Shown piece by piece: positions 1 to 64,000 of a stretch of 64,000 nucleotides of DNA. The stretch's first letter is position 1. The number at the start of each line of letters is the position of its first letter. The stretch covers positions 325,501-389,500 of the forward strand of contig NZ_NPZB01000001.1 in the NCBI RefSeq assembly GCF_002895945.1, given 5' to 3'. The notes under the pieces were generated by a model. It worked only from the letters and a program-made list of their open reading frames with translations. It made no database searches and was not told the origin of the DNA. The translations under genes were made by a program, and so were the position numbers. Source of the DNA: Solilutibacter silvestris (GTDB lineage Bacteria; Pseudomonadota; Gammaproteobacteria; Xanthomonadales; Xanthomonadaceae).

Positions 1-323
1 AGATTGCCGCAGACGATGCTGGAGGTGGACGGTTCCAGATAGTCGCGGCTGACCGAGGTGTTGACCAGCAAGCCGATCTTGTCGGCCTCGATGCCGGCGT
101 CCAGCAACGCCTTGCGTGCGGCCAGCGTGGCGGCATCCGAAGCCTGCATGTCGGCATCCCACAGGCGACGCGTATGCACGCCAGCGACGTCGTTGAGCAC
201 GTCGGTCTTGATGCCAAGCCGTTCCAGAACAGGCTGGAGACGAATGTTGATTTCGTCCGACGTCAGCGTGTGTGGCGCATCGATATGGGCGAGGCCGGCG
301 ATGGCGACGTTCTTGAACAACAT
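1..323 (-). CDS. oleA: Partial OleA-type 3-oxoacyl synthase III (N-terminal 107 residues)
   Basis: The reverse strand from the ATG at 323 encodes a protein beginning MLFKNVAIAGLAHIDAPHTL and containing LLVNTSVSRDYLEPSTSSIV, which closely matches OleA of Xanthomonas. OleA is a cytosolic thiolase-fold enzyme that condenses two fatty acyl-CoAs head to head to a beta-keto acid, the first step of long-chain olefin synthesis. The gene runs off the window, so the catalytic cysteine and the rest of the ole cluster cannot be seen. An ordinary FabH is the alternative, but the N-terminus fits OleA better. Confidence 0.8.
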   Translation of the reverse strand, partial: MLFKNVAIAGLAHIDAPHTLTSDEINIRLQPVLERLGIKTDVLNDVAGVHTRRLWDADMQASDAATLAARKALLDAGIEADKIGLLVNTSVSRDYLEPSTSSIVCGN

Positions 324-403
324 GGGGCGCGCAACCTGAACAGGAGCAAGCCGCATAGAATAGCGCGTTTTTCGCCCTCCCCGGGCAAATGTCACCCTGC
401 GCT

Positions 404-721
404 TCAGCGCGTGCAACGCCAGACTTCGAAGCTTTGACTGCCGTCGGCGCTGGGCGCTTCCCGCGGGCTGACGGTGTTGGCGCCGATCTTGGCCGCCTCC
501 TGGCGCGCCAGCGTTTCCAGTTCGTCCTTCACCCGCAGCTGGTTGCGCTTGACCATGGCGAAGCCGCTGGTGACCGAGACTTCCACCCGCCCTGCGGGGG
601 CGCAGCCGGTCGGCGCCGCAGCGACCACCTGGACGCGTTCGGCTTCCGGGGTCATCGGGGCGAGGGAGCAGCCGGCCAGCACGAGGGCAGCGGCGATCGA
701 GGTCAGTGCGAAACGATGCAT
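404..721 (-). CDS. Small DUF4156 family lipoprotein
   Basis: This 105-residue protein starts MHRFALTSIAAALVLAGCSL, a signal peptide with lipobox LAGC (Cys about residue 18), so it should be a lipid-anchored periplasmic or outer-membrane protein. The rest resembles the DUF4156 family: a valine-rich core, a conserved G-F-A-M-V-K-R-N-Q segment, and a C-terminal Trp-Arg-Cys. The family has no established function. It lies between oleA and the M16 protease gene, all on the minus strand, with no sign of tight coupling. Confidence 0.7.
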   Translation of the reverse strand: MHRFALTSIAAALVLAGCSLAPMTPEAERVQVVAAAPTGCAPAGRVEVSVTSGFAMVKRNQLRVKDELETLARQEAAKIGANTVSPREAPSADGSQSFEVWRCTR

Positions 722-748
722 GGCCCGAGTCTAGCCCACGGATGATGA

Positions 749-782
749 GCACGCGCTGGCCGAATGTGTGGCCAGCGCGTGC
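749..782. repeat. 13-bp perfect hairpin sharing the dispersed-repeat end sequence
   Basis: GCACGCGCTGGCC (749-761) pairs perfectly with GGCCAGCGCGTGC (770-782) around an 8-nt loop. It sits eight bases beyond the stop of the minus-strand M16 gene and could end its transcript, but no U-run follows on either strand. The arm shares GCACGCGCTGG with the inverted ends of the element at 35147-35495, so it may be a solo piece of the same repeat family. Confidence 0.6.
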
Positions 783-790
783 CCTGAGTC

Positions 791-3637
791 TTACTTCTTG
801 CCAACCGCCGCCTTGCCACCAGCATCGATCACCGTGACTTCGCCGAGGTTGAGCGCACGCACCGGCGCCTCGATCTTCGACAGATCACCCACCACCACCC
901 ACGTCAGCGCGTTGGGATCGATGGTCTTGATCGCTTCCGCGACCTGCGCCGGCGTCAGGTTGGCGATCTGCGCGTTGCGCACCTGGATCCAGTTGTCGGG
1001 ACGGCCGTAACGCACGATCCCGGTCATGGTGCCGAGCACCGCACCCGCGGTTTCATACGCGCCGGGCTGGCCCCGCAGTTCGTTGTTCACCACCTTGGTG
1101 ACCTCGTCCTGCGATGCCGGATGCTTGCCGGTGGCGTACTCGCTGATCTCGCGGCGCGCTTCCGCGATCGACTCGGCGGTTTTGTCGATCTGCACCGGCG
1201 CCATCGCCAGCCACGGCCGCTGGCCCTGCGCGTCCACCGTCATGCTGCGCGCACCGTACGACCAGTGCTTGGCCTCGCGCAGGTTCATGTTGAGGCGCGA
1301 GGAGAACACGCCACCAAGGATGTCGTTGGCCATCGACAACTTCACCGCGCCGGCATCGCGGGTCGATGGCACCAGTTCGGCGGCGATGATGTTGGCCTGC
1401 ACCGCGCCCGGCTGGTCGATCAGGAACACCCGCGGCTTCGACGGCAACGCCACTGTCGGCAGGTTCACTGCCTTCGGCGCGACACCGTCGCCCTTCCAGT
1501 CGCCGAGATGGCGATTGAGCACCGGCAACAGCTTGGCCATCGTGGTGTCACCAACGACGACCAGCGTCGCGCCTTCCGGACGCACCCAGGCGCGGCGGTA
1601 GGCGTCGAGGTCATCGCGCGAAATCGTCGCCACCGAGGCTTCGGTGCCCGAGCCGGTCAACGGCATCGCATAGGGATGGCCTTCGCCGTACAGCAGCGGC
1701 GGCAGCACGCGCAGCGCCGATGTGGTCGGCTGCGCCTTTTCCTGGCGGATGCCGGCGATGCGCGTCGCCTTGACGCGATCGATATCGGACGGGTTGAACG
1801 TCGGCTTGCGCAGCATGTCGGCGAACAGATCGACCGAAGCATCGAGGTTGCTGGTCAGCGCCGACAGCGTGGCCGATGAACCGTCGAGGCCCGCACTCGA
1901 GCCCAACTGTGCACCCAGCGCTTCCGCCGCCGACTTGAACGTCAACGCATCGCGCGTGCCCGCGCCTTCGCGCAACATGCCCATCGCGAACGACGCCGCA
2001 CCGAGCTTGCCGCCGCTGTCGCTGGAATAGCCGCCGTTGAACAGGTAGTTCATCTGCACCACGGGAATCTCGTGGCGTTCGGCGAGGATCACCGTGGTGC
2101 CGTTGTCGAGCGTGCCGCGCTGCATCGTCGGGAAGGTCAGCGTCGGGAAACTGTCGACCTTGGGCACGCCGGTCTTGCGGTCGACGTCGCTGGCGATGGT
2201 CTTGTACTTCGGATCGACCTTCGGCACCACGAACGGCGCCGGCTTCACCGTCGGATCTTCCGCCAGCGCCTTGCGCGCGCCCGGCTCGATCACGAAGACG
2301 TGGCTCGGCTTCTTCAGCCAGGCATTGGCGGCCTTGGCGACATCGGCCGCGCTCGCACCCTGCACATTGGCGATGCTGGTGCGGAAACAACCAGGATTGC
2401 CGGTGTAGATGGTGCACGATGCCAGCGCATCGGCCTTGCCGCCGAAACCGCCGATGCGCTCGATGCCGCGAATGAACCCGGCGGTGAAGGTGGTGCGTGC
2501 GCGCGACATTTCATCGGCGTTCGGGCCTTCACGCAAGAGCTTTTGCAATTCCTCGTCGATCACCGCTTCGACTTTCTTCGGATCGACGCCCTGCTTCACC
2601 ATCGCGGTAACGATGAAATTGCCGCTGAGTTGTGACGCATCATTCGACACGCTCACCGAATCCACCAACTTGTCCTGGTAGACGAGGCGGCGATCGAGGC
2701 GCGAACTGGCGCTGCCACCCAGCACCTGTGCGAACAGATCGAGCATGTCGGAATCGCGCGTGCCCGTTTGCGCCACGTTCCACACCCGCATCATCCGCAC
2801 CTGCGGCACCTTGTCCTGCAATACGGTGCGCCCACTTTCCTTCAGCGGCGCCGGATCGGGCTTCACCACCGCCATGGTCGGCGACGCCGGAATATCACCG
2901 AAATAGCGCGCGACCTTCTGCTTCGCGGTGGCGAGATCGATGTCGCCGGCCAGCACCAGCACCGCGTTGTTGGGGCCGTACCAGGTGCGGAACCAGGTCT
3001 TGACGTCATCGAGGCTGGCGGCGTCGAGATCGCTCATCGAACCGATCACGGTGTGGTGGTAGGGATGTCCCTTCGGGTACATCGTCTTCGTCATCACGTT
3101 CCACACCTGGCCATAGGGCTGGTTCTCGCCCTGGCGCTTTTCGTTCTGGACCACGCCGCGTTGTTCGTCGAGCACGCCTTGGTCGATCGCACCGAGCAGG
3201 TGGCCCATGCGATCGGATTCCATCCACAACGCCATGTCGAGCGCGGTGGTCGGCACGTTCTCGAAATAGTTGGTGCGATCGGTATTGGTGGTGCCGTTCT
3301 GGCCGGTCGCGCCAGCCTGTTCGAACGGCGGGAAGTAGTCGCCCGGATGGTTTTCCGAACCGTTGAACATCAGGTGTTCGAACAGATGCGCGAATCCGGT
3401 GCGTCCAGCCGGCTCGTTGAGGCTGCCGACGTGATACCAGATGTTGACCGCCACGATCGGCGCCTTGTGATCCTCGTGCACGATCACCCGCAAGCCGTTG
3501 GGCAAGGTGAACTGCTGATAGGGAATATCGACTGCGGGCGCGTTGTTCTTCGCGGCGAACGCGGTCGTGGGCGCAACACTGCAGGTAATTGCGGCGATGG
3601 CAAGTGCAAGTACGGCGTGGCGGTTCTTCAAACGCAT
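791..3637 (-). CDS. Periplasmic M16 family zinc metallopeptidase (two-domain pitrilysin-like)
   Basis: The 948-residue protein has an N-terminal signal peptide (about residues 1-29, ending TAFA) and two tandem M16 halves. The first half carries the inverted zinc motif H-L-F-E-H at residues 84-88, with the further glutamates expected near VVQNEKRQGENQPYG. The second half (from about residue 500, TLDNGTTVILAERHEIP) keeps the fold but lacks HxxEH, as is usual when it only helps form the chamber. The likely role is degradation of periplasmic peptides. It is transcribed alone; the upstream neighbour trmL is divergent. Confidence 0.9.
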   Translation of the reverse strand: MRLKNRHAVLALAIAAITCSVAPTTAFAAKNNAPAVDIPYQQFTLPNGLRVIVHEDHKAPIVAVNIWYHVGSLNEPAGRTGFAHLFEHLMFNGSENHPGDYFPPFEQAGATGQNGTTNTDRTNYFENVPTTALDMALWMESDRMGHLLGAIDQGVLDEQRGVVQNEKRQGENQPYGQVWNVMTKTMYPKGHPYHHTVIGSMSDLDAASLDDVKTWFRTWYGPNNAVLVLAGDIDLATAKQKVARYFGDIPASPTMAVVKPDPAPLKESGRTVLQDKVPQVRMMRVWNVAQTGTRDSDMLDLFAQVLGGSASSRLDRRLVYQDKLVDSVSVSNDASQLSGNFIVTAMVKQGVDPKKVEAVIDEELQKLLREGPNADEMSRARTTFTAGFIRGIERIGGFGGKADALASCTIYTGNPGCFRTSIANVQGASAADVAKAANAWLKKPSHVFVIEPGARKALAEDPTVKPAPFVVPKVDPKYKTIASDVDRKTGVPKVDSFPTLTFPTMQRGTLDNGTTVILAERHEIPVVQMNYLFNGGYSSDSGGKLGAASFAMGMLREGAGTRDALTFKSAAEALGAQLGSSAGLDGSSATLSALTSNLDASVDLFADMLRKPTFNPSDIDRVKATRIAGIRQEKAQPTTSALRVLPPLLYGEGHPYAMPLTGSGTEASVATISRDDLDAYRRAWVRPEGATLVVVGDTTMAKLLPVLNRHLGDWKGDGVAPKAVNLPTVALPSKPRVFLIDQPGAVQANIIAAELVPSTRDAGAVKLSMANDILGGVFSSRLNMNLREAKHWSYGARSMTVDAQGQRPWLAMAPVQIDKTAESIAEARREISEYATGKHPASQDEVTKVVNNELRGQPGAYETAGAVLGTMTGIVRYGRPDNWIQVRNAQIANLTPAQVAEAIKTIDPNALTWVVVGDLSKIEAPVRALNLGEVTVIDAGGKAAVGKK

Positions 3638-3750
3638 CGGGTTCCTCCCCTTGGTGACAGAACCTGCAAGCCTAAGCGTTCATCGCAGCGAATACACTGC
3701 CCGAAGGTCATTCCCCGGCCAATCCTTGCTGAATCGCTGAAGACATTCCC

Positions 3751-4215
3751 GTGTTGCACGTCATCCTTCATCAACCCGAAATCCCGCCCAACACCGGCAA
3801 CGTGATTCGCCTGTGCGCCAACACCGGCGCGCGATTGCATCTGGTGGAACCACTGGGGTTTTCCATCGACGATCGCCAACTCAGGCGTGCCGGACTCGAC
3901 TACCACGAGTACGCCGAGATGCGCGTCCATGCTTCGCTGGAGGCGGCACTGGCGACGATCGGCCCGACCCGGGTGTTCGCCCTCACCACCCGCGGCCACC
4001 TGCGCCACGATCAGGTCGAATGGCAGGCCGGCGACACCCTGCTGTTCGGTTCCGAGACCGCCGGATTGCCGGACGCCGTTATGAAAACGATTTCAGACGA
4101 ACGGCGCATTCGGCTACCGATGCGGCCGGAAAATCGCAGCTTGAACCTCTCGAATGCGGTGGCTGTCACGGTTTTCGAGGCGTGGCGACAGCTCGGCTTC
4201 GCCGGCGCAACATGA
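3751..4215 (+). CDS. trmL: tRNA (cytidine/uridine-34 2'-O-)-methyltransferase TrmL
   Basis: This 154-residue protein is a full-length single-domain SPOUT methyltransferase. It opens [20 protein letters not shown] and has the knot motifs [11 protein letters not shown] (about 90-100) and [12 protein letters not shown] (about 128-140) that bind S-adenosylmethionine. TrmL 2'-O-methylates the wobble nucleotide of tRNA-Leu. It is divergent from the M16 gene and followed about 140 bases later by a strong intrinsic terminator. Confidence 0.93.
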
Positions 4216-4355
4216 CCAGGCACGCCAATTGGTGAACTGCTGGGTTTACATTCAGGCAAAGTCGATATTTCACCGTCATAATCCATCCCGCAGCACGGAT
4301 GACTCCCCTCATCGTCTGCACGACGCGTCTCACCCCCTCCCCGGGACGCGTCCCC

Positions 4356-4388
4356 AAGGCCCGGGCAACCCCCGGGCCTTGCCTTTTT
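4356..4388 (+). terminator. Intrinsic terminator downstream of trmL
   Basis: AAGGCCCGGG (4356-4365) and CCCGGGCCTT (4371-4380) form a perfect 10-bp stem with a CAACC loop, followed by GCCTTTTT (4381-4388). The T-run reads on the plus strand, so it terminates transcripts coming from trmL or from something in 4216-4355. It abuts the stop codon of the convergent gpsA. Confidence 0.85.
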
Positions 4389-5422
4389 CAGGCCCGGGAA
4401 AACAGCGTGGCCGGGTATTCCGGCTTTTGATCGCGCGCCAGCAGGCGGCGCATGCCTTCGGCGGGCGAATAGTCGCCGTGCAGCACATCGCGGACGCCAC
4501 GACTGATCGGCAGGTCGATGCCGTGGCGATCCGCCAGCCGCATCACTTCGTCGGCGGTCTGGATCGATTCCACCACCTGACCGATGGCCCTCACCGCTTC
4601 CTCGATCGATTGGCCGCGCCCGAGCGCCAGGCCCAGCCGGCGGTTGCGCGAGAGGTCGCCGGTGCAGGTCAGCACCAGATCGCCGAGCCCGGCGAGGCCC
4701 ATCAGGGTTTCCGGTTGCGCGCCCATGGCCGCGGACAAGCGCAGCATTTCGTTGAGACCGCGGGTAATCAAGCCGGCGCGCGCGTTCAAGCCGAGCTCCA
4801 TGCCATCGGCGACGCCGGTGGCGACCGCCAGCACGTTCTTCATCGCGCCACCCAATTCGGCGCCGACCATGTCTTCGCCGGTATAGGCGCGGAAATCGGG
4901 GCCGTGGAGGATGTCGGCAACACGCTGGCCGAAGGCCGGCGTATCGGAATGGACGGTCAGCGCGGTGGGCAGACCAAGCGCGACTTCCTTGGCGAACGAT
5001 GGTCCGGTGACCACCGCCAGCGGTACGTCGTCACCGAGCAGATCGGCGGCGACTTCATGCAGGAAACGGCCAGAACCGGGCTCGAAGCCCTTGGTTGCCC
5101 ATGCCAGCCCGGTGCCCGGGCGGCGATGCGGCGCGATCAGCGCCACCGTTTCCGCGAAGGCGTGCGATGGCACCACCACCAGCAACAGATCGGCGCTGGC
5201 GACTGCGGCGGCGAGCCCGGTCGTCGCACGCAGGGTGTCCGGCAAGGCGATGCCGGGCAGGTAACGCGGGTTTTCGTGGCGATGCTGGATCGCCTCGATT
5301 GCCACAGGGTCGCGGCCCCACAGCAAGGTGTCCTCGCCGTGGCGCGCGATCAATGCGGCGAGCGCGGTGCCCCAGGAGCCCGCGCCCAACACCACCACCG
5401 AAGTGGCTACTTCAGCCGTCAT
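4388..5422 (-). CDS. gpsA: NAD(P)H-dependent glycerol-3-phosphate dehydrogenase
   Basis: The 344-residue protein has the N-terminal dinucleotide fold [14 protein letters not shown] (residues 9-22) and the catalytic lysine region [18 protein letters not shown]. GpsA reduces dihydroxyacetone phosphate to sn-glycerol-3-phosphate in the cytosol for phospholipid synthesis. It lies 18 bases after secB on the same strand, the usual proteobacterial pairing, so the two are probably co-transcribed. Its length is normal for the family. Confidence 0.96.
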
Positions 5423-5440
5423 CGGCTCAGGAAGCCTTGA

Positions 5441-5965
5441 TTAGGCGTTCCCGGCCGTCTCCGTGCCGGATTCCAGCGCGGTACCTTCGCCCTGGGTGGC
5501 ACGCTGGCGCAGGCCTTCGGCATACAGCGCGTCGAAGTTGATCGGCTGCAGGTAGAACGGCGGGAAGCCGCCACCATTGATCAATTCGCTGATCGCCTGG
5601 CGCGCGTACGGATAGAGGATGCTAGGGCAATGCGAACCAAGCATGGCGTCGAGGCTGGCGGCGTCGAAACCGCTGAGGCCGAACACGCCGGCCTGCTGCA
5701 CTTCGGCGAGGTAGGCGGTCTTGCCATTCAGCGTGCAGGTCAGGGTCACGCCCAGCACCACTTCATAGGCATTCTCGGCCACCTGGCCAACGCGCTGGTT
5801 GAGGTTCATCTGCAGGTCCGGCTGGCCCTGTTCGCTGAACACGACCGGAGCATTCGGAGCCTCGAACGAGACGTCGCGGGTGTAGATCTTTTCGACGCTG
5901 AAGGTCGCGCCCTGCTCTTCGGCAGCGGCCGGCGCGATGGCGCCGTTGGTGGTCTCATCGGACAT
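5441..5965 (-). CDS. secB: Protein-export chaperone SecB
   Basis: This 174-residue acidic protein carries the SecB core: [19 protein letters not shown], then [17 protein letters not shown], and [32 protein letters not shown]. SecB is a cytosolic tetramer that keeps preproteins unfolded and hands them to SecA. It is slightly longer than the E. coli protein because of a low-complexity N-terminus and C-terminal tail. Rhodanese lies upstream and gpsA downstream on the same strand. Confidence 0.96.
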
Positions 5966-6055
5966 GGAATGCTCCAGTAACTGTTTCGAATTGGGAATCG
6001 CCGATTATCGCACGAAGGTGCGACCCACCTTGGATGGGTGCGCCCTGCCCTGAAA

Positions 6056-6490
6056 TCAACGGCCCTTGACCAACGGCAGGTCAGCGCCGAGCCAGCCGCC
6101 GATGCCGCCATCAAGCACATAAACCTTCTCGAATCCGGCCTTGGCCAACCGCGCAGCGGCGCCGCCGGCGGTTTGCCCGGTCTTGCACACCAGCACCACC
6201 GGCAGCGATTTCGCGCCGGACAGCTGCTTGTTCTCGGCATCGAACTGGCTCATTTGTACGTTGCGCGATCCGGCGATGTGGCCGGCCTGGAAATCGTTGA
6301 TCGGGCGCAGGTCGATCACTAGCGCGTTGTCATGGTTGATCAGTCCGGTCAATTGCGCCGGCTTCAGCGTCTTCCAGCCCTGCATCAGGCGCATCACCTC
6401 GGTGACCACGAGTGCCACGGTAATGCCGGCCAGGGCCAGCGACATCATCAGGTTGCGGCCGGCGAATGCGATCAGGTCTTGCAGGGTCAC
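6056..6490 (-). CDS. Membrane-anchored rhodanese-like protein (YibN type)
   Basis: The chosen GTG start (6490) gives 144 residues beginning with a TLQDLIAFAGRN segment and one transmembrane helix (LALAGITVALVVTEVM). A single rhodanese domain follows, with the active-site loop VCKTGQTAGGAA; the Cys could carry a persulfide. An ATG further upstream at 6592 would overlap the preceding lipoprotein gene by 43 bases and add a non-conserved arginine/proline stretch, so I reject it. The substrate is unknown. A rhodanese gene immediately before secB is common in Gammaproteobacteria. Confidence 0.8.
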   Translation of the reverse strand: MTLQDLIAFAGRNLMMSLALAGITVALVVTEVMRLMQGWKTLKPAQLTGLINHDNALVIDLRPINDFQAGHIAGSRNVQMSQFDAENKQLSGAKSLPVVLVCKTGQTAGGAAARLAKAGFEKVYVLDGGIGGWLGADLPLVKGR

Positions 6491-6549
6491 GGGAAATCCG
6501 GGTTGCGCGAGCGGATGGCGATTATGCCGCAGCGGGATCGCGGGCAGGT

Positions 6550-6969
6550 TTATTGGCCGTTCCAGAAATCCGGCAACCCCGAGGTCACCCACCAGGTTTT
6601 GGCGGCGGCATCGTAGTGCCAGGTCTCGCGATACGTCACCGTGCGCGCGGCCATGGTGTTGCGATTGGCGATCCCGATCTCGATAGTCCGCATGGCCTCG
6701 TCGGGGTCACCACCGGTGCTGTCCAGCACCTGGTAGGACGTCACCTGCAGCTGCTTGTAGCGCTCCAGTTCGAGGTCGGTGAGCGGGTGCGCGGCGCGCC
6801 ATGCCGGGTCCTGCTGCGCCCACGCGCCGCGGATATCGCCCCAACGCATCGTCGCGGAATAGGCGTACTGGGCCTTGTCCAGCGCGTTCGCCTTGGCGCG
6901 CGTGCCGGCACCGGCGCAGGCGGTGGCCAACAAGCCGAGCAACAACAGCAGGGTGCGGAGATGCTTCAT
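6550..6969 (-). CDS. Putative lipoprotein of unknown function
   Basis: This 139-residue protein begins MKHLRTLLLLLGLLATACAG, a signal peptide ending in the lipobox ATAC, so lipidation is likely. The mature part has many aromatic residues (YAYSATMRWGDIRGAWAQQDP; TVTYRETWHYDAAAKTWWVTSGLPDFW) and looks like a small beta-rich domain. I recognise no named family. It lies between the thioesterase-fold gene and rhodanese on the same strand, with gaps of 30 and about 60 bases. Confidence 0.65.
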   Translation of the reverse strand: MKHLRTLLLLLGLLATACAGAGTRAKANALDKAQYAYSATMRWGDIRGAWAQQDPAWRAAHPLTDLELERYKQLQVTSYQVLDSTGGDPDEAMRTIEIGIANRNTMAARTVTYRETWHYDAAAKTWWVTSGLPDFWNGQ

Positions 6970-6999
6970 CGTTCCGTCCGGCGAATGGATCGCGCCATC

Positions 7000-7473
7000 C
7001 TACTCCGGCCCGATTTCATCGGGCACGACCGCGACGTAGCGCGAATCCATGCTGGTGGCAACGCGACCATCACCACGACGCACGTCCGCCAGCACCTGGA
7101 AGGAGACGCGGCGACCCTGCGCGAGTTCGTTCAATACGACATCGGCGTCGATCGCCTCGGCGAACACGGCGCGGGCATCGAGGTCGTCGTACAGCGGGGC
7201 GCGATATTTCACCAGCGAATCGGCGACGTAGACCTCGGCCTTGATGCCGCGGCGTTCCAGCCATGCGGTGACCAGCCCCCAACCGGCCAGTGTCATCAGC
7301 GACACCAGGCTGCCGCCGAAGGCACAGCCCTTGTCGTTGATGTTGGCGGCAAGCGGCGCTTGCAGGCAGCAGCGCGTGTCATCGAGTTCGGCGAGACGCG
7401 GTTGCAACGCGGCGACCGGTGGCATGGCGTGCAGCAGCGTTTCGATGCGGGCGGGAAGATCGGTCTCGGGCAT
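7000..7473 (-). CDS. YiiD-type hotdog-fold thioesterase domain protein
   Basis: The 157 residues include LAANINDKGCAFGGSLVSLMTLAGWGLV, the hallmark hotdog-fold helix with N-D-K-G-x-A-F-G-G-S seen in the YiiD C-terminal / putative acyl-CoA thioesterase family. VYVADSLVKYRAPLYDDL follows. Unlike E. coli YiiD there is no N-terminal acetyltransferase domain; the standalone form is common in this order. The acyl substrate cannot be predicted. It is divergent from hemD, with only about 20 bases between the start codons. Confidence 0.75.
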   Translation of the reverse strand: MPETDLPARIETLLHAMPPVAALQPRLAELDDTRCCLQAPLAANINDKGCAFGGSLVSLMTLAGWGLVTAWLERRGIKAEVYVADSLVKYRAPLYDDLDARAVFAEAIDADVVLNELAQGRRVSFQVLADVRRGDGRVATSMDSRYVAVVPDEIGPE

Positions 7474-7492
7474 GGTGTGCGATTCTTGGTGG

Positions 7493-8245
7493 ATGAGGAC
7501 GCGGCGCGAACGCGAATGGTATGCGATCTCCCTGCGGCCACAGGGACAGCATCGGGCATTGCGTGATGCGGTGGCGCGCGCCGGCGGTCATTTGCTGGCG
7601 ATGTCGCCATTGCGGATCGTGGCGATGGCGGATGCGCAGACGCGTTCGCGCTTGGTTGATGCGCTGGAATGTCCGATGTGCGTTTTCACCAGTCCGAACG
7701 CAGTGGTCTGCGCGGCGCGATTGCAGGCGTTGGCGACGACGCATGCGATTGCCGTGGGATCAGGCACGGCGACGTCGCTGCATCGGCGTGGGGTGATCAA
7801 TGTTGCCGCGCCGAAGCGCATGGATAGTGAGGGCGTGCTTGATCTTCCGATGTTGCGCGATGTCTCCGGCCAGCGCATTGGCCTGGTGAGCGGCGCGGGC
7901 GGGCGCGGATTGATCGAGCGGACGTTGCACGAACGTGGCGCGGATGTGCTGCGTGCGGATGTTTATCGCCGTGATATGGCGGATTTTTCGCCGGCGGTGT
8001 TGCGAAAGTTCGACGCGATGCCTGCGGATGCGGTTCTGTTCGTGACCAGTGCGGAGGCGCTGGATGCGGCGCTTGGACAGCTGGATCCGTCGCGACGTTC
8101 GCGGATGATTTCACTACCGGTTGTGACCGCCAGCGAGCGCTTGCGCGATGTGTGTGCGCAGAAAGGATTCCGCGAAACCCGTGTTGCGGCATCGGCGCGG
8201 CCGCAGGATCTGGTCAGGGCCGCGCACCGTACGCCCATTCGTTGA
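7493..8245 (+). CDS. hemD: Uroporphyrinogen-III synthase
   Basis: From the ATG at 7493 the protein is 250 residues, normal for HemD. It carries ISLRPQGQHRALRDAVARAGG at the N-terminus, VFTSPNAV in the middle and a VLFVTSAEAL segment in the second lobe. HemD cyclises and inverts ring D of hydroxymethylbilane in tetrapyrrole synthesis. In-frame codons upstream to 7241 overlap the divergent thioesterase gene and are unlikely to be translated. Its 3' end overlaps the converging M1-like gene by about 30 bases. Confidence 0.85.
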   Translation: MRTRREREWYAISLRPQGQHRALRDAVARAGGHLLAMSPLRIVAMADAQTRSRLVDALECPMCVFTSPNAVVCAARLQALATTHAIAVGSGTATSLHRRGVINVAAPKRMDSEGVLDLPMLRDVSGQRIGLVSGAGGRGLIERTLHERGADVLRADVYRRDMADFSPAVLRKFDAMPADAVLFVTSAEALDAALGQLDPSRRSRMISLPVVTASERLRDVCAQKGFRETRVAASARPQDLVRAAHRTPIR

Positions 8246-9494
8246 ACAGCGCGGACAGATCACGGCCACTGGCGAGTTCCATCGCCTGCTGCAGATCGCG
8301 GGTCTGCACTGACGCATTCATGTGCGCGCGGGTGTAGTCACGGATCGCCTGCCAAAATGCCTTCTCGCCCAATTCGCCGCGCAGGACGTGGAGGAAGTAC
8401 GCGCCCTTCTGGTACACCACTGCGCGATCGTCGCCACTCGGCTTGTTCCAATCCGGGAAAACCAATGGCTTGTCGGCGCCCTTCGCGCGCAAGGCATCGA
8501 TCCGTTCGCGCCAACCATTCACGGCTTCGACATAGGCGGCTTCGCCATCATGATGCTGCAGATACGCCGCCGTCATGAAGGTGGCCATGCCTTCGTTCAA
8601 CCAGAACTCGTTCCAATCGCGGCACGTCACCGCATTGCCCCACCACTGGTGCGCGGTTTCGTGCGCGATCAGGCCGACCGTGCGTTTGCCGTTCGCGGCA
8701 TCGTCGACATATGCGTCCGACAACAACGATAGGCCCGCCAGCTCCTGTCCAATGGTGTCGACAACGACGGCCTGCGAATAACGCCGATGCGGATAGGGAA
8801 CGCCTGCCTTCTCGGCAAAGAACGACAACACGTCGGCGGTTGCAGCAAACACGGTGCGCGCGCGTTGCGCATGCGCGGCATCTGCGAGCAGATCGAGTGC
8901 AACACCGTTTTCCGGCAACGCCGCGCGCTCGAGATCTCCGGCCACGAAACCGTAGACGTAGCTCGGCATCGGCGTGGTCAAGCGCCAGCGCCGCACATCA
9001 TGGTCACGATCGAGGTGGTGAATCAGCACCGCATCGCCGGTGCCCACGGCCCGCCAACTATTCGGCAGCACGACCGAGAGATCGAGTGTCGCGCGCTGCG
9101 ATGGCGCATCCACCGCCACCATCCACTGACTGGTCGAGAAGATCGTGTAGATCTCCCCCGCTTCCGGGTGGAATTCCAGCCCGAACTTCGGCATGCCGTG
9201 ATAGCGAATCTGCAATGACAGCCGCCGCTGCACCGGCTGTTCCACGCCGAGATCGACGATCAACCGCTTGTCTTCGCGCCGGAATTGCAGCGCGCGCCCA
9301 CGCAGGCGAATCTCGTCGACCTGCAAGGCGCCGGCATCGAACGCGATCTCGCGGCCGTTCGCCAGCAAATCCAGATCGATCCGCTCCTCGCCACGCACGC
9401 TGCGTGTCGCCAGCTCCGGTTGGAGCAGCAGTTGATAGTGACGGACGTCAAACGGGACCGATGCCGTTCCGACTGCCAGCGCAAACGCCAGCAT
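8214..9494 (-). CDS. M1 family (gluzincin) aminopeptidase-like protein with an altered GxMEN motif
   Basis: The protein (426 residues from the ATG at 9494) has a short signal peptide (MLAFALAVGTASV), an N-terminal beta-domain, and the zinc site HETAHQWW with the third ligand Glu in NEGMA 19 residues later. At the place where M1 aminopeptidases have GxMEN it reads GQELAGLSLLSD, so the glutamate that holds the substrate N-terminus appears missing or shifted. It is also much shorter than PepN and lacks a large C-terminal domain. Peptidase activity is likely, but strict aminopeptidase specificity is doubtful. It starts just after the thiolase gene stop. Confidence 0.8.
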   Translation of the reverse strand: MLAFALAVGTASVPFDVRHYQLLLQPELATRSVRGEERIDLDLLANGREIAFDAGALQVDEIRLRGRALQFRREDKRLIVDLGVEQPVQRRLSLQIRYHGMPKFGLEFHPEAGEIYTIFSTSQWMVAVDAPSQRATLDLSVVLPNSWRAVGTGDAVLIHHLDRDHDVRRWRLTTPMPSYVYGFVAGDLERAALPENGVALDLLADAAHAQRARTVFAATADVLSFFAEKAGVPYPHRRYSQAVVVDTIGQELAGLSLLSDAYVDDAANGKRTVGLIAHETAHQWWGNAVTCRDWNEFWLNEGMATFMTAAYLQHHDGEAAYVEAVNGWRERIDALRAKGADKPLVFPDWNKPSGDDRAVVYQKGAYFLHVLRGELGEKAFWQAIRDYTRAHMNASVQTRDLQQAMELASGRDLSALFNEWAYGARP

Positions 9495-9495
9495 C

Positions 9496-10773
9496 TCAGC
9501 GCTCCAGTATCGCCACCACGCCCATGCCACCCGCCGTGCAGATGCTGATCAGGCAACGGCCACCGCCGCGTTGTTCCAGCTCCTTCGCGGCAGTGGCGAC
9601 GATGCGTGCGCCAGTCGCCGCGAACGGATGACCCGCCGCCAATGACGAACCATTCGGATTGATCTTCGCTGGATCGATCGCGCCCAGCGCACCCGGCAGG
9701 CCGAGGCGATTGCGACAGTAGTCGTCGCTTTCCCACGCCTTCAGCGTGCACAACACCTGCGCCGCGAATGCCTCGTGGATCTCGTAGAAATCGAAATCCT
9801 GCAGCGTCAGGCCATTGCGCGCCAGCATCTGCGGCACCGCGATGGTCGGCGCCATCAGCAGGCCTTCGCCACCGACGAAATCGACCGCGGCAACCTGGGC
9901 ATCACGCAGATACGCCAGCGGTTGCAGGCCATGCGCGTGCGCCCATTCTTCGCTGGAAAGCAGGCAAGCGGACGCGCCATCGGTCAGCGGCGTCGAATTG
10001 CCGGCGGTCAGCGTGCCCTTGCCGGAGGCCTTGTCGAACGCCGGCTTCAGCGTCGCCAGTTTCTCCACCGTGCTGTCGGGACGCAGGATGTTGTCGCGCT
10101 TGACGCCACGGAATTCGACGACGAGATCATCGAAGAAACCGCGGTCATAGGCCGCCGCCAATTTGTGATGCGATGCGGCCGCCAGCTCATCCTGCGCCGC
10201 GCGCGGGATCTGCCATTCCTTGGCCATGTCTTCGCAATGCTGGCCCATGCTCTTGCCGGTGCGTGGTTCGGCCACGCCGGGGAAATCCGGCTTCAACCAG
10301 CGAAAGGAAAAGCCCTTGAACGCGCGCAGCTTGCCCATCGTGGTCTTGGCGGCCGCCGCTTTCAGCAACGCGCTGCGCAACGGCTTGCTGTAGACGATCG
10401 GCACATCGGAAGTGGTGTCGCTGCCGCCACCAATGCCGGACTCGATCTGCCCGACGGCGATCTTGTTGGCGATGGTAATGATCGAATCCAGCGACGTGCC
10501 GCAGGCACGCTGCAGGGTGATCCCTGGCGTCAACGGCGACAGGCCGGACGACAGCACCGCCTCGCGACCCAGGTTCCAGTCCGACGAATGCTTGATCACC
10601 GCACCCATCGCGACTTCGCCCAGCACTTCGCCCTGAAGGTGGAATTTCTCGACCACCGCGCCGAGCGCGCGGATCGACAGGTCGAGGTTGCCAACGCCGA
10701 CATAGGCGGTGTTCTGGCGGCAGAACGGGATGCGCGCGCCGCCGAGCACGGCGACCGGTTTGGCAAATGGCAT
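9496..10773 (-). CDS. Acetyl-CoA C-acyltransferase (FadI-like thiolase)
   Basis: This 425-residue thiolase has the acylated cysteine in LQRACGTSLDS, the NEAFA-equivalent YEIHEAFAAQ, the GHPFAATGAR loop and the second cysteine in SICTAGGMG. It should catalyse thiolytic cleavage of 3-ketoacyl-CoA in beta-oxidation or the reverse condensation. The internal insert with KPDFPGVAEPRTGKSMGQHCEDMAKEW is typical of FadI-like enzymes rather than short PhaA types. No fadJ-like gene is adjacent, so the pathway role is inferred from family alone. Confidence 0.88.
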   Translation of the reverse strand: MPFAKPVAVLGGARIPFCRQNTAYVGVGNLDLSIRALGAVVEKFHLQGEVLGEVAMGAVIKHSSDWNLGREAVLSSGLSPLTPGITLQRACGTSLDSIITIANKIAVGQIESGIGGGSDTTSDVPIVYSKPLRSALLKAAAAKTTMGKLRAFKGFSFRWLKPDFPGVAEPRTGKSMGQHCEDMAKEWQIPRAAQDELAAASHHKLAAAYDRGFFDDLVVEFRGVKRDNILRPDSTVEKLATLKPAFDKASGKGTLTAGNSTPLTDGASACLLSSEEWAHAHGLQPLAYLRDAQVAAVDFVGGEGLLMAPTIAVPQMLARNGLTLQDFDFYEIHEAFAAQVLCTLKAWESDDYCRNRLGLPGALGAIDPAKINPNGSSLAAGHPFAATGARIVATAAKELEQRGGGRCLISICTAGGMGVVAILER

Positions 10774-10868
10774 GGAGGACTCCTGGTCGGCGCCGGGCGC
10801 CTGCGATACTGGTGCAGTCTAGCCGCCCGCCCCGCGCGAGCAAACCCCACCGTATGGAGACACCAAAT

Positions 10869-11747
10869 ATGGGTGCGATGAGCGCGTCCGAATCGCACCT
10901 TCCCGGCGTGATCGCGCTGGAGCTGTCGCCCGAAGGCGCGCCCCCACGCGCCGCGATCGACACTGCCAGCGCCGCGCGGTTGCTCGAACATCTCGCCAAT
11001 GATCTCGCGCTACTGGCGCCGGGACTCGACAAGCTCGACCTCACCCTCGCCGGCGCCCATTTCGATGTCGCCGAAGCCCTGCGTCCAGGCTGGCCGTTGC
11101 ATCGTCGCCTCGACGAGCTGCGCGCACGCGCGCCCGGTCAATCGACGCGCAGCGATGCGCGACTGATCGCCTTCGGTGCCGATGCCAACGGCGACATTCC
11201 GCCGCCATTGCAAAGCGATCCGGCGCTGGCCGGCGCTTCGTTGCGCGTACTGCCATTTCTTGTCAGTGGCGATGAAGCAGCCATCGCCGCCATCGGCGAC
11301 GTCCTCGAAACCGAGTTGCTCGACCGCGGCATGGCCAGCGCGGCGACGGCGTTGCTGGCGCAGGAAGCGTTCGCGACGCGCATCGAACACATGCGCTATC
11401 TCACCGTGCACGATCTGCTGGCGATGACGTCGATGCAGTACGGCCACATGGGCCTTGACCCGTTGTGGCCGATTCTCGAAGCCGCATTGCTCGCACCCGG
11501 CGAGGACGTCATGCTCGATGCGCCACCGGAGCCGCTGCTGCGACTGCACGATGGCGAAGTTTCGATCACCCTGTTTTCGCCGCAGGAATGGGGGCGCCGA
11601 TACGCTGCAGGCGAACAAGACCACGATCGCCTGCAGCGGCACATGAGCCAATTCGAAGCACGCCAGCGTCAATTCGCCGCCGTGCTGGAAGCACATGGAA
11701 TTCCGGTCGTGTACGACTACCTGCCGGGCGCTGCGCTTGCTTCGTGA
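10869..11747 (+). CDS. Conserved hypothetical protein, 292 residues
   Basis: The ATG at 10869 is preceded by GGAGA at good spacing, so I prefer it over the upstream ATG at 10854. The protein is acidic and leucine/alanine-rich, with no signal peptide or membrane helix. It contains LAGAHFDVAEALRPGWPLHRRLDEL, a central LRVLPFLVSGDEAAIAAIGDVLETEL, and a C-terminal coiled-coil-like HDRLQRHMSQFEARQRQFAAVLEAHG. I recognise no named family. It is divergent from the thiolase and its stop abuts the stop of the converging lipoprotein gene. Confidence 0.65.
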   Translation: MGAMSASESHLPGVIALELSPEGAPPRAAIDTASAARLLEHLANDLALLAPGLDKLDLTLAGAHFDVAEALRPGWPLHRRLDELRARAPGQSTRSDARLIAFGADANGDIPPPLQSDPALAGASLRVLPFLVSGDEAAIAAIGDVLETELLDRGMASAATALLAQEAFATRIEHMRYLTVHDLLAMTSMQYGHMGLDPLWPILEAALLAPGEDVMLDAPPEPLLRLHDGEVSITLFSPQEWGRRYAAGEQDHDRLQRHMSQFEARQRQFAAVLEAHGIPVVYDYLPGAALAS

Positions 11748-11963
11748 TCACTTGGGCGGCGGTACCGGTGCCGGAGTTGGCGCCGATGTCGGTGCGGGAG
11801 CAGGCGCTGGTTCTGATGCAGGTGGAGGTGCAGGCGGCGTCATCGTGTCCGAACTTGGCGTTGGACTTGAGGTCGTGGAACTGTCCTTCGAACCCGTACT
11901 GGCGCAACCTCCCAACACTGCAACCAATGACAGGATTGCTGGAATCGCGATCGCTCGCATCAT
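11748..11963 (-). CDS. Small proline-rich lipoprotein
   Basis: These 71 residues have a signal peptide with lipobox VLGGC at about residue 20. A serine/threonine linker follows, then an Ala-Pro repeat tail (PPAPAPAPTSAPTPAPVPPPK). This is a lipid-anchored extended peptide with no folded domain visible. Upstream, on its own promoter side, lie two copies of a GAAACGTTTC palindrome spaced 22 bp apart. Function unknown. Confidence 0.55.
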   Translation of the reverse strand: MMRAIAIPAILSLVAVLGGCASTGSKDSSTTSSPTPSSDTMTPPAPPPASEPAPAPAPTSAPTPAPVPPPK

Positions 11964-12008
11964 TCACCTCTCGAACTGTTGATGGTGACGACAGTTTGCA
12001 TTCGCGCG

Positions 12009-12044
12009 TGAAACGTTTCATTTACACACGAGAAACGTTTCATT
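12009..12044 (-). promoter_or_regulatory. Tandem GAAACGTTTCATT operator-like repeats, 22 bp apart
   Basis: GAAACGTTTCATT occurs at 12010-12022 and again at 12032-12044. Each contains the palindrome GAAACGTTTC (TGAAACGTTTCA in the first copy), and the centres are 22 bp apart, about two helical turns. They lie 46 to 81 bases upstream of the lipoprotein start at 11963 and beyond the 3' end of sodC. A CG-centred palindrome of this size fits a LacI-family or similar dimeric regulator, but no candidate regulator gene is adjacent. Confidence 0.5.
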
Positions 12045-12109
12045 AAGCGCCATTCATCACGCAGTGCGATTGCGCGAAATGACAATGCATTCGCTTTCCG
12101 CGCATCTGT

Positions 12110-12637
12110 CTACTGCTTGATCACGCCGCAAGCAATGCGCTTCCCGGCGTTGCCTGCCGGCTGCGAGGTGTAATCGTCGGGATCGGCGTGCACCACCAGC
12201 GCGCGATTCATCACGTCGTTGGGCTGGCCGCTGCCGAGACTCACTCCGGCGAAATACGCATCCACCATGGCATTGCCGTTGGCATCGGCGTGCAGGTTCA
12301 TCTGATCGCCAAGATGATGCGGTGAAGCGCCGACCTTGCCATGCGGTTGCGTGGTCGGATTGAAATGGCCGCCGGCACTGGTGGCATCGCTGGCGCTGCA
12401 ATCGCCCTTCTCGTGGATATGGAAGCCGTGATCGCTATTCGGCGCGAGGCCGCTGATCGTTCCGCTGACATGAACGCCATCACCCATGGGGCGCAGTTGC
12501 AACGTGCCGCCGACCTGGCTGCCGGAACGCGCTTGCAACATCGCGTGCGCGGTGTTGGCGTCGGACTTCGACATGCCGCCGCTCGCACACGCGGTCAACG
12601 CAATGGCGATGAGGGAAACAACCGGAATTCGAATCAT
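12110..12637 (-). CDS. sodC: Cu,Zn superoxide dismutase, lipoprotein form
   Basis: The ATG at 12637 follows GGGAGA and gives 175 residues with a lipoprotein signal (IALTAC). The Cu,Zn-SOD signatures are present: HGFHIHEKGDC (copper histidines and first disulfide cysteine), GGHFNP, HHLGD, and RALVVHADPDDY, ending RIACGV (second cysteine). It should dismutate superoxide in the periplasm or at the outer membrane. An upstream in-frame ATG at 12694 would mask the signal peptide and is rejected. Confidence 0.93.
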   Translation of the reverse strand: MIRIPVVSLIAIALTACASGGMSKSDANTAHAMLQARSGSQVGGTLQLRPMGDGVHVSGTISGLAPNSDHGFHIHEKGDCSASDATSAGGHFNPTTQPHGKVGASPHHLGDQMNLHADANGNAMVDAYFAGVSLGSGQPNDVMNRALVVHADPDDYTSQPAGNAGKRIACGVIKQ

Positions 12638-12704
12638 GACGATCTCCCGATGGTTGGAACTTGCAAGCATGCGCCTTCGTGCATGGCGCTGCATGCAGGG
12701 CCAT

Positions 12705-14111
12705 TCATTTGGGCGAATGGCGCCTGCGCGACGATCCCAACTTGCGTGTCACCGTGTTGCGGCCGAGACCGAGCAGATCGGCGGCCTGTCCGCGATGACC
12801 TTCGGTGGCATCAAGCGCGGCCTGTAGCAATACCGCATCGAAACGCGCCCGGGCTTGTGCGTGGAGATCGTTCACGTCCTCGCTCGCGAGCTGCGTTTTC
12901 GCCCATGTCGCGAGCGCGTTCTCCCACCCGTCGGCGGAAACATGCGTGCGCGCCGCCGCCAATTGCAGGTCGTCGACGCCGATTCGCGCATCCGGCGCCA
13001 TCGCCGCCAGCCGCCAGCACAGGTTTTCCAGTTCGCGAACATTGCCGGGCCAGTCGTGCGCCTGCAATTTCTGCAGCGCCGCGCGGGTGAACTGCTTGGT
13101 GGCGATCCCCAAGCGCTGCGCTGCGCGTTGCAGGAAACCTTCGGCCAGCCGCGGAATGTCGTCGCGACGTTCGCGCAACGGAGGGATCGCCAGGCGCACC
13201 ACGTCGAGACGATGCAACAGGTCGGCGCGGAATTTTCCCTGCGTCACCAGTTGTTCCAGCGGCTGGTGGGTCGCGGCGATGATGCGCACATCAACGCGAA
13301 TCAACTCGCGGCCACCGACGCGAAAGAATTCGCCTTCGGCGAGCACGCGCAGCAGGCGCGTCTGCAACGACGCTGGCATGTCGCCGATTTCATCGAGGAA
13401 CAACGTGCCGCCATCGGCCTGTTCGAAGCGGCCGACATGGCGCCGCGCCGCGCCGGTGAAGGCGCCGACTTCATGACCGAACAATTCGGATTCCAGCAAT
13501 TCGGCGGGAATCGCCGCGGTATTGAGCGCCACGAACGGACGCGCGGCACGCGGCGATTCCAGGTGGATGGCGCGCGCCACCAGTTCCTTGCCGGTGCCGG
13601 TTTCGCCGGTGATCAATACGCTCAGCGGCGCCTGCGCGACCCGGCCGATGTTGCGGAACAGCGCCTGCATCGCCGCGGTGTCGCCGATCAATAACGGTGC
13701 TTCCTGCGTCGCGATCGCGACTTCGACATCAACGTCAGCCGGCTTTTCCAGCACGCGCGCCGCCAGTGCAACGGCATCATCGAGATCGAACGGTTTCGAC
13801 AGGAATTCGTAGGCGCCACCACGGAACGCACCCGCGGTCGAGGCGACATCGGTGTATGCCGACATCACCACCACCGGCAATTCCGGATGCGCGCGCTTGA
13901 TGCGTTCCAGCAACTTCAGGCCATCGTCGCCCGGCATGCGCACGTCGGTGAACAGCAATGCGGGGGGAGGTGCCGCTGCGTTCAACGCTGCCCACGCCGA
14001 TGCGGCATCGGCGAAATCGCGGACCGCGTGGCCGGCCTCGCGCAAGGCGGTGACCAGCACGAAACGCACCGATGCGTCGTCATCCACCACCCACAATTCA
14101 GGCTGCATCAT
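12705..14111 (-). CDS. ntrC: Nitrogen regulation response regulator NtrC (sigma-54 activator)
   Basis: The 468-residue protein has a receiver domain with phosphoacceptor D56 (LLFTDVRMPG) and acidic pocket D10-D12. An AAA+ domain follows with Walker A GETGTGKE, the sigma-54-contacting GAFTGA loop and Walker B GTLFLDEIGD, then a C-terminal Fis-type helix-turn-helix (GHRGQAADLLGLGRNTVTRKL). It activates sigma-54 promoters when phosphorylated under nitrogen limitation. Its start overlaps the end of ntrB by 14 bases. A matching target promoter sits upstream of glnA at 20313-20427. Confidence 0.95.
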   Translation of the reverse strand: MMQPELWVVDDDASVRFVLVTALREAGHAVRDFADAASAWAALNAAAPPPALLFTDVRMPGDDGLKLLERIKRAHPELPVVVMSAYTDVASTAGAFRGGAYEFLSKPFDLDDAVALAARVLEKPADVDVEVAIATQEAPLLIGDTAAMQALFRNIGRVAQAPLSVLITGETGTGKELVARAIHLESPRAARPFVALNTAAIPAELLESELFGHEVGAFTGAARRHVGRFEQADGGTLFLDEIGDMPASLQTRLLRVLAEGEFFRVGGRELIRVDVRIIAATHQPLEQLVTQGKFRADLLHRLDVVRLAIPPLRERRDDIPRLAEGFLQRAAQRLGIATKQFTRAALQKLQAHDWPGNVRELENLCWRLAAMAPDARIGVDDLQLAAARTHVSADGWENALATWAKTQLASEDVNDLHAQARARFDAVLLQAALDATEGHRGQAADLLGLGRNTVTRKLGSSRRRHSPK

Positions 14112-15141
14112 CCGTCTCCTCCTGCACCGGCAGCATCAGGGTGAACACGGTGTGCCCCGGCCGCGAGCGATAACTCACGGTGCCGCGATGTTCGCGTGCA
14201 ACCTGTTGCGCCAACGCGAGGCCAAGCCCACTGCCATCGGCGCGACCGCTGACCAGCGGCAGGAACACTTGTTCCGCAAGCTCCGGCGGCACGCCCGGGC
14301 CGTCATCGACGATATCGAAACGCAAGGCCAGCGCCACCTGTTCGGCACCGATGCGCGCGCCGTGTTCCGCGCGCGTACGCAGGGTGATGTTGTTGGCGCC
14401 GGCCTCGATCGCGTTGCGTACCAGGTTCCACGCCGCCTGGCTGAGGCGATCTTCGTCGCCGAGCAATTCGGGCAGGCTGGGATCGTAGTCGCGACCGATG
14501 CGTACCGCCCAACCGGCATCGCTTTCGGCCAGCCGCAACACGCGTTCGAGCACCGCGTGCACGTTCACCGCTGCGTGCGGTTGTTGCGGTCGCGGCGACA
14601 TCAAGCGTTCCAGCAATGCGGTGAGGCGTTCGACTTCCGACTGGATGATCTGGCTGAGTTCCTGCGTGCCGGCATCGCCACGGCGGGCGATCAACTGCGC
14701 CGCGCCCTTGATCCCCGCCAGCGGATTGCGCAATTCGTGCGCGAGTCCTTTCAGTGCCGCCGCAACCGCCGCCGGCAGGGCATCGCCATCGCGCTGCGCG
14801 AATTCGTCGACCGGATGCACTTCCAGCAACCAGCCGCCAGCGAGCGGCGACAACCACAGGTCGGCGAAACGCGGCTCACCAACACCGGGCACCTGCATCG
14901 GCACACGGCGGAGGCGACGCGGTGCGCCCTCCTCCCCCTCCTCGTTCAATGCCGAGGACAACACATCACCACCCGCTTCCAGCGACACCAGCGGCAAGCC
15001 GAGCGGACGGCGCGCGCCCACCCCCAGCCAGCGCGCGAACGCGGGATTGCAACCGGCAATGCGCCCGCCGCCATCGGTCCAGGCCAGGGGCGTGGTCAGC
15101 AGGGTAGAGCTTGGCTCGGTTGTGGGCGCGGATTCGTTCAT
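14098..15141 (-). CDS. ntrB: Nitrogen regulation sensor kinase/phosphatase NtrB
   Basis: The 347 residues comprise an N-terminal PAS-like domain (about 15-125) and the NtrB-type HisKA motif GLAHELRNPLAGIKGAAQL with His135. The ATPase domain has N (AWNLVRNAIEAG), G1 (IVDDGPGVP) and G2 (GSGLGLALAQ) boxes. No transmembrane segment is present, so it is cytosolic and probably responds to a PII protein. Promoter: an NtrC-like palindrome lies directly before the start codon (15142-15169), suggesting autoregulation. Confidence 0.94.
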   Translation of the reverse strand: MNESAPTTEPSSTLLTTPLAWTDGGGRIAGCNPAFARWLGVGARRPLGLPLVSLEAGGDVLSSALNEEGEEGAPRRLRRVPMQVPGVGEPRFADLWLSPLAGGWLLEVHPVDEFAQRDGDALPAAVAAALKGLAHELRNPLAGIKGAAQLIARRGDAGTQELSQIIQSEVERLTALLERLMSPRPQQPHAAVNVHAVLERVLRLAESDAGWAVRIGRDYDPSLPELLGDEDRLSQAAWNLVRNAIEAGANNITLRTRAEHGARIGAEQVALALRFDIVDDGPGVPPELAEQVFLPLVSGRADGSGLGLALAQQVAREHRGTVSYRSRPGHTVFTLMLPVQEETDDAA

Positions 15142-15169
15142 TGCACCGAGTGTGCATCATTTTGGTGCA
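15142..15169 (-). promoter_or_regulatory. NtrC-like sites abutting the ntrB start codon
   Basis: TGCATCATTTTGGTGCA (15153-15169) differs by one base from the enterobacterial NtrC consensus TGCACC-N4-TGGTGCA. It overlaps TGCAC-CGAGT-GTGCA (15142-15156). The pair lies 1 to 28 bases upstream of the ntrB ATG, where bound NtrC would block a promoter or ribosome access, as in the known autorepression of glnL in enteric bacteria. Confidence 0.65.
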
Positions 15170-15247
15170 AACGACGCGTCACCCCGCCCGAATTCGACCG
15201 CAAGACCCGCGACGCGCGACACTTGCTGCGGAAGCAGACTGCGCACC

Positions 15248-16345
15248 ATGGACATGACCCCAGCGATGCACCGAGACGCCCTTGCCGCCGCCACGCTGCG
15301 CGATCCGCGCTGGCTCGACGTGCAAGCCCACAACGCCAGCGCCGACGGCCGCTTCTGGTTCGGTGTCGCCACCACCGGCGTATTCTGCCGCCCGGGTTGC
15401 GGTGCACGCACGCCGCGCCCGGAGAACGTGCGCTTCTTCACCAGCATCGACGCGGCAAAGTCGGCGGGATTCCGCGCCTGCAAGCGTTGCCGGCCGGAAG
15501 GATTATCGGACGCCCAAGCCAACCGCGTGCTGGTCGAAGCCGCCTGCCAGCGCATCGACGCCGCCGAACGCGAACCGACGCTGGCCGAACTCTCCGCCGA
15601 CGCCGACATGAGCCCATTCCATTTCCAGCGCATGTTCAAGGCGGTGCTCGGCATCAGTCCGAAACAGTACGCGACAACGCGCCGTCAGCAGCGGGTTCGT
15701 GATGGATTGAACGGCGGCCGCGACGTCACCACCGCGCTGCACGATGCCGGCTTCGGTTCGGCCTCGCGCTTCCACGCCGAAGCGAAGTCGCAGCTGGGAA
15801 TGACCGCGCAGCGTTATCGCGATGGCGGCGTCGGCGAACGCATCCGCTACGCGCTCGGCGACAGCTCGCTCGGCCGCGTCCTGATTGCCGAAACCGACCG
15901 CGGCCTGTGCACCATCCTGTTTGGTGATGACGACGATGAGCTGGTCGCCGATCTCCACGCGCGCTTCGCCCGCGCCGAATGCATTTCCGACGATGCCGCA
16001 CTGGCCACGCATCTCGCCGATGTGATCGCGCTGGTGGACGATCCCGCGCACGCGGTCGATCTTCCGCTCGACATCCGTGGCACCGCGTTCCAGCAGAAAG
16101 TGTGGGCGGAATTGCGGCGTATTCCCGCCGGTGAAACCGTCAGTTATTCCGAACTGGCGACGCGCGTCGGCGTGCCCGATGCGGCACGCGCGATCGCCGG
16201 TGCCTGCGCCGCGAATCCGCTGGCGGTGGCGATTCCATGCCATCGCGTGGTGCGCGCCGATGGTGCGTTGTCGGGCTATCGCTGGGGCGTGCAGCGCAAG
16301 GAAATACTGTTGCAGCGCGAAGGCGCGCGATCGCCGCGCGACTGA
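15248..16345 (+). CDS. ada: Bifunctional DNA-methylation repair protein and transcription factor Ada
   Basis: From the ATG at 15248 the protein has 365 residues in three parts. The N-terminal zinc domain has Cys47, Cys51, Cys78 and Cys81 (VFCRPGC, ACKRC); the first is the methylphosphotriester acceptor. An AraC-type DNA-binding domain follows (LAELSADADMSPFHFQRMFKAVLG). The C-terminal O6-methylguanine methyltransferase has PCHRV with acceptor Cys331. It repairs alkylated DNA and, once methylated, activates the adaptive response. In-frame codons upstream overlap ntrB antisense and are rejected. Confidence 0.94.
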   Translation: MDMTPAMHRDALAAATLRDPRWLDVQAHNASADGRFWFGVATTGVFCRPGCGARTPRPENVRFFTSIDAAKSAGFRACKRCRPEGLSDAQANRVLVEAACQRIDAAEREPTLAELSADADMSPFHFQRMFKAVLGISPKQYATTRRQQRVRDGLNGGRDVTTALHDAGFGSASRFHAEAKSQLGMTAQRYRDGGVGERIRYALGDSSLGRVLIAETDRGLCTILFGDDDDELVADLHARFARAECISDDAALATHLADVIALVDDPAHAVDLPLDIRGTAFQQKVWAELRRIPAGETVSYSELATRVGVPDAARAIAGACAANPLAVAIPCHRVVRADGALSGYRWGVQRKEILLQREGARSPRD

Positions 16346-16346
16346 A

Positions 16347-17105
16347 TCAACCGCCCGACTTGCTCAACGCATAGAGGATGCGCAGGTCTTCCGGCTGGAA
16401 CTCCGGCGCGAGGTCCTTGCCGTCGTCACGACCGCGGTAATGCATGCGGAACGCGCGCAATGCCGCGGCCTTGTCGCGGATGTCGTAGCCGACCAGGCGC
16501 ATCGCGATCCAGCCATCGAAGCCGGCCGGTGGATCGACCAGTTCGCCTTGCGGCCACTGCCCGTAACCGGCATCGGCGAGGCGTTTCCACGGGAACTGCG
16601 GGCCGGGATCGGTCTTGCGGGTCGGCGCCAGGTCCTGATGGCCGATCACATGCGACTTCGGGATGTGCAGGCGCGTGGTGAGATCGCCCAGCAGCTTCAA
16701 CAGCGAATCGATCTGCGCATCGGTGAACGGCTCGCTGCCGTTGTTGTCGATCTCGATGCCGATCGAGGCATCGTTGAGGTCGGTGACGCCAGCCCACTGG
16801 CCGGAGCCCGCCTGCCATGCACGCAGTTGATCGGGGACCAGCTGGTAGATGCGGCCGTCCTTGCCCAACAGGTAGTGCGCGCTGACCGGATGCGCGGCAT
16901 GCGGATCGCTCAGCGTGTCGAGGCTTTCCTTGACCGATCCCTGCTCGGTGTAATGCACCACGATGTACTGAGCGTTGCGCTGGTTGTAGTTGGGTGATTT
17001 CACGAACGTCGCCAGCGGATTGCGCGCCGGCTGCGTCACGCAGGCGGTCAACGCGAGTGCAAGCGAGGCGATCAGGAGTGCCGGGGCTTTTGATATCTGG
17101 CGCAT
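16347..17105 (-). CDS. N-acetylmuramoyl-L-alanine amidase, AmiD-like lipoprotein
   Basis: The 252-residue form from 17105 has a lipoprotein signal (LALALTAC) and an Amidase_2 domain. Zinc ligands are visible in IVVHYTEQGS and in the C-terminal VIGHQDLAPTRKTDPGPQFPW; SIGIEIDNNG lies between. The order and length match AmiD rather than cytosolic AmpD. It should cleave the MurNAc-L-Ala bond of anhydromuropeptides at the outer membrane. The gene follows the GNAT gene by seven bases and may be the last member of the glnA transcript. Confidence 0.87.
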   Translation of the reverse strand: MRQISKAPALLIASLALALTACVTQPARNPLATFVKSPNYNQRNAQYIVVHYTEQGSVKESLDTLSDPHAAHPVSAHYLLGKDGRIYQLVPDQLRAWQAGSGQWAGVTDLNDASIGIEIDNNGSEPFTDAQIDSLLKLLGDLTTRLHIPKSHVIGHQDLAPTRKTDPGPQFPWKRLADAGYGQWPQGELVDPPAGFDGWIAMRLVGYDIRDKAAALRAFRMHYRGRDDGKDLAPEFQPEDLRILYALSKSGG

Positions 17106-17112
17106 GACCGAA

Positions 17113-17631
17113 TCATGCCACGGCCGCGTCGTCCAGTCGCAACTGCCAGTAGCCGACATCGATCCAGCGCCCGAATTTCCAGCCGACTTCGCGGAACGCG
17201 CCCACTGGCGTGAAGCCGAGCCCTTCGTGCAACGCGACGCTCACCGCGTTCGGCAACGACACGCCACCGATCACCGCGTGGATGCCGAGTGCGCGCAGGC
17301 GCTCGATCAACACCGCATACAAGCGCTTGCCCAATCCGCGACCACAGGCGGCATCGGCAAGATAGATTGAACTCTCGACCGTGCGTGCGTAGGCCGCGCG
17401 CGCCTTCCACCGGCCGGCGTAGGCATAGCCGATGACGACACCATCCTCTTGCGCCACCAGCCACGGCAGGCCGAGCGACTGGACCTGTGCGATGCGTCGC
17501 GCCATCTCCTCCGCCGCGACGTCTTCCAGCTCGAAGGTGACGATGGTGTCGCGCACGTGCGCGTTGTAGATCGCAGCGATGATCGTCGCATCGCCATCGA
17601 CCGCGTCGCGGATGGCTGCTTCCGCGCCCAT
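17113..17631 (-). CDS. GNAT acetyltransferase, phosphinothricin / methionine-sulfoximine acetyltransferase family
   Basis: The 172 residues show the PAT-family pattern: IRDAVDGDATIIAAIYNAHV at the start, GYAYAGRWKARAAYARTVESSIYL, the acetyl-CoA loop CGRGLGKRLYAVLIE, and ALHEGLGFTPVGAFREVGWKFGRW. Family members N-acetylate phosphinothricin or methionine sulfoximine, both glutamine synthetase inhibitors. The start codon overlaps the amtB stop as TGATG, so it is translationally coupled. Placement after glnA and amtB supports a role in protecting nitrogen assimilation, but the substrate is inferred. Confidence 0.85.
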   Translation of the reverse strand: MGAEAAIRDAVDGDATIIAAIYNAHVRDTIVTFELEDVAAEEMARRIAQVQSLGLPWLVAQEDGVVIGYAYAGRWKARAAYARTVESSIYLADAACGRGLGKRLYAVLIERLRALGIHAVIGGVSLPNAVSVALHEGLGFTPVGAFREVGWKFGRWIDVGYWQLRLDDAAVA

Positions 17632-18860
17632 CACAGTTCGTATGCGGATTCGCCGTGGCTGCTGATGTCGAGTCCTTCGCGCTCGTGGTCGTGCGCCACG
17701 CGCAGGCCGGAGAGCTTCTTGATCGCCACCAGCAACAACAACGACACCCCGCCCGACCACGCGATGGTGATCACCACGCCCAGCGTCTGCACGCCCATTT
17801 GATGCGGCATCGAATACGTCGCCGCGCCAGTGCCGCCCAACCACGGCGCGGTGAACACGCCGGTCAGCAACGCGCCGACGATGCCGCAGACGCCGTGGAT
17901 GCCGAACACGTCGAGCGAGTCGTCCGCACGCAGATGGCGCTTCAATGCATTCACACCCCAGAACCCGGCCACGCCACTGGCGGCGCCGATCAGCAAGGCG
18001 CCACCGATGCCGACGGTGCCGCATGCCGGCGTGATGCCGACCAGGCCTGACACTGCACCCGAAACCGCACCGAGCATCGAAGGCCGCCCGCGCAGCACTG
18101 CTTCGACCACGCTCCACGCCAACACTGCTGCAGCCGGCGCGATCATGGTGTTGATGAAGGCGAGCGCCGCGACGCCGTTGGCTTCCAGCGCCGAACCGGC
18201 ATTGAAGCCGTACCAGCCGACCCACGCCAGCGCAGCGCCGGCATAGGTGAAGGGAAGATTGTGTGGAGACAGGCGTTCGCGTCCCAGTCCGATACGCGGG
18301 CCGGTCAGCCACGCCGCCACCAACCCGGCGACACCGGCGTTGATGTGCACCACCGTGCCACCGGCGAAGTCGAGCGCGCCCTTGCCGAGCAGATAACCGT
18401 TCGACGCCCACACCATGTGCGCGATCGGCAGATAGGCCAGGGTGAACCACAACGCGGTGAACACCAGCATCGCGCCGAAGCGCATGCGTTCGGCGACCGC
18501 GCCAACGACCAGCGCACAGCTGATCGCGGCGAACGCACCCTGGAACGCCACGAAGGTGAGTTCCGGAATCTGCACGCCCTTGGTGAAGGTGTCAGCGCCG
18601 GTATCGACGCCGATTCCGGCAAGCATGAGTTTGCCGAACCCGCCAATCACCGCATCGCCGCCGGCGAACGCCAGCGAGTAGCCGTAGATCACCCACAACA
18701 CCAATGCGACGCAGGCCACCACCAGCACCTGCGTCAACACCGACAACACGTTCTTCGATCGCACCAGGCCGCCATAGAACAGCGCCAATCCCGGCGCGAT
18801 CATCAGCATCACCAGCAACGTGCACAGCATCATCCACGCGCTGTCGGCCTTGGCGATCAT
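17631..18860 (-). CDS. amtB: Ammonium transporter AmtB
   Basis: This 409-residue polytopic membrane protein matches Amt/MEP/Rh channels. It has LFYGGLVRSKNVLS, WFTLAYLPIAHMVW, the twin pore histidines His172 (VVHINAGVAG) and His322 (FGIHGVCGIVGA), and a C-terminal cytosolic tail for PII binding. It has no long N-terminal signal extension. The gene starts five bases after glnA and so is probably driven by the glnA sigma-54 promoter. No glnK is adjacent in this window, which differs from the usual glnK-amtB pair. Confidence 0.95.
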   Translation of the reverse strand: MIAKADSAWMMLCTLLVMLMIAPGLALFYGGLVRSKNVLSVLTQVLVVACVALVLWVIYGYSLAFAGGDAVIGGFGKLMLAGIGVDTGADTFTKGVQIPELTFVAFQGAFAAISCALVVGAVAERMRFGAMLVFTALWFTLAYLPIAHMVWASNGYLLGKGALDFAGGTVVHINAGVAGLVAAWLTGPRIGLGRERLSPHNLPFTYAGAALAWVGWYGFNAGSALEANGVAALAFINTMIAPAAAVLAWSVVEAVLRGRPSMLGAVSGAVSGLVGITPACGTVGIGGALLIGAASGVAGFWGVNALKRHLRADDSLDVFGIHGVCGIVGALLTGVFTAPWLGGTGAATYSMPHQMGVQTLGVVITIAWSGGVSLLLLVAIKKLSGLRVAHDHEREGLDISSHGESAYEL

Positions 18861-18865
18861 CGGCG

Positions 18866-20275
18866 TCAGATCGTGTAGTACATCTGGTATTCGAGCGGAT
18901 GCGTCGCCGCGCGGAAGCTGGTGACTTCCTTCATCTTCAACGCGATGTAGGCGTCGATGAAGTCATCCGTGAAGACGCCACCGGCCTTGAGGAACTCGCG
19001 ATCGGTGTCGAGCGCTTCCAGTGCCTGATCGAGCGAATGGCAGACGGTCGGGATGTTCTTCTCTTCTTCCGGCGGCAGGTCGTAGAGATCCTTGTCGCTG
19101 GGCGAGCCCGGATCGATCTTGTTCTTGATGCCGTCGAGGCCGGCCATCATCAGCGCGGCGAAGGTCAGGTAGCCGGTGTTCATCGGATCGGGGAAGCGGA
19201 TCTCGATGCGACGCGCCTTCGGATTCGCCACATACGGAATGCGGCACGAAGCCGAACGGTTCGACGCCGAATACGCCAGCATCACCGGCGCTTCGAAGCC
19301 CGGCACCAGGCGCTTGTACGAGTTGGTGGTCGAGTTGGCGAACGCATTGATCGCACGCGCGTGCTTGAAGATGCCGCCGATGTACCACAGCGCCATCTGC
19401 GACAGGCCGCCGTAACCGTCACCAGTGAACAGGTTCTGACCGCCCTTGGCCAGCGACTGATGCACGTGCATGCCGCTGCCGTTGTCGCCGACGATCGGCT
19501 TGGGCATGAAGGTCACGGTCTTGCCGTAACGATGCGCGACGTTCTTGAGGATGTACTTCATCGTCAACAGGTCGTCCGCTTTCTTGGTCAGCGTGTCGAA
19601 ACGCGTACCGATTTCGCACTGGCCGGCGTTGGCGACTTCGTGGTGATGCACTTCCACTTCGATGCCGGCCTGCTGCAACGTCTTGCACATTTCGGCGCGG
19701 ATGTCGTGCAACGAATCCAGCGGAGCCACCGGGAAGTAACCGCCCTTCACCATCGGGCGATAGCCGCTGTTGCCGCCTTCATAGGCGCGGCCGGAATTCC
19801 AGTGCGCTTCTTCCGAATCGACTTCGTAGAAGACGTGGCCCATGTCGTTGGCGAAACGCACCGAATCGAAGATGAAGAATTCCGGCTCGGGACCGAAGAA
19901 CGCGGTATCGGCAATCCCGCTGGCCTTGAGATAGGCCTCGGCGCGCTTGGCGACGCCACGCGGATCGCGGCCATAGGCCTGCATGGTGGTGGGATCGAGG
20001 ATGTCGCAGGTCAGGATCAGCGTCGGATCGGCGGTGAACGGATCGATCAGCGCGGTCGACGGATCGGGCAGCAACACCATGTCGGAGTTCTGGATGCCGC
20101 GCCAGCCGCTGATCGAGCTGCCGTCGAACATCTTGCCGTCTTCGAACAGCGTCGCATCGACCACGCTGGCCGGGAAGGTGACGTGGTGCTGCACGCCGCG
20201 CATGTCGGCGAAGCGCAGGTCGACCCACTCGACCTTGTGATCCTTGATGAGTTTTTCGACGTGTTCGAGCGACAT
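18866..20275 (-). CDS. glnA: Type I glutamine synthetase
   Basis: The 469-residue dodecameric-type enzyme starts [20 protein letters not shown], preceded by GGAAG. Visible signatures are [24 protein letters not shown], the metal/ATP motif [30 protein letters not shown], and the adenylylation loop [10 protein letters not shown] with Tyr398. It makes glutamine from glutamate, ammonia and ATP. The upstream region holds a sigma-54 promoter and NtrC-like sites, and amtB follows directly. Codons upstream of 20275 in the same frame lie in that promoter and are not coding. Confidence 0.97.
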
Positions 20276-20312
20276 GGCAGCTTCCGATGAAAGGATGGAT
20301 AACCGATCTATC

Positions 20313-20327
20313 GCAAGTCGCGTGCCA
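20313..20327 (-). promoter_or_regulatory. Sigma-54 promoter of glnA
   Basis: The minus strand reads TGGCACGCGACTTGC, a perfect -24/-12 sigma-54 element (GG and GC separated by ten bases). Transcription would start near 20302 and leave a leader of about 27 bases before the glnA ATG at 20275. Confidence 0.92.
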
Positions 20328-20388
20328 ACCCGAATTTGGTACCAACCGTTTGATTTTATTGGTGTCGGCCCGGGAAACCTGCTTAATT

Positions 20389-20427
20389 TGCACCAATTCA
20401 GATATTTAAATTCACCGTATTGGTGCA
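20389..20427 (-). promoter_or_regulatory. NtrC-like enhancer sites upstream of glnA
   Basis: TTCACCGTATTGGTGCA (20411-20427) matches TGCACC-N4-TGGTGCA with one mismatch. TGCACCA (20389-20395) provides a further half-site. They lie about 75-110 bp upstream of the sigma-54 promoter, the normal enhancer distance. The intervening DNA is locally AT-rich, which would help looping. Confidence 0.75.
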
Positions 20428-20554
20428 GTAAAGTAGTCATGTCGAGCAGTCGCATGTGCAACTGGCAAGTGCTGATCGCATCCCCCTTCCCGAGCTATCC
20501 TCCGCCATCCCCCAAAGTAATGAGTGCCTGCCGATGCTTGCAACGCTGTCTGCC

Positions 20555-21406
20555 ATGCCCGATTCACTGCAGGCGATCCTGCTCGGCATCATCGAAGGCA
20601 TCACCGAATTCCTGCCGGTCTCCAGTACCGGGCACCTGCTGATCGCCGAACACTGGCTGGGCGCGCGCAGCGAACTGTTCAATATCGCGATCCAGGCCGG
20701 CGCGATCCTCGCGGTGGTCTTCATCTATTGGCGCAAGCTGTGGGCACTGGCGCTGGCCTTCGTTGGCCGCCGCGACATGATCGATCCCGATACCGGCGCG
20801 CTCCTTCTGGTCGGTGATGCCCGCGCCTATGTCATGAAACTGCTCGGCGCGTTCGCGGTGACCGCGGTCGGCGGCCTGCTGGTGAAGAAGTTCGGTTGGG
20901 AATTGCCCAAGGAAACCCACCCGATCGCTTGGGCCTTCATCATCGGCGCGGTGTGGATGGTCGCGGCGGAATGGTTGTCGGCGAAACAGGCGCAGCGGAT
21001 CGGCCAACGCACGCAGGTCTCCTGGTTGACTGCGATCCTGGTGGGCGTGGCGCAACTTGTCGCCGGCGTGTTCCCGGGCACTTCACGCTCAGCCGCAACG
21101 ATTTTCATCGCGCTGATCACCGGTACCACCTCGCGCGTGGCGGCGACCGAATTCGCGTTCCTGGCCGGCATCCCGACCATGTTCGCGGCGACCGCCTATG
21201 ACCTGCTGAAAGTGTTCAAGAGTGGCGAGGCCGTGCACGAGAATTGGTCGGCGCTGGGTATCGCCTTCGTGGTGTCGATGATCACCGCCTTCATCGCAGT
21301 GAAATGGCTGCTGCGCTATATCCAGAGCCATCGCTTCACGGCGTTCGCGATCTATCGCGTGGTATTGGGCGTGGCACTGTTGCTGTTGTTGCCTGCCACT
21401 GCCTGA
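20555..21406 (+). CDS. uppP: Undecaprenyl-diphosphate phosphatase (BacA/UppP)
   Basis: From the ATG at 20555 the protein is 283 residues and begins MPDSLQAILLGIIEGITEFL, followed by PVSSTGHLLI. The second catalytic region is PGTSRSAATIFIALITG. It has about eight membrane segments. It recycles the lipid carrier of peptidoglycan synthesis by removing the terminal phosphate. An alternative ATG at 20534 would add seven residues; neither start has a clear ribosome-binding site. The gene is divergent from glnA. Confidence 0.94.
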   Translation: MPDSLQAILLGIIEGITEFLPVSSTGHLLIAEHWLGARSELFNIAIQAGAILAVVFIYWRKLWALALAFVGRRDMIDPDTGALLLVGDARAYVMKLLGAFAVTAVGGLLVKKFGWELPKETHPIAWAFIIGAVWMVAAEWLSAKQAQRIGQRTQVSWLTAILVGVAQLVAGVFPGTSRSAATIFIALITGTTSRVAATEFAFLAGIPTMFAATAYDLLKVFKSGEAVHENWSALGIAFVVSMITAFIAVKWLLRYIQSHRFTAFAIYRVVLGVALLLLLPATA

Positions 21407-21427
21407 CCGCACGCAAGGAGACATGCC

Positions 21428-22267
21428 ATGGGACTGTCCCGCATCGCACCTTCCCTGCTGGCATGCGTCTTGGTTGCTTGCGCCGGCACCGGGTCGTCCG
21501 ACAAGTCGCAATCAACAATCGCGCCGGGCGCATCATCGCAAACCAGCACAGGCGCGCAAACCGGTGCTGCCATGCAATTGCCGCGTTATCACTGGAAACT
21601 GCAGGATGCGCGCGCAAGCAGTGGCGGACGCATCGATGCGTTGTTCGCGCGCGTCGACAAGCCGGTGACGCTGGATTTCCATGATGGGCAGGTCAACGTG
21701 CGCAATGCCTGCAACGGCATCGGCGGCAGTTACACGGTGGACGGCGGCGCGATCACGTTCGGTCCGATGATGGGGACGATGATGGCCTGCGCCGATTCCA
21801 AGCTGACGGTGCTGGACGGCGCCATCACCACGCGCTTCAGCGGCAAGGCAGCGTTCGTGCTCGGCACCGGTGATGCGCCCTCGCTCAAGCTCACGCTGGC
21901 GAACGGCGATGTGCTGACATTGGTCGGCGAGGAAACCGCAGAGACGAAATATGGCGGCCCCGGCAAACAGGTGTTCCTCGAAATCGCGCCGCAACGTGTC
22001 GCCTGCAATCATCCGTTGATCCCGAACCACCAGTGCCTCAACGTGCGCGAGCTCGTTTACGGCACCAATGGGGTGAAGTCATCGCGTGGGCAGTGGCATC
22101 CGCTGTACGAGGGCATCGAGGGTTACGATTTCCAGGCCGGAACGCGCAATGTGTTGCGCCTGAAGGAATTCCAGCGCAAGAACGTGCCGGCCGATGCTTC
22201 GTCGACGGTGTATGTGCTGGATATGGTGGTGGAGTCGGAAGTGGCGGCGAGCGGGAAGAAAGACTGA
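21428..22267 (+). CDS. META plus DUF4377 domain lipoprotein
   Basis: An AAGGAGA site precedes the ATG. The 279-residue protein has a lipoprotein signal (LVACAG). A META/HslJ-like domain (about 50-165) includes VRNACNGIGGSYTVDGGAITFGPMMGTMMAC. A C-terminal DUF4377 domain (about 175-270) includes CLNVRELVYG, WHPLYEGIEGYDFQAG and YVLDMVVES. Such lipoproteins are linked to envelope or heat stress in some bacteria, but the function here is unproven. It lies 21 bases after uppP and could share its transcript. Confidence 0.8.
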   Translation: MGLSRIAPSLLACVLVACAGTGSSDKSQSTIAPGASSQTSTGAQTGAAMQLPRYHWKLQDARASSGGRIDALFARVDKPVTLDFHDGQVNVRNACNGIGGSYTVDGGAITFGPMMGTMMACADSKLTVLDGAITTRFSGKAAFVLGTGDAPSLKLTLANGDVLTLVGEETAETKYGGPGKQVFLEIAPQRVACNHPLIPNHQCLNVRELVYGTNGVKSSRGQWHPLYEGIEGYDFQAGTRNVLRLKEFQRKNVPADASSTVYVLDMVVESEVAASGKKD

Positions 22268-22282
22268 TTCAGCGTGTCATGC

Positions 22283-22465
22283 CGTCATCCCGAGCGCAGT
22301 GAGGGATCGGCTTTCTCGCGCCCGGCGTGCGCCCGCTTGGGTGTCCCTATTGCCGCGGCCGTGAATACGTCCATGTAGGCTCAGCCGCCGCATCCATGCG
22401 GCGGAATGGTCGGCCATAGGGACACACCGCGCAGGGGTCTGCTGCCCACGCCAGCCAGCGCGTGC
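22283..22465. repeat. Dispersed intergenic repeat, copy A (about 183 bp)
   Basis: This intergenic stretch is an imperfect inverted copy of parts of the element at 35147-35495. Shared blocks include GGCTTTCTCGCGCCCGGCGT, CGCTTGGGTGTCCCTATTGC, ACGTCCATGTAGGCTCAGCC and GAATGGTCGGCCATAGGGAC, and both end in CAGCCAGCGCGTGC. The outer arms GGGTGTCCCTAT and ATAGGGACAC pair, and GCCGCATCCATGCGGC pairs inside, so it can fold into a long cruciform or RNA hairpin. It carries no ORF of its own. Confidence 0.8.
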
Positions 22466-22470
22466 GAGCT

Positions 22471-23073
22471 TTACGCGTGCAGCCGATACGTCCCGTAAAT
22501 CGCCGCTTCGTCCAGCACATGGCCGTGCATCGCGCGAAACACGTCCGCTGCAGTGAACTTCGCAGGAACATCCAGCTTCGCCACATCGAGCGCGAACAGC
22601 CGGAAGAAATAACGATGCATGCGCAGATCGTTCGGTGGCGGATACGGGCCGTCGTAGCCGTGATATTCGCCGCGCATGCCATTGGTGTCGCCCGCGAACC
22701 AGCCGGTGTAATCGTTCAGGCCATCGCGCGCGCCTGCGACTTCACGCGATCGCTTGCCACCCTTCGTCACGCCATCACTGACACTGCCGGCCGCGATGTC
22801 GCGCGTGCTGGCGGGAATGTCCACCTCGACCCAGTGGACGAAATCGCCACGCGGATGATCGACCGGGATTTCCACGCCCTCCTTGCCCGCCAGTGAGGCA
22901 TCGGTCGGCGCGTCGACATCGATGTACAGCAACGCGAACGACTTCGTGCCTTCCGGTGCGTCGCTCCACGCCAGGTGCGGATTGCGGTTGCCGCCGAATC
23001 CCCTCGGCGCGCCCAGTGCGAATTCCGCGGGAATGGCACGGCGATGTTCGAAACTGCTGCTGCCGAGTTTCAT
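22471..23073 (-). CDS. YbhB/YbcL family phosphatidylethanolamine-binding-like protein
   Basis: The 200 residues carry the PEBP fold signatures NPHLAWSDAPEGTKSFALLYIDVDAP, HWVEVDIP, GYDGPYPPPNDLRMHRYFFRLFAL and the C-terminal GHVLDEAAIYGTY. No signal peptide is present, so it is cytosolic. Bacterial members are often annotated as Raf-kinase-inhibitor-like; their ligand is generally unknown. Its start overlaps the stop of the YheT-like hydrolase gene by four bases, and it is last in a three-gene operon. Confidence 0.9.
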   Translation of the reverse strand: MKLGSSSFEHRRAIPAEFALGAPRGFGGNRNPHLAWSDAPEGTKSFALLYIDVDAPTDASLAGKEGVEIPVDHPRGDFVHWVEVDIPASTRDIAAGSVSDGVTKGGKRSREVAGARDGLNDYTGWFAGDTNGMRGEYHGYDGPYPPPNDLRMHRYFFRLFALDVAKLDVPAKFTAADVFRAMHGHVLDEAAIYGTYRLHA

Positions 23074-24071
23074 CTTGCATCTCCTTCAGGGGTGGTGATG
23101 CGCTGGACGACCCAGCGTTCGGCATAGCCATGCATGGCCCAGTCCTCGATGAAGCCGCAATGGCCACCCGCCGCCGCCAATTCCAGCCGCACGTTTGGCT
23201 GTTGCGCGAGCATATCGAATCCGGCCCACGACACCACCGGATCGTCTTCCGCCATCAACACGTCCACGCGCACGCCGCAGTCGGCGAGCGCCGCGACGTC
23301 GACACGGTAGGCCTCGAAATAGGCGTCGATCGAACCGTAGCCGGTGTGCTGTTCCACCATCCATGCCGTCAGCGCGCGCAACGGCAGGCGCAGGATGGCG
23401 TCGGCGAAGCCGTGGCGCTGGGGGAACAGCTCGCGCTTGCGCCGCAGCGAATGACGCCATTCGCGTTCGAAGTGACGAATGTACGGCCACCATCCCGCCT
23501 CCATCGCGTCCATGGTGCGCGCGGGGTCGAGCGGTGGACACACCGCGAGCACCTGCGTGATCGGCAACCCGGCAGCGCGCGCATGCAGCGCGGTGCGCAA
23601 CGCGAAATTTCCGCCAAGTGAGAAGCCCGCCACTACCAACTGCGGTGGCGACCAGCGCGCGACGGCATCAGTCGCGGCGTTCAACACATCCTCGATGCGC
23701 CCGGAATGGAACATCTCTTCGTTGAGGTGGTAGGTGTCGCCATGGTCGCGGAAATTCAGCCGCAGCACCGGCCAGCCGGCGTCGAGCAGGGCCGCCGCGC
23801 TCAGGCGCATGTAGTTGGATTCGGCGCTGCCTTCCCAGCCGTGCAACAGCAGCACCAGCGCATCGGATCGCGGCACCCGTGGACGACTGAGGACACCGTG
23901 CAGGCGCGCACCGCCACCGGCATCCAGCAGTACGCCCTGGTGGACGGCATCGCGACGCGCGAGTTCGCGACGGGCGAGACGGCCGCGTCGAATCCCGGTG
24001 CCAAGCACGCTCTGGAGATGGCGATTGCGCAGTCCAAACGCCGGCCGGAAGGGACTGGCGATCCGGCTCAC
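23070..24071 (-). CDS. YheT family alpha/beta hydrolase
   Basis: The 333 residues begin FRPAFGLRNRHLQSVLGT, the YheT/ABHD-type N-terminus. The hydrolase core includes LVLLLHGWEGSAESNYM, the nucleophile elbow VAGFSLGGNF, the acid in MAEDDPVVSW and the histidine in AAGGHCGFIEDW. Family members act on lipids or small esters; the substrate is not predictable. It overlaps both neighbours by four bases (ATGA): PlsC-like upstream and PEBP downstream. The operon suggests a membrane-lipid role. Confidence 0.88.
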   Translation of the reverse strand: MSRIASPFRPAFGLRNRHLQSVLGTGIRRGRLARRELARRDAVHQGVLLDAGGGARLHGVLSRPRVPRSDALVLLLHGWEGSAESNYMRLSAAALLDAGWPVLRLNFRDHGDTYHLNEEMFHSGRIEDVLNAATDAVARWSPPQLVVAGFSLGGNFALRTALHARAAGLPITQVLAVCPPLDPARTMDAMEAGWWPYIRHFEREWRHSLRRKRELFPQRHGFADAILRLPLRALTAWMVEQHTGYGSIDAYFEAYRVDVAALADCGVRVDVLMAEDDPVVSWAGFDMLAQQPNVRLELAAAGGHCGFIEDWAMHGYAERWVVQRITTPEGDAR

Positions 24072-24838
24072 GTTCCGTGCAGCGCGGCGGCGATGCGTTC
24101 GCGCGCGAGTTCGGCGATGCGACGACGACCTTCGGCTTCACCGGGCAGGATCGGCGCCAGATACACCACGTCGACGACACGCGCCGGCTCCCCCAGCAAA
24201 CGCCAGAAGTTCTGCGCGAAATTCTCGCGCTTGCGGAAGGCGACGATGGTTTGCGCCTCCCCGCCATGGCCGTAGCGCAATGCCACCGGCTGCACCGCCA
24301 CATTCGCCTCCACCGAGGCATAGAACAGGCGTGCGTGGAACGGTCCGAGTTCGCGACCGTCGCGGGTGCCGCCTTCCGGGAAGGCGCCGACGGAATGGCC
24401 TTCGCGCAGGCGTTCCACCATCTGCTGCAGCACGTCGCCCAGCGATTCCTGGCTGCCGCGCTGGTGGAAGATGGTCTGGCCGCGCTTCGCCATCCAGCCG
24501 ACCAGCGGCCAACCGGCGATTTCGCGCTTGGCGACGAAGCCCATCATCCGCGTGCTGTGCAACACCACGATGTCGGTCCAGCCGACGTGGTTGGCGACGA
24601 ACAGCACCGGATCCGGCAATTGGGTGCCACTGGCGCGCACGTCCAACCCGTAGATGCGCATCAGCCAGCGCGACCACCAGCGCACGACGCGATGGTCGAT
24701 GCGGCGGCCGGCGATCTCCCATTCGCCCCACGGCGACACCATCAGCAGCATGGTGACCGGAAGATCGACCAATGCATGCCAGAGCAGCAGGGGGATGCGC
24801 CAGCTGTAACGCAGCGCGCGGCGGAACGGTGAATTCAT
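24068..24838 (-). CDS. PlsC-type 1-acyl-sn-glycerol-3-phosphate acyltransferase
   Basis: From the ATG at 24838 the protein has 256 residues. It has one or two N-terminal membrane helices (IPLLLWHALVDLPVTMLLMV) and the acyltransferase blocks NHVGWTD (NHx4D variant), MAKRGQTIFHQRGSQES, FPEGGTRDG and PVALRYG. It likely acylates lysophosphatidate or a related lysophospholipid at the inner membrane. A start at 24889 is possible but puts a polar peptide before the helix. First gene of the PlsC-YheT-PEBP operon. Confidence 0.87.
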   Translation of the reverse strand: MNSPFRRALRYSWRIPLLLWHALVDLPVTMLLMVSPWGEWEIAGRRIDHRVVRWWSRWLMRIYGLDVRASGTQLPDPVLFVANHVGWTDIVVLHSTRMMGFVAKREIAGWPLVGWMAKRGQTIFHQRGSQESLGDVLQQMVERLREGHSVGAFPEGGTRDGRELGPFHARLFYASVEANVAVQPVALRYGHGGEAQTIVAFRKRENFAQNFWRLLGEPARVVDVVYLAPILPGEAEGRRRIAELARERIAAALHGT

Positions 24839-24907
24839 TCGTACAAGATTAACGACCATGCCCGCCGTGTGCGAGGGCGCCTCCTCCAATCTTCATGATC
24901 CTGTACG

Positions 24908-24936
24908 AAAAAGCGGGCGCGATTGCTCGCGCCCGC
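24908..24936 (-). terminator. Minus-strand intrinsic terminator with no gene upstream of it
   Basis: GCGGGCGCGA (24913-24922) and TCGCGCCCGC (24927-24936) form a perfect 10-bp stem with a TTGC loop. On the minus strand it is followed directly by TTTTT (complement of 24908-24912). It lies about 70 bases upstream of the plsC-like start, and no minus-strand protein gene lies to its right. Confidence 0.8.
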
Positions 24937-25025
24937 CCGCTTCCCGACATTCCCTGTCGTGTCGCTCCCTCAGCGGAGCTTCGGCCGGACAAAGTCGCAT
25001 CCTGCGACCCCTCCCGAGTCCGGCC
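24908..25025 (-). ncRNA. Candidate structured small RNA ending at the 24908 terminator
   Basis: Besides the terminator, this stretch contains nested and consecutive stems. GGCCGGAC (24983-24990) pairs with GTCCGGCC (25018-25025) and encloses GTCGCA/TGCGAC (24994-24999 and 25003-25008). GCTCC/GGAGC (24964-24968 and 24975-24979) and GACA/TGTC (24946-24949 and 24955-24958) follow. Since only the minus strand has a U-run, I read it as a minus-strand transcript. The 5' end and any promoter are not resolved. It matches no RNA family I can name; a leader of the divergent sigma-factor mRNA is the alternative. Confidence 0.4.
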
Positions 25026-25130
25026 GTCGCCCTCATGGACAACTCCCCGCTCTCTTCCAATAACGGATTCCGATGGCAAAACCCGACACCGGGCTTGCCG
25101 GCGCCCGTGCCGGGACGCAGAATCGAGGGC

Positions 25131-25682
25131 ATGACGCAGTCCGAACCCCCAGCTGGCTTCCGGGAAGGGCTGCTCGCGGGGGGAGGCTCGGGATGGCCGG
25201 AGGTATACGCGGCAGCCTATGAGGATCTGAAGCGGGCGGCCCACCTGCAACTGCGCCGGTCTGCCCGCGCCTTCGACACCACCGCACTGGTCAACGAGAC
25301 CTTCCTGAAGCTGTCCAGCTCCGGCTCGCTCAAGCCCGAGGACCGCCGCCAACTGCTGGCACTGTCGGCACGGGCAATGCGCAATGTCCTGGTGGACGAG
25401 GTTCGCCGCCTCCACGCCGGCAAACGCGATGGTGGCGAGCAGATCACCCTGGTCACGCAAATGGGCGGACCGGATCCGGCGTTCGACGTGCTGGAAGTCG
25501 ACGAGCTGCTCGGCACCCTGGCCGATGCCGATCCGCGTGCCGCCGCCGTGGTCGAACTGCGCTGCTTCGGTGGTTACAACGAGGACGAGATCGCCGATTT
25601 GCTGGAAGTCACCAGCCGCACCGTGCAGCGTGACTGGCGCAAGGCCCGCGCGTTCCTGGTCGCGCAACTCGGACAGGGATGA
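25131..25682 (+). CDS. ECF-type sigma-70 family RNA polymerase sigma factor
   Basis: The ATG at 25131 follows GAGGG and gives 183 residues. Region 2 is VYAAAYEDLKRAAHLQLRRS with ALVNETFLKL, then RNVLVDEVRRLHAGKRDGG. Region 4 is VVELRCFGGYNEDEIADLLE followed by VTSRTVQRDWRKARAFL. This matches the ECF subgroup encoded beside Ser/Thr kinases in Xanthomonadaceae. The kinase gene follows after ten bases and no anti-sigma gene is present, so kinase signalling may take its place. Its target promoters are unknown. Confidence 0.9.
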   Translation: MTQSEPPAGFREGLLAGGGSGWPEVYAAAYEDLKRAAHLQLRRSARAFDTTALVNETFLKLSSSGSLKPEDRRQLLALSARAMRNVLVDEVRRLHAGKRDGGEQITLVTQMGGPDPAFDVLEVDELLGTLADADPRAAAVVELRCFGGYNEDEIADLLEVTSRTVQRDWRKARAFLVAQLGQG

Positions 25683-25692
25683 GTCGCGCCGA

Positions 25693-28479
25693 ATGAAGCA
25701 GGACGCGACCCGGCTGCAACGCGCCCTCACCTTGTTCGAAGCGGTGGTCGATCTGCCGGCCGGCGAACGCCTGCGCCAGCTCGATGACGCCTGCACCAAC
25801 GATCCCGAACTGCGCACGGCGGTGGAATCGCTGCTGATCGCCGATCGCACCGCCGACAGCCTGCCCACCGAACCGGCGGCTTGGCTGGAAGAGGCGCGGT
25901 CATTGCCGGCGGACGCCAACGAAGACATCTCGGGATTGCGCTTCGGGCCGTGGCAGGCGACTGGCGTGCTCGGGCGCGGTGGCATGGGCGCGGTGTATCG
26001 CGTCGAACGTGCCGACGGCGCCTACCAGCAATCGGCGGCACTCAAGCGCATCCGCATGGGTCTGGATTCAAGCGAGGCGCAACTGCGTTTCCTGCGCGAA
26101 CGCCAGATCCTGGCGACGCTGCGCCATCCCAACATCGCGCGCCTGATCGATGGCGGCGTGGCCGGCGAAACGCCGTACTTCGCTATGGAACTGGTGGAGG
26201 GCGAACGCATCGATCATTGGTGCGATGAACGTGCACTGTCGTTGCGCGAACGCGTGCGCCTGTTCCTGCAAGTGCTGGACGCGGTAAGCGAAGCGCATCG
26301 CAACCTGGTGGTGCATCGCGACCTCAAGCCGTCCAACGTGCTGGTCGATGCCGGCGGCCAGGCGCATCTGCTCGACTTCGGCATCGCGCAACTGCTGGAG
26401 GAGGATGCCGAAGCGACACAGACGCACCATCGTGCGTTCACGCCCGACTTCGCATCGCCGGAACAATTGCGCGGCGAGCCGGTGACGACGGCATCGGACA
26501 TCTACCAGCTCGGGGTGATGCTGTACCAGCTGGCCTGCGGGCGCCATCCGTTCGGCATCGAGCCCGGCACGCCCTGGCATCGCAAATTGGCGATGCTGGA
26601 AAAATCGCCGATGCTGCCGTCGCGGGCAGTGGATGGAGACGGCGCGAACCAACGCGGGACGACGTCGAGCGTCTTGTCGCGGCAGATCCACGGTGATCTC
26701 GACGCCGTTCTGCTGCACGCCATCGCGCGGTCACCCACCGCGCGCTATCCCACCGTCGATGCCTTCCGCAACGATTTGAACGCCTGGCTGGATGGTCGCA
26801 GCGTGCAGGCGCGTCGCCCGAGTCGCCGCGAATGGATCTGGCGCATGATCCGTCGCAATCGCATCGCCTTCGCCGCCGCTGCCGCGGTCATCGCCGCGCT
26901 GGTGCTTGGCCTCGGCGTGGCACTGTGGGAAGCGCGCCAGGCGCACCTCAGCGAAGCCGTCGCCGTGCAACAACGCGCCTTGGCCGAACGCAACTCGCGT
27001 GAATCCGCCGCCATCCAGGAAACCTTCGAACGCATGCTGATGCACGCGATGGCGGTGGACGGCGGCCGCAAGACCAGCGTGCGCGAAATGACCGACGGCG
27101 CCATCCGCAGCATCGACACCAAATCGGGGCGCGGTGATGCCGCGCGCATTTCGTTGCTGCTCGACCTCATCCATATCTACATCGTGGCGGATCAGAAAGA
27201 CGGTGCCCGCGAGATGCTGGACAAGGTGCGACCGCAGGCACTGGAGGCAGCGAAGAAGCAGCCGGTGTTCGCCTTCCGCGTCAAGGCGCTGGAAGCTGGC
27301 CTGCTAGACGACAGCGCCGCAGACAAGGTGCCGACCTATCGCGAAGCGTTTCGCATCGCCAGGCCCCTGATCGCCACAGCCGACGAATCCGAGTTCGAGA
27401 ACGTCCGCAACGAGAGCGTCAATTACCTGCGCGCACTGGAAGCACAGGGGCAGTCCGCGGATCAATTCCAGCTGGCACGCGAGTACTACGACCTTACCCG
27501 CGAGCGCTACGGGACCGATAGCCCGCGTACATTGCAGATGGCGATTGCCTATGGGCGCACACTCGTCTCCAGCGGCAATCATCGTGACGCCGATCGCCTG
27601 CTGCAGGACCAGTTGAAACTGGCATCGAACCACTACGGTGCCGATGGCCAACTCGCCACCAGCATCCAGTCGATCATCGCCGCCAACGATACGTCCGTCG
27701 ACGGACATTGGCCGCGGGCGGAAGCAGCGGAAAAGCAACTGCTGGACAAGTATCGCAACCCGCGCATCGATGTACTTGGCGAGCGCAAAGTCATCGCGCG
27801 GCTCTCTGTGGTGCGCCTGTTGCTGAAGCAGCGCCGCGACGACGAAGCGCGCGCCGAGCTGGCTCGCGTCGACGACGATCTCCCGCATGTTTACGGCGAC
27901 GATCGCGTTCTCCTGTCGGGCAATACCTTGGTGCTCCAAGCGGAACAGGCGTGGAACGAGGGGAAGATCGCCGAATCGCAGGCGAAGGCCGATGCCGCGT
28001 TGGCGATCGCCTGGCCGCCGCTGTCGTACGACCTCGCGTCATCGCACGCCGATGCCTTGTTGCTGTCGGCGCGCGCCCGCGCCACGGGTCACCAGTGCGT
28101 GCCGGCGCTCACGCAAACCGTCGACGCGTTGAAGATCTACAACACGTTCCCGCAGCGACTGGACGACGGCATGCACTGGGCACGCGCTGCCGACATCGAG
28201 CGGATGTGCGGACAACCGGCTGCGGCCTTGACGCTGGCACGGCATGCCCACGACGACGTCAAGCGTCTGCCGGAACCCGACAGCTGGCGCACCGGCGTTG
28301 TCGAGCTCGCGCTGGCCCGGGCACTGGTGGCCGCAGGCCAGCCCGGCGGCGCACAGGCCTACCAGCGTGCGGAATCGGCCTTCGCCCGCATCGTTCCCGC
28401 CAACCACCCCAATCGCGTCGCGATCGCAAAGGAAAACAAGAGGGATGATGCCGCGTTCACCGGCGAGGCGCCGTGGTGA
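25693..28479 (+). CDS. Membrane Ser/Thr protein kinase with C-terminal repeat sensor domain
   Basis: The ATG at 25693 gives 928 residues. A helical N-terminal region precedes a kinase domain (about 80-370) with LGRGGMGAVY, the lysine in AALKRI, VVHRDLKPSNVLVD and LLDFGIAQ, so it should be active. A transmembrane helix follows (FAAAAAVIAALVLGLGVALW, about 395-415). The large C-terminal part, probably periplasmic, is alanine/leucine-rich and helical, and looks TPR-like. The pairing with the ECF sigma gene ten bases upstream suggests that it modifies the sigma factor or an associated protein. Confidence 0.9.
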   Translation: MKQDATRLQRALTLFEAVVDLPAGERLRQLDDACTNDPELRTAVESLLIADRTADSLPTEPAAWLEEARSLPADANEDISGLRFGPWQATGVLGRGGMGAVYRVERADGAYQQSAALKRIRMGLDSSEAQLRFLRERQILATLRHPNIARLIDGGVAGETPYFAMELVEGERIDHWCDERALSLRERVRLFLQVLDAVSEAHRNLVVHRDLKPSNVLVDAGGQAHLLDFGIAQLLEEDAEATQTHHRAFTPDFASPEQLRGEPVTTASDIYQLGVMLYQLACGRHPFGIEPGTPWHRKLAMLEKSPMLPSRAVDGDGANQRGTTSSVLSRQIHGDLDAVLLHAIARSPTARYPTVDAFRNDLNAWLDGRSVQARRPSRREWIWRMIRRNRIAFAAAAAVIAALVLGLGVALWEARQAHLSEAVAVQQRALAERNSRESAAIQETFERMLMHAMAVDGGRKTSVREMTDGAIRSIDTKSGRGDAARISLLLDLIHIYIVADQKDGAREMLDKVRPQALEAAKKQPVFAFRVKALEAGLLDDSAADKVPTYREAFRIARPLIATADESEFENVRNESVNYLRALEAQGQSADQFQLAREYYDLTRERYGTDSPRTLQMAIAYGRTLVSSGNHRDADRLLQDQLKLASNHYGADGQLATSIQSIIAANDTSVDGHWPRAEAAEKQLLDKYRNPRIDVLGERKVIARLSVVRLLLKQRRDDEARAELARVDDDLPHVYGDDRVLLSGNTLVLQAEQAWNEGKIAESQAKADAALAIAWPPLSYDLASSHADALLLSARARATGHQCVPALTQTVDALKIYNTFPQRLDDGMHWARAADIERMCGQPAAALTLARHAHDDVKRLPEPDSWRTGVVELALARALVAAGQPGGAQAYQRAESAFARIVPANHPNRVAIAKENKRDDAAFTGEAPW

Positions 28480-28546
28480 CTGCGTTCTGATCACCAGCGA
28501 CAATTCAGAACCGCCGCATTAAGCTGCGCATTCCTTTCGCTATCCG

Positions 28547-29554
28547 ATGCCGATGCGCGCCCCTTTCGCAACCGCCCTGTTCGCCACCTTGCTGGCTGCC
28601 TGCGCCAGCACGCCCACCGATGTCGCGCCGCGCGCGGCAGTCGTCACGGTGGCGCCCGTGAAAGTAGGCATCGCGCTGGGCGGCGGGGCGGCCAAGGGCT
28701 TTGCCCACATCGGCGTGATCAAGATGCTGGAAGCCAACGGCATCATCCCGGTGGTGGTCGCCGGCACCAGCGCCGGCAGCGTGGTCGGCGCGCTGTACGC
28801 CAGCGGCATGGATGCATATGCGATGCAGGAAAAAGCCTTCGCACTCGACGAATCGCGCATCCGTGATGTCAGCCTTTTTTCCGGCGGCGTGGTGAAAGGC
28901 CAGAAATTGCAGGACTACGTGAACGATCTGGTGGGCGGACGCAGCATCGAAAAGTTGCGCAAGCCATTCGCCGCCGTGGCAACCAATCTTGCCAACGGCG
29001 AACGTACCGTGTTCGTGCGTGGCAATACCGGCCAGGCGGTGCGCGCGTCCAGTTCGATTCCGGGCGTGTTCGAGCCCGCCACCATCGGCAAGGCGCATTA
29101 CGTCGATGGCGGCGTGGTCAGCCCGGTGCCGGTGGACGCGGCGCGCGAACTCGGTGCGGACTTCGTGATCGCGGTCGATATCAGCAGCAAGGCCGATGGC
29201 ATCGCGTCATCCACCAGCATGCTCGGCAACGTCAACCAGAGCATCAAGATCATGGGCCAGAAACTCGGTGCGCAGGAACTCGCGCGTGCCGACATCGTGA
29301 TCCGCCCCAAAGTGAACGATATCGGCGCGGCCGATTTCGAACAGAAGAACCGCGCCATCCTCGAAGGCGAGCGCGCCGCACAATCTGCGCTGCCGCAAAT
29401 CAGGGCAAAGCTGGCCGCGTTGCAAAACGCGCGGCAGGCGAAGGCGCAACAAGCCGTCGATGCGCAACGCGAGGCTGAACGCAAAGTGCGTTGCGCGCAG
29501 CAGAAGGGCTGGATGGACAAGCTGCGGCGCGATCCGGATTGCCGCACGGATTGA
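28547..29554 (+). CDS. Patatin-like phospholipase lipoprotein (RssA-like)
   Basis: The 335-residue protein has a lipoprotein signal (LLAACAS). A patatin domain follows with oxyanion loop GIALGGGAAKGFAHIG, nucleophile Ser in VVAGTSAGSVVG and catalytic Asp in YVDGGVVSPVPV. The tail is a basic coiled coil rich in Ala/Gln/Arg, ending with two cysteines. It should be a lipid acyl hydrolase anchored in the envelope. It stands alone, converging with mnmG. Confidence 0.9.
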   Translation: MPMRAPFATALFATLLAACASTPTDVAPRAAVVTVAPVKVGIALGGGAAKGFAHIGVIKMLEANGIIPVVVAGTSAGSVVGALYASGMDAYAMQEKAFALDESRIRDVSLFSGGVVKGQKLQDYVNDLVGGRSIEKLRKPFAAVATNLANGERTVFVRGNTGQAVRASSSIPGVFEPATIGKAHYVDGGVVSPVPVDAARELGADFVIAVDISSKADGIASSTSMLGNVNQSIKIMGQKLGAQELARADIVIRPKVNDIGAADFEQKNRAILEGERAAQSALPQIRAKLAALQNARQAKAQQAVDAQREAERKVRCAQQKGWMDKLRRDPDCRTD

Positions 29555-29565
29555 CGCCTTGCTTG

Positions 29566-31464
29566 TTACGCCGCCTTTACCCGTTTCGCCCGGGCCAGAT
29601 GTACCAGCAACAATGAAATCGCCGCCGGGGTGACCCCGGGAATGCGCTGCGCTTGGCCGATGCTTTGCGGCTGCACGCGCTGGAGCTTTTGCAGCACTTC
29701 CGCCGACAGCCCGCGCACGGCGTCGTAATCGAATCCCTCGGGGATCGTCGCGTCCTCGTTGCGGCGCGCGCGCGCGATTTCCTCGCGCTGGCGATCGAGG
29801 TAGCCGGAATACTTGGCCTCGATCTCCACCTGTTCCGCGACTTTCGCATCGATGACGGCAGGCCCGAGTTCCGGTACCTGCATCAACTTGGCGTAATCGA
29901 GTTCAGGGCGACGCAACAGGTCGATGGCGCTGGTCTCGCGTGAGACTTCGACGCCGATATGGCGTGCGATCGCATCGCCCAGTGCATTGTTCGGTGCGGC
30001 CCAGATCGATTTCAGGCGTGCGCTTTCGCGATCGACCGCTTCGCGCTTGATGTTGAACGCAGCCCAGCGCGCGTCGTCGACCAATCCGAGTTCGCGACCG
30101 GCCGGCGTCAGTCGCGCATCGGCATTGTCCTCGCGCAATTGCAGGCGGTATTCCGCGCGCGAGGTGAACATGCGGTACGGCTCGCTGGTGCCTTGCGTGA
30201 TCAGGTCATCGACCAGCACGCCGATGTAGGCTTCGTCGCGACGCGGTGACCACGCCTCCTGTTGCTGCACGAAGCGCGCCGCATTGACGCCGGCCAGCAA
30301 GCCTTGCGCCGCAGCTTCCTCGTATCCGGTGGTGCCGTTGATCTGTCCGGCGAAGAACAGCCCCGACACCGCTTTCGTTTCCAGCGACGACTTCAATCCG
30401 CGCGGATCGAAGAAATCGTATTCGATGGCGTAACCGGGCCGGGTGATGTGCGCACGTTCGAAGCCGGTGATGCTGCGCACGAGATCGAGCTGGACGTCGA
30501 ACGGCAGCGAGGTGCTGATGCCGTTGGGATAGATCTCGGCGACGCCAAGGCCTTCCGGCTCGACGAAGATCTGGTGCGATGTCTTCTCGGCGAAGCGCAC
30601 CACCTTGTCCTCGATCGATGGGCAGTAGCGCGGGCCGATGCCTTCGATCTGGCCGGAATACAACGGCGAGCGGTGCAACGCATCGCGGATGAGTTGGTGT
30701 GTGCGTTCGGTGGTGTGGGTGATCCAGCAACTCACCTGCACCGGATGATCGGCGGCACTGCCCATGAAGGAGAACACCGGGCGCGGATCGTCCCCGGGCT
30801 GCGCTTCCATCACCGAATAATCCAGCGTGCGGCCATCGATGCGCGGCGGCGTGCCGGTCTTCAGGCGATCGACCACGAACGCGCCTTCGCGCAACTTGTG
30901 CGCCAGCGCGGTGGCCGGCGGGTCGCCCATGCGGCCAGCGGCGTATTGCGTTTCACCGATGTGGATCTTGCCGGCGAGGAAGGTGCCGGCGGTCAGCACT
31001 ACCGCGGGCGCGTCGAAACGGATACCGGTGTTGGTGATGGCACCGCGCACTGTCGCGTTCTCGATAACGAGATCGTCGACCGCGGCTTGGAACACGGTGA
31101 GGTTCGGCTGCGTCTCCACCGCATGGCGGATGAATTGGCGATACAGCGCGCGATCGGCCTGGCAACGCGTTGCGCGCACCGCCGGGCCCTTCGATGCATT
31201 GAGCGTGCGCCACTGGATGCCGGCAGCATCGGCGGCACGCGCCATCACGCCACCGAGTGCATCGATTTCCTTGACCAGATGGCCCTTGCCGATTCCGCCG
31301 ATCGCGGGGTTGCAGCTCATCGCGCCGACGGTTTCGATGTTGTGGGTGAGCAGCAGCGTGCGTGCGCCGACGCGCGCCGACGCGAGCGCGGCTTCGGTGC
31401 CGGAATGTCCGCCGCCGATCACGATCACGTCGAAGTTGTGGAAGTCGCTGTTCATTTGTTTCAA
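29566..31464 (-). CDS. mnmG: tRNA uridine-34 5-carboxymethylaminomethyl modification enzyme MnmG
   Basis: The 632 residues carry the FAD-binding motif [22 protein letters not shown], then [69 protein letters not shown] and the helical C-terminus. With MnmE it modifies wobble uridines in tRNAs. The second in-frame ATG (31455) is nearly as good a start. The leader just upstream holds an AAACGTTTC sequence like the tandem repeats at 12009-12044. rsmG, often next to mnmG, is absent here. Confidence 0.96.
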
Positions 31465-31519
31465 TCAAACGTTTCGTGTTTCAAGCGAATTGTGCGCCGA
31501 TTGGCAAAACATCGCAGCT

Positions 31520-31780
31520 TCATCTCACGCCGCATGACCAATGCTGCCGGATGATGTTGCGCATCCGACGCAGCGTGTCACTTCCATTTCGTTGTTCATC
31601 CACGTCGCTGCGAACCGTGAACCAGGTGTCGTCATGGCGTGAAGGCACCTGCATCACATCTTTCACGCCTGCATCGGCAAATTTGAACACGATCACGAAG
31701 CGCTCACTGCGAATCGTGCAAAAACTTGAACCAGCCCGCAAAACCACAGTTCGACAATCACGCCTGCCGGCGGCTGGCAT
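31520..31780 (-). CDS. Possible small hypothetical protein
   Basis: An 86-codon reading frame encodes SERFVIVFKFADAGVKDVMQ and later WFTVRSDVDEQRN and RMRNIIRQHW. The middle part reads like real protein and uses mostly G/C third positions, but the N-terminal 25 residues look random and the ribosome-binding site is weak. It may be a short orphan gene, the remnant of a longer one, or chance. No family was recognised. Confidence 0.28.
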   Translation of the reverse strand: MPAAGRRDCRTVVLRAGSSFCTIRSERFVIVFKFADAGVKDVMQVPSRHDDTWFTVRSDVDEQRNGSDTLRRMRNIIRQHWSCGVR

Positions 31781-31874
31781 GTCGCCTGCTATGACTGTCT
31801 TTGCACCCGGGTCGGCAACGTGCGGAGCGCGGATCGGATTGGAACAGGGCCGATCGGTACGACCGGGGAAGCAA

Positions 31875-31914
31875 GAGGGGCTGGATGTCGGGGGACATCC
31901 AGCCCCTCACCTTT
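31875..31914 (+). terminator. Strong 15-bp hairpin with short T-run
   Basis: GAGGGGCTGGATGTC (31875-31889) pairs perfectly with GACATCCAGCCCCTC (31894-31908) around a GGGG loop; ACCTTTT follows on the plus strand. It looks like an intrinsic terminator on the plus strand, yet no plus-strand gene lies upstream. On the minus strand the following TTGCTT is a weak U-tract, so it could also end the lipoprotein transcript from 32067. Confidence 0.5.
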
Positions 31915-32066
31915 TCCGCATTGCGAATGAAGGTGCCGGCACCCGACCGAACCCGGAACAGGGGGGATCCGGAGCGGTTTGGCCGAATGCCGGCATAGCT
32001 GATAATCAGGGATGGCGCGGAGAGATTGCATCGAAGCCCCCGGCAGCGCAAGCCCCATCCGCGCGG

Positions 32067-32462
32067 TCAGTGTTTCGCTCCGGGGAACAGGTCGCGGAAG
32101 TTGCGCGGCGGGTTGTTGGGCCGCGGTTGCGTAGTCCCGGAGGCCGGGGGACGCGGGTGGTGGCGCGGCGGCACGATCACCGGGCCGGGCATTCCGTAGC
32201 CATACCAAGGCCCGCCGTAGCCGCGGCCGTAATACGGGCCGGGGTAACCATAGCCGTAGGCGCCATAACCATAAGGCCCCCACGGGCTGCCGTACGGAAT
32301 CACGATCACCTGCCCCGAATACGATTCGGCTTCGGCGTCGCGGATGCGCGCATCGGGGTCATAGCTGCCGCCGGGTTGCAGGCTGGTGCGCGGCTGCTCG
32401 ACCACGCAGCCGGCCAATGCCAGCATGGCGAGCGAACAGGCAGCGAGAGTGGAAGTTTTCAT
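32067..32462 (-). CDS. Glycine/tyrosine/proline-rich lipoprotein
   Basis: The ATG at 32462 gives 131 residues with a lipoprotein signal (MLALAGC). The centre is YGSPWGPYGYGAYGYGYPGP and onward, a Gly-Tyr-Pro repeat tract, followed by a basic Pro-rich tail. This is typical of small envelope or outer-membrane lipoproteins of unknown function in this order. A longer upstream start (32519) would hide the signal peptide. Confidence 0.65.
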   Translation of the reverse strand: MKTSTLAACSLAMLALAGCVVEQPRTSLQPGGSYDPDARIRDAEAESYSGQVIVIPYGSPWGPYGYGAYGYGYPGPYYGRGYGGPWYGYGMPGPVIVPPRHHPRPPASGTTQPRPNNPPRNFRDLFPGAKH

Positions 32463-32604
32463 CGAATGTCCCCTGTCTTGCAGACCTGCAGGATGCGCGC
32501 CACGGCCTGACTGCACCATGGATGAGACGCCTGCCGATGGCGAAGATTCAGCTTGCCGGCCACGACGACGTGCAGCCCGCGCGATCAGGCTTTAGGCTGG
32601 CGCG

Positions 32605-33600
32605 ATGCCCGATCCGTCCCTCCGTCTTCCCGCCATCGCCGACGTCCGCCACGCTGCCGCACGCATCGCCGGCCATGCCCATGTCACCCCGGTGCTGCGT
32701 TCCGCCACGCTCGACGCCCTCGCCGGCTGCGAACTGCTGTTCAAGTGCGAGAACCTGCAGCGCGCGGGCGCGTTCAAATTCCGCGGCGCCTGCAACGCGG
32801 TGTTTGCCCTGGAGGATGACGCCGCACGCGCCGGCGTGGTCACGCAGAGTTCCGGCAACCACGGCGCGGCGATCGCGTTGGCCTGCAAATTGCGCCGCAT
32901 CCCGGCAACGGTGGTGGTGCCCGAAGGCGCACCGCAGGCCAAGCTTGATGCGATCGTCGCCTATGGCGCGCGACTGGTGCGCTGCGCCCCCGGCATGGCC
33001 GCGCGCGATGCCGCGGTGGCCGAAGTGCTGGCGCGCGACGGCGGCACGCTGATTCATCCGTTCGACAACGCCGAGGTGATCGCCGGACAGGGCACGGCAG
33101 CGCTCGAACTGTTCGGCCATGCCGGCACGCTCGACGTGCTGATGACGCCGGTCGGCGGTGGCGGCCTGCTGTCGGGATCGGCGCTGGTGGCGCGCGCGCA
33201 GGCGCAGCGCGTCGAGGTGCTGGGCGCGGAACCGCAAGGTGCGCGCGATGCCCACGACGCGCTGGAGATCGGCCATCCGATCACCGACCGCAACGCCGAG
33301 ACCGTGTGCGATGGCTTGCGTGGCCATCTCGCGCAACGCACCTACGACATCCTCAAGCGCGACGTCGACGGCATCCTGCTCGCCGACGACGACGCCGTGC
33401 TGGCGGCGATGCGGCTGGTGTGGACGCGGATGAAACTGCTGGTCGAGCCATCGTCGGCGGTGCCGCTGGCCTGCGTGCTGGCGAATCCCGCGCGCTTCCG
33501 CAGGCGTCGCGTCGGTATCATCCTCAGCGGTGGCAATGTCGATCCGGCGATGGCCGGCCAATGGTTCTCCTCCCCCGATTCCGGCAATTCCCGCCCATGA
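32605..33600 (+). CDS. PLP-dependent threonine/serine dehydratase or racemase family enzyme
   Basis: The 331 residues are a fold-type II PLP enzyme: CENLQRAGAFKFRGACNAV with Schiff-base Lys58, QSSGNHGAAIALAC for phosphate binding, the glycine loop PVGGGGLLSGSAL, and ILSGGNVD near the end. There is no C-terminal ACT domain, so it resembles catabolic threonine dehydratase, serine racemase or 3-hydroxyaspartate ammonia-lyase rather than IlvA. Its stop overlaps the start of the glycosyltransferase gene (ATGA). Confidence 0.88.
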   Translation: MPDPSLRLPAIADVRHAAARIAGHAHVTPVLRSATLDALAGCELLFKCENLQRAGAFKFRGACNAVFALEDDAARAGVVTQSSGNHGAAIALACKLRRIPATVVVPEGAPQAKLDAIVAYGARLVRCAPGMAARDAAVAEVLARDGGTLIHPFDNAEVIAGQGTAALELFGHAGTLDVLMTPVGGGGLLSGSALVARAQAQRVEVLGAEPQGARDAHDALEIGHPITDRNAETVCDGLRGHLAQRTYDILKRDVDGILLADDDAVLAAMRLVWTRMKLLVEPSSAVPLACVLANPARFRRRRVGIILSGGNVDPAMAGQWFSSPDSGNSRP

Positions 33601-35135
33601 GTTCGATCCCCCGCAAATTCCACTGGCGCGCATGGCACGTCCTGCTCGCGGCATCGCTGCTGGCGTTGCTGTTCCTCGGCATGCGCGGACTGTGGGATCC
33701 CGACGAGGGCCGCTACACCAATGTCGCGCTGACCATGCTCGACAGCGGCAACTGGCTGATCCCGCAACGCACCGACGGCATCGGCCACTGGACCAAGCCG
33801 CCACTCGTCTACTGGGCGATCGCGACCAGTATCGCCACCTTCGGCGCCAACACCTGGGCGGCGCGCCTGCCTTCGGCACTGGCCTATCTGTTGTGCGTGT
33901 GGCTGGTGCGACAGATTTCGGCGCGCCTGATCCCCGATCGCCGCAACGAAACGGCGCTGCTGTTCGCGACGATGTTCATGGCCGCCGGCGCATCGCAACT
34001 CATCACCACCGACTTCCTGCTCGCCGCCTGCGAAACACTGGCGGTGTGCGGTTTCGTGTGCGCGCGCTTCGGCGATCCCGCCACGTGGCAACGACGCGGA
34101 TGGTGGCTGGCGATGTGGCTGGGTTTCGGCCTCGCGTTTCTCACCAAGGGTCCACCGGGATTGTTGCCGGCGCTGGCGCTGATCGCGTTCGCGTTGTGGG
34201 TACGCGAACCGGGACGCCCGCGCGACATTCCGGTACAGGTCGTCGGCGTGTTGCTGTTCGCCGTGGTGGCATTGCCGTGGTATCTGGTGGTGACGCAACG
34301 CACGCCGGGCTTGCTGCACTACTTCACCGGCAGCGAGGTGGTGGATCGCGTCGCCAGCGACGTGCACCGCCGCAATGGCGAGTGGTACGGCTGGTTGCTG
34401 GTGTACGGCCCAACGCTGTTGATCGGCGCGCTGCCGTGGACGTGGTATGTCCTGCGCTGGTTTGGATCGTTGCCGGCGTCGTTCAGGCGTTGGTGGCGCA
34501 ATGCGGCAATCCGTCGCGCCGAAGCCGGCGATGTGCTGGTCGCGCTGTGGATCCTGTTGCCGCTGCTGGTGTTCTGCCTGTCACGCTCGCGCTTGCCGCT
34601 GTATGTGTTGCCGCTGTTCCCGGCGCTGGCGATCGCGGCGATGCGCATGCGTCGTGGCCCTGCACTGCCGAACTGGTGGTGGATGGTGGCGCTGGTGATC
34701 GCGATGAAGGTCGGCTCGCTGTTGATCCCGGCGACGCTCGACGTCCGCACGTTCGTCGGCGAGATCCACAAGCGCGCGGGCGACGCTCCGGTGAAGCGCG
34801 TGGTGTTCATCGACGATACCCAGCGCTATGCCTTGCATCTGTATCTGGGGCTGCCGGCGCGCATCGAGCGCGTCAGCATGGATGCCCCGCCGCAGGCGCG
34901 CTTCAATCCCGATTTCGATCGCACGGCCGCCGAGGAACTCGCTCGTTTCCGCGGCGATCCCGGCGTGTTGTGGGTGACGAAGCTGCGTCACTGGCCGCAG
35001 GTGCAGCAGTGGATGACGGATCACGGCGCGCACGCGATCCAGCTGGGCGATGCGTTCGCGGAATATCCGCAGGATATTGGCAAGGACGGCACGCCGAAGC
35101 CGGATGATGCACGGGTGATGTTTCGGGTTGAGTGA
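33597..35135 (+). CDS. GT39 / ArnT-like membrane glycosyltransferase
   Basis: The ATG at 33597 overlaps the preceding stop and gives 512 residues. The first periplasmic loop holds the metal-binding acidic motif GLWDPDEGRYTNVA, followed by KPPLVYWAIA. About ten to twelve hydrophobic helices follow and then a soluble C-terminal domain (from about residue 390). This is the architecture of lipid-linked sugar transferases such as ArnT and protein mannosyltransferases. It should transfer a sugar from a polyprenyl-phosphate donor on the periplasmic side; acceptor unknown. Confidence 0.85.
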   Translation: MSSIPRKFHWRAWHVLLAASLLALLFLGMRGLWDPDEGRYTNVALTMLDSGNWLIPQRTDGIGHWTKPPLVYWAIATSIATFGANTWAARLPSALAYLLCVWLVRQISARLIPDRRNETALLFATMFMAAGASQLITTDFLLAACETLAVCGFVCARFGDPATWQRRGWWLAMWLGFGLAFLTKGPPGLLPALALIAFALWVREPGRPRDIPVQVVGVLLFAVVALPWYLVVTQRTPGLLHYFTGSEVVDRVASDVHRRNGEWYGWLLVYGPTLLIGALPWTWYVLRWFGSLPASFRRWWRNAAIRRAEAGDVLVALWILLPLLVFCLSRSRLPLYVLPLFPALAIAAMRMRRGPALPNWWWMVALVIAMKVGSLLIPATLDVRTFVGEIHKRAGDAPVKRVVFIDDTQRYALHLYLGLPARIERVSMDAPPQARFNPDFDRTAAEELARFRGDPGVLWVTKLRHWPQVQQWMTDHGAHAIQLGDAFAEYPQDIGKDGTPKPDDARVMFRVE

Positions 35136-35146
35136 GCAGAAGCATC

Positions 35147-35495
35147 GCACGCGCTGGCTGGCGTGGGTGGCCCACCCAATGCGCGGGACGCCGTGAATCC
35201 GTCCATGGAGGCTCGACTCGGCATCCATGCCTCGTAATGCCCGCGCATTGGGCAGACCGCCCACTTGCCGCGCGCGTGTTGTGACTTCATCGCAGCGACG
35301 AAATGCTCCCCGCCCGGCAGCGCCTGCGCGGTGGGTCCCTATGGCCGACCATTCCGCGCCATGGATGGCGCGGCTGAGCCTACATGGACGTACTTGCGGC
35401 GTGTCGGCAATAGGGACACCCAAGCGGGTGCACGCCGGGCGCGAGAAAGCTGATCCCTCTCTATGTTCGGGATGACGATGGCAGCCAGCGCGTGC
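35147..35495. repeat. 349-bp repeat element with 14-bp inverted ends, copy B
   Basis: The stretch is bounded by GCACGCGCTGGCTG (35147-35160) and its exact inverse CAGCCAGCGCGTGC (35482-35495). Inside are two related fold-back modules. One (about 35162-35262) has arms CCACCCAATGCGCGGG and CCCGCGCATTGGG. The other (about 35331-35425) has arms GGGTCCCTATGGCCGA and CGGCAATAGGGACACC. Both share the centre CGTCCATG-AGGCTC. No transposase is encoded, so it looks like a non-autonomous (MITE-like) or REP-type element. It fills the whole gap between the glycosyltransferase and bioC genes. Confidence 0.8.
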
Positions 35496-35536
35496 CTCGA
35501 ACGCTGCAGGCGCCAAGCCGGGCGCGTGCGAGAGTC

Positions 35537-36433
35537 TCAACGCCGCCGAATCGGGATGCGGCTGAGTGGCACCGACGCCAGTTCCCCACCGGCATCGCGA
35601 ATCGGCGTGCCCGGCTCTGGCCCCCACGCCTGCGCATAGACCGCCTCCCACGTCAGCGGAAAACGGCCTTCGCCATCTCGCGGGTATGCAGCATCGGCAG
35701 CAGCGAAACGCGCACGGCCGCTGAGACTGTGGCGCCGCGCGTGCAACGCATTGGTCGCGCCCATCGCCTTGAGCCCGCGCAACACACTGGTGAAATCCGG
35801 CAGCGTTTCCACCAGCAAATCGCGATCGAGCACCGGCTCGCGGAATCCCGCGGCGACCAGCGCATCGCCGAACCCGGCGATATCGATGAAAGGACTGACG
35901 TGCGGCACTTCGTCGGCCTGTTCGAACGCCGTGCGCAATTCGTACAACGTGTCCGGGCCGAACGTCGCGCACAACAGCAGCCCGCCCGGCTTCAGCACGC
36001 GGCGGAATCCAGCGAAGGCAGCCGGCAGATCATCGATCCACTGCAGCGCGAGATTGCAGAACAGCACATCGATGCTGGCATCGGCGAGCGGCAGCGCGCG
36101 CAGATCGGCGCAGACGCGATCGACCGGCTTGCGACGCAGCCACTGGCCACGCGTGTTGGGTAGCGCGGCCTGCAACATCGGCAACGCGGCATCGATGGCG
36201 ATCACGCGCGCGTCGGGTATCTGCTTGCGGAACCACGCCGCCGCATGCGCCGGACCGCAACCGAGATCGACGATGACCTGCGGCTTGGCATCGCCATGAC
36301 GGAGCGCGTAATGATCGAACGATTCCAGCAATCGCGATTCGATTTCACGCTGCAAGGCCGAAGCCTCTTCATATCCCTGCGCTGCACGCCCGAAAGCGTG
36401 GCGCACCTGGCGCGCGTCGAACAGATCGTTCAC
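35537..36433 (-). CDS. bioC: Malonyl-[ACP] O-methyltransferase
   Basis: The 298 residues contain AFGRAAQGYEEASALQREIESRL, the class I SAM motif VIVDLGCGPAHAAAWF, and FCNLALQWIDDLPAAFAGFRRVLKPGGLLLCATFGPDTLYEL, matching BioC. It methylates the free carboxyl of malonyl-ACP so that fatty acid synthase can build pimeloyl-ACP methyl ester. It overlaps bioH by four bases and is the last gene of the bioB-F-H-C operon. Confidence 0.95.
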   Translation of the reverse strand: MNDLFDARQVRHAFGRAAQGYEEASALQREIESRLLESFDHYALRHGDAKPQVIVDLGCGPAHAAAWFRKQIPDARVIAIDAALPMLQAALPNTRGQWLRRKPVDRVCADLRALPLADASIDVLFCNLALQWIDDLPAAFAGFRRVLKPGGLLLCATFGPDTLYELRTAFEQADEVPHVSPFIDIAGFGDALVAAGFREPVLDRDLLVETLPDFTSVLRGLKAMGATNALHARRHSLSGRARFAAADAAYPRDGEGRFPLTWEAVYAQAWGPEPGTPIRDAGGELASVPLSRIPIRRR

Positions 36434-37191
36434 TGCGGCAATCGCCCAAGCGCTGCCGCGACCGCATCGGCGTGGGTGAGGAAGGGCGCGTGGCCGGCGT
36501 GATCCACCACGTCGATGCTGGCGTTCGGGGTGAGTTCGACCGACGCCTGCATCGCACGCGGATCAACCAGGCGATCGCGTCGCCCGCCGATCCACAAACT
36601 CGGCATCATCAGCGCCGGCAAGCCCGGCCGCAGATCACTGGTCTCCAGCAATTCCAGCCCATCCGCCAATACCGACGTCGCCGGCTCGCCGCGCGCGAAC
36701 AGTTCATCGCGCAAATGACGCAGCTCTTCCTTGGCGTGTTCGGAACCGAAGGCTTCCAGCGCGAGGAAACGATCGAGCGTGCCGCGCCAATCGTTGCGCA
36801 ATCCTTCGGCGAAATCGCGGAAGATCTCCGGCGACATGCCCCAGCGCCAGTCGTCCTTGCGCACGAAGCACGGCGTCGCGCACAACATCACCAGCGCGCG
36901 CACCGGAATTGCGTGTTGCGCGGCATGCAACGCGATCAAGCCGCCCAGCGACCAGCCGCACCACGTGGCGTCGACGGGCACCTGTTCGGCAATCGCCGCG
37001 GCGCACGTTTCGAGTCGCAACGGCACTTCGCTGTCGCGCGAGCCGCCATGCCCCGGCAGATCGACGACATGCAGGGTGTAATGATCACGCAGGCGCTCCA
37101 CCAGCGGTGCGAACACGCCGCCGTGCATCGCCCAGCCGTGCAACAGCACCAGATCGGGGCCATGCCCGATGCGATCGATGAACAGGCTCAT
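36430..37191 (-). CDS. bioH: Pimeloyl-[ACP] methyl ester carboxylesterase
   Basis: From the ATG at 37191 the protein has 253 residues: [14 protein letters not shown] (oxyanion region), [12 protein letters not shown], the nucleophile elbow WCGWSLGGL with Ser81, the acid in [11 protein letters not shown] and the histidine in [11 protein letters not shown]. BioH removes the methyl ester to end the pimeloyl stage. It overlaps bioF and bioC by four bases each. The much longer open frame extending to 37494 is antisense-like sequence inside bioF. Confidence 0.95.
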
Positions 37192-38372
37192 CGCACCGAT
37201 ACGCGCTCGCGCACACGCACCAGCGCCTTCACCAAGGCATCGACATCGTCCGCCGTGTGCAGCGCCGACAGCGTGACGCGCAGGCGCGAACCGTTGTCGG
37301 GCACCGTCGGCGGCCGGATCGCCGTCACCCAGAATCCTTCTTCTTCCAGCGCCGCCGACATCGCCAGCGCCGTGCGTTCGTCGCCACAAGGGACTGGCTG
37401 GATCGGTGTCGTGCTTTCCGGCAACTCGAAATCGAATTGCTGCATGCGTTCGCGGATTTGCGCGATCAGCGCGCGCAATTTCTCGCGGCGCCATTCATCG
37501 CGACGTGCCAGCTTCACCGCTTCCAGCGATGCCATCGCCAACGCCGGTGGCGGCGCAGTGGAATAGATGAATCCGCGCGCGCTTTGCACGAGGTGTTCGA
37601 TCATGTCCGCTTCACCCACCACCACGGCGCCATGCCCGCCCAGCGCCTTGCCGAGCGTGACCAGTTGCAGCGGCACTTCGCCGGTGCCGAGCCTGGCCGC
37701 GGCGACGCAGCCACGTCCTTCTTCGCCGACCACGCCGACACCGTGGGCATCATCGACATACAAGGTCGCGTGCTGCACGCGTGCGATCAACGCCAGTTGC
37801 TTCAGCGGCGCGATATCGCCATCCATGCTGAAGACGCCATCGGTGGCGACCATCGCCGCACCATCGGCATTCGATCGCAACTGCCGCAACGCACCTTCGG
37901 GATCGCCATGCGGATAACGCCGCAGCATCGCGCCCGACAAGCGCGCGCCATCGATCAGGCTGGCATGGTCGAGGCGATCCTGCACCACGATGTCGCCTTC
38001 ACCGAGGAAGGCTTGCAGTACCGCGAGGTTCGCCACGTAGCCGCTGTCGAACAGCAATGCGCGCGGATAGCCCAGCCACTCGGCGACCGCATGTTCCAGT
38101 GCCTCGTGGGCGGCATGGCGACCGCAGACCAGCGCCGAGCCGGTGCTGCCGAAGCCATGCCGGGCGGCGCCATCCTGCAACGCCGAACCCACCGAAAACT
38201 GCTGCGACAGGCCGAGATAATCGTTGCCGCAGAAATTGAGCAACCAGCGACCATCGACTTCGCTGCGTGCGCCATCGCGGCGGGTGACGGTGCGCAGCAT
38301 GCGGACGCGATGTTGCGTCTCGCGCTGCGCGCGCTCGTCGGCGACGCGCTGCCGGAACGATGGCCGTGCCAT
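37188..38372 (-). CDS. bioF: 8-amino-7-oxononanoate synthase
   Basis: The 394-residue alpha-oxoamine synthase includes [26 protein letters not shown]-like [28 protein letters not shown] and the PLP lysine Lys242 in [11 protein letters not shown]. It condenses pimeloyl-ACP with L-alanine in biotin synthesis. It starts two bases after the bioB stop and overlaps bioH at its end. Confidence 0.96.
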
Positions 38373-38373
38373 G

Positions 38374-39417
38374 TCAGGCCGCGTGCTGGATGGTTATGCC
38401 GGCGTGCACGGTGTCGCTGCACGACGTCGTTTCCGCGCTTGCCAACTGCATTGGCCGCAAGCCGAGACGTTCGAACAACTTCATGTCGTGATCGACGTCG
38501 GGATTGCCGGTAGTCAGCAGTTTTTCGCCGTGGAAGATCGAATTGGCGCCAGCGAGGAAGCACAGCGCCTGCAATTCGTCGCCCATGGTTTCGCGACCGG
38601 CCGACAGGCGCACCATCGACTGCGGCATCAGCAGGCGGGCGACGGCGATCGTGCGCACGAACTCGAACGGATCGAGCTCGGCCACCGTGTTTTTCTCGGC
38701 CAATGGCGTGCCGGCGACCTGCACCAGGCGGTTGATCGGCACCGAATCCGGATGCGCCGGCAGATTCGCCAGCGTGCGCAGCAGGCCCGCGCGTTGTGCG
38801 CGCGATTCGCCCATGCCGACGATACCGCCGCAGCAGGTCTTCATCCCGGCATCGCGCACGTGGGTGAGCGTGTCGAGGCGATCCTGGTAATCGCGGGTAG
38901 TGATGATGTCGCCGTAGAAATCCGGCGCGGTATCGAGGTTGTGGTTGTAGTAGTCGAGACCGGCGCCCTTCAGCGCATCGGCCTGCGGCGCGCTCAACAT
39001 GCCGAGGGTGGCGCAGGTTTCGAGGCCGAGCGCCTTTACCCCGCGGATCATCTCGGCGACTTTCGGGATATCGCGATCCTTGGGCGAACGCCAGGCCGCG
39101 CCCATGCAGAAGCGCGAGGCACCGGCCGCCTTGGCCGCGCGCGCGCGTTCCAGCACGTCGTCGGTGTCCATCAGCTTGGTCGCCTCGACGCCGGTGTGGT
39201 AGCGCTGCGCCTGCGGGCAATAGCTGCAATCCTCGGGGCAGCCGCCGGTCTTCACCGACAGCAGCGTGCTGATCTGGACCTCGGCGGGATCGAAATGGCG
39301 GGCGTGGGCGGTGGCCGCGCGCTGGACCAGTGCGGTGAACGGCAACGCGAACAGGGCCTCGACCTCGGACTGGCTCCAGTCGTGGCGCAGGGTGGGTGCG
39401 GGTCCGAGATCAGGCAT
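38374..39417 (-). CDS. bioB: Biotin synthase
   Basis: The 347-residue radical-SAM enzyme has the 4Fe-4S cysteines Cys60, Cys64 and Cys67 in [13 protein letters not shown]. It also has [28 protein letters not shown] and [15 protein letters not shown], which carry the 2Fe-2S and substrate-binding residues. It inserts sulfur into dethiobiotin. It is the first gene of the minus-strand operon bioB-bioF-bioH-bioC; bioA and bioD are not in the window. The upstream DNA holds an AACCGC-N3-GCGGTT repeat at 39477-39491. Confidence 0.97.
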
Positions 39418-39473
39418 GGGATTTCCGGAGAAGCATCGAGAAGACGAACAGTCTGGAAATCGGCGGCCGCGCT

Positions 39474-39503
39474 GTCAACCGCAAGGCGGTTTCGAAAGTT
39501 GAC
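39474..39503. promoter_or_regulatory. Inverted repeats in the bioB promoter region
   Basis: AACCGC-AAG-GCGGTT (39477-39491) is a perfect 6-bp inverted repeat, nested in a wider GTCAAC (39474-39479) / GTTGAC (39498-39503) pair, 57-86 bases upstream of bioB. The minus strand also offers a TTGACA-like -35 hexamer here. It could be a biotin-responsive operator, but it does not match the classical BirA site well. Confidence 0.35.
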
Positions 39504-39585
39504 TGTCGCGTCATCGGGTACGTCCCGACAAGGATGCCGCGCCGCACCAAGCGGCTCCGGAATCGCGCGCTAGACTCTCATCGAT

Positions 39586-40260
39586 ATGCGTATTCTGATC
39601 GTGGAAGACAACCAGCCATTGGCGGAATGGCTGGCGCGCGGGCTGCGCCAAAGCCGCTACATCGTCGATTGCCTCCACGATGGCGCCCAGGCCGATCATG
39701 TCCTCAGCCTCGAAACCTACGATCTGGTGGTGCTCGACCTCGGCTTGCCGCGGCTGGGCGGGCAGGACGTGCTGCGGCGCTTGCGCGCGCGCGGCAACGA
39801 CGTCCCCGTGATCATCCTGACCGCCAACAATTCGCTGGAAGGTCGAATCGGCGGACTCGACATCGGCGCCGACGATTACCTCGCCAAACCGTTCGAGATG
39901 GTCGAACTGGAAGCGCGCATGCGCGCCCTGCTCCGCCGCAGTACCGGGAAAAAGAATCCGACCCTCGCCTGCGGCACCCTGACCTACGACAGCAATACCC
40001 AGGCGTTTTCCATCGCCGGGCAAGACCTCGAGCTGACGCCGCGCGAGCACGCCGTGCTGGTGGCGCTGGTGATGCAGGCGGGGAAAACCGTCAGCAAGCG
40101 CACGCTGGCGACCACGCTGGCGACGCTGGATGGCGAGGTCTCGATCGACGCCATCGAAATCTACGTGCACCGCCTGCGCAGGAAGATCGAGGCCAGTGAC
40201 GCCATGATCGCGACCCTGCGCGGCCTCGGCTATCTGTTGCGGCAACGCGATGCGGGCTAG
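39586..40260 (+). CDS. OmpR/TctD-type response regulator
   Basis: The 224-residue protein has a receiver domain (MRILIVEDNQ, phosphoacceptor Asp51 in VVLDLGLPRLGG, GADDYLAKPFEMVELEARMRALLRR) and a winged-helix DNA-binding domain (LELTPREHAVLVALV, VEIYVHRLRRKIE-like IEIYVHRLRRKIE). It resembles TctD. It overlaps the sensor kinase gene by 11 bases and converges on the porin/ABC-transporter operon, its probable target. Confidence 0.9.
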   Translation: MRILIVEDNQPLAEWLARGLRQSRYIVDCLHDGAQADHVLSLETYDLVVLDLGLPRLGGQDVLRRLRARGNDVPVIILTANNSLEGRIGGLDIGADDYLAKPFEMVELEARMRALLRRSTGKKNPTLACGTLTYDSNTQAFSIAGQDLELTPREHAVLVALVMQAGKTVSKRTLATTLATLDGEVSIDAIEIYVHRLRRKIEASDAMIATLRGLGYLLRQRDAG

Positions 40261-41629
40261 GAGCCTGTACGCGCAGCTGATGCTGTGGCTGCTCGCTCCG
40301 CTCGCGGTGATCGTCGCACTGGACCTGTGGGCGACCTATGCCTCGGTGAAGGACACCGCACGGCTGATCCAGGAACGCACCCTGCTCAGTTCCGCGCGCA
40401 CCATTGCCGAACAGGTCGGCTACGAGGACGACGAATTGGTCGCGCCGATCCCGCCGGCAGCGCTGGAAATGCTCGATGCCGGCTACGGCGACCACGTCTG
40501 GTACCGGGTCGCGCTCGACGACGGCGAGACGATCGCGGGCAGCAGCGACTTGCCGCTTCCGGCACGCGCGATCACGGCGGAACAGTCGCGCAACTACAAC
40601 GTCGTGATGTCGAATGAACAAACGTATGCCGTCGCGTTCGCGCAACCGCTGCTCGGCGCCGGGCCACCGCGCACCGTGATGGTGGTGGTGGCGCAGACCC
40701 TGCACGAGCGCGACGCCTTGATCGCGCGGCTATGGCCGCACGCGATCCGCAACCAAGTGTTGATGCTGCTGCTCGGGGCGCTGTTGATCTGGATCGGGCT
40801 GCAACGCGGCATCGCCCCGATCAAGGCTTTGGGCAAGGCGATCCACGACCACGATCATTCCGCGCTGGATCCGGTCGAACCCGGCGATATCCCCGCCGAA
40901 CTGCATCCGCTGATCACCACGCTCAACGAATACATCGCCCGCCTGCGCCTGCACCTGGAAGCGCACAGCCGCTTCATCTCCGATGCCTCGCACCAGTTGC
41001 GCACGCCGCTGGCGGTGATGAACACGCAGGTGAGTTACGGCCTGCGCGCCGCGAATCCCGCCGCCAAGGACGAAACGCTGGCCGCCCTGCGCGATTCCCT
41101 GCGCAGCAACATCCGCCTGGTCAACCAGTTGCTCTCGTACACCGAGGCCGAAGGCAGCACCCGGCTGCTCAGCGACACACCCTGCGATCTCGCCCAGATC
41201 GCGCGCCACGTCGTCGAGGATCTCGCCCTGCTCGCGCAGTCGAAGGAGATCGACTTCGGGCTGGAAAGCAACGGCCAGCCGCATCTGACCGGCATCGCCG
41301 AACATGCGGCGCAGGTCCTGATCGCAAACCTGGTCGACAATGCGTTGCGCTACACCCAGGTCGGCGGCCGCGTCACCGTCAGCCTGGGCCAGGACGACAA
41401 CTACCAGTGGTTGGACGTCGATGACAACGGCCCGGGGATTCCGCCCGAGCAACGCGAGCGGGTGTTCGAGCGTTTCGTGCGCCTCGACGACAAGGAAATC
41501 GACGGCTGCGGGCTGGGGCTGGCCATCGTCCGCGAAATCGCCGGCGCCTGCGGCGCGCGCATCGCGTTGAGTGAAGGTGCCAACGCACGCGGCTTGCGCG
41601 TGCGCGTGCGTTTCGATCGCTTCGCCTGA
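40250..41629 (+). CDS. TctE-like membrane sensor histidine kinase
   Basis: The 459 residues have a transmembrane helix (about 8-28) and a periplasmic sensor loop (about 30-165, TctE N-terminal-like). A second helix (168-186) and a linker follow, then HisKA DASHQLRTPLAVMNTQV with His248 and an ATPase domain with LIANLVDNALRY, VDDNGPGIPPEQRERVFERF and GCGLGLAIV. TctE-type kinases sense extracellular carboxylates. The ligand here is unknown, but the adjacent uptake operon points to its own substrate. Confidence 0.9.
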   Translation: MRARSLYAQLMLWLLAPLAVIVALDLWATYASVKDTARLIQERTLLSSARTIAEQVGYEDDELVAPIPPAALEMLDAGYGDHVWYRVALDDGETIAGSSDLPLPARAITAEQSRNYNVVMSNEQTYAVAFAQPLLGAGPPRTVMVVVAQTLHERDALIARLWPHAIRNQVLMLLLGALLIWIGLQRGIAPIKALGKAIHDHDHSALDPVEPGDIPAELHPLITTLNEYIARLRLHLEAHSRFISDASHQLRTPLAVMNTQVSYGLRAANPAAKDETLAALRDSLRSNIRLVNQLLSYTEAEGSTRLLSDTPCDLAQIARHVVEDLALLAQSKEIDFGLESNGQPHLTGIAEHAAQVLIANLVDNALRYTQVGGRVTVSLGQDDNYQWLDVDDNGPGIPPEQRERVFERFVRLDDKEIDGCGLGLAIVREIAGACGARIALSEGANARGLRVRVRFDRFA

Positions 41630-41636
41630 CCCGCGA

Positions 41637-42512
41637 TCAGTGCGTCGCCTCGGTGAACTGCGGCGGACGCCACTTCAGCAAGGCGTTCTCGATCCGCGTC
41701 AGGATGAATTCGGCGAGCAGCGCCATCACCGCGAGCACGATCATCGCGGCGAACACGCCGGCGGAATTGAACGCGCCCTGCGCCGTCGAGATCAGCAGGC
41801 CGACGCCCTGGCGCGAGCCGAGGAATTCGCCGACCACCGCGCCGACCAGCGCGAAACCGAAGCTGACGTGGAGACTGGCAAGGATCCAGCTCATCGCCGA
41901 TGGAATCACCACCTTGCGGGTGATCTGGCGCTTCGATGCACCAAGGATATGCGCGTTGGCGATCAGGTTGCGGTCGGCCTCGCGCACGCCCTGGAAGGCG
42001 TTGGCGAACACCACGAAGAACACCATCACCACCGCCAGCGCGACCTTGGACGCCATGCCCAAGCCCAGCGCGATGATGAAGATCGAACCGAGCACCACGC
42101 GCGGGATCGAGTTGGCGACCTTGATGTAGACACTGAAAACGTCGGCGAGCATGCGGTTGCGACCGAGCGCGATGCCGCAGATCACCCCGAGCACGGCGCC
42201 GATCACGAAGCCGATGATGGTTTCTTCCATCGTCACCAGTACCTGCTCCCACAACGGGCCCTGCGAGGTGCCTTCGGTGACCCACGTCCAGATCTGCTTG
42301 GCGATCTCCGACGGACTCGAGAAGAAGAACGGATCGATCAGCGGCTTCGCTTCCGCGCCGGTCTTGATCATCGTGCCCAACTCCCAGCCGCCGAGCACGA
42401 CGACCAGCACCAGGATCCGCAGCGCGTACACGGTGTACCAGCGGCGCTTGATCTTCTGCTTCGCGATCGCTTCGAGGCGCTGGATTTCGGCTTCGGTGTT
42501 GGAGGAAGTCAT
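41637..42512 (-). CDS. ABC transporter permease (SsuC/TauC family)
   Basis: The ATG at 42512, preceded by CCGGAA, gives 291 residues; an ATG at 42551 is also possible. A cytosolic N-terminal coil (NTEAEIQRLEAIAKQKIKRR) is followed by about six membrane helices. The EAA-type loop is GVREADRNLIANAHILGASKRQITRKVVIPSA. It belongs to the permeases of nitrate/sulfonate/taurine-type importers. Last gene of the porin-SBP-ATPase-permease operon; converges with the kinase gene at a 7-bp gap. Confidence 0.9.
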   Translation of the reverse strand: MTSSNTEAEIQRLEAIAKQKIKRRWYTVYALRILVLVVVLGGWELGTMIKTGAEAKPLIDPFFFSSPSEIAKQIWTWVTEGTSQGPLWEQVLVTMEETIIGFVIGAVLGVICGIALGRNRMLADVFSVYIKVANSIPRVVLGSIFIIALGLGMASKVALAVVMVFFVVFANAFQGVREADRNLIANAHILGASKRQITRKVVIPSAMSWILASLHVSFGFALVGAVVGEFLGSRQGVGLLISTAQGAFNSAGVFAAMIVLAVMALLAEFILTRIENALLKWRPPQFTEATH

Positions 42513-42555
42513 TGCGGGTTCCGGGATGCTGGATGGTGAAATGGCGGTCATCGGT

Positions 42556-43341
42556 TCAGATCTGCACTTCGCTGGCAAGATCGCGCCAGATCCGCCGCGA
42601 CAGGTCGAGGAATTCCGGCGTGTAGCGCACCTCCTCGACTACGCGCGGGCGCGGCAGGTCGATGGTGTAGGTGCTCTTGACCGTGCCCGGGCCCTTGGTC
42701 AGCACGAAGACGCGATCGGCGAGCACGATCGCCTCGTCGATGTCGTGCGTCACGAAGACCACGGCTGCGCCATTGCTCGACCACAGGTCGAGCAACTCGT
42801 TCTGCATCAACGCGCGGGTCTGCACGTCGAGCGCGGAGAACGGTTCGTCCATCAGGATGATGCTGGGATTGTTGATGAAGGTCTGGGCCAGCGCGACACG
42901 CTTGCGCATGCCGCCGCTCAACTGGTGCGGATAGTGCGATTCGAAGCCGCTGAGGCCGACGCGGCGCACCCATTCGCGCGCGCTGTCGTAGGCCACGGCC
43001 TTGTCGATGCCACGGAACAGCGGACCGGCGGCGACATTGTCGAGCACGTTCTGCCAGGGAAACACGGCGTCGGACTGGAACACGAAGCCGATGCGTGGAT
43101 CGATGCCGTGGACGGGCGTGCCATCGATGCGGACTTCACCGGCGGTGGGCGGCGCGAGGCCGGTGATCATGCCCAGCGTCGTCGACTTGCCGCAACCGGT
43201 CGGTCCGACGATGGCGCAGAACTCGCCGGGCTGCACCTGCATGTTGAAGTCGCGCAAGGCAGGAATGATCCTGCCTTCCGGGCTGACGAAGCGCCGGGTG
43301 ACGTTGTCGAGTTCGATTGCAGGGACGTTGCTGGTATTCAT
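42556..43341 (-). CDS. ABC transporter ATP-binding protein (SsuB/TauB family)
   Basis: The 261 residues show Walker A VGPTGCGKST, Q-loop FVFQSDAVFPW, signature LSGGMRKRVALA, Walker B IILMDEPFSALD and the switch histidine in FVTHDIDEA. It energises import through the adjacent permease. Its start overlaps the stop of the binding-protein gene as TGATG, so the two are translationally coupled. Confidence 0.94.
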   Translation of the reverse strand: MNTSNVPAIELDNVTRRFVSPEGRIIPALRDFNMQVQPGEFCAIVGPTGCGKSTTLGMITGLAPPTAGEVRIDGTPVHGIDPRIGFVFQSDAVFPWQNVLDNVAAGPLFRGIDKAVAYDSAREWVRRVGLSGFESHYPHQLSGGMRKRVALAQTFINNPSIILMDEPFSALDVQTRALMQNELLDLWSSNGAAVVFVTHDIDEAIVLADRVFVLTKGPGTVKSTYTIDLPRPRVVEEVRYTPEFLDLSRRIWRDLASEVQI

Positions 43342-44339
43342 CAGCGCGCGGCTTTCACGAACCGGGTCGTGTAGGTCTTCGAGAGATCGATGTTCTTGCT
43401 GCGGATCGCAGTGTTGAACCCGCGCAGGACCTGCAGCACGGTTTCCGGGCCGCCCGCCGGCATCACGCCGTCCGGGGTGAACATCGACTTTTCCGCCGCC
43501 AGCGCCTTGATGTAGGCCGCCTTGTCGCCGGCGTAGTAATCCGCCGGCAACTTCGCGGCGACTTCGGCGGCGCTGTGGGTATTGATGAACTTCATCGTCT
43601 TGACGAAGGCATTCGCCAGTTTCTGCACTTCCGCCGGATGTGCGTTCACCCACGACGTCGACATGTAGAGCGACGCCGCCGGATACAGGCCGCCCAGTTC
43701 CTTCTTGGTCGATTCCGGCGTGCGCAGATCGACCAGCACGCGTGCCACGTTGGTCAGCTGCAGGCGCGAGATGGTCGGCTCGGTTGTCATGCCGGCATCG
43801 ATGCGGCCCTGCATCATCGCCGCGATGAAGGTGGTGCCGGCACCGACCGGCAGCACCGAGAACTGCGAGGACTTCACGCCGTTCTTCGCCGCCAGATACT
43901 GGGTGAGGAAGTTGGTGGACGAACCCAGTCCGGTGACACCGATCGTGCGGCCCTTGAAGTCGGCGGGCGAACGCATCGCCCCGGCCAGCTTGGTGGACAC
44001 GAGGATCACTTCGCCCGGCGCCTGGCTGAACTGCACCACCGACATCGCCGCCTTGCCCTTGGCCTGCAGATCGATGGTGTGGTCATAGAAACCGACCACG
44101 CCCTGCACTGCGCCAGCGAGCATCTGGTTTTCGGCATTGACGCCGGCCTGTTCGCTTTGCAGTTCGACGTTCAGCCCCTGCTCCCTGAAATAGCCCAGGT
44201 TCTCGGTCAGCTTGGCGGGAAGGTAGATCTGCTTTTCGATACCGCCAACCATGATCGTGATCTTGTCGGCGGCGTGGGCGCACAGCGGCAGCGCTGCGGC
44301 CAGCAGGGTCATGCTCAGGCGCTTGGCAAAAGTGTTCAT
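43341..44339 (-). CDS. Periplasmic substrate-binding protein, NMT1/SsuA-like
   Basis: The ATG at 44339 follows GGAGAA and gives 332 residues. A signal peptide (LLAAALPLCAHA) is followed by a type II periplasmic binding fold: KITIMVGGIEKQIYLPAKLTENLGYF, GVVGFYDHTIDLQAKGK, GRTIGVTGLGSSTNFLTQYL, GRIDAGMTTEPTISRL. The family binds thiamine precursors, sulfonates, nitrate or aromatic acids; the ligand cannot be read from the sequence. It is encoded between the porin and the ATPase. Confidence 0.9.
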   Translation of the reverse strand: MNTFAKRLSMTLLAAALPLCAHAADKITIMVGGIEKQIYLPAKLTENLGYFREQGLNVELQSEQAGVNAENQMLAGAVQGVVGFYDHTIDLQAKGKAAMSVVQFSQAPGEVILVSTKLAGAMRSPADFKGRTIGVTGLGSSTNFLTQYLAAKNGVKSSQFSVLPVGAGTTFIAAMMQGRIDAGMTTEPTISRLQLTNVARVLVDLRTPESTKKELGGLYPAASLYMSTSWVNAHPAEVQKLANAFVKTMKFINTHSAAEVAAKLPADYYAGDKAAYIKALAAEKSMFTPDGVMPAGGPETVLQVLRGFNTAIRSKNIDLSKTYTTRFVKAAR

Positions 44340-44379
44340 CAGTTTTCTCCGGAATGGGTGTCGGGCTGCGGCTTCGGGA

Positions 44380-45825
44380 TCAGAAGCGCAGGCGCATGCC
44401 GCCGCCGACTTCGACCGTGCCATGGTAGCCACTGGTCAGCGGATCGTTGTAGCCGCCGCGCGTCTTCATGTAGTCGCTGAAGACATAGAAGTCGACGCGC
44501 TTGTCCACCTTGTAGATCACCGTGGCGGCATAGGCATCGCGGTTGCCGGCGCCGGTCCGGATCACACCCGAGGTGTCCTTGAACGCGGCCAGCGTGTAAC
44601 CCGAACTGGTGTATCCGGCGTTCTTGGCCTTTGCGCCTTCCCAGCTCAGGTAGTAGTTGAACTTGCTGGTTTCGGGCTGATACGACGCCGACAGCGTGTA
44701 GTTGTCGTCCTTGCGCTTGCCTGCTGCATTGGCCGCGCCCTGTTCGGCCTCGTAATGGTAGTAGCCGGCGTTGATGCGGAAGCCGGCGCCGAAGCGGACA
44801 TTGCCACCAACGGTCCAGGTCGAATGAGTCAGCATCGCGATCTTCGACTGGTTGTATTCGCCAGCCACGGTCCAGTTCGAGCCGTTGTAGGCCAGCGCCA
44901 GGGCCTCGGCCGCGCCGTACGAGAACTTGGACGGCCCGGTCAGCTTGTTGTCGTCGACGTTGTAGCCACCGATCTCGTAAGCCGCGCCACCGACCAGGTT
45001 GCCGAACGTGCGCTTCCACACGATGGCGCCGTTGTAGCGGGTGCCGTTGGCACCGCCAAGGTAGTAGATGCCGTTCTTCGAGACATTGGTGTTCGACCAG
45101 CCGCCTTCGGTCAACTCGACCTGCGGCTTGGCGAACGGGATTCCGTAGACTTCGGCGAAATCGCGGCCAAGGGTGTTCTGGCGGCCCAGGGTGACGCGGC
45201 CGAGGGTCTTGCTTTCCACGCCGATCCACGCATCGCGATTGAACAGCACGTTGTCGGTGTCCAGCGAACCGTCGCGCAGCAGGTATTCGCTTTCCAGCTT
45301 GTAGATGGCGTTCATCGTGCCGTCGTCGAAGCCCAGCTTGTGCTTGCCCTGGATGCCCCAGCGGCTGCCGCTGAGATAGCCGGTCGTCATGTCGCGCAAG
45401 GTATTGCCTTGCGTGTTGGCATTGGTGCGCGAACGCAGGGTCATGTCGAGGAGGCCGTACAACTTGACCTCATCCTTGTCGTTCTGGACGCTGAGGCCTT
45501 CGCCCAACTTGAGCTTGGGTTCCTTTTTCTTCTCCGCGGCGTCGTTCTCGGTGACGGCGCGCTGCACGTCGACGGTGGCATTGAGCTTGCTTTCCAGCGC
45601 TTCCAGACGCTCCTGCTGCTCGGCGGCGACTTGTTTCTGCGCTTCCAGCGCGGCCTTGAGATCGGCGATCTGCTGGCTTTCCTGTTGCGCTTGCGGCTGC
45701 GCTTGCGCGGGCTGCGACGACTTCTGCGGATGATGCTTCCTGGTTTTTGCGAACGCGGGGCTGGTCACCATGGCGCCCGCAACGAGGGCGGTCAGGATGG
45801 CCAGGCGCAGGGGCGATGCTTTCAT
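44380..45825 (-). CDS. Outer-membrane porin with N-terminal coiled coil
   Basis: The 481-residue protein has a signal peptide (ending SPAFA). A Gln/Ala-rich coiled coil follows (about 35-90, SQQIADLKAALEAQKQVAAE and onward), then a beta-barrel (VKLYGLLDMTLRSRTN, GSRWGIQGKHKLGFDDG, LGRVTLGRQNTLGRDFAEVY) ending in VEVGGGMRLRF with the C-terminal phenylalanine recognised by the Bam machinery. It resembles general Gram-negative porins. As first gene of the uptake operon it should admit the transporter's substrate across the outer membrane. Confidence 0.9.
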   Translation of the reverse strand: MKASPLRLAILTALVAGAMVTSPAFAKTRKHHPQKSSQPAQAQPQAQQESQQIADLKAALEAQKQVAAEQQERLEALESKLNATVDVQRAVTENDAAEKKKEPKLKLGEGLSVQNDKDEVKLYGLLDMTLRSRTNANTQGNTLRDMTTGYLSGSRWGIQGKHKLGFDDGTMNAIYKLESEYLLRDGSLDTDNVLFNRDAWIGVESKTLGRVTLGRQNTLGRDFAEVYGIPFAKPQVELTEGGWSNTNVSKNGIYYLGGANGTRYNGAIVWKRTFGNLVGGAAYEIGGYNVDDNKLTGPSKFSYGAAEALALAYNGSNWTVAGEYNQSKIAMLTHSTWTVGGNVRFGAGFRINAGYYHYEAEQGAANAAGKRKDDNYTLSASYQPETSKFNYYLSWEGAKAKNAGYTSSGYTLAAFKDTSGVIRTGAGNRDAYAATVIYKVDKRVDFYVFSDYMKTRGGYNDPLTSGYHGTVEVGGGMRLRF

Positions 45826-45898
45826 GTTGCTCTCCGAAGGCGGCGTGCTGCCGCGCGTTGATTCGGAGCGAGACTAGGAGAGGAAAACCTACGGACCG

Positions 45899-45969
45899 CT
45901 TTCTGCGCAGCGACTTTCGATTGTGCATTGCCGCAATACCGGGGCGTCTTGTTGCACTGCTTCTGCGCA
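45899..45969 (-). promoter_or_regulatory. Porin-operon promoter region with a 60-bp-spaced direct repeat
   Basis: TTCTGCGCA occurs at 45901-45909 and again at 45961-45969, exactly 60 bp apart. The palindrome ATTG-CCG-CAAT (45927-45937) lies between them. The region is 75-145 bases upstream of the porin start and is the natural place for the TctD-like regulator to bind. The comF gene begins divergently at 46061. Confidence 0.35.
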
Positions 45970-46060
45970 TTCATTCCCGCCGCGATACGCGGACAACACC
46001 GACAGCGCGTGTGGGAATTTCCCGAGTGCGCGAACACGCATCGTTCGCCACGCTGATGCC

Positions 46061-46816
46061 ATGTCGAGCACGACCCATCAACATGCCATTCCGGAAATCG
46101 CCTGGCCGTTGCGGCGCGGCGGTTGGCGCAGCGCGGTCGACGCCGCGATCGATGCCTTGTATCCGCGCCGTTGCCTGGTCTGCGATGGCGCTGGCCAACC
46201 GGGACTCGACCTGTGTCCGCTGTGCGAGGCCGAACTGCCGTGGTTGCCACCGGCGTGCCCGCGCTGCGCATTGCCGTCGATGTTCGGTCTTCCCTGCGAA
46301 CGCTGCAGCGGCCGCAGCTCGCCGATCCAGCGCACGCGTGCCGCCTTCGTCTACAACGCACCGATCGATCGCCTGCTGCCGCGATTGAAGTTCCATGACG
46401 ACCTGTGCGCGGGACGCTTGGCCTCATCGCTGATGTTGCGCGTGCTGCAAAACGCCGATCGCCCGGACGCCGTCATCGCCATTCCGTTGCATCGCAAACG
46501 CCTGCGCAAGCGTGGCTACAACCAGGCGCTGGAACTCGCCAAACCGATCGCGCAGGCGCTTGACCTGCCGCTGCGTGGTGATCTGTTGCATCGACGCGAA
46601 TACACCGAGGCGCAGTCGAGCCTCGACAAGGAGGCACGCGCCCTCAACATGCAGGATGTATTCGTCGGCTTGCATGGGAAACGCGAAGTGCCACGGCACG
46701 TGACCTTGGTCGACGACGTGATGACCACCGGCGCCACGCTGGAAGCCGCCGCCATTGCGCTCAAGGCGGTCGGCGTGCAGCGCGTCGATGCCTGGGTCTG
46801 CGCGCGGGTGCCTTAA
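46061..46816 (+). CDS. comF: ComF family phosphoribosyltransferase-like protein
   Basis: The 251 residues begin with a four-cysteine zinc module ([26 protein letters not shown]) and continue with [35 protein letters not shown] and the PRPP-binding motif [13 protein letters not shown]. ComF/GntX proteins are needed for transformation or oligonucleotide use in several bacteria; the biochemical reaction is unsettled. Longer in-frame starts upstream lie in the porin promoter and are rejected. Confidence 0.9.
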
Positions 46817-47724
46817 AGCGCGAAATCCGTTGCGATGCCCGCGAAGATCGCCAATCCCACCCAGTTGTTGTGGCGGAACGCGCGCAAGCAGCCGTCGCGA
46901 TCGCGATCCTTTGCCATGCGGAATTCCCACACCACCAACAGCGCCGCCACCGCCAGCCCACCCCAGTAGTACATGCCGCGATGGGCGTCGTGGCCAACCA
47001 GCGCCAGTGTCGCGAACATGCAGGCATACAACACGCCCTGCGCGACCAGATCGGCATCGCCGAACAGGATCGCGGTGGATTTCGCACCCATGCGGATGTC
47101 GTCGTCGCGATCGACCATCGCATACCAGGTGTCGTAGGCGGTCGACCACAGGATGTTGGCGATGTAGAGCAGCCACGCCAGTTTCGGCACGCCGCCGGTG
47201 ATCGCCGCGAACGCCATCGGGATACCCCAGCCGAAGGCCATGCCGAGATACACCTGCGGGAAATACGTGTAGCGCTTCAGATAGGGATAACTCGCGGCCA
47301 GCACCACGCCGACCACGCTCATCATGATGGTCAGCGTGTTCTGCGTGAGCACCAGCGCGAACGCCACCAGCATCAATCCTGCGAACAGGATCAGCGCCTC
47401 GCGTCCGCTCACTTCGCCGGTCGCCAACGGTCGCTCGCGGGTGCGCTCGACCGATCCATCCAGCCAACGGTCGGCATAGTCGTTGATCACGCAACCGGCC
47501 GCGCGCGTCAGCCATACGCCCAGCGTGAAGACCACGAGTGTTTTCCACGCCGGCATCCCGTTCGCGGCGAACCACAGGCCCCACCACGTCGGCCACAGCA
47601 GCAGCAGCCAGCCGACCGGCTTGTCGGCACGCATCAACCGCAGGTACAGGCGCAGCTTGCGCCGCCACTGCGGTTCGGTCGGTTGTTGCCAGGCTTCGGG
47701 GATCTGCACGGATGACATGCGCAT
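46813..47724 (-). CDS. ubiA: 4-hydroxybenzoate octaprenyltransferase
   Basis: The 303-residue membrane prenyltransferase has LRADKPVGW-like [20 protein letters not shown], the first Asp-rich motif [15 protein letters not shown] and the second [20 protein letters not shown], with about eight helices. It attaches the polyprenyl chain to 4-hydroxybenzoate in ubiquinone synthesis. It overlaps the convergent comF by four bases. Confidence 0.95.
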
Positions 47725-47746
47725 AGCCTAGCAGCGCGCGATCACA

Positions 47747-50050
47747 TCAGTGTCGCCACCATGCGGCCGGAATCGCCGCCGCCTGCTGGCCTTCACGACC
47801 CACCTGCAAGCGCAGTTCGCGATCGCCACCGCCCTGGAAATAGCGCAATTCGAAGGTGTGCAACCCGCGCGCGAGGCCGATGTCGCCACTGGTGGTGCCG
47901 GGCGATTGCGGCCCGTCGCGATCGACCACCAGCGCGTCATCGATGTAGACGCGCGCCCCGTCATCCGACGCCAGCACGAAGTGGTAGATGCCGTCATCAG
48001 GAACATCGGCATAACCGCGATAGCGCAGGCCGAACTGTTCGGCGCGCGCGTCGGCGGGAATCGCGATGGCGTCGGCAACATCGCTGCGTTTCGGTGTCGC
48101 TGCCAGCAATGCGTCGGTGCGCGCAACGCCGACTTCGTAGTAATCGCGTTGCAACCCGGGTGCGAGCGCCGCAGCAGGAGCCGGACGCGCCGCATGCAGG
48201 GTGGTGAAACTGAAGCGCGCACGCTGCGTCGGGCCGAGGCGGCCATCCGGCAGCAGCAGACGCGCGGCAACCTGCACAGGCGTGTCACCCAGCGTCAGTT
48301 GCAGTGGCGTTTCATAGCGTGGCGATGCCGCATCCGGTGCACTGCCATCCAGGGTGTAGACGATGCGGGCGTCCGGCAACAGCGAACCCAGCGGCAACAT
48401 CAGATGCGGATCGAGCGAGGCACGATCGCCATCCAGCCCCTGCACTTCCGGAATGCGATAACTCACGTGCAGGCGATCGAGCTCGGCGAGCTGCGCCGGC
48501 AACCGCTGCACGAAGCCGTTCCAGTCGCGCGCGCCCTTCGGCGACCACAGCACTTCCGCCAGCGCCAGACTGCGCGGGAACAACATGTACTGCTGCGTCT
48601 GCGGTGTCTTCAGGTATTCGGTCCACAGATTGCCCTGGCCGCCGATGATGTGTGCCGCCTGCTCTGCGCTCAGGCCATCGGGCACCGGCTCGAAATCGTA
48701 GACCTTGTGCAGCGGCAGATTGCCGCCGATGCAGCGCGGTTCGTCAGGCGAGCGCGACTGGCAATAATCGAGATAGACATAACTGGTCGGTGACATCACC
48801 ACGTCATGGCCAAGACGTGCGGCCTCAATGCCACCCTGCATGCCGCGCCACGACATCACCGTCGCCGTCTGCGACGCACCGCCTTCGAGGATTTCGTCCC
48901 AACCAATGATCCTGCGGCCATGCGCACGCACGAATGCTTCGATGCGACGCAGGAACCAGCCTTGCAGCGCGTGCTCATCCTTCAAGCCCTCACGCTTGAT
49001 GATGTCCTGCGCCAGCGCGCTCTGTTTCCAGCGCGTGATCGGTGCCTCGTCGCCACCGACATGGATGACCGCCGACGGGAACACTTCCATCACTTCCGTG
49101 AGTACGCCTTCGACGAACTGGAAGGTCTGTTCACTCGGGCAGAGGATGTCGTCGGCCACGCCCCAGGTGGTCATCACTTCGAACGGACCCGGCGTGCACG
49201 CGAGTTCCGGGTAGGCCGCCAGCGCCGCCACCATGTGGCCGGGCATGTCGATTTCCGGGATCACCTCGATGTATCGTGCGCGCGCATAGGCGACGATCTC
49301 GCGTGCCTGCGCCTGCGTGTAATAGCCGCCGTAGGGAATGCCATCGCGTACCTTCGCGCCCTGGTTGGCATTGCCGACCAGTGTCTCCTTGCGCATCGAC
49401 GAAATCGTCGCCAGCTTCGGATAGCGCTTGATCTCCAGGCGCCAGCCCTGGTCATCGCTGATGTGCCAATGGAAGGTGTTGAATTTGTAGCGCGCCATCA
49501 CGTCGAGTTGCTGCTTGATCGCTGCCAGCGGCTGCATGTGGCGCGCGGAATCGAGCATCAGCCCGCGATAGCGGAAGCGCGGCTGGTCGGCGATGTGCAG
49601 CGCGGGGATGCCCGCGCGCGCATCACTGTCCGGCGTGGCGATCTGGCGCAGCGTCTGCAAGCCGTAGAACAATCCGGCATCGTTCGCGGCACGGATCACG
49701 ATGCCGCGCTTCGTCACCTGCAAGGTATAGGACTCGGGATCGCTGCCGGCAGCGGGCGCGAGCACGAGGCGCAGATCGGCCGGCGCATGTGTGGTCGCGC
49801 GGCCCACAGGACGATGCCAGGCCTCGCGCAGCACGTCGCTCGCGAGCGCAGTGATGGCGCGACGATCGCCGAGCCTTCCTTCCACCGAGACATGCAGCGT
49901 CTTGCCGGGATGGAAGTTGCCGGCGTCCATCGTCAACGAAGCCGGCATCGGAATCAGGGCTGGCACATCGGCTGCGGCAGCGTGCGCGGTCGTCGCGGCA
50001 AGCCCGACAGCAAGCAACATGGAAAACGGAATACGAAGATCAAGCTTCAT
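47747..50050 (-). CDS. Secreted GH20 beta-N-acetylhexosaminidase with C-terminal PA14-like domain
   Basis: The ATG at 50050 gives 767 residues with a signal peptide (LAATTAHA). A GH20b domain precedes the GH20 barrel (about 155-520). The barrel has NTFHWHISDDQGWRLEIK, the catalytic pair Asp334-Glu335 in HVGGDEAPITRW, and GGQGNLWTEYL. The tail has a chitobiase-C-like beta domain and a PA14-like module (YRGYADVPDDGIYHFVLASD with DGARVYID). It should remove terminal GlcNAc or GalNAc from glycans. It lies downstream of the TonB receptor but behind a strong terminator. Confidence 0.92.
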   Translation of the reverse strand: MKLDLRIPFSMLLAVGLAATTAHAAAADVPALIPMPASLTMDAGNFHPGKTLHVSVEGRLGDRRAITALASDVLREAWHRPVGRATTHAPADLRLVLAPAAGSDPESYTLQVTKRGIVIRAANDAGLFYGLQTLRQIATPDSDARAGIPALHIADQPRFRYRGLMLDSARHMQPLAAIKQQLDVMARYKFNTFHWHISDDQGWRLEIKRYPKLATISSMRKETLVGNANQGAKVRDGIPYGGYYTQAQAREIVAYARARYIEVIPEIDMPGHMVAALAAYPELACTPGPFEVMTTWGVADDILCPSEQTFQFVEGVLTEVMEVFPSAVIHVGGDEAPITRWKQSALAQDIIKREGLKDEHALQGWFLRRIEAFVRAHGRRIIGWDEILEGGASQTATVMSWRGMQGGIEAARLGHDVVMSPTSYVYLDYCQSRSPDEPRCIGGNLPLHKVYDFEPVPDGLSAEQAAHIIGGQGNLWTEYLKTPQTQQYMLFPRSLALAEVLWSPKGARDWNGFVQRLPAQLAELDRLHVSYRIPEVQGLDGDRASLDPHLMLPLGSLLPDARIVYTLDGSAPDAASPRYETPLQLTLGDTPVQVAARLLLPDGRLGPTQRARFSFTTLHAARPAPAAALAPGLQRDYYEVGVARTDALLAATPKRSDVADAIAIPADARAEQFGLRYRGYADVPDDGIYHFVLASDDGARVYIDDALVVDRDGPQSPGTTSGDIGLARGLHTFELRYFQGGGDRELRLQVGREGQQAAAIPAAWWRH

Positions 50051-50072
50051 GGCGACAAGTCCCTGCACGGCA

Positions 50073-50109
50073 AAAAAAAGGGGTCGGGACACCATGGTGC
50101 CCGACCCCG
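50073..50109 (-). terminator. Intrinsic terminator after the TonB-dependent receptor
   Basis: On the minus strand GGGGTCGGG (complement of 50101-50109) and CCCGACCCC (complement of 50081-50089) pair. An inner CACC/GGTG stem extends the hairpin, and eight T residues follow (50073-50080). It lies 17 bases after the receptor stop codon and so separates the receptor transcript from the GH20 gene, which would need read-through or its own promoter. Confidence 0.9.
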
Positions 50110-50125
50110 GACCGGATCACGAGGA

Positions 50126-53083
50126 TCAGAAGTGGTAAACGATTTCCGCAGACAGTTCGCGGCCCACCGGATCATCGACGCAGTAGGCGAAGTCGCCACA
50201 CCACTTGTCCTGATAGATCTTGTTGAGCAGGTTGGCCCCGTAGAAGTTGATCTTGAGATTATCGTTGAACTGATACCCCAGGCTGCCGTTGAAGTAGCGA
50301 CGCGCCGGACGATGTTCCTTGTGGGTGGCGGTCCACTGGCCATAGGTCGGGCTGGCAGGCGAGGACAAGTCCTGGCAATACGTGCCCGAGCTCGGGATGT
50401 AGCCATCGGCAAACGGCATGCAACCACCATAGCGATTGTCGCGGCCGCCCGCCTTCTGGTACATCGCCAGCGTCGCGTTCCAGCGTTGGTAGTTCCAGTT
50501 GACGTTGCCCGTGAACTTGTAGGTCGTCTGGTATGCGCGTGAATTCTCCAGCTGATCGGTCGGGAACTGGCGCGTCTCGTAGGTGATCTGGTTGGTCAGC
50601 GCCGCGCCGAGTCGGAAGGTGCCGATCCGCGTCTTGGGCAACGCGTAGTTCAGGTGGATGTCGAGCCCGCGGACATGGGTATCGGCACGATTGATCGGCT
50701 GGACATTGATCTGGGTGATGTTGCCGGCGAGGCTGCCGCCAGGCACGACCGGCGCACGGATGATGCGCTTGGCCACGTCTGCGCAATAGGTGGCGCTGGG
50801 CGGCGAGGCACGGGTGCTGCCATCCGGCGTCCAGTGGTACTTGCAGTACGCATCATCCAGCAACAACTGGTCTTCGCTGATGTCGTCGATCAGGTTCTTG
50901 ATCTTGATATCCCAGAGATCGACGCTGACCGAAAAGTTCTTGAACGCGTCCCAGACGAAACCGTAGGACAGCGACGTGCCGGTTTCATAGCGCAGGTCGG
51001 GCGAGCCCGAGCGCGAGATCACGATGTTGCTCGCCTTGTAGGTGTCGAATATGCATTGGCGATTCGGCCAGCCATCCAGATAGCACCAGTTGAGATCGGT
51101 CATGCTCTTGAGCCCGGTGCTCGGCTGCCGATAGATGAAGTTCATGTCCGGCGCGCGGAAGCTGGTGCCATAAGTGCCGCGGAACAGCAGCGTGCTGGTG
51201 GGACGGAACTCCAGGCCCATCTGGTAGGTCAGCTTGCCGGCATTCTGCGTCGCCTGGTACTTGTCGTAACGGGTCGCCAGATCGGCGGTCAACATCTTCA
51301 GCAACGGGACCTTGAACTCAAGCGCTGCGCCGTAATGACTGCGGGTGCCACCACCCTGCTGGATATTGCCGAACGGGGTGTACCAGCCATCCGGATCGTT
51401 GCTCAGCGTCTTCGGATCAGGCGTCAGGTGGTAGCCCTGCTTGCCGTATTCGAGCGTGCTGGCAAAACCGATCGGACCCGCCCAACCCTTGAACAGATCG
51501 CCACTCATCGTGACCTGTGCCTGGTTGAGGAAGGAAATCGCCTTGTTGTCGCCACGCTTGCTGAACGGCGCGGTATCGGATGCCGGCACCGGATTCCACA
51601 ACTTGTTGTAGTCGGGCTGGTAGATGGGATTGCCGTTGGCGGCGGTACCCAGCTGCGGCCCCATATAGTAGTCCTGCATCAGGCCCTGGTTGAGGGTCGG
51701 AAAGCTTTCGTGGTCCGAATACACGGCACGACCGACCGACGCTTCCCAGTCGTAGCGGTCGGCAATGCGGCCCCGCAGGCCGGCACTGAGATCGATCGAC
51801 GTTTCGCGGGAAATGGTCAGGACGTTCTTTTCGCCGCCCAGTTCACCCGGCGACTGGTACTTCAGGAAGCTGCGATCGCCACCGGCGCCGTTGTTGGCAC
51901 GCGGATCCCAATAGACGGGGCTGCCGAAGCCATCGAGGAAGGTGTTGAACTGACCCGAAGTCTTCCACACGCCGACCGAGGCCCAAGCCTCCAGCTTGTC
52001 GTTGACCTCATAGGTGCCGTACAGATAGCCGGAATCATTCTTGCTGCCGGTCTTCAGCGACCAGTTCTGGAACACGCGCTGCGCGCAGTACTGGCCGCCG
52101 TTGGATGCGGTTCCCGTGTTGCGATCGTAGGCGAGGCGACTGGCGAGGTAGTAGAGACTGCCGTACTGGTCGCAGGCCCCCGCCGGTGGCGCGATATAGG
52201 TGCGTCCGGTCGGATTTGCCGGCGCATCGCGGTCGCGCAGGTACAAGCCAGCGGACGGCGTCAACGCACCGACGCCGAAATGACGCTGGCCCGGACCCCA
52301 GTCCTGATATGGCACGTCGTCTTCGGAGTCCATGAAGGGACGATCCTTGGCCAGCAGCTGGCCGCGATAGAAATGCTGCAGGTCGTAGGTCAGGTTCCAT
52401 TTCTTGCCGCTGAGTCCGCCGGATGCCTCGAGGTCGAGGTTCCTGAAACCGCCCCGCGTGGCTTCGCCCCATTTGGCGCGCAGCGTCTGGCCCTGGGCGC
52501 TCTTCTTGAGGATGACATTGACCACGCCACCCATCGCATCCGAGCCATAGATCGCCGAAGCGCTACCCGTCAGCACTTCGATGCGATCGACGATGCCGGT
52601 CGGGATGTTGTTGAAATTGGCAACGTTGCCCTTGCCGCCGTAGGGCAACGGATAGTCGGCGACGCGGCGGCCGTTGATCAGCAACAGGCTGCGCCCGGGG
52701 CCGAGGTTGCGCAGGTTGAGCGGCTTGACGTTGACCGCGGACTGGCCCCAGTCGTAATCGTTCTGCACGTTGCCGACCGCTTCGGTCAGGCTGCGCACCG
52801 CTTCATACACGGTCGAAAAGCCTTCTTTCTTCAGCTGTTCGCCGGTCAACACGGTCACCGGCGCCGGGCCTTCCGCCTGCGAACGCTTGATGCGCGACCC
52901 CGTCACCACGACGGCATCGAGCTGGTTCTTGTCTTTTTCGCTTTTGTCTTTCTGCGCCTGGTCCGCTGGCGTGGCCTGCCCGTCCGGCTGCGTCTGCTGC
53001 GCATGGGCGTCAACGAGCGGGTACATCGCCAGCAGCAATGCGCCACTCAGCGCCGTGCACCGAAACACCTTGGAACGAGTCAT
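50126..53083 (-). CDS. TonB-dependent outer-membrane receptor, probable glycan importer
   Basis: The ATG at 53083 is spaced eight bases from GGAGAA; the protein has 985 residues. A signal peptide (DAHAQ) is followed by a plug domain with DAVVVTGSRIKRSQAEGPAPV, LLLINGRRVADY, IEVLTGSASAIYGSDAMGGVVN and then the barrel, ending REL-SAEIVYHF. It resembles the large carbohydrate-utilisation TonB receptors of Xanthomonadaceae rather than siderophore receptors. Adjacent GH20 and GH29 genes point to glycan uptake. A shared operator and a separate palindrome lie upstream. Confidence 0.93.
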   Translation of the reverse strand: MTRSKVFRCTALSGALLLAMYPLVDAHAQQTQPDGQATPADQAQKDKSEKDKNQLDAVVVTGSRIKRSQAEGPAPVTVLTGEQLKKEGFSTVYEAVRSLTEAVGNVQNDYDWGQSAVNVKPLNLRNLGPGRSLLLINGRRVADYPLPYGGKGNVANFNNIPTGIVDRIEVLTGSASAIYGSDAMGGVVNVILKKSAQGQTLRAKWGEATRGGFRNLDLEASGGLSGKKWNLTYDLQHFYRGQLLAKDRPFMDSEDDVPYQDWGPGQRHFGVGALTPSAGLYLRDRDAPANPTGRTYIAPPAGACDQYGSLYYLASRLAYDRNTGTASNGGQYCAQRVFQNWSLKTGSKNDSGYLYGTYEVNDKLEAWASVGVWKTSGQFNTFLDGFGSPVYWDPRANNGAGGDRSFLKYQSPGELGGEKNVLTISRETSIDLSAGLRGRIADRYDWEASVGRAVYSDHESFPTLNQGLMQDYYMGPQLGTAANGNPIYQPDYNKLWNPVPASDTAPFSKRGDNKAISFLNQAQVTMSGDLFKGWAGPIGFASTLEYGKQGYHLTPDPKTLSNDPDGWYTPFGNIQQGGGTRSHYGAALEFKVPLLKMLTADLATRYDKYQATQNAGKLTYQMGLEFRPTSTLLFRGTYGTSFRAPDMNFIYRQPSTGLKSMTDLNWCYLDGWPNRQCIFDTYKASNIVISRSGSPDLRYETGTSLSYGFVWDAFKNFSVSVDLWDIKIKNLIDDISEDQLLLDDAYCKYHWTPDGSTRASPPSATYCADVAKRIIRAPVVPGGSLAGNITQINVQPINRADTHVRGLDIHLNYALPKTRIGTFRLGAALTNQITYETRQFPTDQLENSRAYQTTYKFTGNVNWNYQRWNATLAMYQKAGGRDNRYGGCMPFADGYIPSSGTYCQDLSSPASPTYGQWTATHKEHRPARRYFNGSLGYQFNDNLKINFYGANLLNKIYQDKWCGDFAYCVDDPVGRELSAEIVYHF

Positions 53084-53183
53084 GACCATTTCTCCGATTG
53101 CTGGATGTATTGCGGCATTGGGCTGTAGCGGACATCGGACCGACTGCGCTCCCTCCGTTGGAAGGTCGCGAGCACTTCGGTTT

Positions 53184-53198
53184 AATGGTCCAGCCATT
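53184..53198. promoter_or_regulatory. Shared operator copy 1 (TonB receptor side)
   Basis: AATGGT-CCA-GCCATT is an inverted repeat with a 3-bp centre, carrying the core GGTCCAGCCA. It lies about 100 bases upstream of the receptor start codon and touches the neighbouring TTGGAACGTTCCAA palindrome. The layout (TGGT-N3-ACCA type) fits a GntR-family FCD regulator of the UxuR kind. Confidence 0.7.
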
Positions 53199-53211
53199 TG
53201 GAACGTTCCAA
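53198..53211. promoter_or_regulatory. Perfect 14-bp palindrome TTGGAACGTTCCAA
   Basis: A perfect CG-centred palindrome directly adjoining operator copy 1 upstream of the TonB receptor. Such sites are typical of LacI-family regulators, which often control carbohydrate TonB receptors in Xanthomonadaceae. No regulator gene is nearby. Confidence 0.6.
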
Positions 53212-53518
53212 TTGATGCCGTAGAACATGTCGCAGCGCAACTTCTGAGTGTCTGGCAGATTTCTGAATGCGGCGTTCATTTCCATTCCGGAGTCGATGCA
53301 CACCTGATCGCTTTCTGAAAATCACAGCAACTAATTGTTTTTTAATGATTTGTTCGCACGTGTGCAACATTCGAAAGATCTGCTACTTCATTCTTTTGTT
53401 TGTTGCGCTGCAGCATTTATCCGCCGCGATCTCCCTGCCTCGGCCCGCGCTGGGCGCCTTCCTGCAGGTTGATGCGCACCACAGGCCTAGGCTTCCTGCA
53501 TCCACGCCGTCGCGCTAG

Positions 53519-53535
53519 GATTGGTCCAACCAATC
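53519..53535. promoter_or_regulatory. Shared operator copy 2 (fucosidase operon)
   Basis: GATTGGT-CCA-ACCAATC is a perfect 7-bp inverted repeat with a 3-bp centre (core GGTCCAACCA), the best copy of the four. It ends 15 bases before the first fucosidase start codon, where a bound repressor would block transcription or initiation. Confidence 0.8.
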
Positions 53536-53549
53536 GCGACAGCTCTCCC

Positions 53550-54935
53550 ATGGCATGTATTTCCCGGCTCCATTGGCATCCCCTGTTCGCCGCACTGTTG
53601 GCGATCGCCACGCTCGCGCCACTCACCGCTGCTGCGGAGAATCCCGCACCAGCACCGCCAGTGGAAACGGCCGCGCACAAGGCCGAACGTATGCAGTGGT
53701 TCGCCGATGCCAAGCTCGGCATCTTCATCCACTGGGGCATCTACGCCGTCAATGGCATCGACGAGTCGTGGTCGTTCTTCAACGGCAAGATTTCCCATGC
53801 CGATTACATGAAGCAACTCGCAGGCTTCAGCGCCAGCAACTACAACGCGCAAGCCTGGGCCGATGCGATCAAGCGCAGCGGCGCGCGCTATGCGGTGCTG
53901 ACCACGCGCCATCACGATGGCGTGGCGTTGTGGGATTCGAAGCAGGGCATCAACGTGGTGCGCGAGTCGCCGGCCAAACGCGACCTGGTGGGGCCGTTCG
54001 TCAAAGCCTTGCGCAAGGATGATCTCAAGGTCGGGCTGTACTACTCGCTGCCGGATTGGTCGTACAGCGATTACGACGTGTTCACCCGCAAGGAGAAGCG
54101 CTACGACAGCAAGCAGGATCCGGCGCGCTGGCAACGTTATCTCGATTACTACCAGGGACAGATCGCCGACCTGCAGCATCGCTACAATCCCGACCTGGTG
54201 TGGTTCGACGGTGATTGGGAACATTCCGCCAGCGAATGGCAGTCGCCGAAGCTGCGTGCCGACATGCGTGCGCGCAACCCGCACATCATCATCAATTCGC
54301 GCCTCAACGAATACGGCGATTACGCCACGCCGGAACTTGGCCTGCCGGTGTTGAAGCCCGCGCAACCGTATTGGGAACTGTGCCTGACGATGAACAAGTC
54401 GTGGGGCTACCAGCCACGCGACAACGACTACAAGACGCCGAACCAGGTGCTGCAGATCTTCGTGCAGACGATCGCGATGGGCGGCAACCTGCTGCTCGAC
54501 ATCGGACCGAAACCCGATGGCAGCATCGATCCACGCCAGACCGACATCCTCGCCGCACTCGGGCGCTGGACCGGCAAGCACGCCGAAGCGATCTACGGCA
54601 GCCACGCCGGCATCGGCCTCGATCATTACGCAGGCGCGAGCACGCTGTCGAAGGATCGCAAGACGATCTACCTGTTCCTGACCGGACAACCCAACGGCGA
54701 CGTGCTGGTGAAGGGACTGGTGAACAAGGTGGTGCGCGCCCGCGTGATTGGCGGTGGCCAGGCGGTCGCGACGAAAGTGGTCGGCAAGTACGACTGGTCG
54801 AAACAACCGGGCCTGCTGTTCCTGACGGTTCCGCGCGCCGCGATCGATCGCGACATCACCGTGATCGCGCTGGAACTCGACGCGCCGGTGAAGTTGTACG
54901 AGGAAGAATCCAAACCCATCGAGAGCAACGGATGA
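53550..54935 (+). CDS. GH29 alpha-L-fucosidase, secreted (first of three)
   Basis: The 461-residue protein has a signal peptide (about 1-28, LTAAA). The GH29 barrel shows AKLGIFIHWGIYAVNG, AVLTTRHHDGVALWDS, GLYYSLPDWSYSDY and the nucleophile Asp220 in DLVWFDGDWEH, close to the GH29A pattern SDGEW. GGNLLLDIGPKPDGSI follows. It hydrolyses alpha-L-fucosyl bonds. No clear ribosome-binding site precedes the ATG. Its stop overlaps the next fucosidase start by four bases, making it the head of the operon. Confidence 0.93.
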   Translation: MACISRLHWHPLFAALLAIATLAPLTAAAENPAPAPPVETAAHKAERMQWFADAKLGIFIHWGIYAVNGIDESWSFFNGKISHADYMKQLAGFSASNYNAQAWADAIKRSGARYAVLTTRHHDGVALWDSKQGINVVRESPAKRDLVGPFVKALRKDDLKVGLYYSLPDWSYSDYDVFTRKEKRYDSKQDPARWQRYLDYYQGQIADLQHRYNPDLVWFDGDWEHSASEWQSPKLRADMRARNPHIIINSRLNEYGDYATPELGLPVLKPAQPYWELCLTMNKSWGYQPRDNDYKTPNQVLQIFVQTIAMGGNLLLDIGPKPDGSIDPRQTDILAALGRWTGKHAEAIYGSHAGIGLDHYAGASTLSKDRKTIYLFLTGQPNGDVLVKGLVNKVVRARVIGGGQAVATKVVGKYDWSKQPGLLFLTVPRAAIDRDITVIALELDAPVKLYEEESKPIESNG

Positions 54936-56425
54936 AGACCATGCGCAGATTGTTGTTCGCCGCGTTGGCGCTGGCATGCACGGCACCCGTGGTGCATGCC
55001 GAAGACACTGGCCCCTACGTCGCCGAAACCGACCCTGCGGTGCTGCGCAAGCTTGAGCGCTGGGAAGACTGGAAGTTCGGTTTCATGATGCACTGGGGCG
55101 CGTACAGCCAGTGGGGGGTGGTCGAATCGTGGTCGCTCTGTTCGGAAGACGTCGACTGGTGCGGCCCGCCGAAGCACAACAAGTTCACCGAAAAGTACGC
55201 CAACGATTACGTCGGCTACGTCAAGGCATATGAAAAGCTGCCGACCACCTTCAATCCGGTGAAGTTCGATCCTGACCGCTGGGCGGGTATCGCGAAAGAT
55301 GCCGGGATGAAGTACGTGGTGTTCACCACCAAGCACCACGATGGCTTCTCGATGTTCGACACCAGGCAAACCAATTACCGCATCACCGCCGCCAACGTGC
55401 CTTTCCATTCCAATCCGCGCGCCAACGTGGCGAAGGAAGTGTTCAGCGCGTTCCGCAAGCAGGGCTTCGGCATCGGCGCCTATTTCTCCAAGGCCGACTG
55501 GCACAGCCAGGATTACTGGTGGCCGCGCTTCGCCACACCCAACCGTTATACCAATTACGACACGCGCAAATACCCGCAACGCTGGCAGGACTTCGTCAAG
55601 TTCACCCATGCCCAGATCGGCGAACTGACCAATGGCGACTATGGACCGATCGACATCCTGTGGCTGGATGCCGGCTGGGTGCGCCCGGCGCGTGCCGACG
55701 ATAACAAGGACATCACCGACATCGGCGCCTTCCGGCCCGGCCCCGAGGACATCGACATGCCCGGCTTGGCGAAGATCGCACGCCACAATCAGCCGGGATT
55801 GATCATCGTCGATCGCGCGGTCGGCGGCCGTTACGAGAATTACCGCACGCCCGAGCAGCAGGTGCCGGACAAGCCGCTGTCGTATCCGTGGGAAACCTGC
55901 ATGACGCTGGGTGATTCGTGGTCGTTCGCGCCGCACGATCATTACAAGAGTGCGCACAAGGTCGTGCATCTGCTCGCCGATGTCGTCGCCAAGGGCGGCA
56001 ACTTCCTGCTCAACGTCGGTCCCGATGGCAATGGCGAATTGCCGCCGGAAGCAGTGGAGCGTTTGCATCAGGTCGGCCAGTGGATGCGCGTCAATGGCGA
56101 AGCGATCTACGCCAGCCGCGCGATCGCGCCGTACAGCAGCGGCAAGTTCCGCTACACGCGCCTGCGCGACGGCACGGTGTATGCGATCTATCTACCGGAT
56201 GACAACGAACAACAGTTGCCGGCACAGTTGAAGATCCCCGGGCCGGCGCCGGCACGCGGCGCCCAGGTCCGGTTGCTCGGCAGCGATGCCGCATTGGCAT
56301 GGACACGCGAGGGCGACGCCACGATCGTCACCATCGCGGACGCGGTGCGATCGACATCCAAAGGCGCGTATGCGTGGGTATTCCGCCTGCCCGGTGCCGC
56401 AGCGAAATCGGACGGCAAACGATGA
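54932..56425 (+). CDS. GH29 alpha-L-fucosidase, secreted (second)
   Basis: The ATG at 54932 gives 497 residues with a signal peptide (ACTAPVVHA). The barrel has WKFGFMMHWGAYSQWGVVESW, VVFTTKHHDGFSMFDT, AYFSKADWHSQDYWW and nucleophile Asp246 in DILWLDAGWV; GGNFLLNVGPDGNGEL marks the barrel end and a small beta domain follows. It differs enough from the first enzyme to suggest a different linkage preference. It is ATGA-coupled to both neighbours. Confidence 0.93.
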   Translation: MKTMRRLLFAALALACTAPVVHAEDTGPYVAETDPAVLRKLERWEDWKFGFMMHWGAYSQWGVVESWSLCSEDVDWCGPPKHNKFTEKYANDYVGYVKAYEKLPTTFNPVKFDPDRWAGIAKDAGMKYVVFTTKHHDGFSMFDTRQTNYRITAANVPFHSNPRANVAKEVFSAFRKQGFGIGAYFSKADWHSQDYWWPRFATPNRYTNYDTRKYPQRWQDFVKFTHAQIGELTNGDYGPIDILWLDAGWVRPARADDNKDITDIGAFRPGPEDIDMPGLAKIARHNQPGLIIVDRAVGGRYENYRTPEQQVPDKPLSYPWETCMTLGDSWSFAPHDHYKSAHKVVHLLADVVAKGGNFLLNVGPDGNGELPPEAVERLHQVGQWMRVNGEAIYASRAIAPYSSGKFRYTRLRDGTVYAIYLPDDNEQQLPAQLKIPGPAPARGAQVRLLGSDAALAWTREGDATIVTIADAVRSTSKGAYAWVFRLPGAAAKSDGKR

Positions 56426-58080
56426 CACGCATTCCAGCCTTCCTCGCTACAGTCGCGATCTCCGTGGTGGCATCGACTGCATTCGCTGGCGATGTGCCGG
56501 CACGCTTCAGCGATGGCCACGACGATCCGCGCACCGCCTATCCCGCACTCAGTCACGATGGCAAAGGCAAAGGCGATAGCGCCTGCACCGTCGATGTGCT
56601 GCAACACGGCTTCGCCAGCTTCGATCCCGCCCGCGCCACGCTGGATGCGTCGCGTCAGTGTCCCGGGCCGTGGTCGAAAGTGGTGCTGGTGCTCGACGGC
56701 AAGGTCAAGGGCCGCCAATACGATCGCATCGGCGATATCGAGGTCGGCGGCGTCACCGTGCTGCGTACCAGCACCCCGGAACCGTCGCAGCAAGGCATCG
56801 GCTGGCGCGTCGAAAAGGACGTGAGCGCCTATGCGCCGCTGTTCGCGGCATCGCAGCCGGTGGAGATGCATCTCGGCAACGTCATCAATGCCACCTATAC
56901 CGGTGTCTTCGAGGTGCGCGTCGCCTTGAAGTTCTATCCGGTCACGGCGGATCAACGTGCAATCGCCAGCGCCGACGCGGTGGTGCCCCTCGACCATCTG
57001 CACGAGGATGGCCGCGATACTGTTGGCGATTTCGTGTTGCCCGGCAACGCCGAACGCCTGGTCGCCGAGGTCTACGCCACCGGATCCGGCGGTGGCTGCG
57101 AGGAATTCTGGTATTACGCGACGCCGGCGAAGAAGGACTATTTCTGTCGCGCCGAACAGGGGCCGTATCGCGAAGTGCAGGTGTTGCTCGATGGCAAGCT
57201 GGCCGGCATCGCCGCGCCCTATCCGCACATCTACACCGGCGGCTGGAGCAATCCCTATCTCTGGTACGCGATCCCGGCGCCACGCGCATTCGACATCCAT
57301 CCGATCCGCTACGAGCTGACGCCCTTCATCGGCCTCGTCAACGACGGCAAACCGCACACGCTGCGCCTGCAAGTGGCCGGCCTCAGCGAAGGTCGCGAAG
57401 GCTGGAAGCTGCTGCCGAACCTGCATGTCTGGCGCGACGCCGGCAGCGCACGCGTGCGTGGCGAACTGATGGCAGTGGATCCCGGCAAGGTCACGCTCGA
57501 CAACACCATGGGCGATGACAGCGGCGGGAACGTGCAGACCTTGCAATCGCGTTGGCAGCATCGGTTCGCCGCACGTGGTCGCGTGTTTACTTCGCATGGG
57601 GTGATCGAAACCACGGCGGAACGTGAGATCGATGGCCGCGTGGGGCATCGCTGGACGAAAATCGAGGACGGCGACGATCGCCTCGATGCCGATTGGCGCG
57701 ATCGCGACACCATCGTCCGCACCCGTGGCGGCAACAAAAATATCGACACCAATGACCAGCGTTTCGGTCTTGTCGGCAGCGTCGGCACGCGCGATGTCGG
57801 CGACCAACCGCGCCTGACTTCAACGATCGTCATCCACGACGATACCGATCGCACATCGACGCAGGGATCGAAAAAGCGTTGGCAACGCAGCCGCGATCTT
57901 TTCGAGGGCAGCGCCAGCTATTTCACCAAGCTCAAGCGCGACCAGCGTGAAGCCACCGCCAGTTCACGCCAGATCTATCGCGTGGAGGGCAACGACGGCC
58001 AGTGCTTCCAACGCGAACTTGCCAGCCGCAACGGACGATTCGTCGCGGACAAAAGCGCAAACTGCAAGGAAACACGATGA
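56422..58080 (+). CDS. Peptide-N-glycanase A-like glycoamidase (PF12222-type)
   Basis: The 552-residue secreted protein (signal ending STAFA, residue 22) matches plant PNGase A in order and spacing. It has GRQYDRIGDIEVGGVTVLRT with RQYDRI at 98-103, GIGWRVEKDVSAYAPLF, LGNVINATYTGVFEVRVALKFYP, EVYATGSGGGCEEFWYYATP (EEFWYY 227-232), GPYREVQVLLDG and YTGGWSNPYLWY (273-281). PNGase A releases whole N-glycans from asparagine and accepts core alpha-1,3-fucosylated plant glycans. It is coupled by ATGA to the fucosidase before it. Catalytic activity is inferred. Confidence 0.85.
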   Translation: MTRIPAFLATVAISVVASTAFAGDVPARFSDGHDDPRTAYPALSHDGKGKGDSACTVDVLQHGFASFDPARATLDASRQCPGPWSKVVLVLDGKVKGRQYDRIGDIEVGGVTVLRTSTPEPSQQGIGWRVEKDVSAYAPLFAASQPVEMHLGNVINATYTGVFEVRVALKFYPVTADQRAIASADAVVPLDHLHEDGRDTVGDFVLPGNAERLVAEVYATGSGGGCEEFWYYATPAKKDYFCRAEQGPYREVQVLLDGKLAGIAAPYPHIYTGGWSNPYLWYAIPAPRAFDIHPIRYELTPFIGLVNDGKPHTLRLQVAGLSEGREGWKLLPNLHVWRDAGSARVRGELMAVDPGKVTLDNTMGDDSGGNVQTLQSRWQHRFAARGRVFTSHGVIETTAEREIDGRVGHRWTKIEDGDDRLDADWRDRDTIVRTRGGNKNIDTNDQRFGLVGSVGTRDVGDQPRLTSTIVIHDDTDRTSTQGSKKRWQRSRDLFEGSASYFTKLKRDQREATASSRQIYRVEGNDGQCFQRELASRNGRFVADKSANCKETR

Positions 58081-58090
58081 CGGACCAACC

Positions 58091-59506
58091 ATGAGCCACT
58101 CGGGAATCTCGCGGCGCGGTTTCCTCGGCACCTTGGGTGCGGGCGGACTCGCTGCCGCATTGCCACTTGGCGCGAAAAACATCGCAACGCCGGGAATGCG
58201 GCCGCGCCCAAGCCTCTCGCAACTGGCATGGCAGCGCGAGGAACTGACGATGTTCGTGCACTTCGGCATGAATACCTTCAGCGACCGCGAATGGGGCGAC
58301 GGCCGCGAATCGCCATCCGCATTCGCGCTTTCGAAGCTGGACGCACGGCAATGGGCGCGCGCGGCGAAGCAAGCCGGTTTCGGCAGCATGATCCTCACCG
58401 CGAAGCACCACGACGGCTTCTGCCTGTGGCCGACGGCGACCACGCGCCATTCGGTGGCGGCAAGCCCGTGGCGCGATGGCCACGGCGACGTGGTCCGCGA
58501 GTTCACCGATGCCTGTCGCGCCGAAGGCTTGCGCGCGGGTCTGTATCTGTCGCCGTGGGACCGCAATCATCCGACGTATGGGCAAGGTGACGCCTACAAC
58601 GATATCTACATCGCTCAACTCACGGAGTTGCTGACGCACTACGGGCGGCTGTTCGAACTGTGGTTCGACGGCGCCAATGGCGAAGGCCCGGATGGCCGAC
58701 ACCAGCACTACGATTGGGCGCGCATCCACGCCACCGTACGCAAGCTGCAACCGGATGCGGTGATGTTTTCCGATGCTGGTCCCGATCTGCGCTGGGTCGG
58801 CAACGAACACGGCAGCGCCGGCGCAACCAACTGGAGCACGGTCGATCCCGCGCGCGTATCCGCGCCGGGCGCGAACGATCCCTGGACCACCGAGGCGCTG
58901 CAACAGGGAGATCCCGATGGCAGCGTGTGGCGACCAGCCGAAACCGATGTCTCAATCCGCCCCGGCTGGTTCTGGCATGCGAACGAATCAAGCAAGGTCC
59001 GTTCGCCCGACAACCTTTTGGAACTGTATTTCAGCTCGGTCGGACGCAACAGCAAACTGTTGTTGAACGTACCACCGAACCGCGACGGCTTGATCGATGC
59101 CGCTGATCTCGCCGTGCTGTCCGCTTTCCGCGCGCGTCGTGACGAACTGTTTGCGCACGACCTGTTGCGAGATGCCCGCACAGTGCATCGCAACGATTCC
59201 CTCGAATTCGAACTTGCCAAACCTGCGACCTTCGATGTCATCCGCCTGCAGGAAGACATCGCGCACGGACAACACGTCGCCGGCTATCGCCTGCAGGCAC
59301 ACGATGGTTCCGACTGGCACACCATCCACTGGGGCAACACCATCGGATATACGCGACTGGCACGGATCGCCCCGACCACTGCACAGCGCCTGCGCCTGCT
59401 GATCGATTTCGCCTACGGCAGTCCGCGCATCGCCCGCGTTGCGTTGTTCCGCGATCCGCGGACCTCAGGCATGCGCAAGCGCAGCGACGATCACGGCGAC
59501 GCCTGA
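58091..59506 (+). CDS. GH29 alpha-L-fucosidase with Tat signal (third, GH29B-like)
   Basis: The 471 residues start with a twin-arginine leader (GISRRGFLGTLGAGGLAAAL), so it should be exported folded. The barrel has TMFVHFGMNTFSDREWGDG, MILTAKHHDGFCLWPT, LYLSPWDRNHPTYGQ and nucleophile Asp193 in FELWFDGANGEGP. WFWHANESSKVRSPDNLLELYF follows, and a C-terminal beta domain binds or shapes the site. This is the GH29B pattern, usually alpha-1,3/1,4-specific. It begins ten bases after the PNGase-like gene in the same operon. Confidence 0.9.
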   Translation: MSHSGISRRGFLGTLGAGGLAAALPLGAKNIATPGMRPRPSLSQLAWQREELTMFVHFGMNTFSDREWGDGRESPSAFALSKLDARQWARAAKQAGFGSMILTAKHHDGFCLWPTATTRHSVAASPWRDGHGDVVREFTDACRAEGLRAGLYLSPWDRNHPTYGQGDAYNDIYIAQLTELLTHYGRLFELWFDGANGEGPDGRHQHYDWARIHATVRKLQPDAVMFSDAGPDLRWVGNEHGSAGATNWSTVDPARVSAPGANDPWTTEALQQGDPDGSVWRPAETDVSIRPGWFWHANESSKVRSPDNLLELYFSSVGRNSKLLLNVPPNRDGLIDAADLAVLSAFRARRDELFAHDLLRDARTVHRNDSLEFELAKPATFDVIRLQEDIAHGQHVAGYRLQAHDGSDWHTIHWGNTIGYTRLARIAPTTAQRLRLLIDFAYGSPRIARVALFRDPRTSGMRKRSDDHGDA

Positions 59507-59513
59507 GCGCCGC

Positions 59514-61946
59514 TCACTCGACGATTTCGAACTCACCCGTCTGGCGAATATCGTCGGACGCCGATCCGATCATCACCCGGAACATCCCCGGCTCGACCAC
59601 GCGTTGCATTTGGCGATTCAACAGCGCGAGATCGGCGGGCTTGAGGGTGAAATGCAGGGTCCGCGTTTCTCCCGGCGCCAACTGGACGCGCTCGAAGCCA
59701 CGCAGGTTCTTCTCATAGGTGGTCACCGAGCTGACCAGATCACGGGTGTAGAGCTGCACCACTTCGTCGCCGGCACGGTTGCCGCTGTTGCGCACATCCA
59801 CCGACACCTCGACATTGCTGCCGTTGCGCTGCTTGGTCGGCGTGATGCGCAGGTTGTCGTAGGCGAAGCTTGTGTAACTCAGGCCGTGGCCGAAGTTGTA
59901 GAGCGCGCCATTGACCCGCGAGCGCTCGCCTTCCCATTGCGCGTTCGGCTTGGTTGGGAAATTGAAGGGAATCTGGCCCGCCGTCTTCGGGAATGTCACC
60001 GTCAGCTTGCCGCCGGGGTTGTAATCGCCAAACAATGCGTCGGCCACCGCGGTGCCACCCTGGTTGCCCGGGAACCACGCTTCGAGGATCGCCGGCACAT
60101 GCGCAGCGGCCCAGTTCACCGCGATTGGCCGCCCATTGATCAACACCAGCACCACCGGCGTGCCGGTCGCGGCCACCGCTTCCAGCAACGCTTCCTGGCG
60201 CCCGGGCAGATCGAGGCTGGTGCGGCTGCGACTTTCGCCCACCGTGCGTCGACCATCGCCGAGCACCACCACCGCGACATCCGCGCCCTTCGCCGCGCGC
60301 ACAGCCTCGTCGATGCCGGCCTGTTCTTCCGCGCTCAACGGTTCCGGCAGGATCTCGATCTGCGGCCAGTTCTTGCCGGCGATCTCCACGCCTTTCGCAT
60401 AACGCGCCTGCACGCCGGGCCCGAGCTTGGCGGCAATGCCTTCGCGCACGCTGATGGCATGGCCGCCGGAGGGTCCGTACTGGCGATGCGCGTAACTGGC
60501 ATCGTCGGCATTGGGGCCGATCACCGCGATGCTCCGGATCGCCTTGCGCAACGGCAACGCGCCGTTCGTGTTCTTCAGCAGCACCAGGCTTTCGCGCGCC
60601 GCCCGCAACGCCAGGGCACGATCTTCCGTGGTATCGACCTTGCCGCGCGCCGCGTTGGCGTCGCCGATATAGGGGTGGTCGAACAGGCCCACCGTGAATT
60701 TCACCCGCAACACGTCGCGTACGCGCGCATCGATCACCGACATCGGCAACGCGCCTTCGCGCACCAGCGCGTGCAGCGGCGTCAGGTAGACCTCGGGCGG
60801 GGTGAACGTCGTGCGGACATTCAACCCGGCATCCACGGCCTGGCGCACGGCTTCCTTGTAGTCGCCGGCCACCGCGTGCTTGCTGTGCAGGTATTCCACC
60901 GCGTCGCTGTCGGACACCACGTAACCGTGGAAACCGAAGTCCTTGCGCAGGCGATCGGTGAGCCAGTATTTGCTGCCGGTGATCGGCACGCCGTCGTAGT
61001 CGTTGTAGGAGCTCATCACCCCGAGCAGTCCGGCTTCACGGATCGCCGCGGCGAACGACGGCAACAACACATCCTCGACTTCGCGCGGCGCCACTTGCGG
61101 ATCGGTGCGGGCCTCGCCTTCGCGCGCGCCCTTGTTGGCGCTGTACACCGCGAAATGTTTGGCGGTCGACGCGATTAGATGATCGCGCTGCATGCCCTTC
61201 ACCATCGCCACGCCCATCCGTGAGGCGAGGAAGGGATCCTCGCCGTACGATTCCTCGGTGCGGCCCCAGCGCTGGTCACGGACCACGTCGAGCACCGGCG
61301 CATAGACATTGGTGTAGCCGAGCGCACGCCCCTCGACCGCCATCACCCCGCCGATGCGTTCCGCCAGCGCCGGGTCCCAGGTGTTGCCGACGCCGAGTTC
61401 GGAAGGAAAATTGGTCGCGAACGCCGAGGCCACGCCACGCAATCCTTCGTTGGTGAAATCGGCGGGAACGCCCAGCCGCGTCTGCTCGATGAAGAAGCGT
61501 TGCACCTGGTCCATCGCCCAGGCGTGCTTGTCGAAATCGAGCGCGTACTGCGACTTCGAACCATCGCCGTGCTCGCTGCCGTCACCGAAAGCGTTGAGGT
61601 GCTCGTCGATGTTGGCGATGCCGTCCTTCCACGGTTGCTGTTTCCAGAGCGCGGTCGGCAGTTCGTCGTCGAGCACGCGACCGTAACCGTACAACGTCAC
61701 CATCTGCGCGGTCTTCTCGTCCGGCGTCATCCGCGAGAGGAGATCGTCGATGCGGGCGTCGATCGGCGCGGACGGATCCTCGTATACATCCTTGCGGCCA
61801 TTCTTGTTGAGGTCGATCCAGCCTTGGTGGTAGATGCCGGGCATTGGCGCAAAGGCGACCGGGCCGGGCGTCTGCGCCGAAGCGCTCGCCACGCAGGCCA
61901 GGGCGAGGCCGACCAGACCCGATGCGCGCGGGAACTTGGATGTCAT
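59514..61946 (-). CDS. Secreted GH3 glycoside hydrolase (beta-glucosidase/xylosidase type)
   Basis: The 810 residues have a signal peptide (ACVASASA) and a short acidic DLNKNGRKDVYEDPS segment like a calcium-binding loop. The GH3 barrel has RWGRTEESYGEDPFLASRMG, TAKHFAVYSANKG and the nucleophile Asp346 in GYVVSDSDAVEYL. A GH3 C-terminal sandwich and fibronectin-III-like tail follow. Specificity cannot be read from the sequence; a beta-xylosidase would suit plant N-glycans. It converges with the third fucosidase and is divergent from the fucose operon; an operator copy lies 51 bases upstream. Confidence 0.9.
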   Translation of the reverse strand: MTSKFPRASGLVGLALACVASASAQTPGPVAFAPMPGIYHQGWIDLNKNGRKDVYEDPSAPIDARIDDLLSRMTPDEKTAQMVTLYGYGRVLDDELPTALWKQQPWKDGIANIDEHLNAFGDGSEHGDGSKSQYALDFDKHAWAMDQVQRFFIEQTRLGVPADFTNEGLRGVASAFATNFPSELGVGNTWDPALAERIGGVMAVEGRALGYTNVYAPVLDVVRDQRWGRTEESYGEDPFLASRMGVAMVKGMQRDHLIASTAKHFAVYSANKGAREGEARTDPQVAPREVEDVLLPSFAAAIREAGLLGVMSSYNDYDGVPITGSKYWLTDRLRKDFGFHGYVVSDSDAVEYLHSKHAVAGDYKEAVRQAVDAGLNVRTTFTPPEVYLTPLHALVREGALPMSVIDARVRDVLRVKFTVGLFDHPYIGDANAARGKVDTTEDRALALRAARESLVLLKNTNGALPLRKAIRSIAVIGPNADDASYAHRQYGPSGGHAISVREGIAAKLGPGVQARYAKGVEIAGKNWPQIEILPEPLSAEEQAGIDEAVRAAKGADVAVVVLGDGRRTVGESRSRTSLDLPGRQEALLEAVAATGTPVVLVLINGRPIAVNWAAAHVPAILEAWFPGNQGGTAVADALFGDYNPGGKLTVTFPKTAGQIPFNFPTKPNAQWEGERSRVNGALYNFGHGLSYTSFAYDNLRITPTKQRNGSNVEVSVDVRNSGNRAGDEVVQLYTRDLVSSVTTYEKNLRGFERVQLAPGETRTLHFTLKPADLALLNRQMQRVVEPGMFRVMIGSASDDIRQTGEFEIVE

Positions 61947-61996
61947 CTGCGATCTCCAGTCCGGGACTGCCGCCCGGCGATGGCGGTCACGATAGC

Positions 61997-62011
61997 ATCG
62001 GTCCAGCCAAT
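61997..62011. promoter_or_regulatory. Shared operator copy 3 (GH3 gene)
   Basis: ATCGGT-CCA-GCCAAT carries the core GGTCCAGCCA with imperfect arms. It lies 51 to 65 bases upstream of the GH3 start codon, in the 138-bp region shared with the divergent fucose operon. Confidence 0.65.
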
Positions 62012-62058
62012 CGGCCCGCCGAACGCCATTTTCATCCGATTCGGGCTACTATCCGGCA

Positions 62059-62073
62059 ATTGGTTGGACCATT
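62059..62073. promoter_or_regulatory. Shared operator copy 4 (fucose catabolic operon)
   Basis: ATTGGT-TGG-ACCATT is the reverse-strand form (core GGTCCAACCA on the minus strand). It sits just downstream of a TACTAT -10-like hexamer (62047-62052) and directly before the AAGGA ribosome-binding site of the dehydrogenase gene, a position suited to repression. Confidence 0.75.
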
Positions 62074-62084
62074 AAGGACGCGAG

Positions 62085-62852
62085 ATGCGACTCAAGGGCA
62101 AACGGGCACTGGTCACTGCGGCCGGACAAGGCATCGGTCGGGCGACGGCGCTGGCGTTCGTACGCGAGGGCGCGCAGGTGATCGCCGCCGACATCAATGA
62201 AGAGGCACTGGCGGCGCTGGCCGCAGAAGCAGGACCGGCGCTGACGCCGCTGCATCTCGACGTCACCAACCTTGCAGCCATCGCCGAACTCGGACGACAC
62301 CACGACACTGCCGGCAGCGCGCTCGACGTGCTGTACAACGGCGCCGGGTTCGTCCACAGCGGCAGCATCCTCGACGCCACCGAGCAGGAATGGAACTTCG
62401 CCTGGAAGCTCAATGTCGATGCGATGTTCCACCTGATCCGTGCATTGCTGCCGGGCATGCTCGCGCGCGGCAGCGGTGCGATCATCAACGTCGCGTCGGT
62501 GGCATCCAGCATCAAGGGCGTGCCCAATCGTTTCATCTACGGCACCACCAAAGCCGCGGTGATCGGCTTGACCAAAGCCGTGGCGGCGGATTTCGTCGGT
62601 CGCGGCATCCGCTGCAACGCGATCTGCCCGGGCACGGTGGAATCGCCGTCGCTACAGCAACGCATCGCCGAACAGGCGCAGACGCAGGGCAATACCAACG
62701 ATGCGGTGCACGCCGCGTTCGTCGCCCGCCAGCCAATGGGACGCCTCGGCACGCCGGAGGAAATCGCCGCGCTGGCGGTCCATCTCGCCAGCGACGAATC
62801 GGCCTTCACCACCGGCACCACCCACGTGATCGACGGCGGCTGGATCAACTGA
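62085..62852 (+). CDS. SDR dehydrogenase, probable 2-keto-3-deoxy-L-fuconate dehydrogenase
   Basis: The 255-residue short-chain dehydrogenase has the cofactor motif VTAAGQGIGRATALAF, Asp in AADIN (preferring NAD), NGAGFV and the catalytic triad in NVASVASSIKGVPNRFIYGTTKAA (Ser, Tyr-x-x-x-Lys). It ends with DGGWIN. The closest match I know is the Xanthomonas enzyme that oxidises 2-keto-3-deoxy-L-fuconate to the 2,4-diketo acid. Genes for the following hydrolase and for L-fuconate dehydratase come next, which supports this over L-fucose dehydrogenase. Confidence 0.85.
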   Translation: MRLKGKRALVTAAGQGIGRATALAFVREGAQVIAADINEEALAALAAEAGPALTPLHLDVTNLAAIAELGRHHDTAGSALDVLYNGAGFVHSGSILDATEQEWNFAWKLNVDAMFHLIRALLPGMLARGSGAIINVASVASSIKGVPNRFIYGTTKAAVIGLTKAVAADFVGRGIRCNAICPGTVESPSLQQRIAEQAQTQGNTNDAVHAAFVARQPMGRLGTPEEIAALAVHLASDESAFTTGTTHVIDGGWIN

Positions 62853-62862
62853 GGACACCGCG

Positions 62863-63708
62863 ATGAAACTCCTGCGCCACGGCCAGAAAGGCCGGGAAAA
62901 ACCCGCCCTGCTCGATCGCGATGGTCGCATTCGTGATCTTTCCGCCCACATCGACGACATCGCCGGCGATGTGTTGACGCCTGAGGGACTGCAACGATTG
63001 CGCGCGCTCGATGCCGATGCATTGCCTGCGGTCGAAGGCACGCCACGCATCGGCGCCTGTGTCGGCGCCATCGGCAAGTTCGTGTGCATCGGCCTGAACT
63101 ACGCCGACCATGCCGCCGAAACCGGCGCGCAGCCGCCGAAGGAACCGGTGATCTTCAACAAGTGGACCAGCGCGGTGTGCGGTCCGAATGATGATGTCGA
63201 GATCCCGCGCGGTTCGCACAAGACCGATTGGGAAGTGGAGCTCGGCGTGGTGATCGGGCGCGGTGGCCGCTACATCGACGAAGCCGATGCGATGTCGCAC
63301 GTTGCCGGTTACTGCGTGATCAACGATGTCTCCGAGCGCGAATTCCAACTGGAAGGCACCGGCACCTGGGACAAGGGCAAGGGCTGCGATACCTTCGGAC
63401 CGATCGGTCCGTGGCTGGTCACCGCCGATGAAGTTCTCGATCCGCACGCGCTCGGCCTGTGGCTGGAGGTCGATGGCCATCGCTACCAAAACGGCAACAC
63501 GCGCACGATGATCTTCCGCGTCCCGCTCCTGATCAGTTACCTCAGCCGCTTCATGAGCCTGCAACCGGGCGACGTGATTTCCACCGGCACGCCGCCGGGT
63601 GTCGGCCTTGGGCAGAAACCGCAACCGATTTACCTGCGCACCGGACAAACGATGCGACTCGGCATCGACGGACTCGGTGAGCAACAGCAAAAGGTGGTGC
63701 AGGCATGA
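62863..63708 (+). CDS. FAH-family hydrolase, probable 2,4-diketo-3-deoxy-L-fuconate hydrolase
   Basis: The 281 residues carry the fumarylacetoacetase fold: FVCIGLNYADHAAETG, PVIFNKWTSAVCGPNDDVEIP, the metal-binding TDWEVELGVVIGRGGRY, GYCVINDVSEREFQ and the loop DVISTGTPPGVGLGQKP. In the non-phosphorylated fucose pathway this enzyme splits the diketo acid to pyruvate and L-lactate. It starts ten bases after the SDR gene and overlaps the dehydratase gene by four bases. Confidence 0.87.
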   Translation: MKLLRHGQKGREKPALLDRDGRIRDLSAHIDDIAGDVLTPEGLQRLRALDADALPAVEGTPRIGACVGAIGKFVCIGLNYADHAAETGAQPPKEPVIFNKWTSAVCGPNDDVEIPRGSHKTDWEVELGVVIGRGGRYIDEADAMSHVAGYCVINDVSEREFQLEGTGTWDKGKGCDTFGPIGPWLVTADEVLDPHALGLWLEVDGHRYQNGNTRTMIFRVPLLISYLSRFMSLQPGDVISTGTPPGVGLGQKPQPIYLRTGQTMRLGIDGLGEQQQKVVQA

Positions 63709-64000
63709 GCGCATCCGTGCGCATCACCGGCATGCGGGTGGAAGACCTGCGCTTCCCGACCTCGCAGCAACTCGACGGATCGGATGCGATGAATCCCGAT
63801 CCCGACTATTCCGCCGCCTACGTGGTGCTGGAAACCTCGCGCGACGGACTGGAAGGCCACGGCCTGACCTTCACCATCGGTCGCGGCAACGAGATCTGTT
63901 GCGCGGCGATCGAAGCGATGCGGCATCTGGTGGTCGGGCTCGAACTCGACTGGATCAGCGAAGACATGGGGCGTTTCTGGCGTCACGTCACCGGCGACAG
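63705..64000 (+). CDS. fucD: L-fuconate dehydratase, N-terminal part (runs off the window)
   Basis: The visible 98 residues (VEDLRFPTSQQLDGSDAMNP, DPDYSAAYVVLETSRDGLEG, GLTFTIGRGNEI) match the capping domain of L-fuconate dehydratase of the enolase superfamily, known from Xanthomonas campestris. It removes water from L-fuconate to give 2-keto-3-deoxy-L-fuconate. The barrel with the metal ligands is beyond the end of the window. Its start is ATGA-coupled to the hydrolase gene. Confidence 0.9.
   Translation, partial: MSASVRITGMRVEDLRFPTSQQLDGSDAMNPDPDYSAAYVVLETSRDGLEGHGLTFTIGRGNEICCAAIEAMRHLVVGLELDWISEDMGRFWRHVTGD

Follow-up and report, generated by a model that had tools for sequence, protein, structure and literature searches.

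Which function does a gene for a peptide:N-glycanase (PNGase) of the A type serve in a bacterium when it is packed among fucosidase genes, as in the 64,000-nucleotide stretch of Solilutibacter silvestris DNA analysed here (the window)? Core alpha-1,3-fucose blocks PNGase F. In the accessible text of a 2025 paper, PNGase A enzymes are called broadly eukaryotic, with putative representatives in Actinobacteria and Proteobacteria (PMC12381499), and the literature, as far as available, treats the bacterial homologues mainly as laboratory tools. A search of titles and abstract openings, with subscription papers mostly outside it, retrieved no study describing a bacterial N-glycan locus with a PF12222 gene in it.

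Gene families were assigned by Pfam profile search of the window ORFs, with likely starts given for several genes:

47747..50095, minus strand: GH20 beta-N-acetylhexosaminidase (PF00728, E 1.7e-116; C-terminal CHB_HEX and PA14, PF07691; Sec-like N-terminus by eye)
50126..53197, minus strand: TBDT1, TonB-dependent outer-membrane receptor (PF00593, PF07715), just upstream of the GH20 gene on the same strand
53550..54935 (ORF opens at 53400), plus strand: GH29a alpha-L-fucosidase (PF01120, E 3.9e-89; Sec-like signal; start by eye)
54932..56425 (ORF 54215-56425, likely start 54932), plus strand: GH29b alpha-L-fucosidase (PF01120 and PF16757, E 9.5e-92; Sec-like signal)
56422..58080 (ORF 56299-58080, likely start 56422), plus strand: PNGase A/H+-type peptide:N-glycanase (PF12222; Sec-like signal)
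58091..59506 (ORF 57947-59506, likely start 58091), plus strand: GH29c, fucosidase of the GH29-B type (PF01120, E 8.1e-35)
59514..61946, minus strand: GH3 beta-glycosidase (PF00933, PF01915, PF14310; Sec-like signal)
62085..62852, plus strand: SDR, probable L-2-keto-3-deoxyfuconate 4-dehydrogenase (FucF)
62863..63708, plus strand: FAA hydrolase (PF01557), probable 2,4-diketo-3-deoxyfuconate hydrolase (FucG)
63705..64000, running on to 65003 in continued numbering, plus strand: L-fuconate dehydratase (FucC/FucD; MR_MLE), with only its start in the window

Hence, the GH20 gene, the TonB receptor, the three GH29 genes including the Tat-exported GH29-B type, the PNGase A-type gene, the GH3 gene and the start of fucose catabolism are all found where the preliminary description had put them. 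The GH29a and GH29b genes overlap by 4 bases (ATGA), as do those of GH29b and the PNGase, and the PNGase gene is separated from GH29c by 10 bases, a spacing as in a coupled operon. The window holds the first half of a locus of about 46 kb in total; about 30 kb of further genes extend beyond its edge to an end near 93.6 kb (continued numbering), adjoining tamB. This part comprises, in order, genes for a fourth fucosidase (GH29d), a lactonase-family amidohydrolase, L-fucose dehydrogenase, a mutarotase, the permease FucP, an LldD-like enzyme, a GntR regulator, the TonB receptor TBDT2, a GH92 enzyme, a LacI regulator, a PfkB kinase, the TonB receptor TBDT3, a Trp-halogenase family protein, a GH2 beta-mannosidase-like enzyme, a mannose-isomerase-like protein and a second GH92 enzyme, and thus adds the rest of the L-fucose pathway, two TonB receptors, mannosidases and probable mannose catabolism. 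The preliminary description had set the locus apart from the mannosidase-centred one of Xanthomonas; this contrast fails because the mannosidase genes lie just outside the window, and it was dropped as an effect of the window edge.

Assignment of the 56422..58080 protein to the PNGase A/H+ family, as previously proposed, is supported by profile and by predicted fold. Its PF12222 match scores 223-225 bits (cut-off 25.3; E 4.3e-66) and is the only one in the genome, while the profiles of the PNGase F superfamily (PF09112/PF09113) do not match the protein, a PF09113 search of the genome retrieves no PNGase F-type gene, and no NCBIfam model matches. The structural model aligns with solved PNGase Bb (9vla) over 506 residues, nearly full length, and PNGases score well above all other entries in the structure comparison, a list on which other families are still possible. 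PNGase Bb was solved with bound MUXF glycopeptide, MUXF being a plant-type N-glycan. In an alignment of 22 homologues, 46 columns are invariant. D101-R102 might, as no more than a guess, correspond to Asp60-Arg61 of PNGase F. Asp60 and Glu206 are the PNGase F residues named in the available part of PMC12753239. The literature search found no activity test of this protein, and a search by PDB code (9vla, 9rzx and others) gave nothing relevant. Cloning and assays have, however, already been published for homologues from Lysobacter enzymogenes and Xanthomonas theicola (PMC7348039, available text). The Lysobacter enzyme, PNGase Le, is absent from those which that paper lists as acting on denatured HRP at pH 2, and the remainder, not named individually, are described there as negligible; family membership is therefore no guarantee of activity in that assay. 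The locus genes scanned include no GH18; the sole GH18 gene of the genome, on contig C2, could encode an alternative releasing enzyme.

The genome has four PF01120 genes, all of them in the locus, representing about three kinds of fucosidase. GH29a and GH29b both match 6gn6 best among solved structures (244 and 177 bits, respectively). GH29c, whose translation starts with a twin-arginine Tat signal (SRRGFL), scores only 94 bits against 6gn6, its best solved matches being 4zrx (427 bits), 8ayr and the alpha-1,3/4-fucosidase 3ues (369 bits); judged from these matches, it is nearest to alpha-1,3/4-fucosidases, with closest solved relatives of the GH29-B group. GH29d is nearest to alpha-1,6-type fucosidases, a type that is not plant-specific; AlfC and an enzyme of B. 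asteroides are among its solved relatives, both described as alpha-1,6 fucosidases in the accessible portions of PMC10154630 and PMC11189522. For the GH3 protein, 7zb3 scores 547 bits versus 432 bits for the best entry named beta-glucosidase, and the nearest solved relatives carry the names beta-xylosidase or xylosidase, although linkage specificity is not readable from such a match; the enzyme is likely a xylosidase. Beta-xylose is typical of plant N-glycans. Altogether, the enzyme families of the locus correspond to the sugars found in an N-glycan bearing fucose and xylose. The genes scanned include no GH35 beta-galactosidase, so that full Lewis-a antennae might stay untrimmed, and no SusD; none of the three TonB receptors passes the SusC/RagA cut-off.

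Families for the complete non-phosphorylating L-fucose route (route 3: FucA, FucB, FucC, FucF and FucG) are encoded, along with mutarotase and FucP. The FucF candidate best matches 8y4j/8xwk (305 bits), of which 8XWK is L-KDFDH (PMC11199699, available text), and the dehydratase matches L-fuconate dehydratase 1yey at 582 bits. FucG matches 8gsr at 309 bits, which is the homologue from the rhamnose route, L-2,4-diketo-3-deoxyrhamnonate hydrolase; FucA and FucB are indicated by NF052481 (423 bits over a cut-off of 300) and a PF04909 match. Mannose catabolism is probable, the mannose-isomerase and fructokinase (PfkB) assignments scoring below curated cut-offs.

Regarding distribution, PF12222 occurs in 36 of 395 family genomes. 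The pairing with GH29 put forward in the preliminary description holds in 6 of these 36, the other 30 showing no GH29 at the places examined. Since PF12222 is found in these 30 genomes and also in the control Sulfolobus acidocaldarius, the family alone is no sign of an N-glycan locus. The PNGases of the six linked loci cluster together with full support in a tree of the window protein and 21 of 48 homologous ORFs, the ORFs set aside being repeat entries of genomes listed twice, a number of near-identical orphans, a single Streptomyces sequence and the most remote group, which scores 107 bits at most; the published homologue panel (PMC7348039) is not on this tree, and some of its members may belong to the GH29-linked group. 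The PNGase-GH29b pair is kept in all six loci, whereas the wider surroundings differ: the best-labelled homologues of TBDT1 lie at four of them (window locus counted), GH3 is near the PNGase gene at three, and GH35 near it in Lysobacter Root494 and Pseudoxanthomonas sangjuensis. Fucose-pathway genes stand within about 10 kb of the PNGase gene in only two of the six, so that the proposed tie between a PNGase A-fucosidase operon and fucose degradation applies to the window locus but not to the group at large.

Within the genus, ubiA and tamB share a contig in 8 of 17 genomes and are on different contigs in the other nine. Their distance is about 46 kb in G000 and about 53 kb in G005, compared to 11-13 kb in six GH92-free genomes (G003, G004, G010, G011, G013 and G016). 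A clean insertion between the two genes was rejected, as ubiA is reversed relative to tamB in these six. GC contents of the block (0.638), the mannose module (0.630) and the flank (0.649) give no sign of recent foreign origin. A third GH92 gene on contig C2 was considered as part of a second N-glycan cluster, which was discarded after scanning 9 ORFs, its neighbours being genes for glutamate dehydrogenase, methionine synthase, acyl-CoA dehydrogenase, NAD kinase, an exonuclease and kynureninase.

Taken together, we consider it about 80% probable that the locus serves feeding on fucosylated and probably xylosylated (plant-type) N-glycans, with release led by the PNGase A-type enzyme and both fucose and mannose being burned. 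The data show which genes are present, how they are arranged, to which families and folds they belong and how they are related; from these we infer every activity, the order of steps, the site of PNGase action and the source of the substrate. The exported PNGase would hydrolyse the bond that links GlcNAc to Asn in glycoproteins or glycopeptides, even where core alpha-1,3-fucose is present, and the TonB receptors would carry glycans or glycopeptides across the outer membrane. Fucose (four GH29), xylose (GH3), GlcNAc (GH20), alpha-mannose (two GH92) and beta-mannose (GH2) would then be removed by exported exo-enzymes. L-Fucose would enter via the FucP-type permease and be oxidised along the non-phosphorylating route to pyruvate and L-lactate, the latter being a presumable substrate of the LldD-type enzyme, while mannose would probably be channelled through the mannose-isomerase-like protein and the fructokinase-like PfkB.

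Stripping and trimming of N-glycans, as put forward in the preliminary description, thus agrees with the neighbouring enzymes and the full set of L-fucose pathway families, but a plant source cannot be told from an insect or other one by sequence. The same mechanism might be directed at invertebrate, animal or protist N-glycans with core alpha-1,3- and/or alpha-1,6-fucose from soil prey or detritus, a possible though rather doubtful diet to which the alpha-1,6-type relatives of GH29d, the lack of a GH35 for Lewis-a antennae among the genes scanned and a Bacteroides PNGase taking insect-type besides plant glycans (PMC9522356, available text) point. Against it speak the position of the xylosidase-like GH3 between the PNGase and fucose genes, its recurrence at half of the linked loci and the MUXF glycopeptide bound by PNGase Bb.

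A PNGase A-type protein with weak catalysis or a different substrate, in a locus feeding on free N-glycans that other organisms have released, is unlikely. Such glycans are present in plant tissues (PMC5700972), and several bacterial homologues were almost inactive in the assay used (PMC7348039), both according to the available text; however, the nearly full-length fold and the 46 invariant columns are conserved, the gene is in coupled position with GH29b, and the genome offers PF09113 no PNGase F-type substitute. Even less credible is a locus directed at a different fucosylated polymer (xyloglucan, arabinogalactan, exopolysaccharide or fucosylated pectin) with the PNGase as a passenger. While GH29, GH3 and GH20 by themselves do not single out N-glycans, the locus genes scanned include neither GH31, GH74, GH95 or polysaccharide lyase nor any other endo-acting backbone enzyme, two GH92 genes and the GH2 gene fit N-glycans, and the PNGase-GH29b pair persists in differing surroundings.

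Returning to PNGase A-led feeding on N-glycans, it seems somewhat more probable than not that a PNGase A lineage in Lysobacteraceae was recruited once into N-glycan operons and, in this genus, became part of a contiguous locus for releasing core-fucosylated N-glycans and burning fucose and mannose. In that case, bacterial PNGase A enzymes would be nutritional counterparts of the plant enzymes, and GH29a and GH29b dedicated core or antennary N-glycan fucosidases. The conserved operon points to feeding on fucosylated glycoproteins as a natural role of bacterial PNGase A. For finding active bacterial PNGases, the GH29-linked group is a reasonable starting point, and the locus offers matched fucosidases, a likely xylosidase and mannosidases for work on plant and insect N-glycans.

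With the PNGase A/H+ superfamily (almond PNGase A, Terriglobus PNGase H+, Dyella PNGase Dj and PNGase Bb), the window protein shares PF12222 and the near full-length PNGase Bb fold, but its group is part of an N-glycan operon containing GH29 genes, whereas 30 of the 36 family genomes with PF12222 show no GH29 at the places examined. Gut Bacteroides loci for plant N-glycans likewise combine GH92, GH3 xylosidase, GH29 and GH2 with a PNGase (group 2) accepting core alpha-1,3-fucose, an activity only predicted for the window protein; as far as the available text goes, that PNGase is of the F type, SusC/D is present and in B. massiliensis the genes are distributed among several loci (PMC9522356). 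The window locus, in contrast, unites a PNGase A-type enzyme and TonB receptors in a single contiguous locus that also encodes catabolism of fucose and, probably, of mannose, and lacks the SusC/SusD pair of a Bacteroides-type polysaccharide utilisation locus among the genes scanned. A further relative is found in Runella zeae, a member of the Bacteroidota. Its PNGaseRz, selecting core alpha-1,3-fucosylated glycans, is likewise encoded in what is likely an operon, shared with genes for alpha-fucosidases and an alpha-mannosidase, but belongs to the PNGase F superfamily and is accompanied by GH18 and asparaginase (PMC12381499, accessible text). Within the same family, the nix cluster of Xanthomonas campestris/citri is a locus type that unites TonB receptor, GH29, mannosidases and hexosaminidase, a set that the window locus holds as well. 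Counterparts of NixF, a GH18-like glycosyl hydrolase, and of the beta-galactosidase NixL were not seen in the window locus. The available parts of the literature ascribe to this cluster a TonB receptor, a GH29 fucosidase and further hydrolases directed at N-glycans of plants (PMC5700972) as well as, in X. campestris, GH92 (PMC10154615), and name no PNGase for it. Route 3 of Xanthomonas and others employs the same families, FucA, FucB, FucC, FucF, FucG, mutarotase and FucP (PMC11199699, available text), but in the window locus it is physically joined to the PNGase-GH29 operon. As PNGase F-led N-glycan loci and the nix cluster are already known, the locus is a variant within the known sugar-feeding loci and not a new kind of system.

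A Pfam scan recovered, each in its place, all families that the preliminary description had named when reading this block as a fucosylated N-glycan utilisation locus. PF12222, the family of the PNGase A-type protein (PNGaseA, 56422–58080, + strand), matches only once in the 2.85-Mb genome by profile search. As GH29a and GH29b as well as GH29b and PNGaseA overlap by 4 bases and only 10 bases separate PNGaseA from the start of GH29c, these four genes look like one operon. GH20 and the TonB receptor are encoded in the opposite direction, diverging from the operon at an intergenic region that both sides share. Judged by eye, the N-termini of PNGaseA, GH29a, GH29b, GH29d, GH3 and GH20 are Sec-like and that of GH29c bears a twin-arginine signal.

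The contrast drawn earlier with the mannosidase-centred Xanthomonas system proved to be an artefact of the window edge, as the mannose half of the locus lies past it and, hence, the fucose half alone had been covered. With the numbering continued beyond the window, the following features were found from the upstream boundary onwards:

46813–47724, ubiA, locus boundary on the upstream side
63705–65003 (continued numbering), L-fuconate dehydratase
65008–66714 (continued numbering), fourth GH29 (GH29d)
next, amidohydrolase (PF04909, family of the lactonase)
next, L-fucose dehydrogenase (NF052481, 423 bits versus a cut-off of 300)
next, mutarotase (RhaM family)
next, FucP permease (TIGR00885, 317 bits versus a cut-off of 280)
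next, FMN L-lactate dehydrogenase-like protein
next, GntR regulator
next, TonB receptor 2
next, first GH92
next, LacI regulator
next, PfkB kinase (fructokinase-like, score under the cut-off)
next, TonB receptor 3 (TIGR01782, over the cut-off)
84732–86255 (continued numbering; L030:6232–7755), tryptophan-halogenase-family protein, adjoining the TonB receptor
next, GH2 protein with mannosidase domains
next, GlcNAc-2-epimerase-family protein (closest to D-mannose isomerase, 213 bits, below the 600 cut-off)
last before tamB, second GH92

GH29c resembles GH29-B enzymes (4zrx, 427 bits; the alpha-1,3/4-fucosidase 3ues, 369 bits), and 6gn6 is the top solved match for both GH29a and GH29b. Closest to GH29d are the structures 9rzy, 9rzx and 9s0x, followed by a B. 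asteroides enzyme and AlfC, which the available parts of the sources describe as alpha-1,6 enzymes (PMC11189522, PMC10154630). The closest solved relatives of GH3 are beta-xylosidases. Judging from these families, the locus would cover fucose (GH29), xylose (GH3), GlcNAc (GH20), alpha-mannose (GH92) and beta-mannose (GH2). Among enzymes of solved structure, the dehydratase, SDR and FAA hydrolase match members of the non-phosphorylating fucose route (PMC11199699, available part) or of the homologous rhamnose route.

Of the 17 genomes of the genus, 6 have GH92 and 4 have GH29. The 38 kb read in G007 comprise ubiA, GH20, GH29d, kdp genes and then GH92-LacI-PfkB-TBDT3 (TonB receptor 3)-halogenase-GH2-epimerase-GH92, without the PNGaseA block or any fucose-pathway reference. 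In G005, ubiA, GH29d and kdp genes precede the PNGaseA-fucose block, which is followed by the mannose module as in G007; a fifth GH29 is also present. Since G007 has the mannose module without the block and G005 has both, the PNGaseA-fucosidase-fucose block behaves like a self-contained unit, linked to but separable from an N-glycan mannose module. The halogenase-family gene of the mannose half is likewise kept in both genomes. The Kdp potassium-ATPase genes inside their N-glycan regions (L085:12097–19798, L089/L090) were found by scan as KdpA, KdpC, KdpD and a response regulator in G007 and, in G005, as KdpA plus an E1-E2 ATPase; the window's locus showed no such genes.

By profile search, PF12222 is found in 8 of 100 relatives, 36 of 395 family genomes and 4 of 398 genomes sampled across the phylum (samples overlapping), and in 1 of 14 controls (Sulfolobus acidocaldarius). 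For all 36 family genomes, stretches of about 20 kb at PF12222 places were surveyed, one or two each where several weak places exist; those of G253 and G174 have little upstream sequence owing to contig ends. Stop-to-stop ORFs of at least 90 aa were labelled by phmmer (E 1e-6) with references from the window's locus, L005 and L006. GH29a-, GH29b- and GH29c-like genes lie within about 10 kb of PF12222 in six genomes (G000, the window's own; G005; G125; G129, Lysobacter Root494; G224, P. helianthi; G363, P. sangjuensis), and GH29 is absent at the places taken in the other 30. GH29b adjoins PNGaseA in all six linked loci, five of which show the unbroken row GH29a-GH29b-PNGaseA. With a smaller, earlier reference set, the PNGase was the sole reference matched in L007–L011 (Lysobacter Root690 and four Actinomycetota). 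The proposed tie to fucose degradation holds for two of the six linked loci; the rest have a regulator or permease-like protein at most.

A maximum-likelihood tree built from the window's PNGase plus 21 of the 48 homologous ORFs (22 sequences) unites the six linked PNGases in a single group (support 100/100) covering four survey genera (g1, g17, g29 and g39), and orphan copies, without GH29 nearby, are also present in g17 and g29. The linked label requires one change, a value as low being reached in 0 of 500 shuffles (shuffled mean 4.8); this clustering is partly owed to locus sharing among close kin.

Three linked loci have genes for an aspartylglucosaminidase-family protein (PF01112), CutC and glucokinase, and GH35 is present in two of these loci. 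The PF01112 proteins near PNGaseA (L004:14991–16052, L005:1669–2940, L006:1930–3087) possibly act on GlcNAc-Asn remnants; the window's genome has two PF01112 matches, both away from the locus on contig C2. Its single GH18 match (C2:1116044–1117075), also outside the locus, may act on peptidoglycan or on N-glycans. On G125:C33, a PNGase F-type match (PF09113, 198868–199182) lies about 14 kb from the PNGase A-GH29 operon (PF12222, 183601–184485), so both superfamilies may serve one region. Further family genomes bear a remoter PF12222 group (50–107 bits to the window's PNGase; L077, L026, L028, L076 and others), with no reference glycosidase in its neighbourhood.

Gene content, fold and conserved linkage thus support the N-glycan utilisation reading well, with activities being predicted. 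According to the available parts of the literature, bacterial PNGase A homologues are an established enzyme group ('PNGase H+'), and the one from T. roseus is able to release glycans that bear core alpha-1,3-fucose (PMC4231336). In a 13-enzyme panel on HRP at pH 2, those of X. theicola, A. capsulatum and K. albida performed on a par with the T. roseus enzyme, those of Frateuria and Dyella outperformed it, and the remaining ones, by exclusion also that of L. enzymogenes, were negligible (PMC7348039, available part). In the accessible portions of reports on these PNGases and loci, we found no description of a PF12222 enzyme within an N-glycan locus. As far as the cited texts extend, plant N-glycans are handled by the Xanthomonas nix cluster (PMC5700972), and PNGase F-type enzymes are found in Bacteroides N-glycan loci (PMC9522356) and, in Runella, as part of a likely operon (PMC12381499), whereas the window's locus has a PF12222 enzyme of the PNGase A/H+ type. 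The window's locus is best classed as a predicted N-glycan locus of the TonB type with a PNGase A/H+ enzyme at its head.
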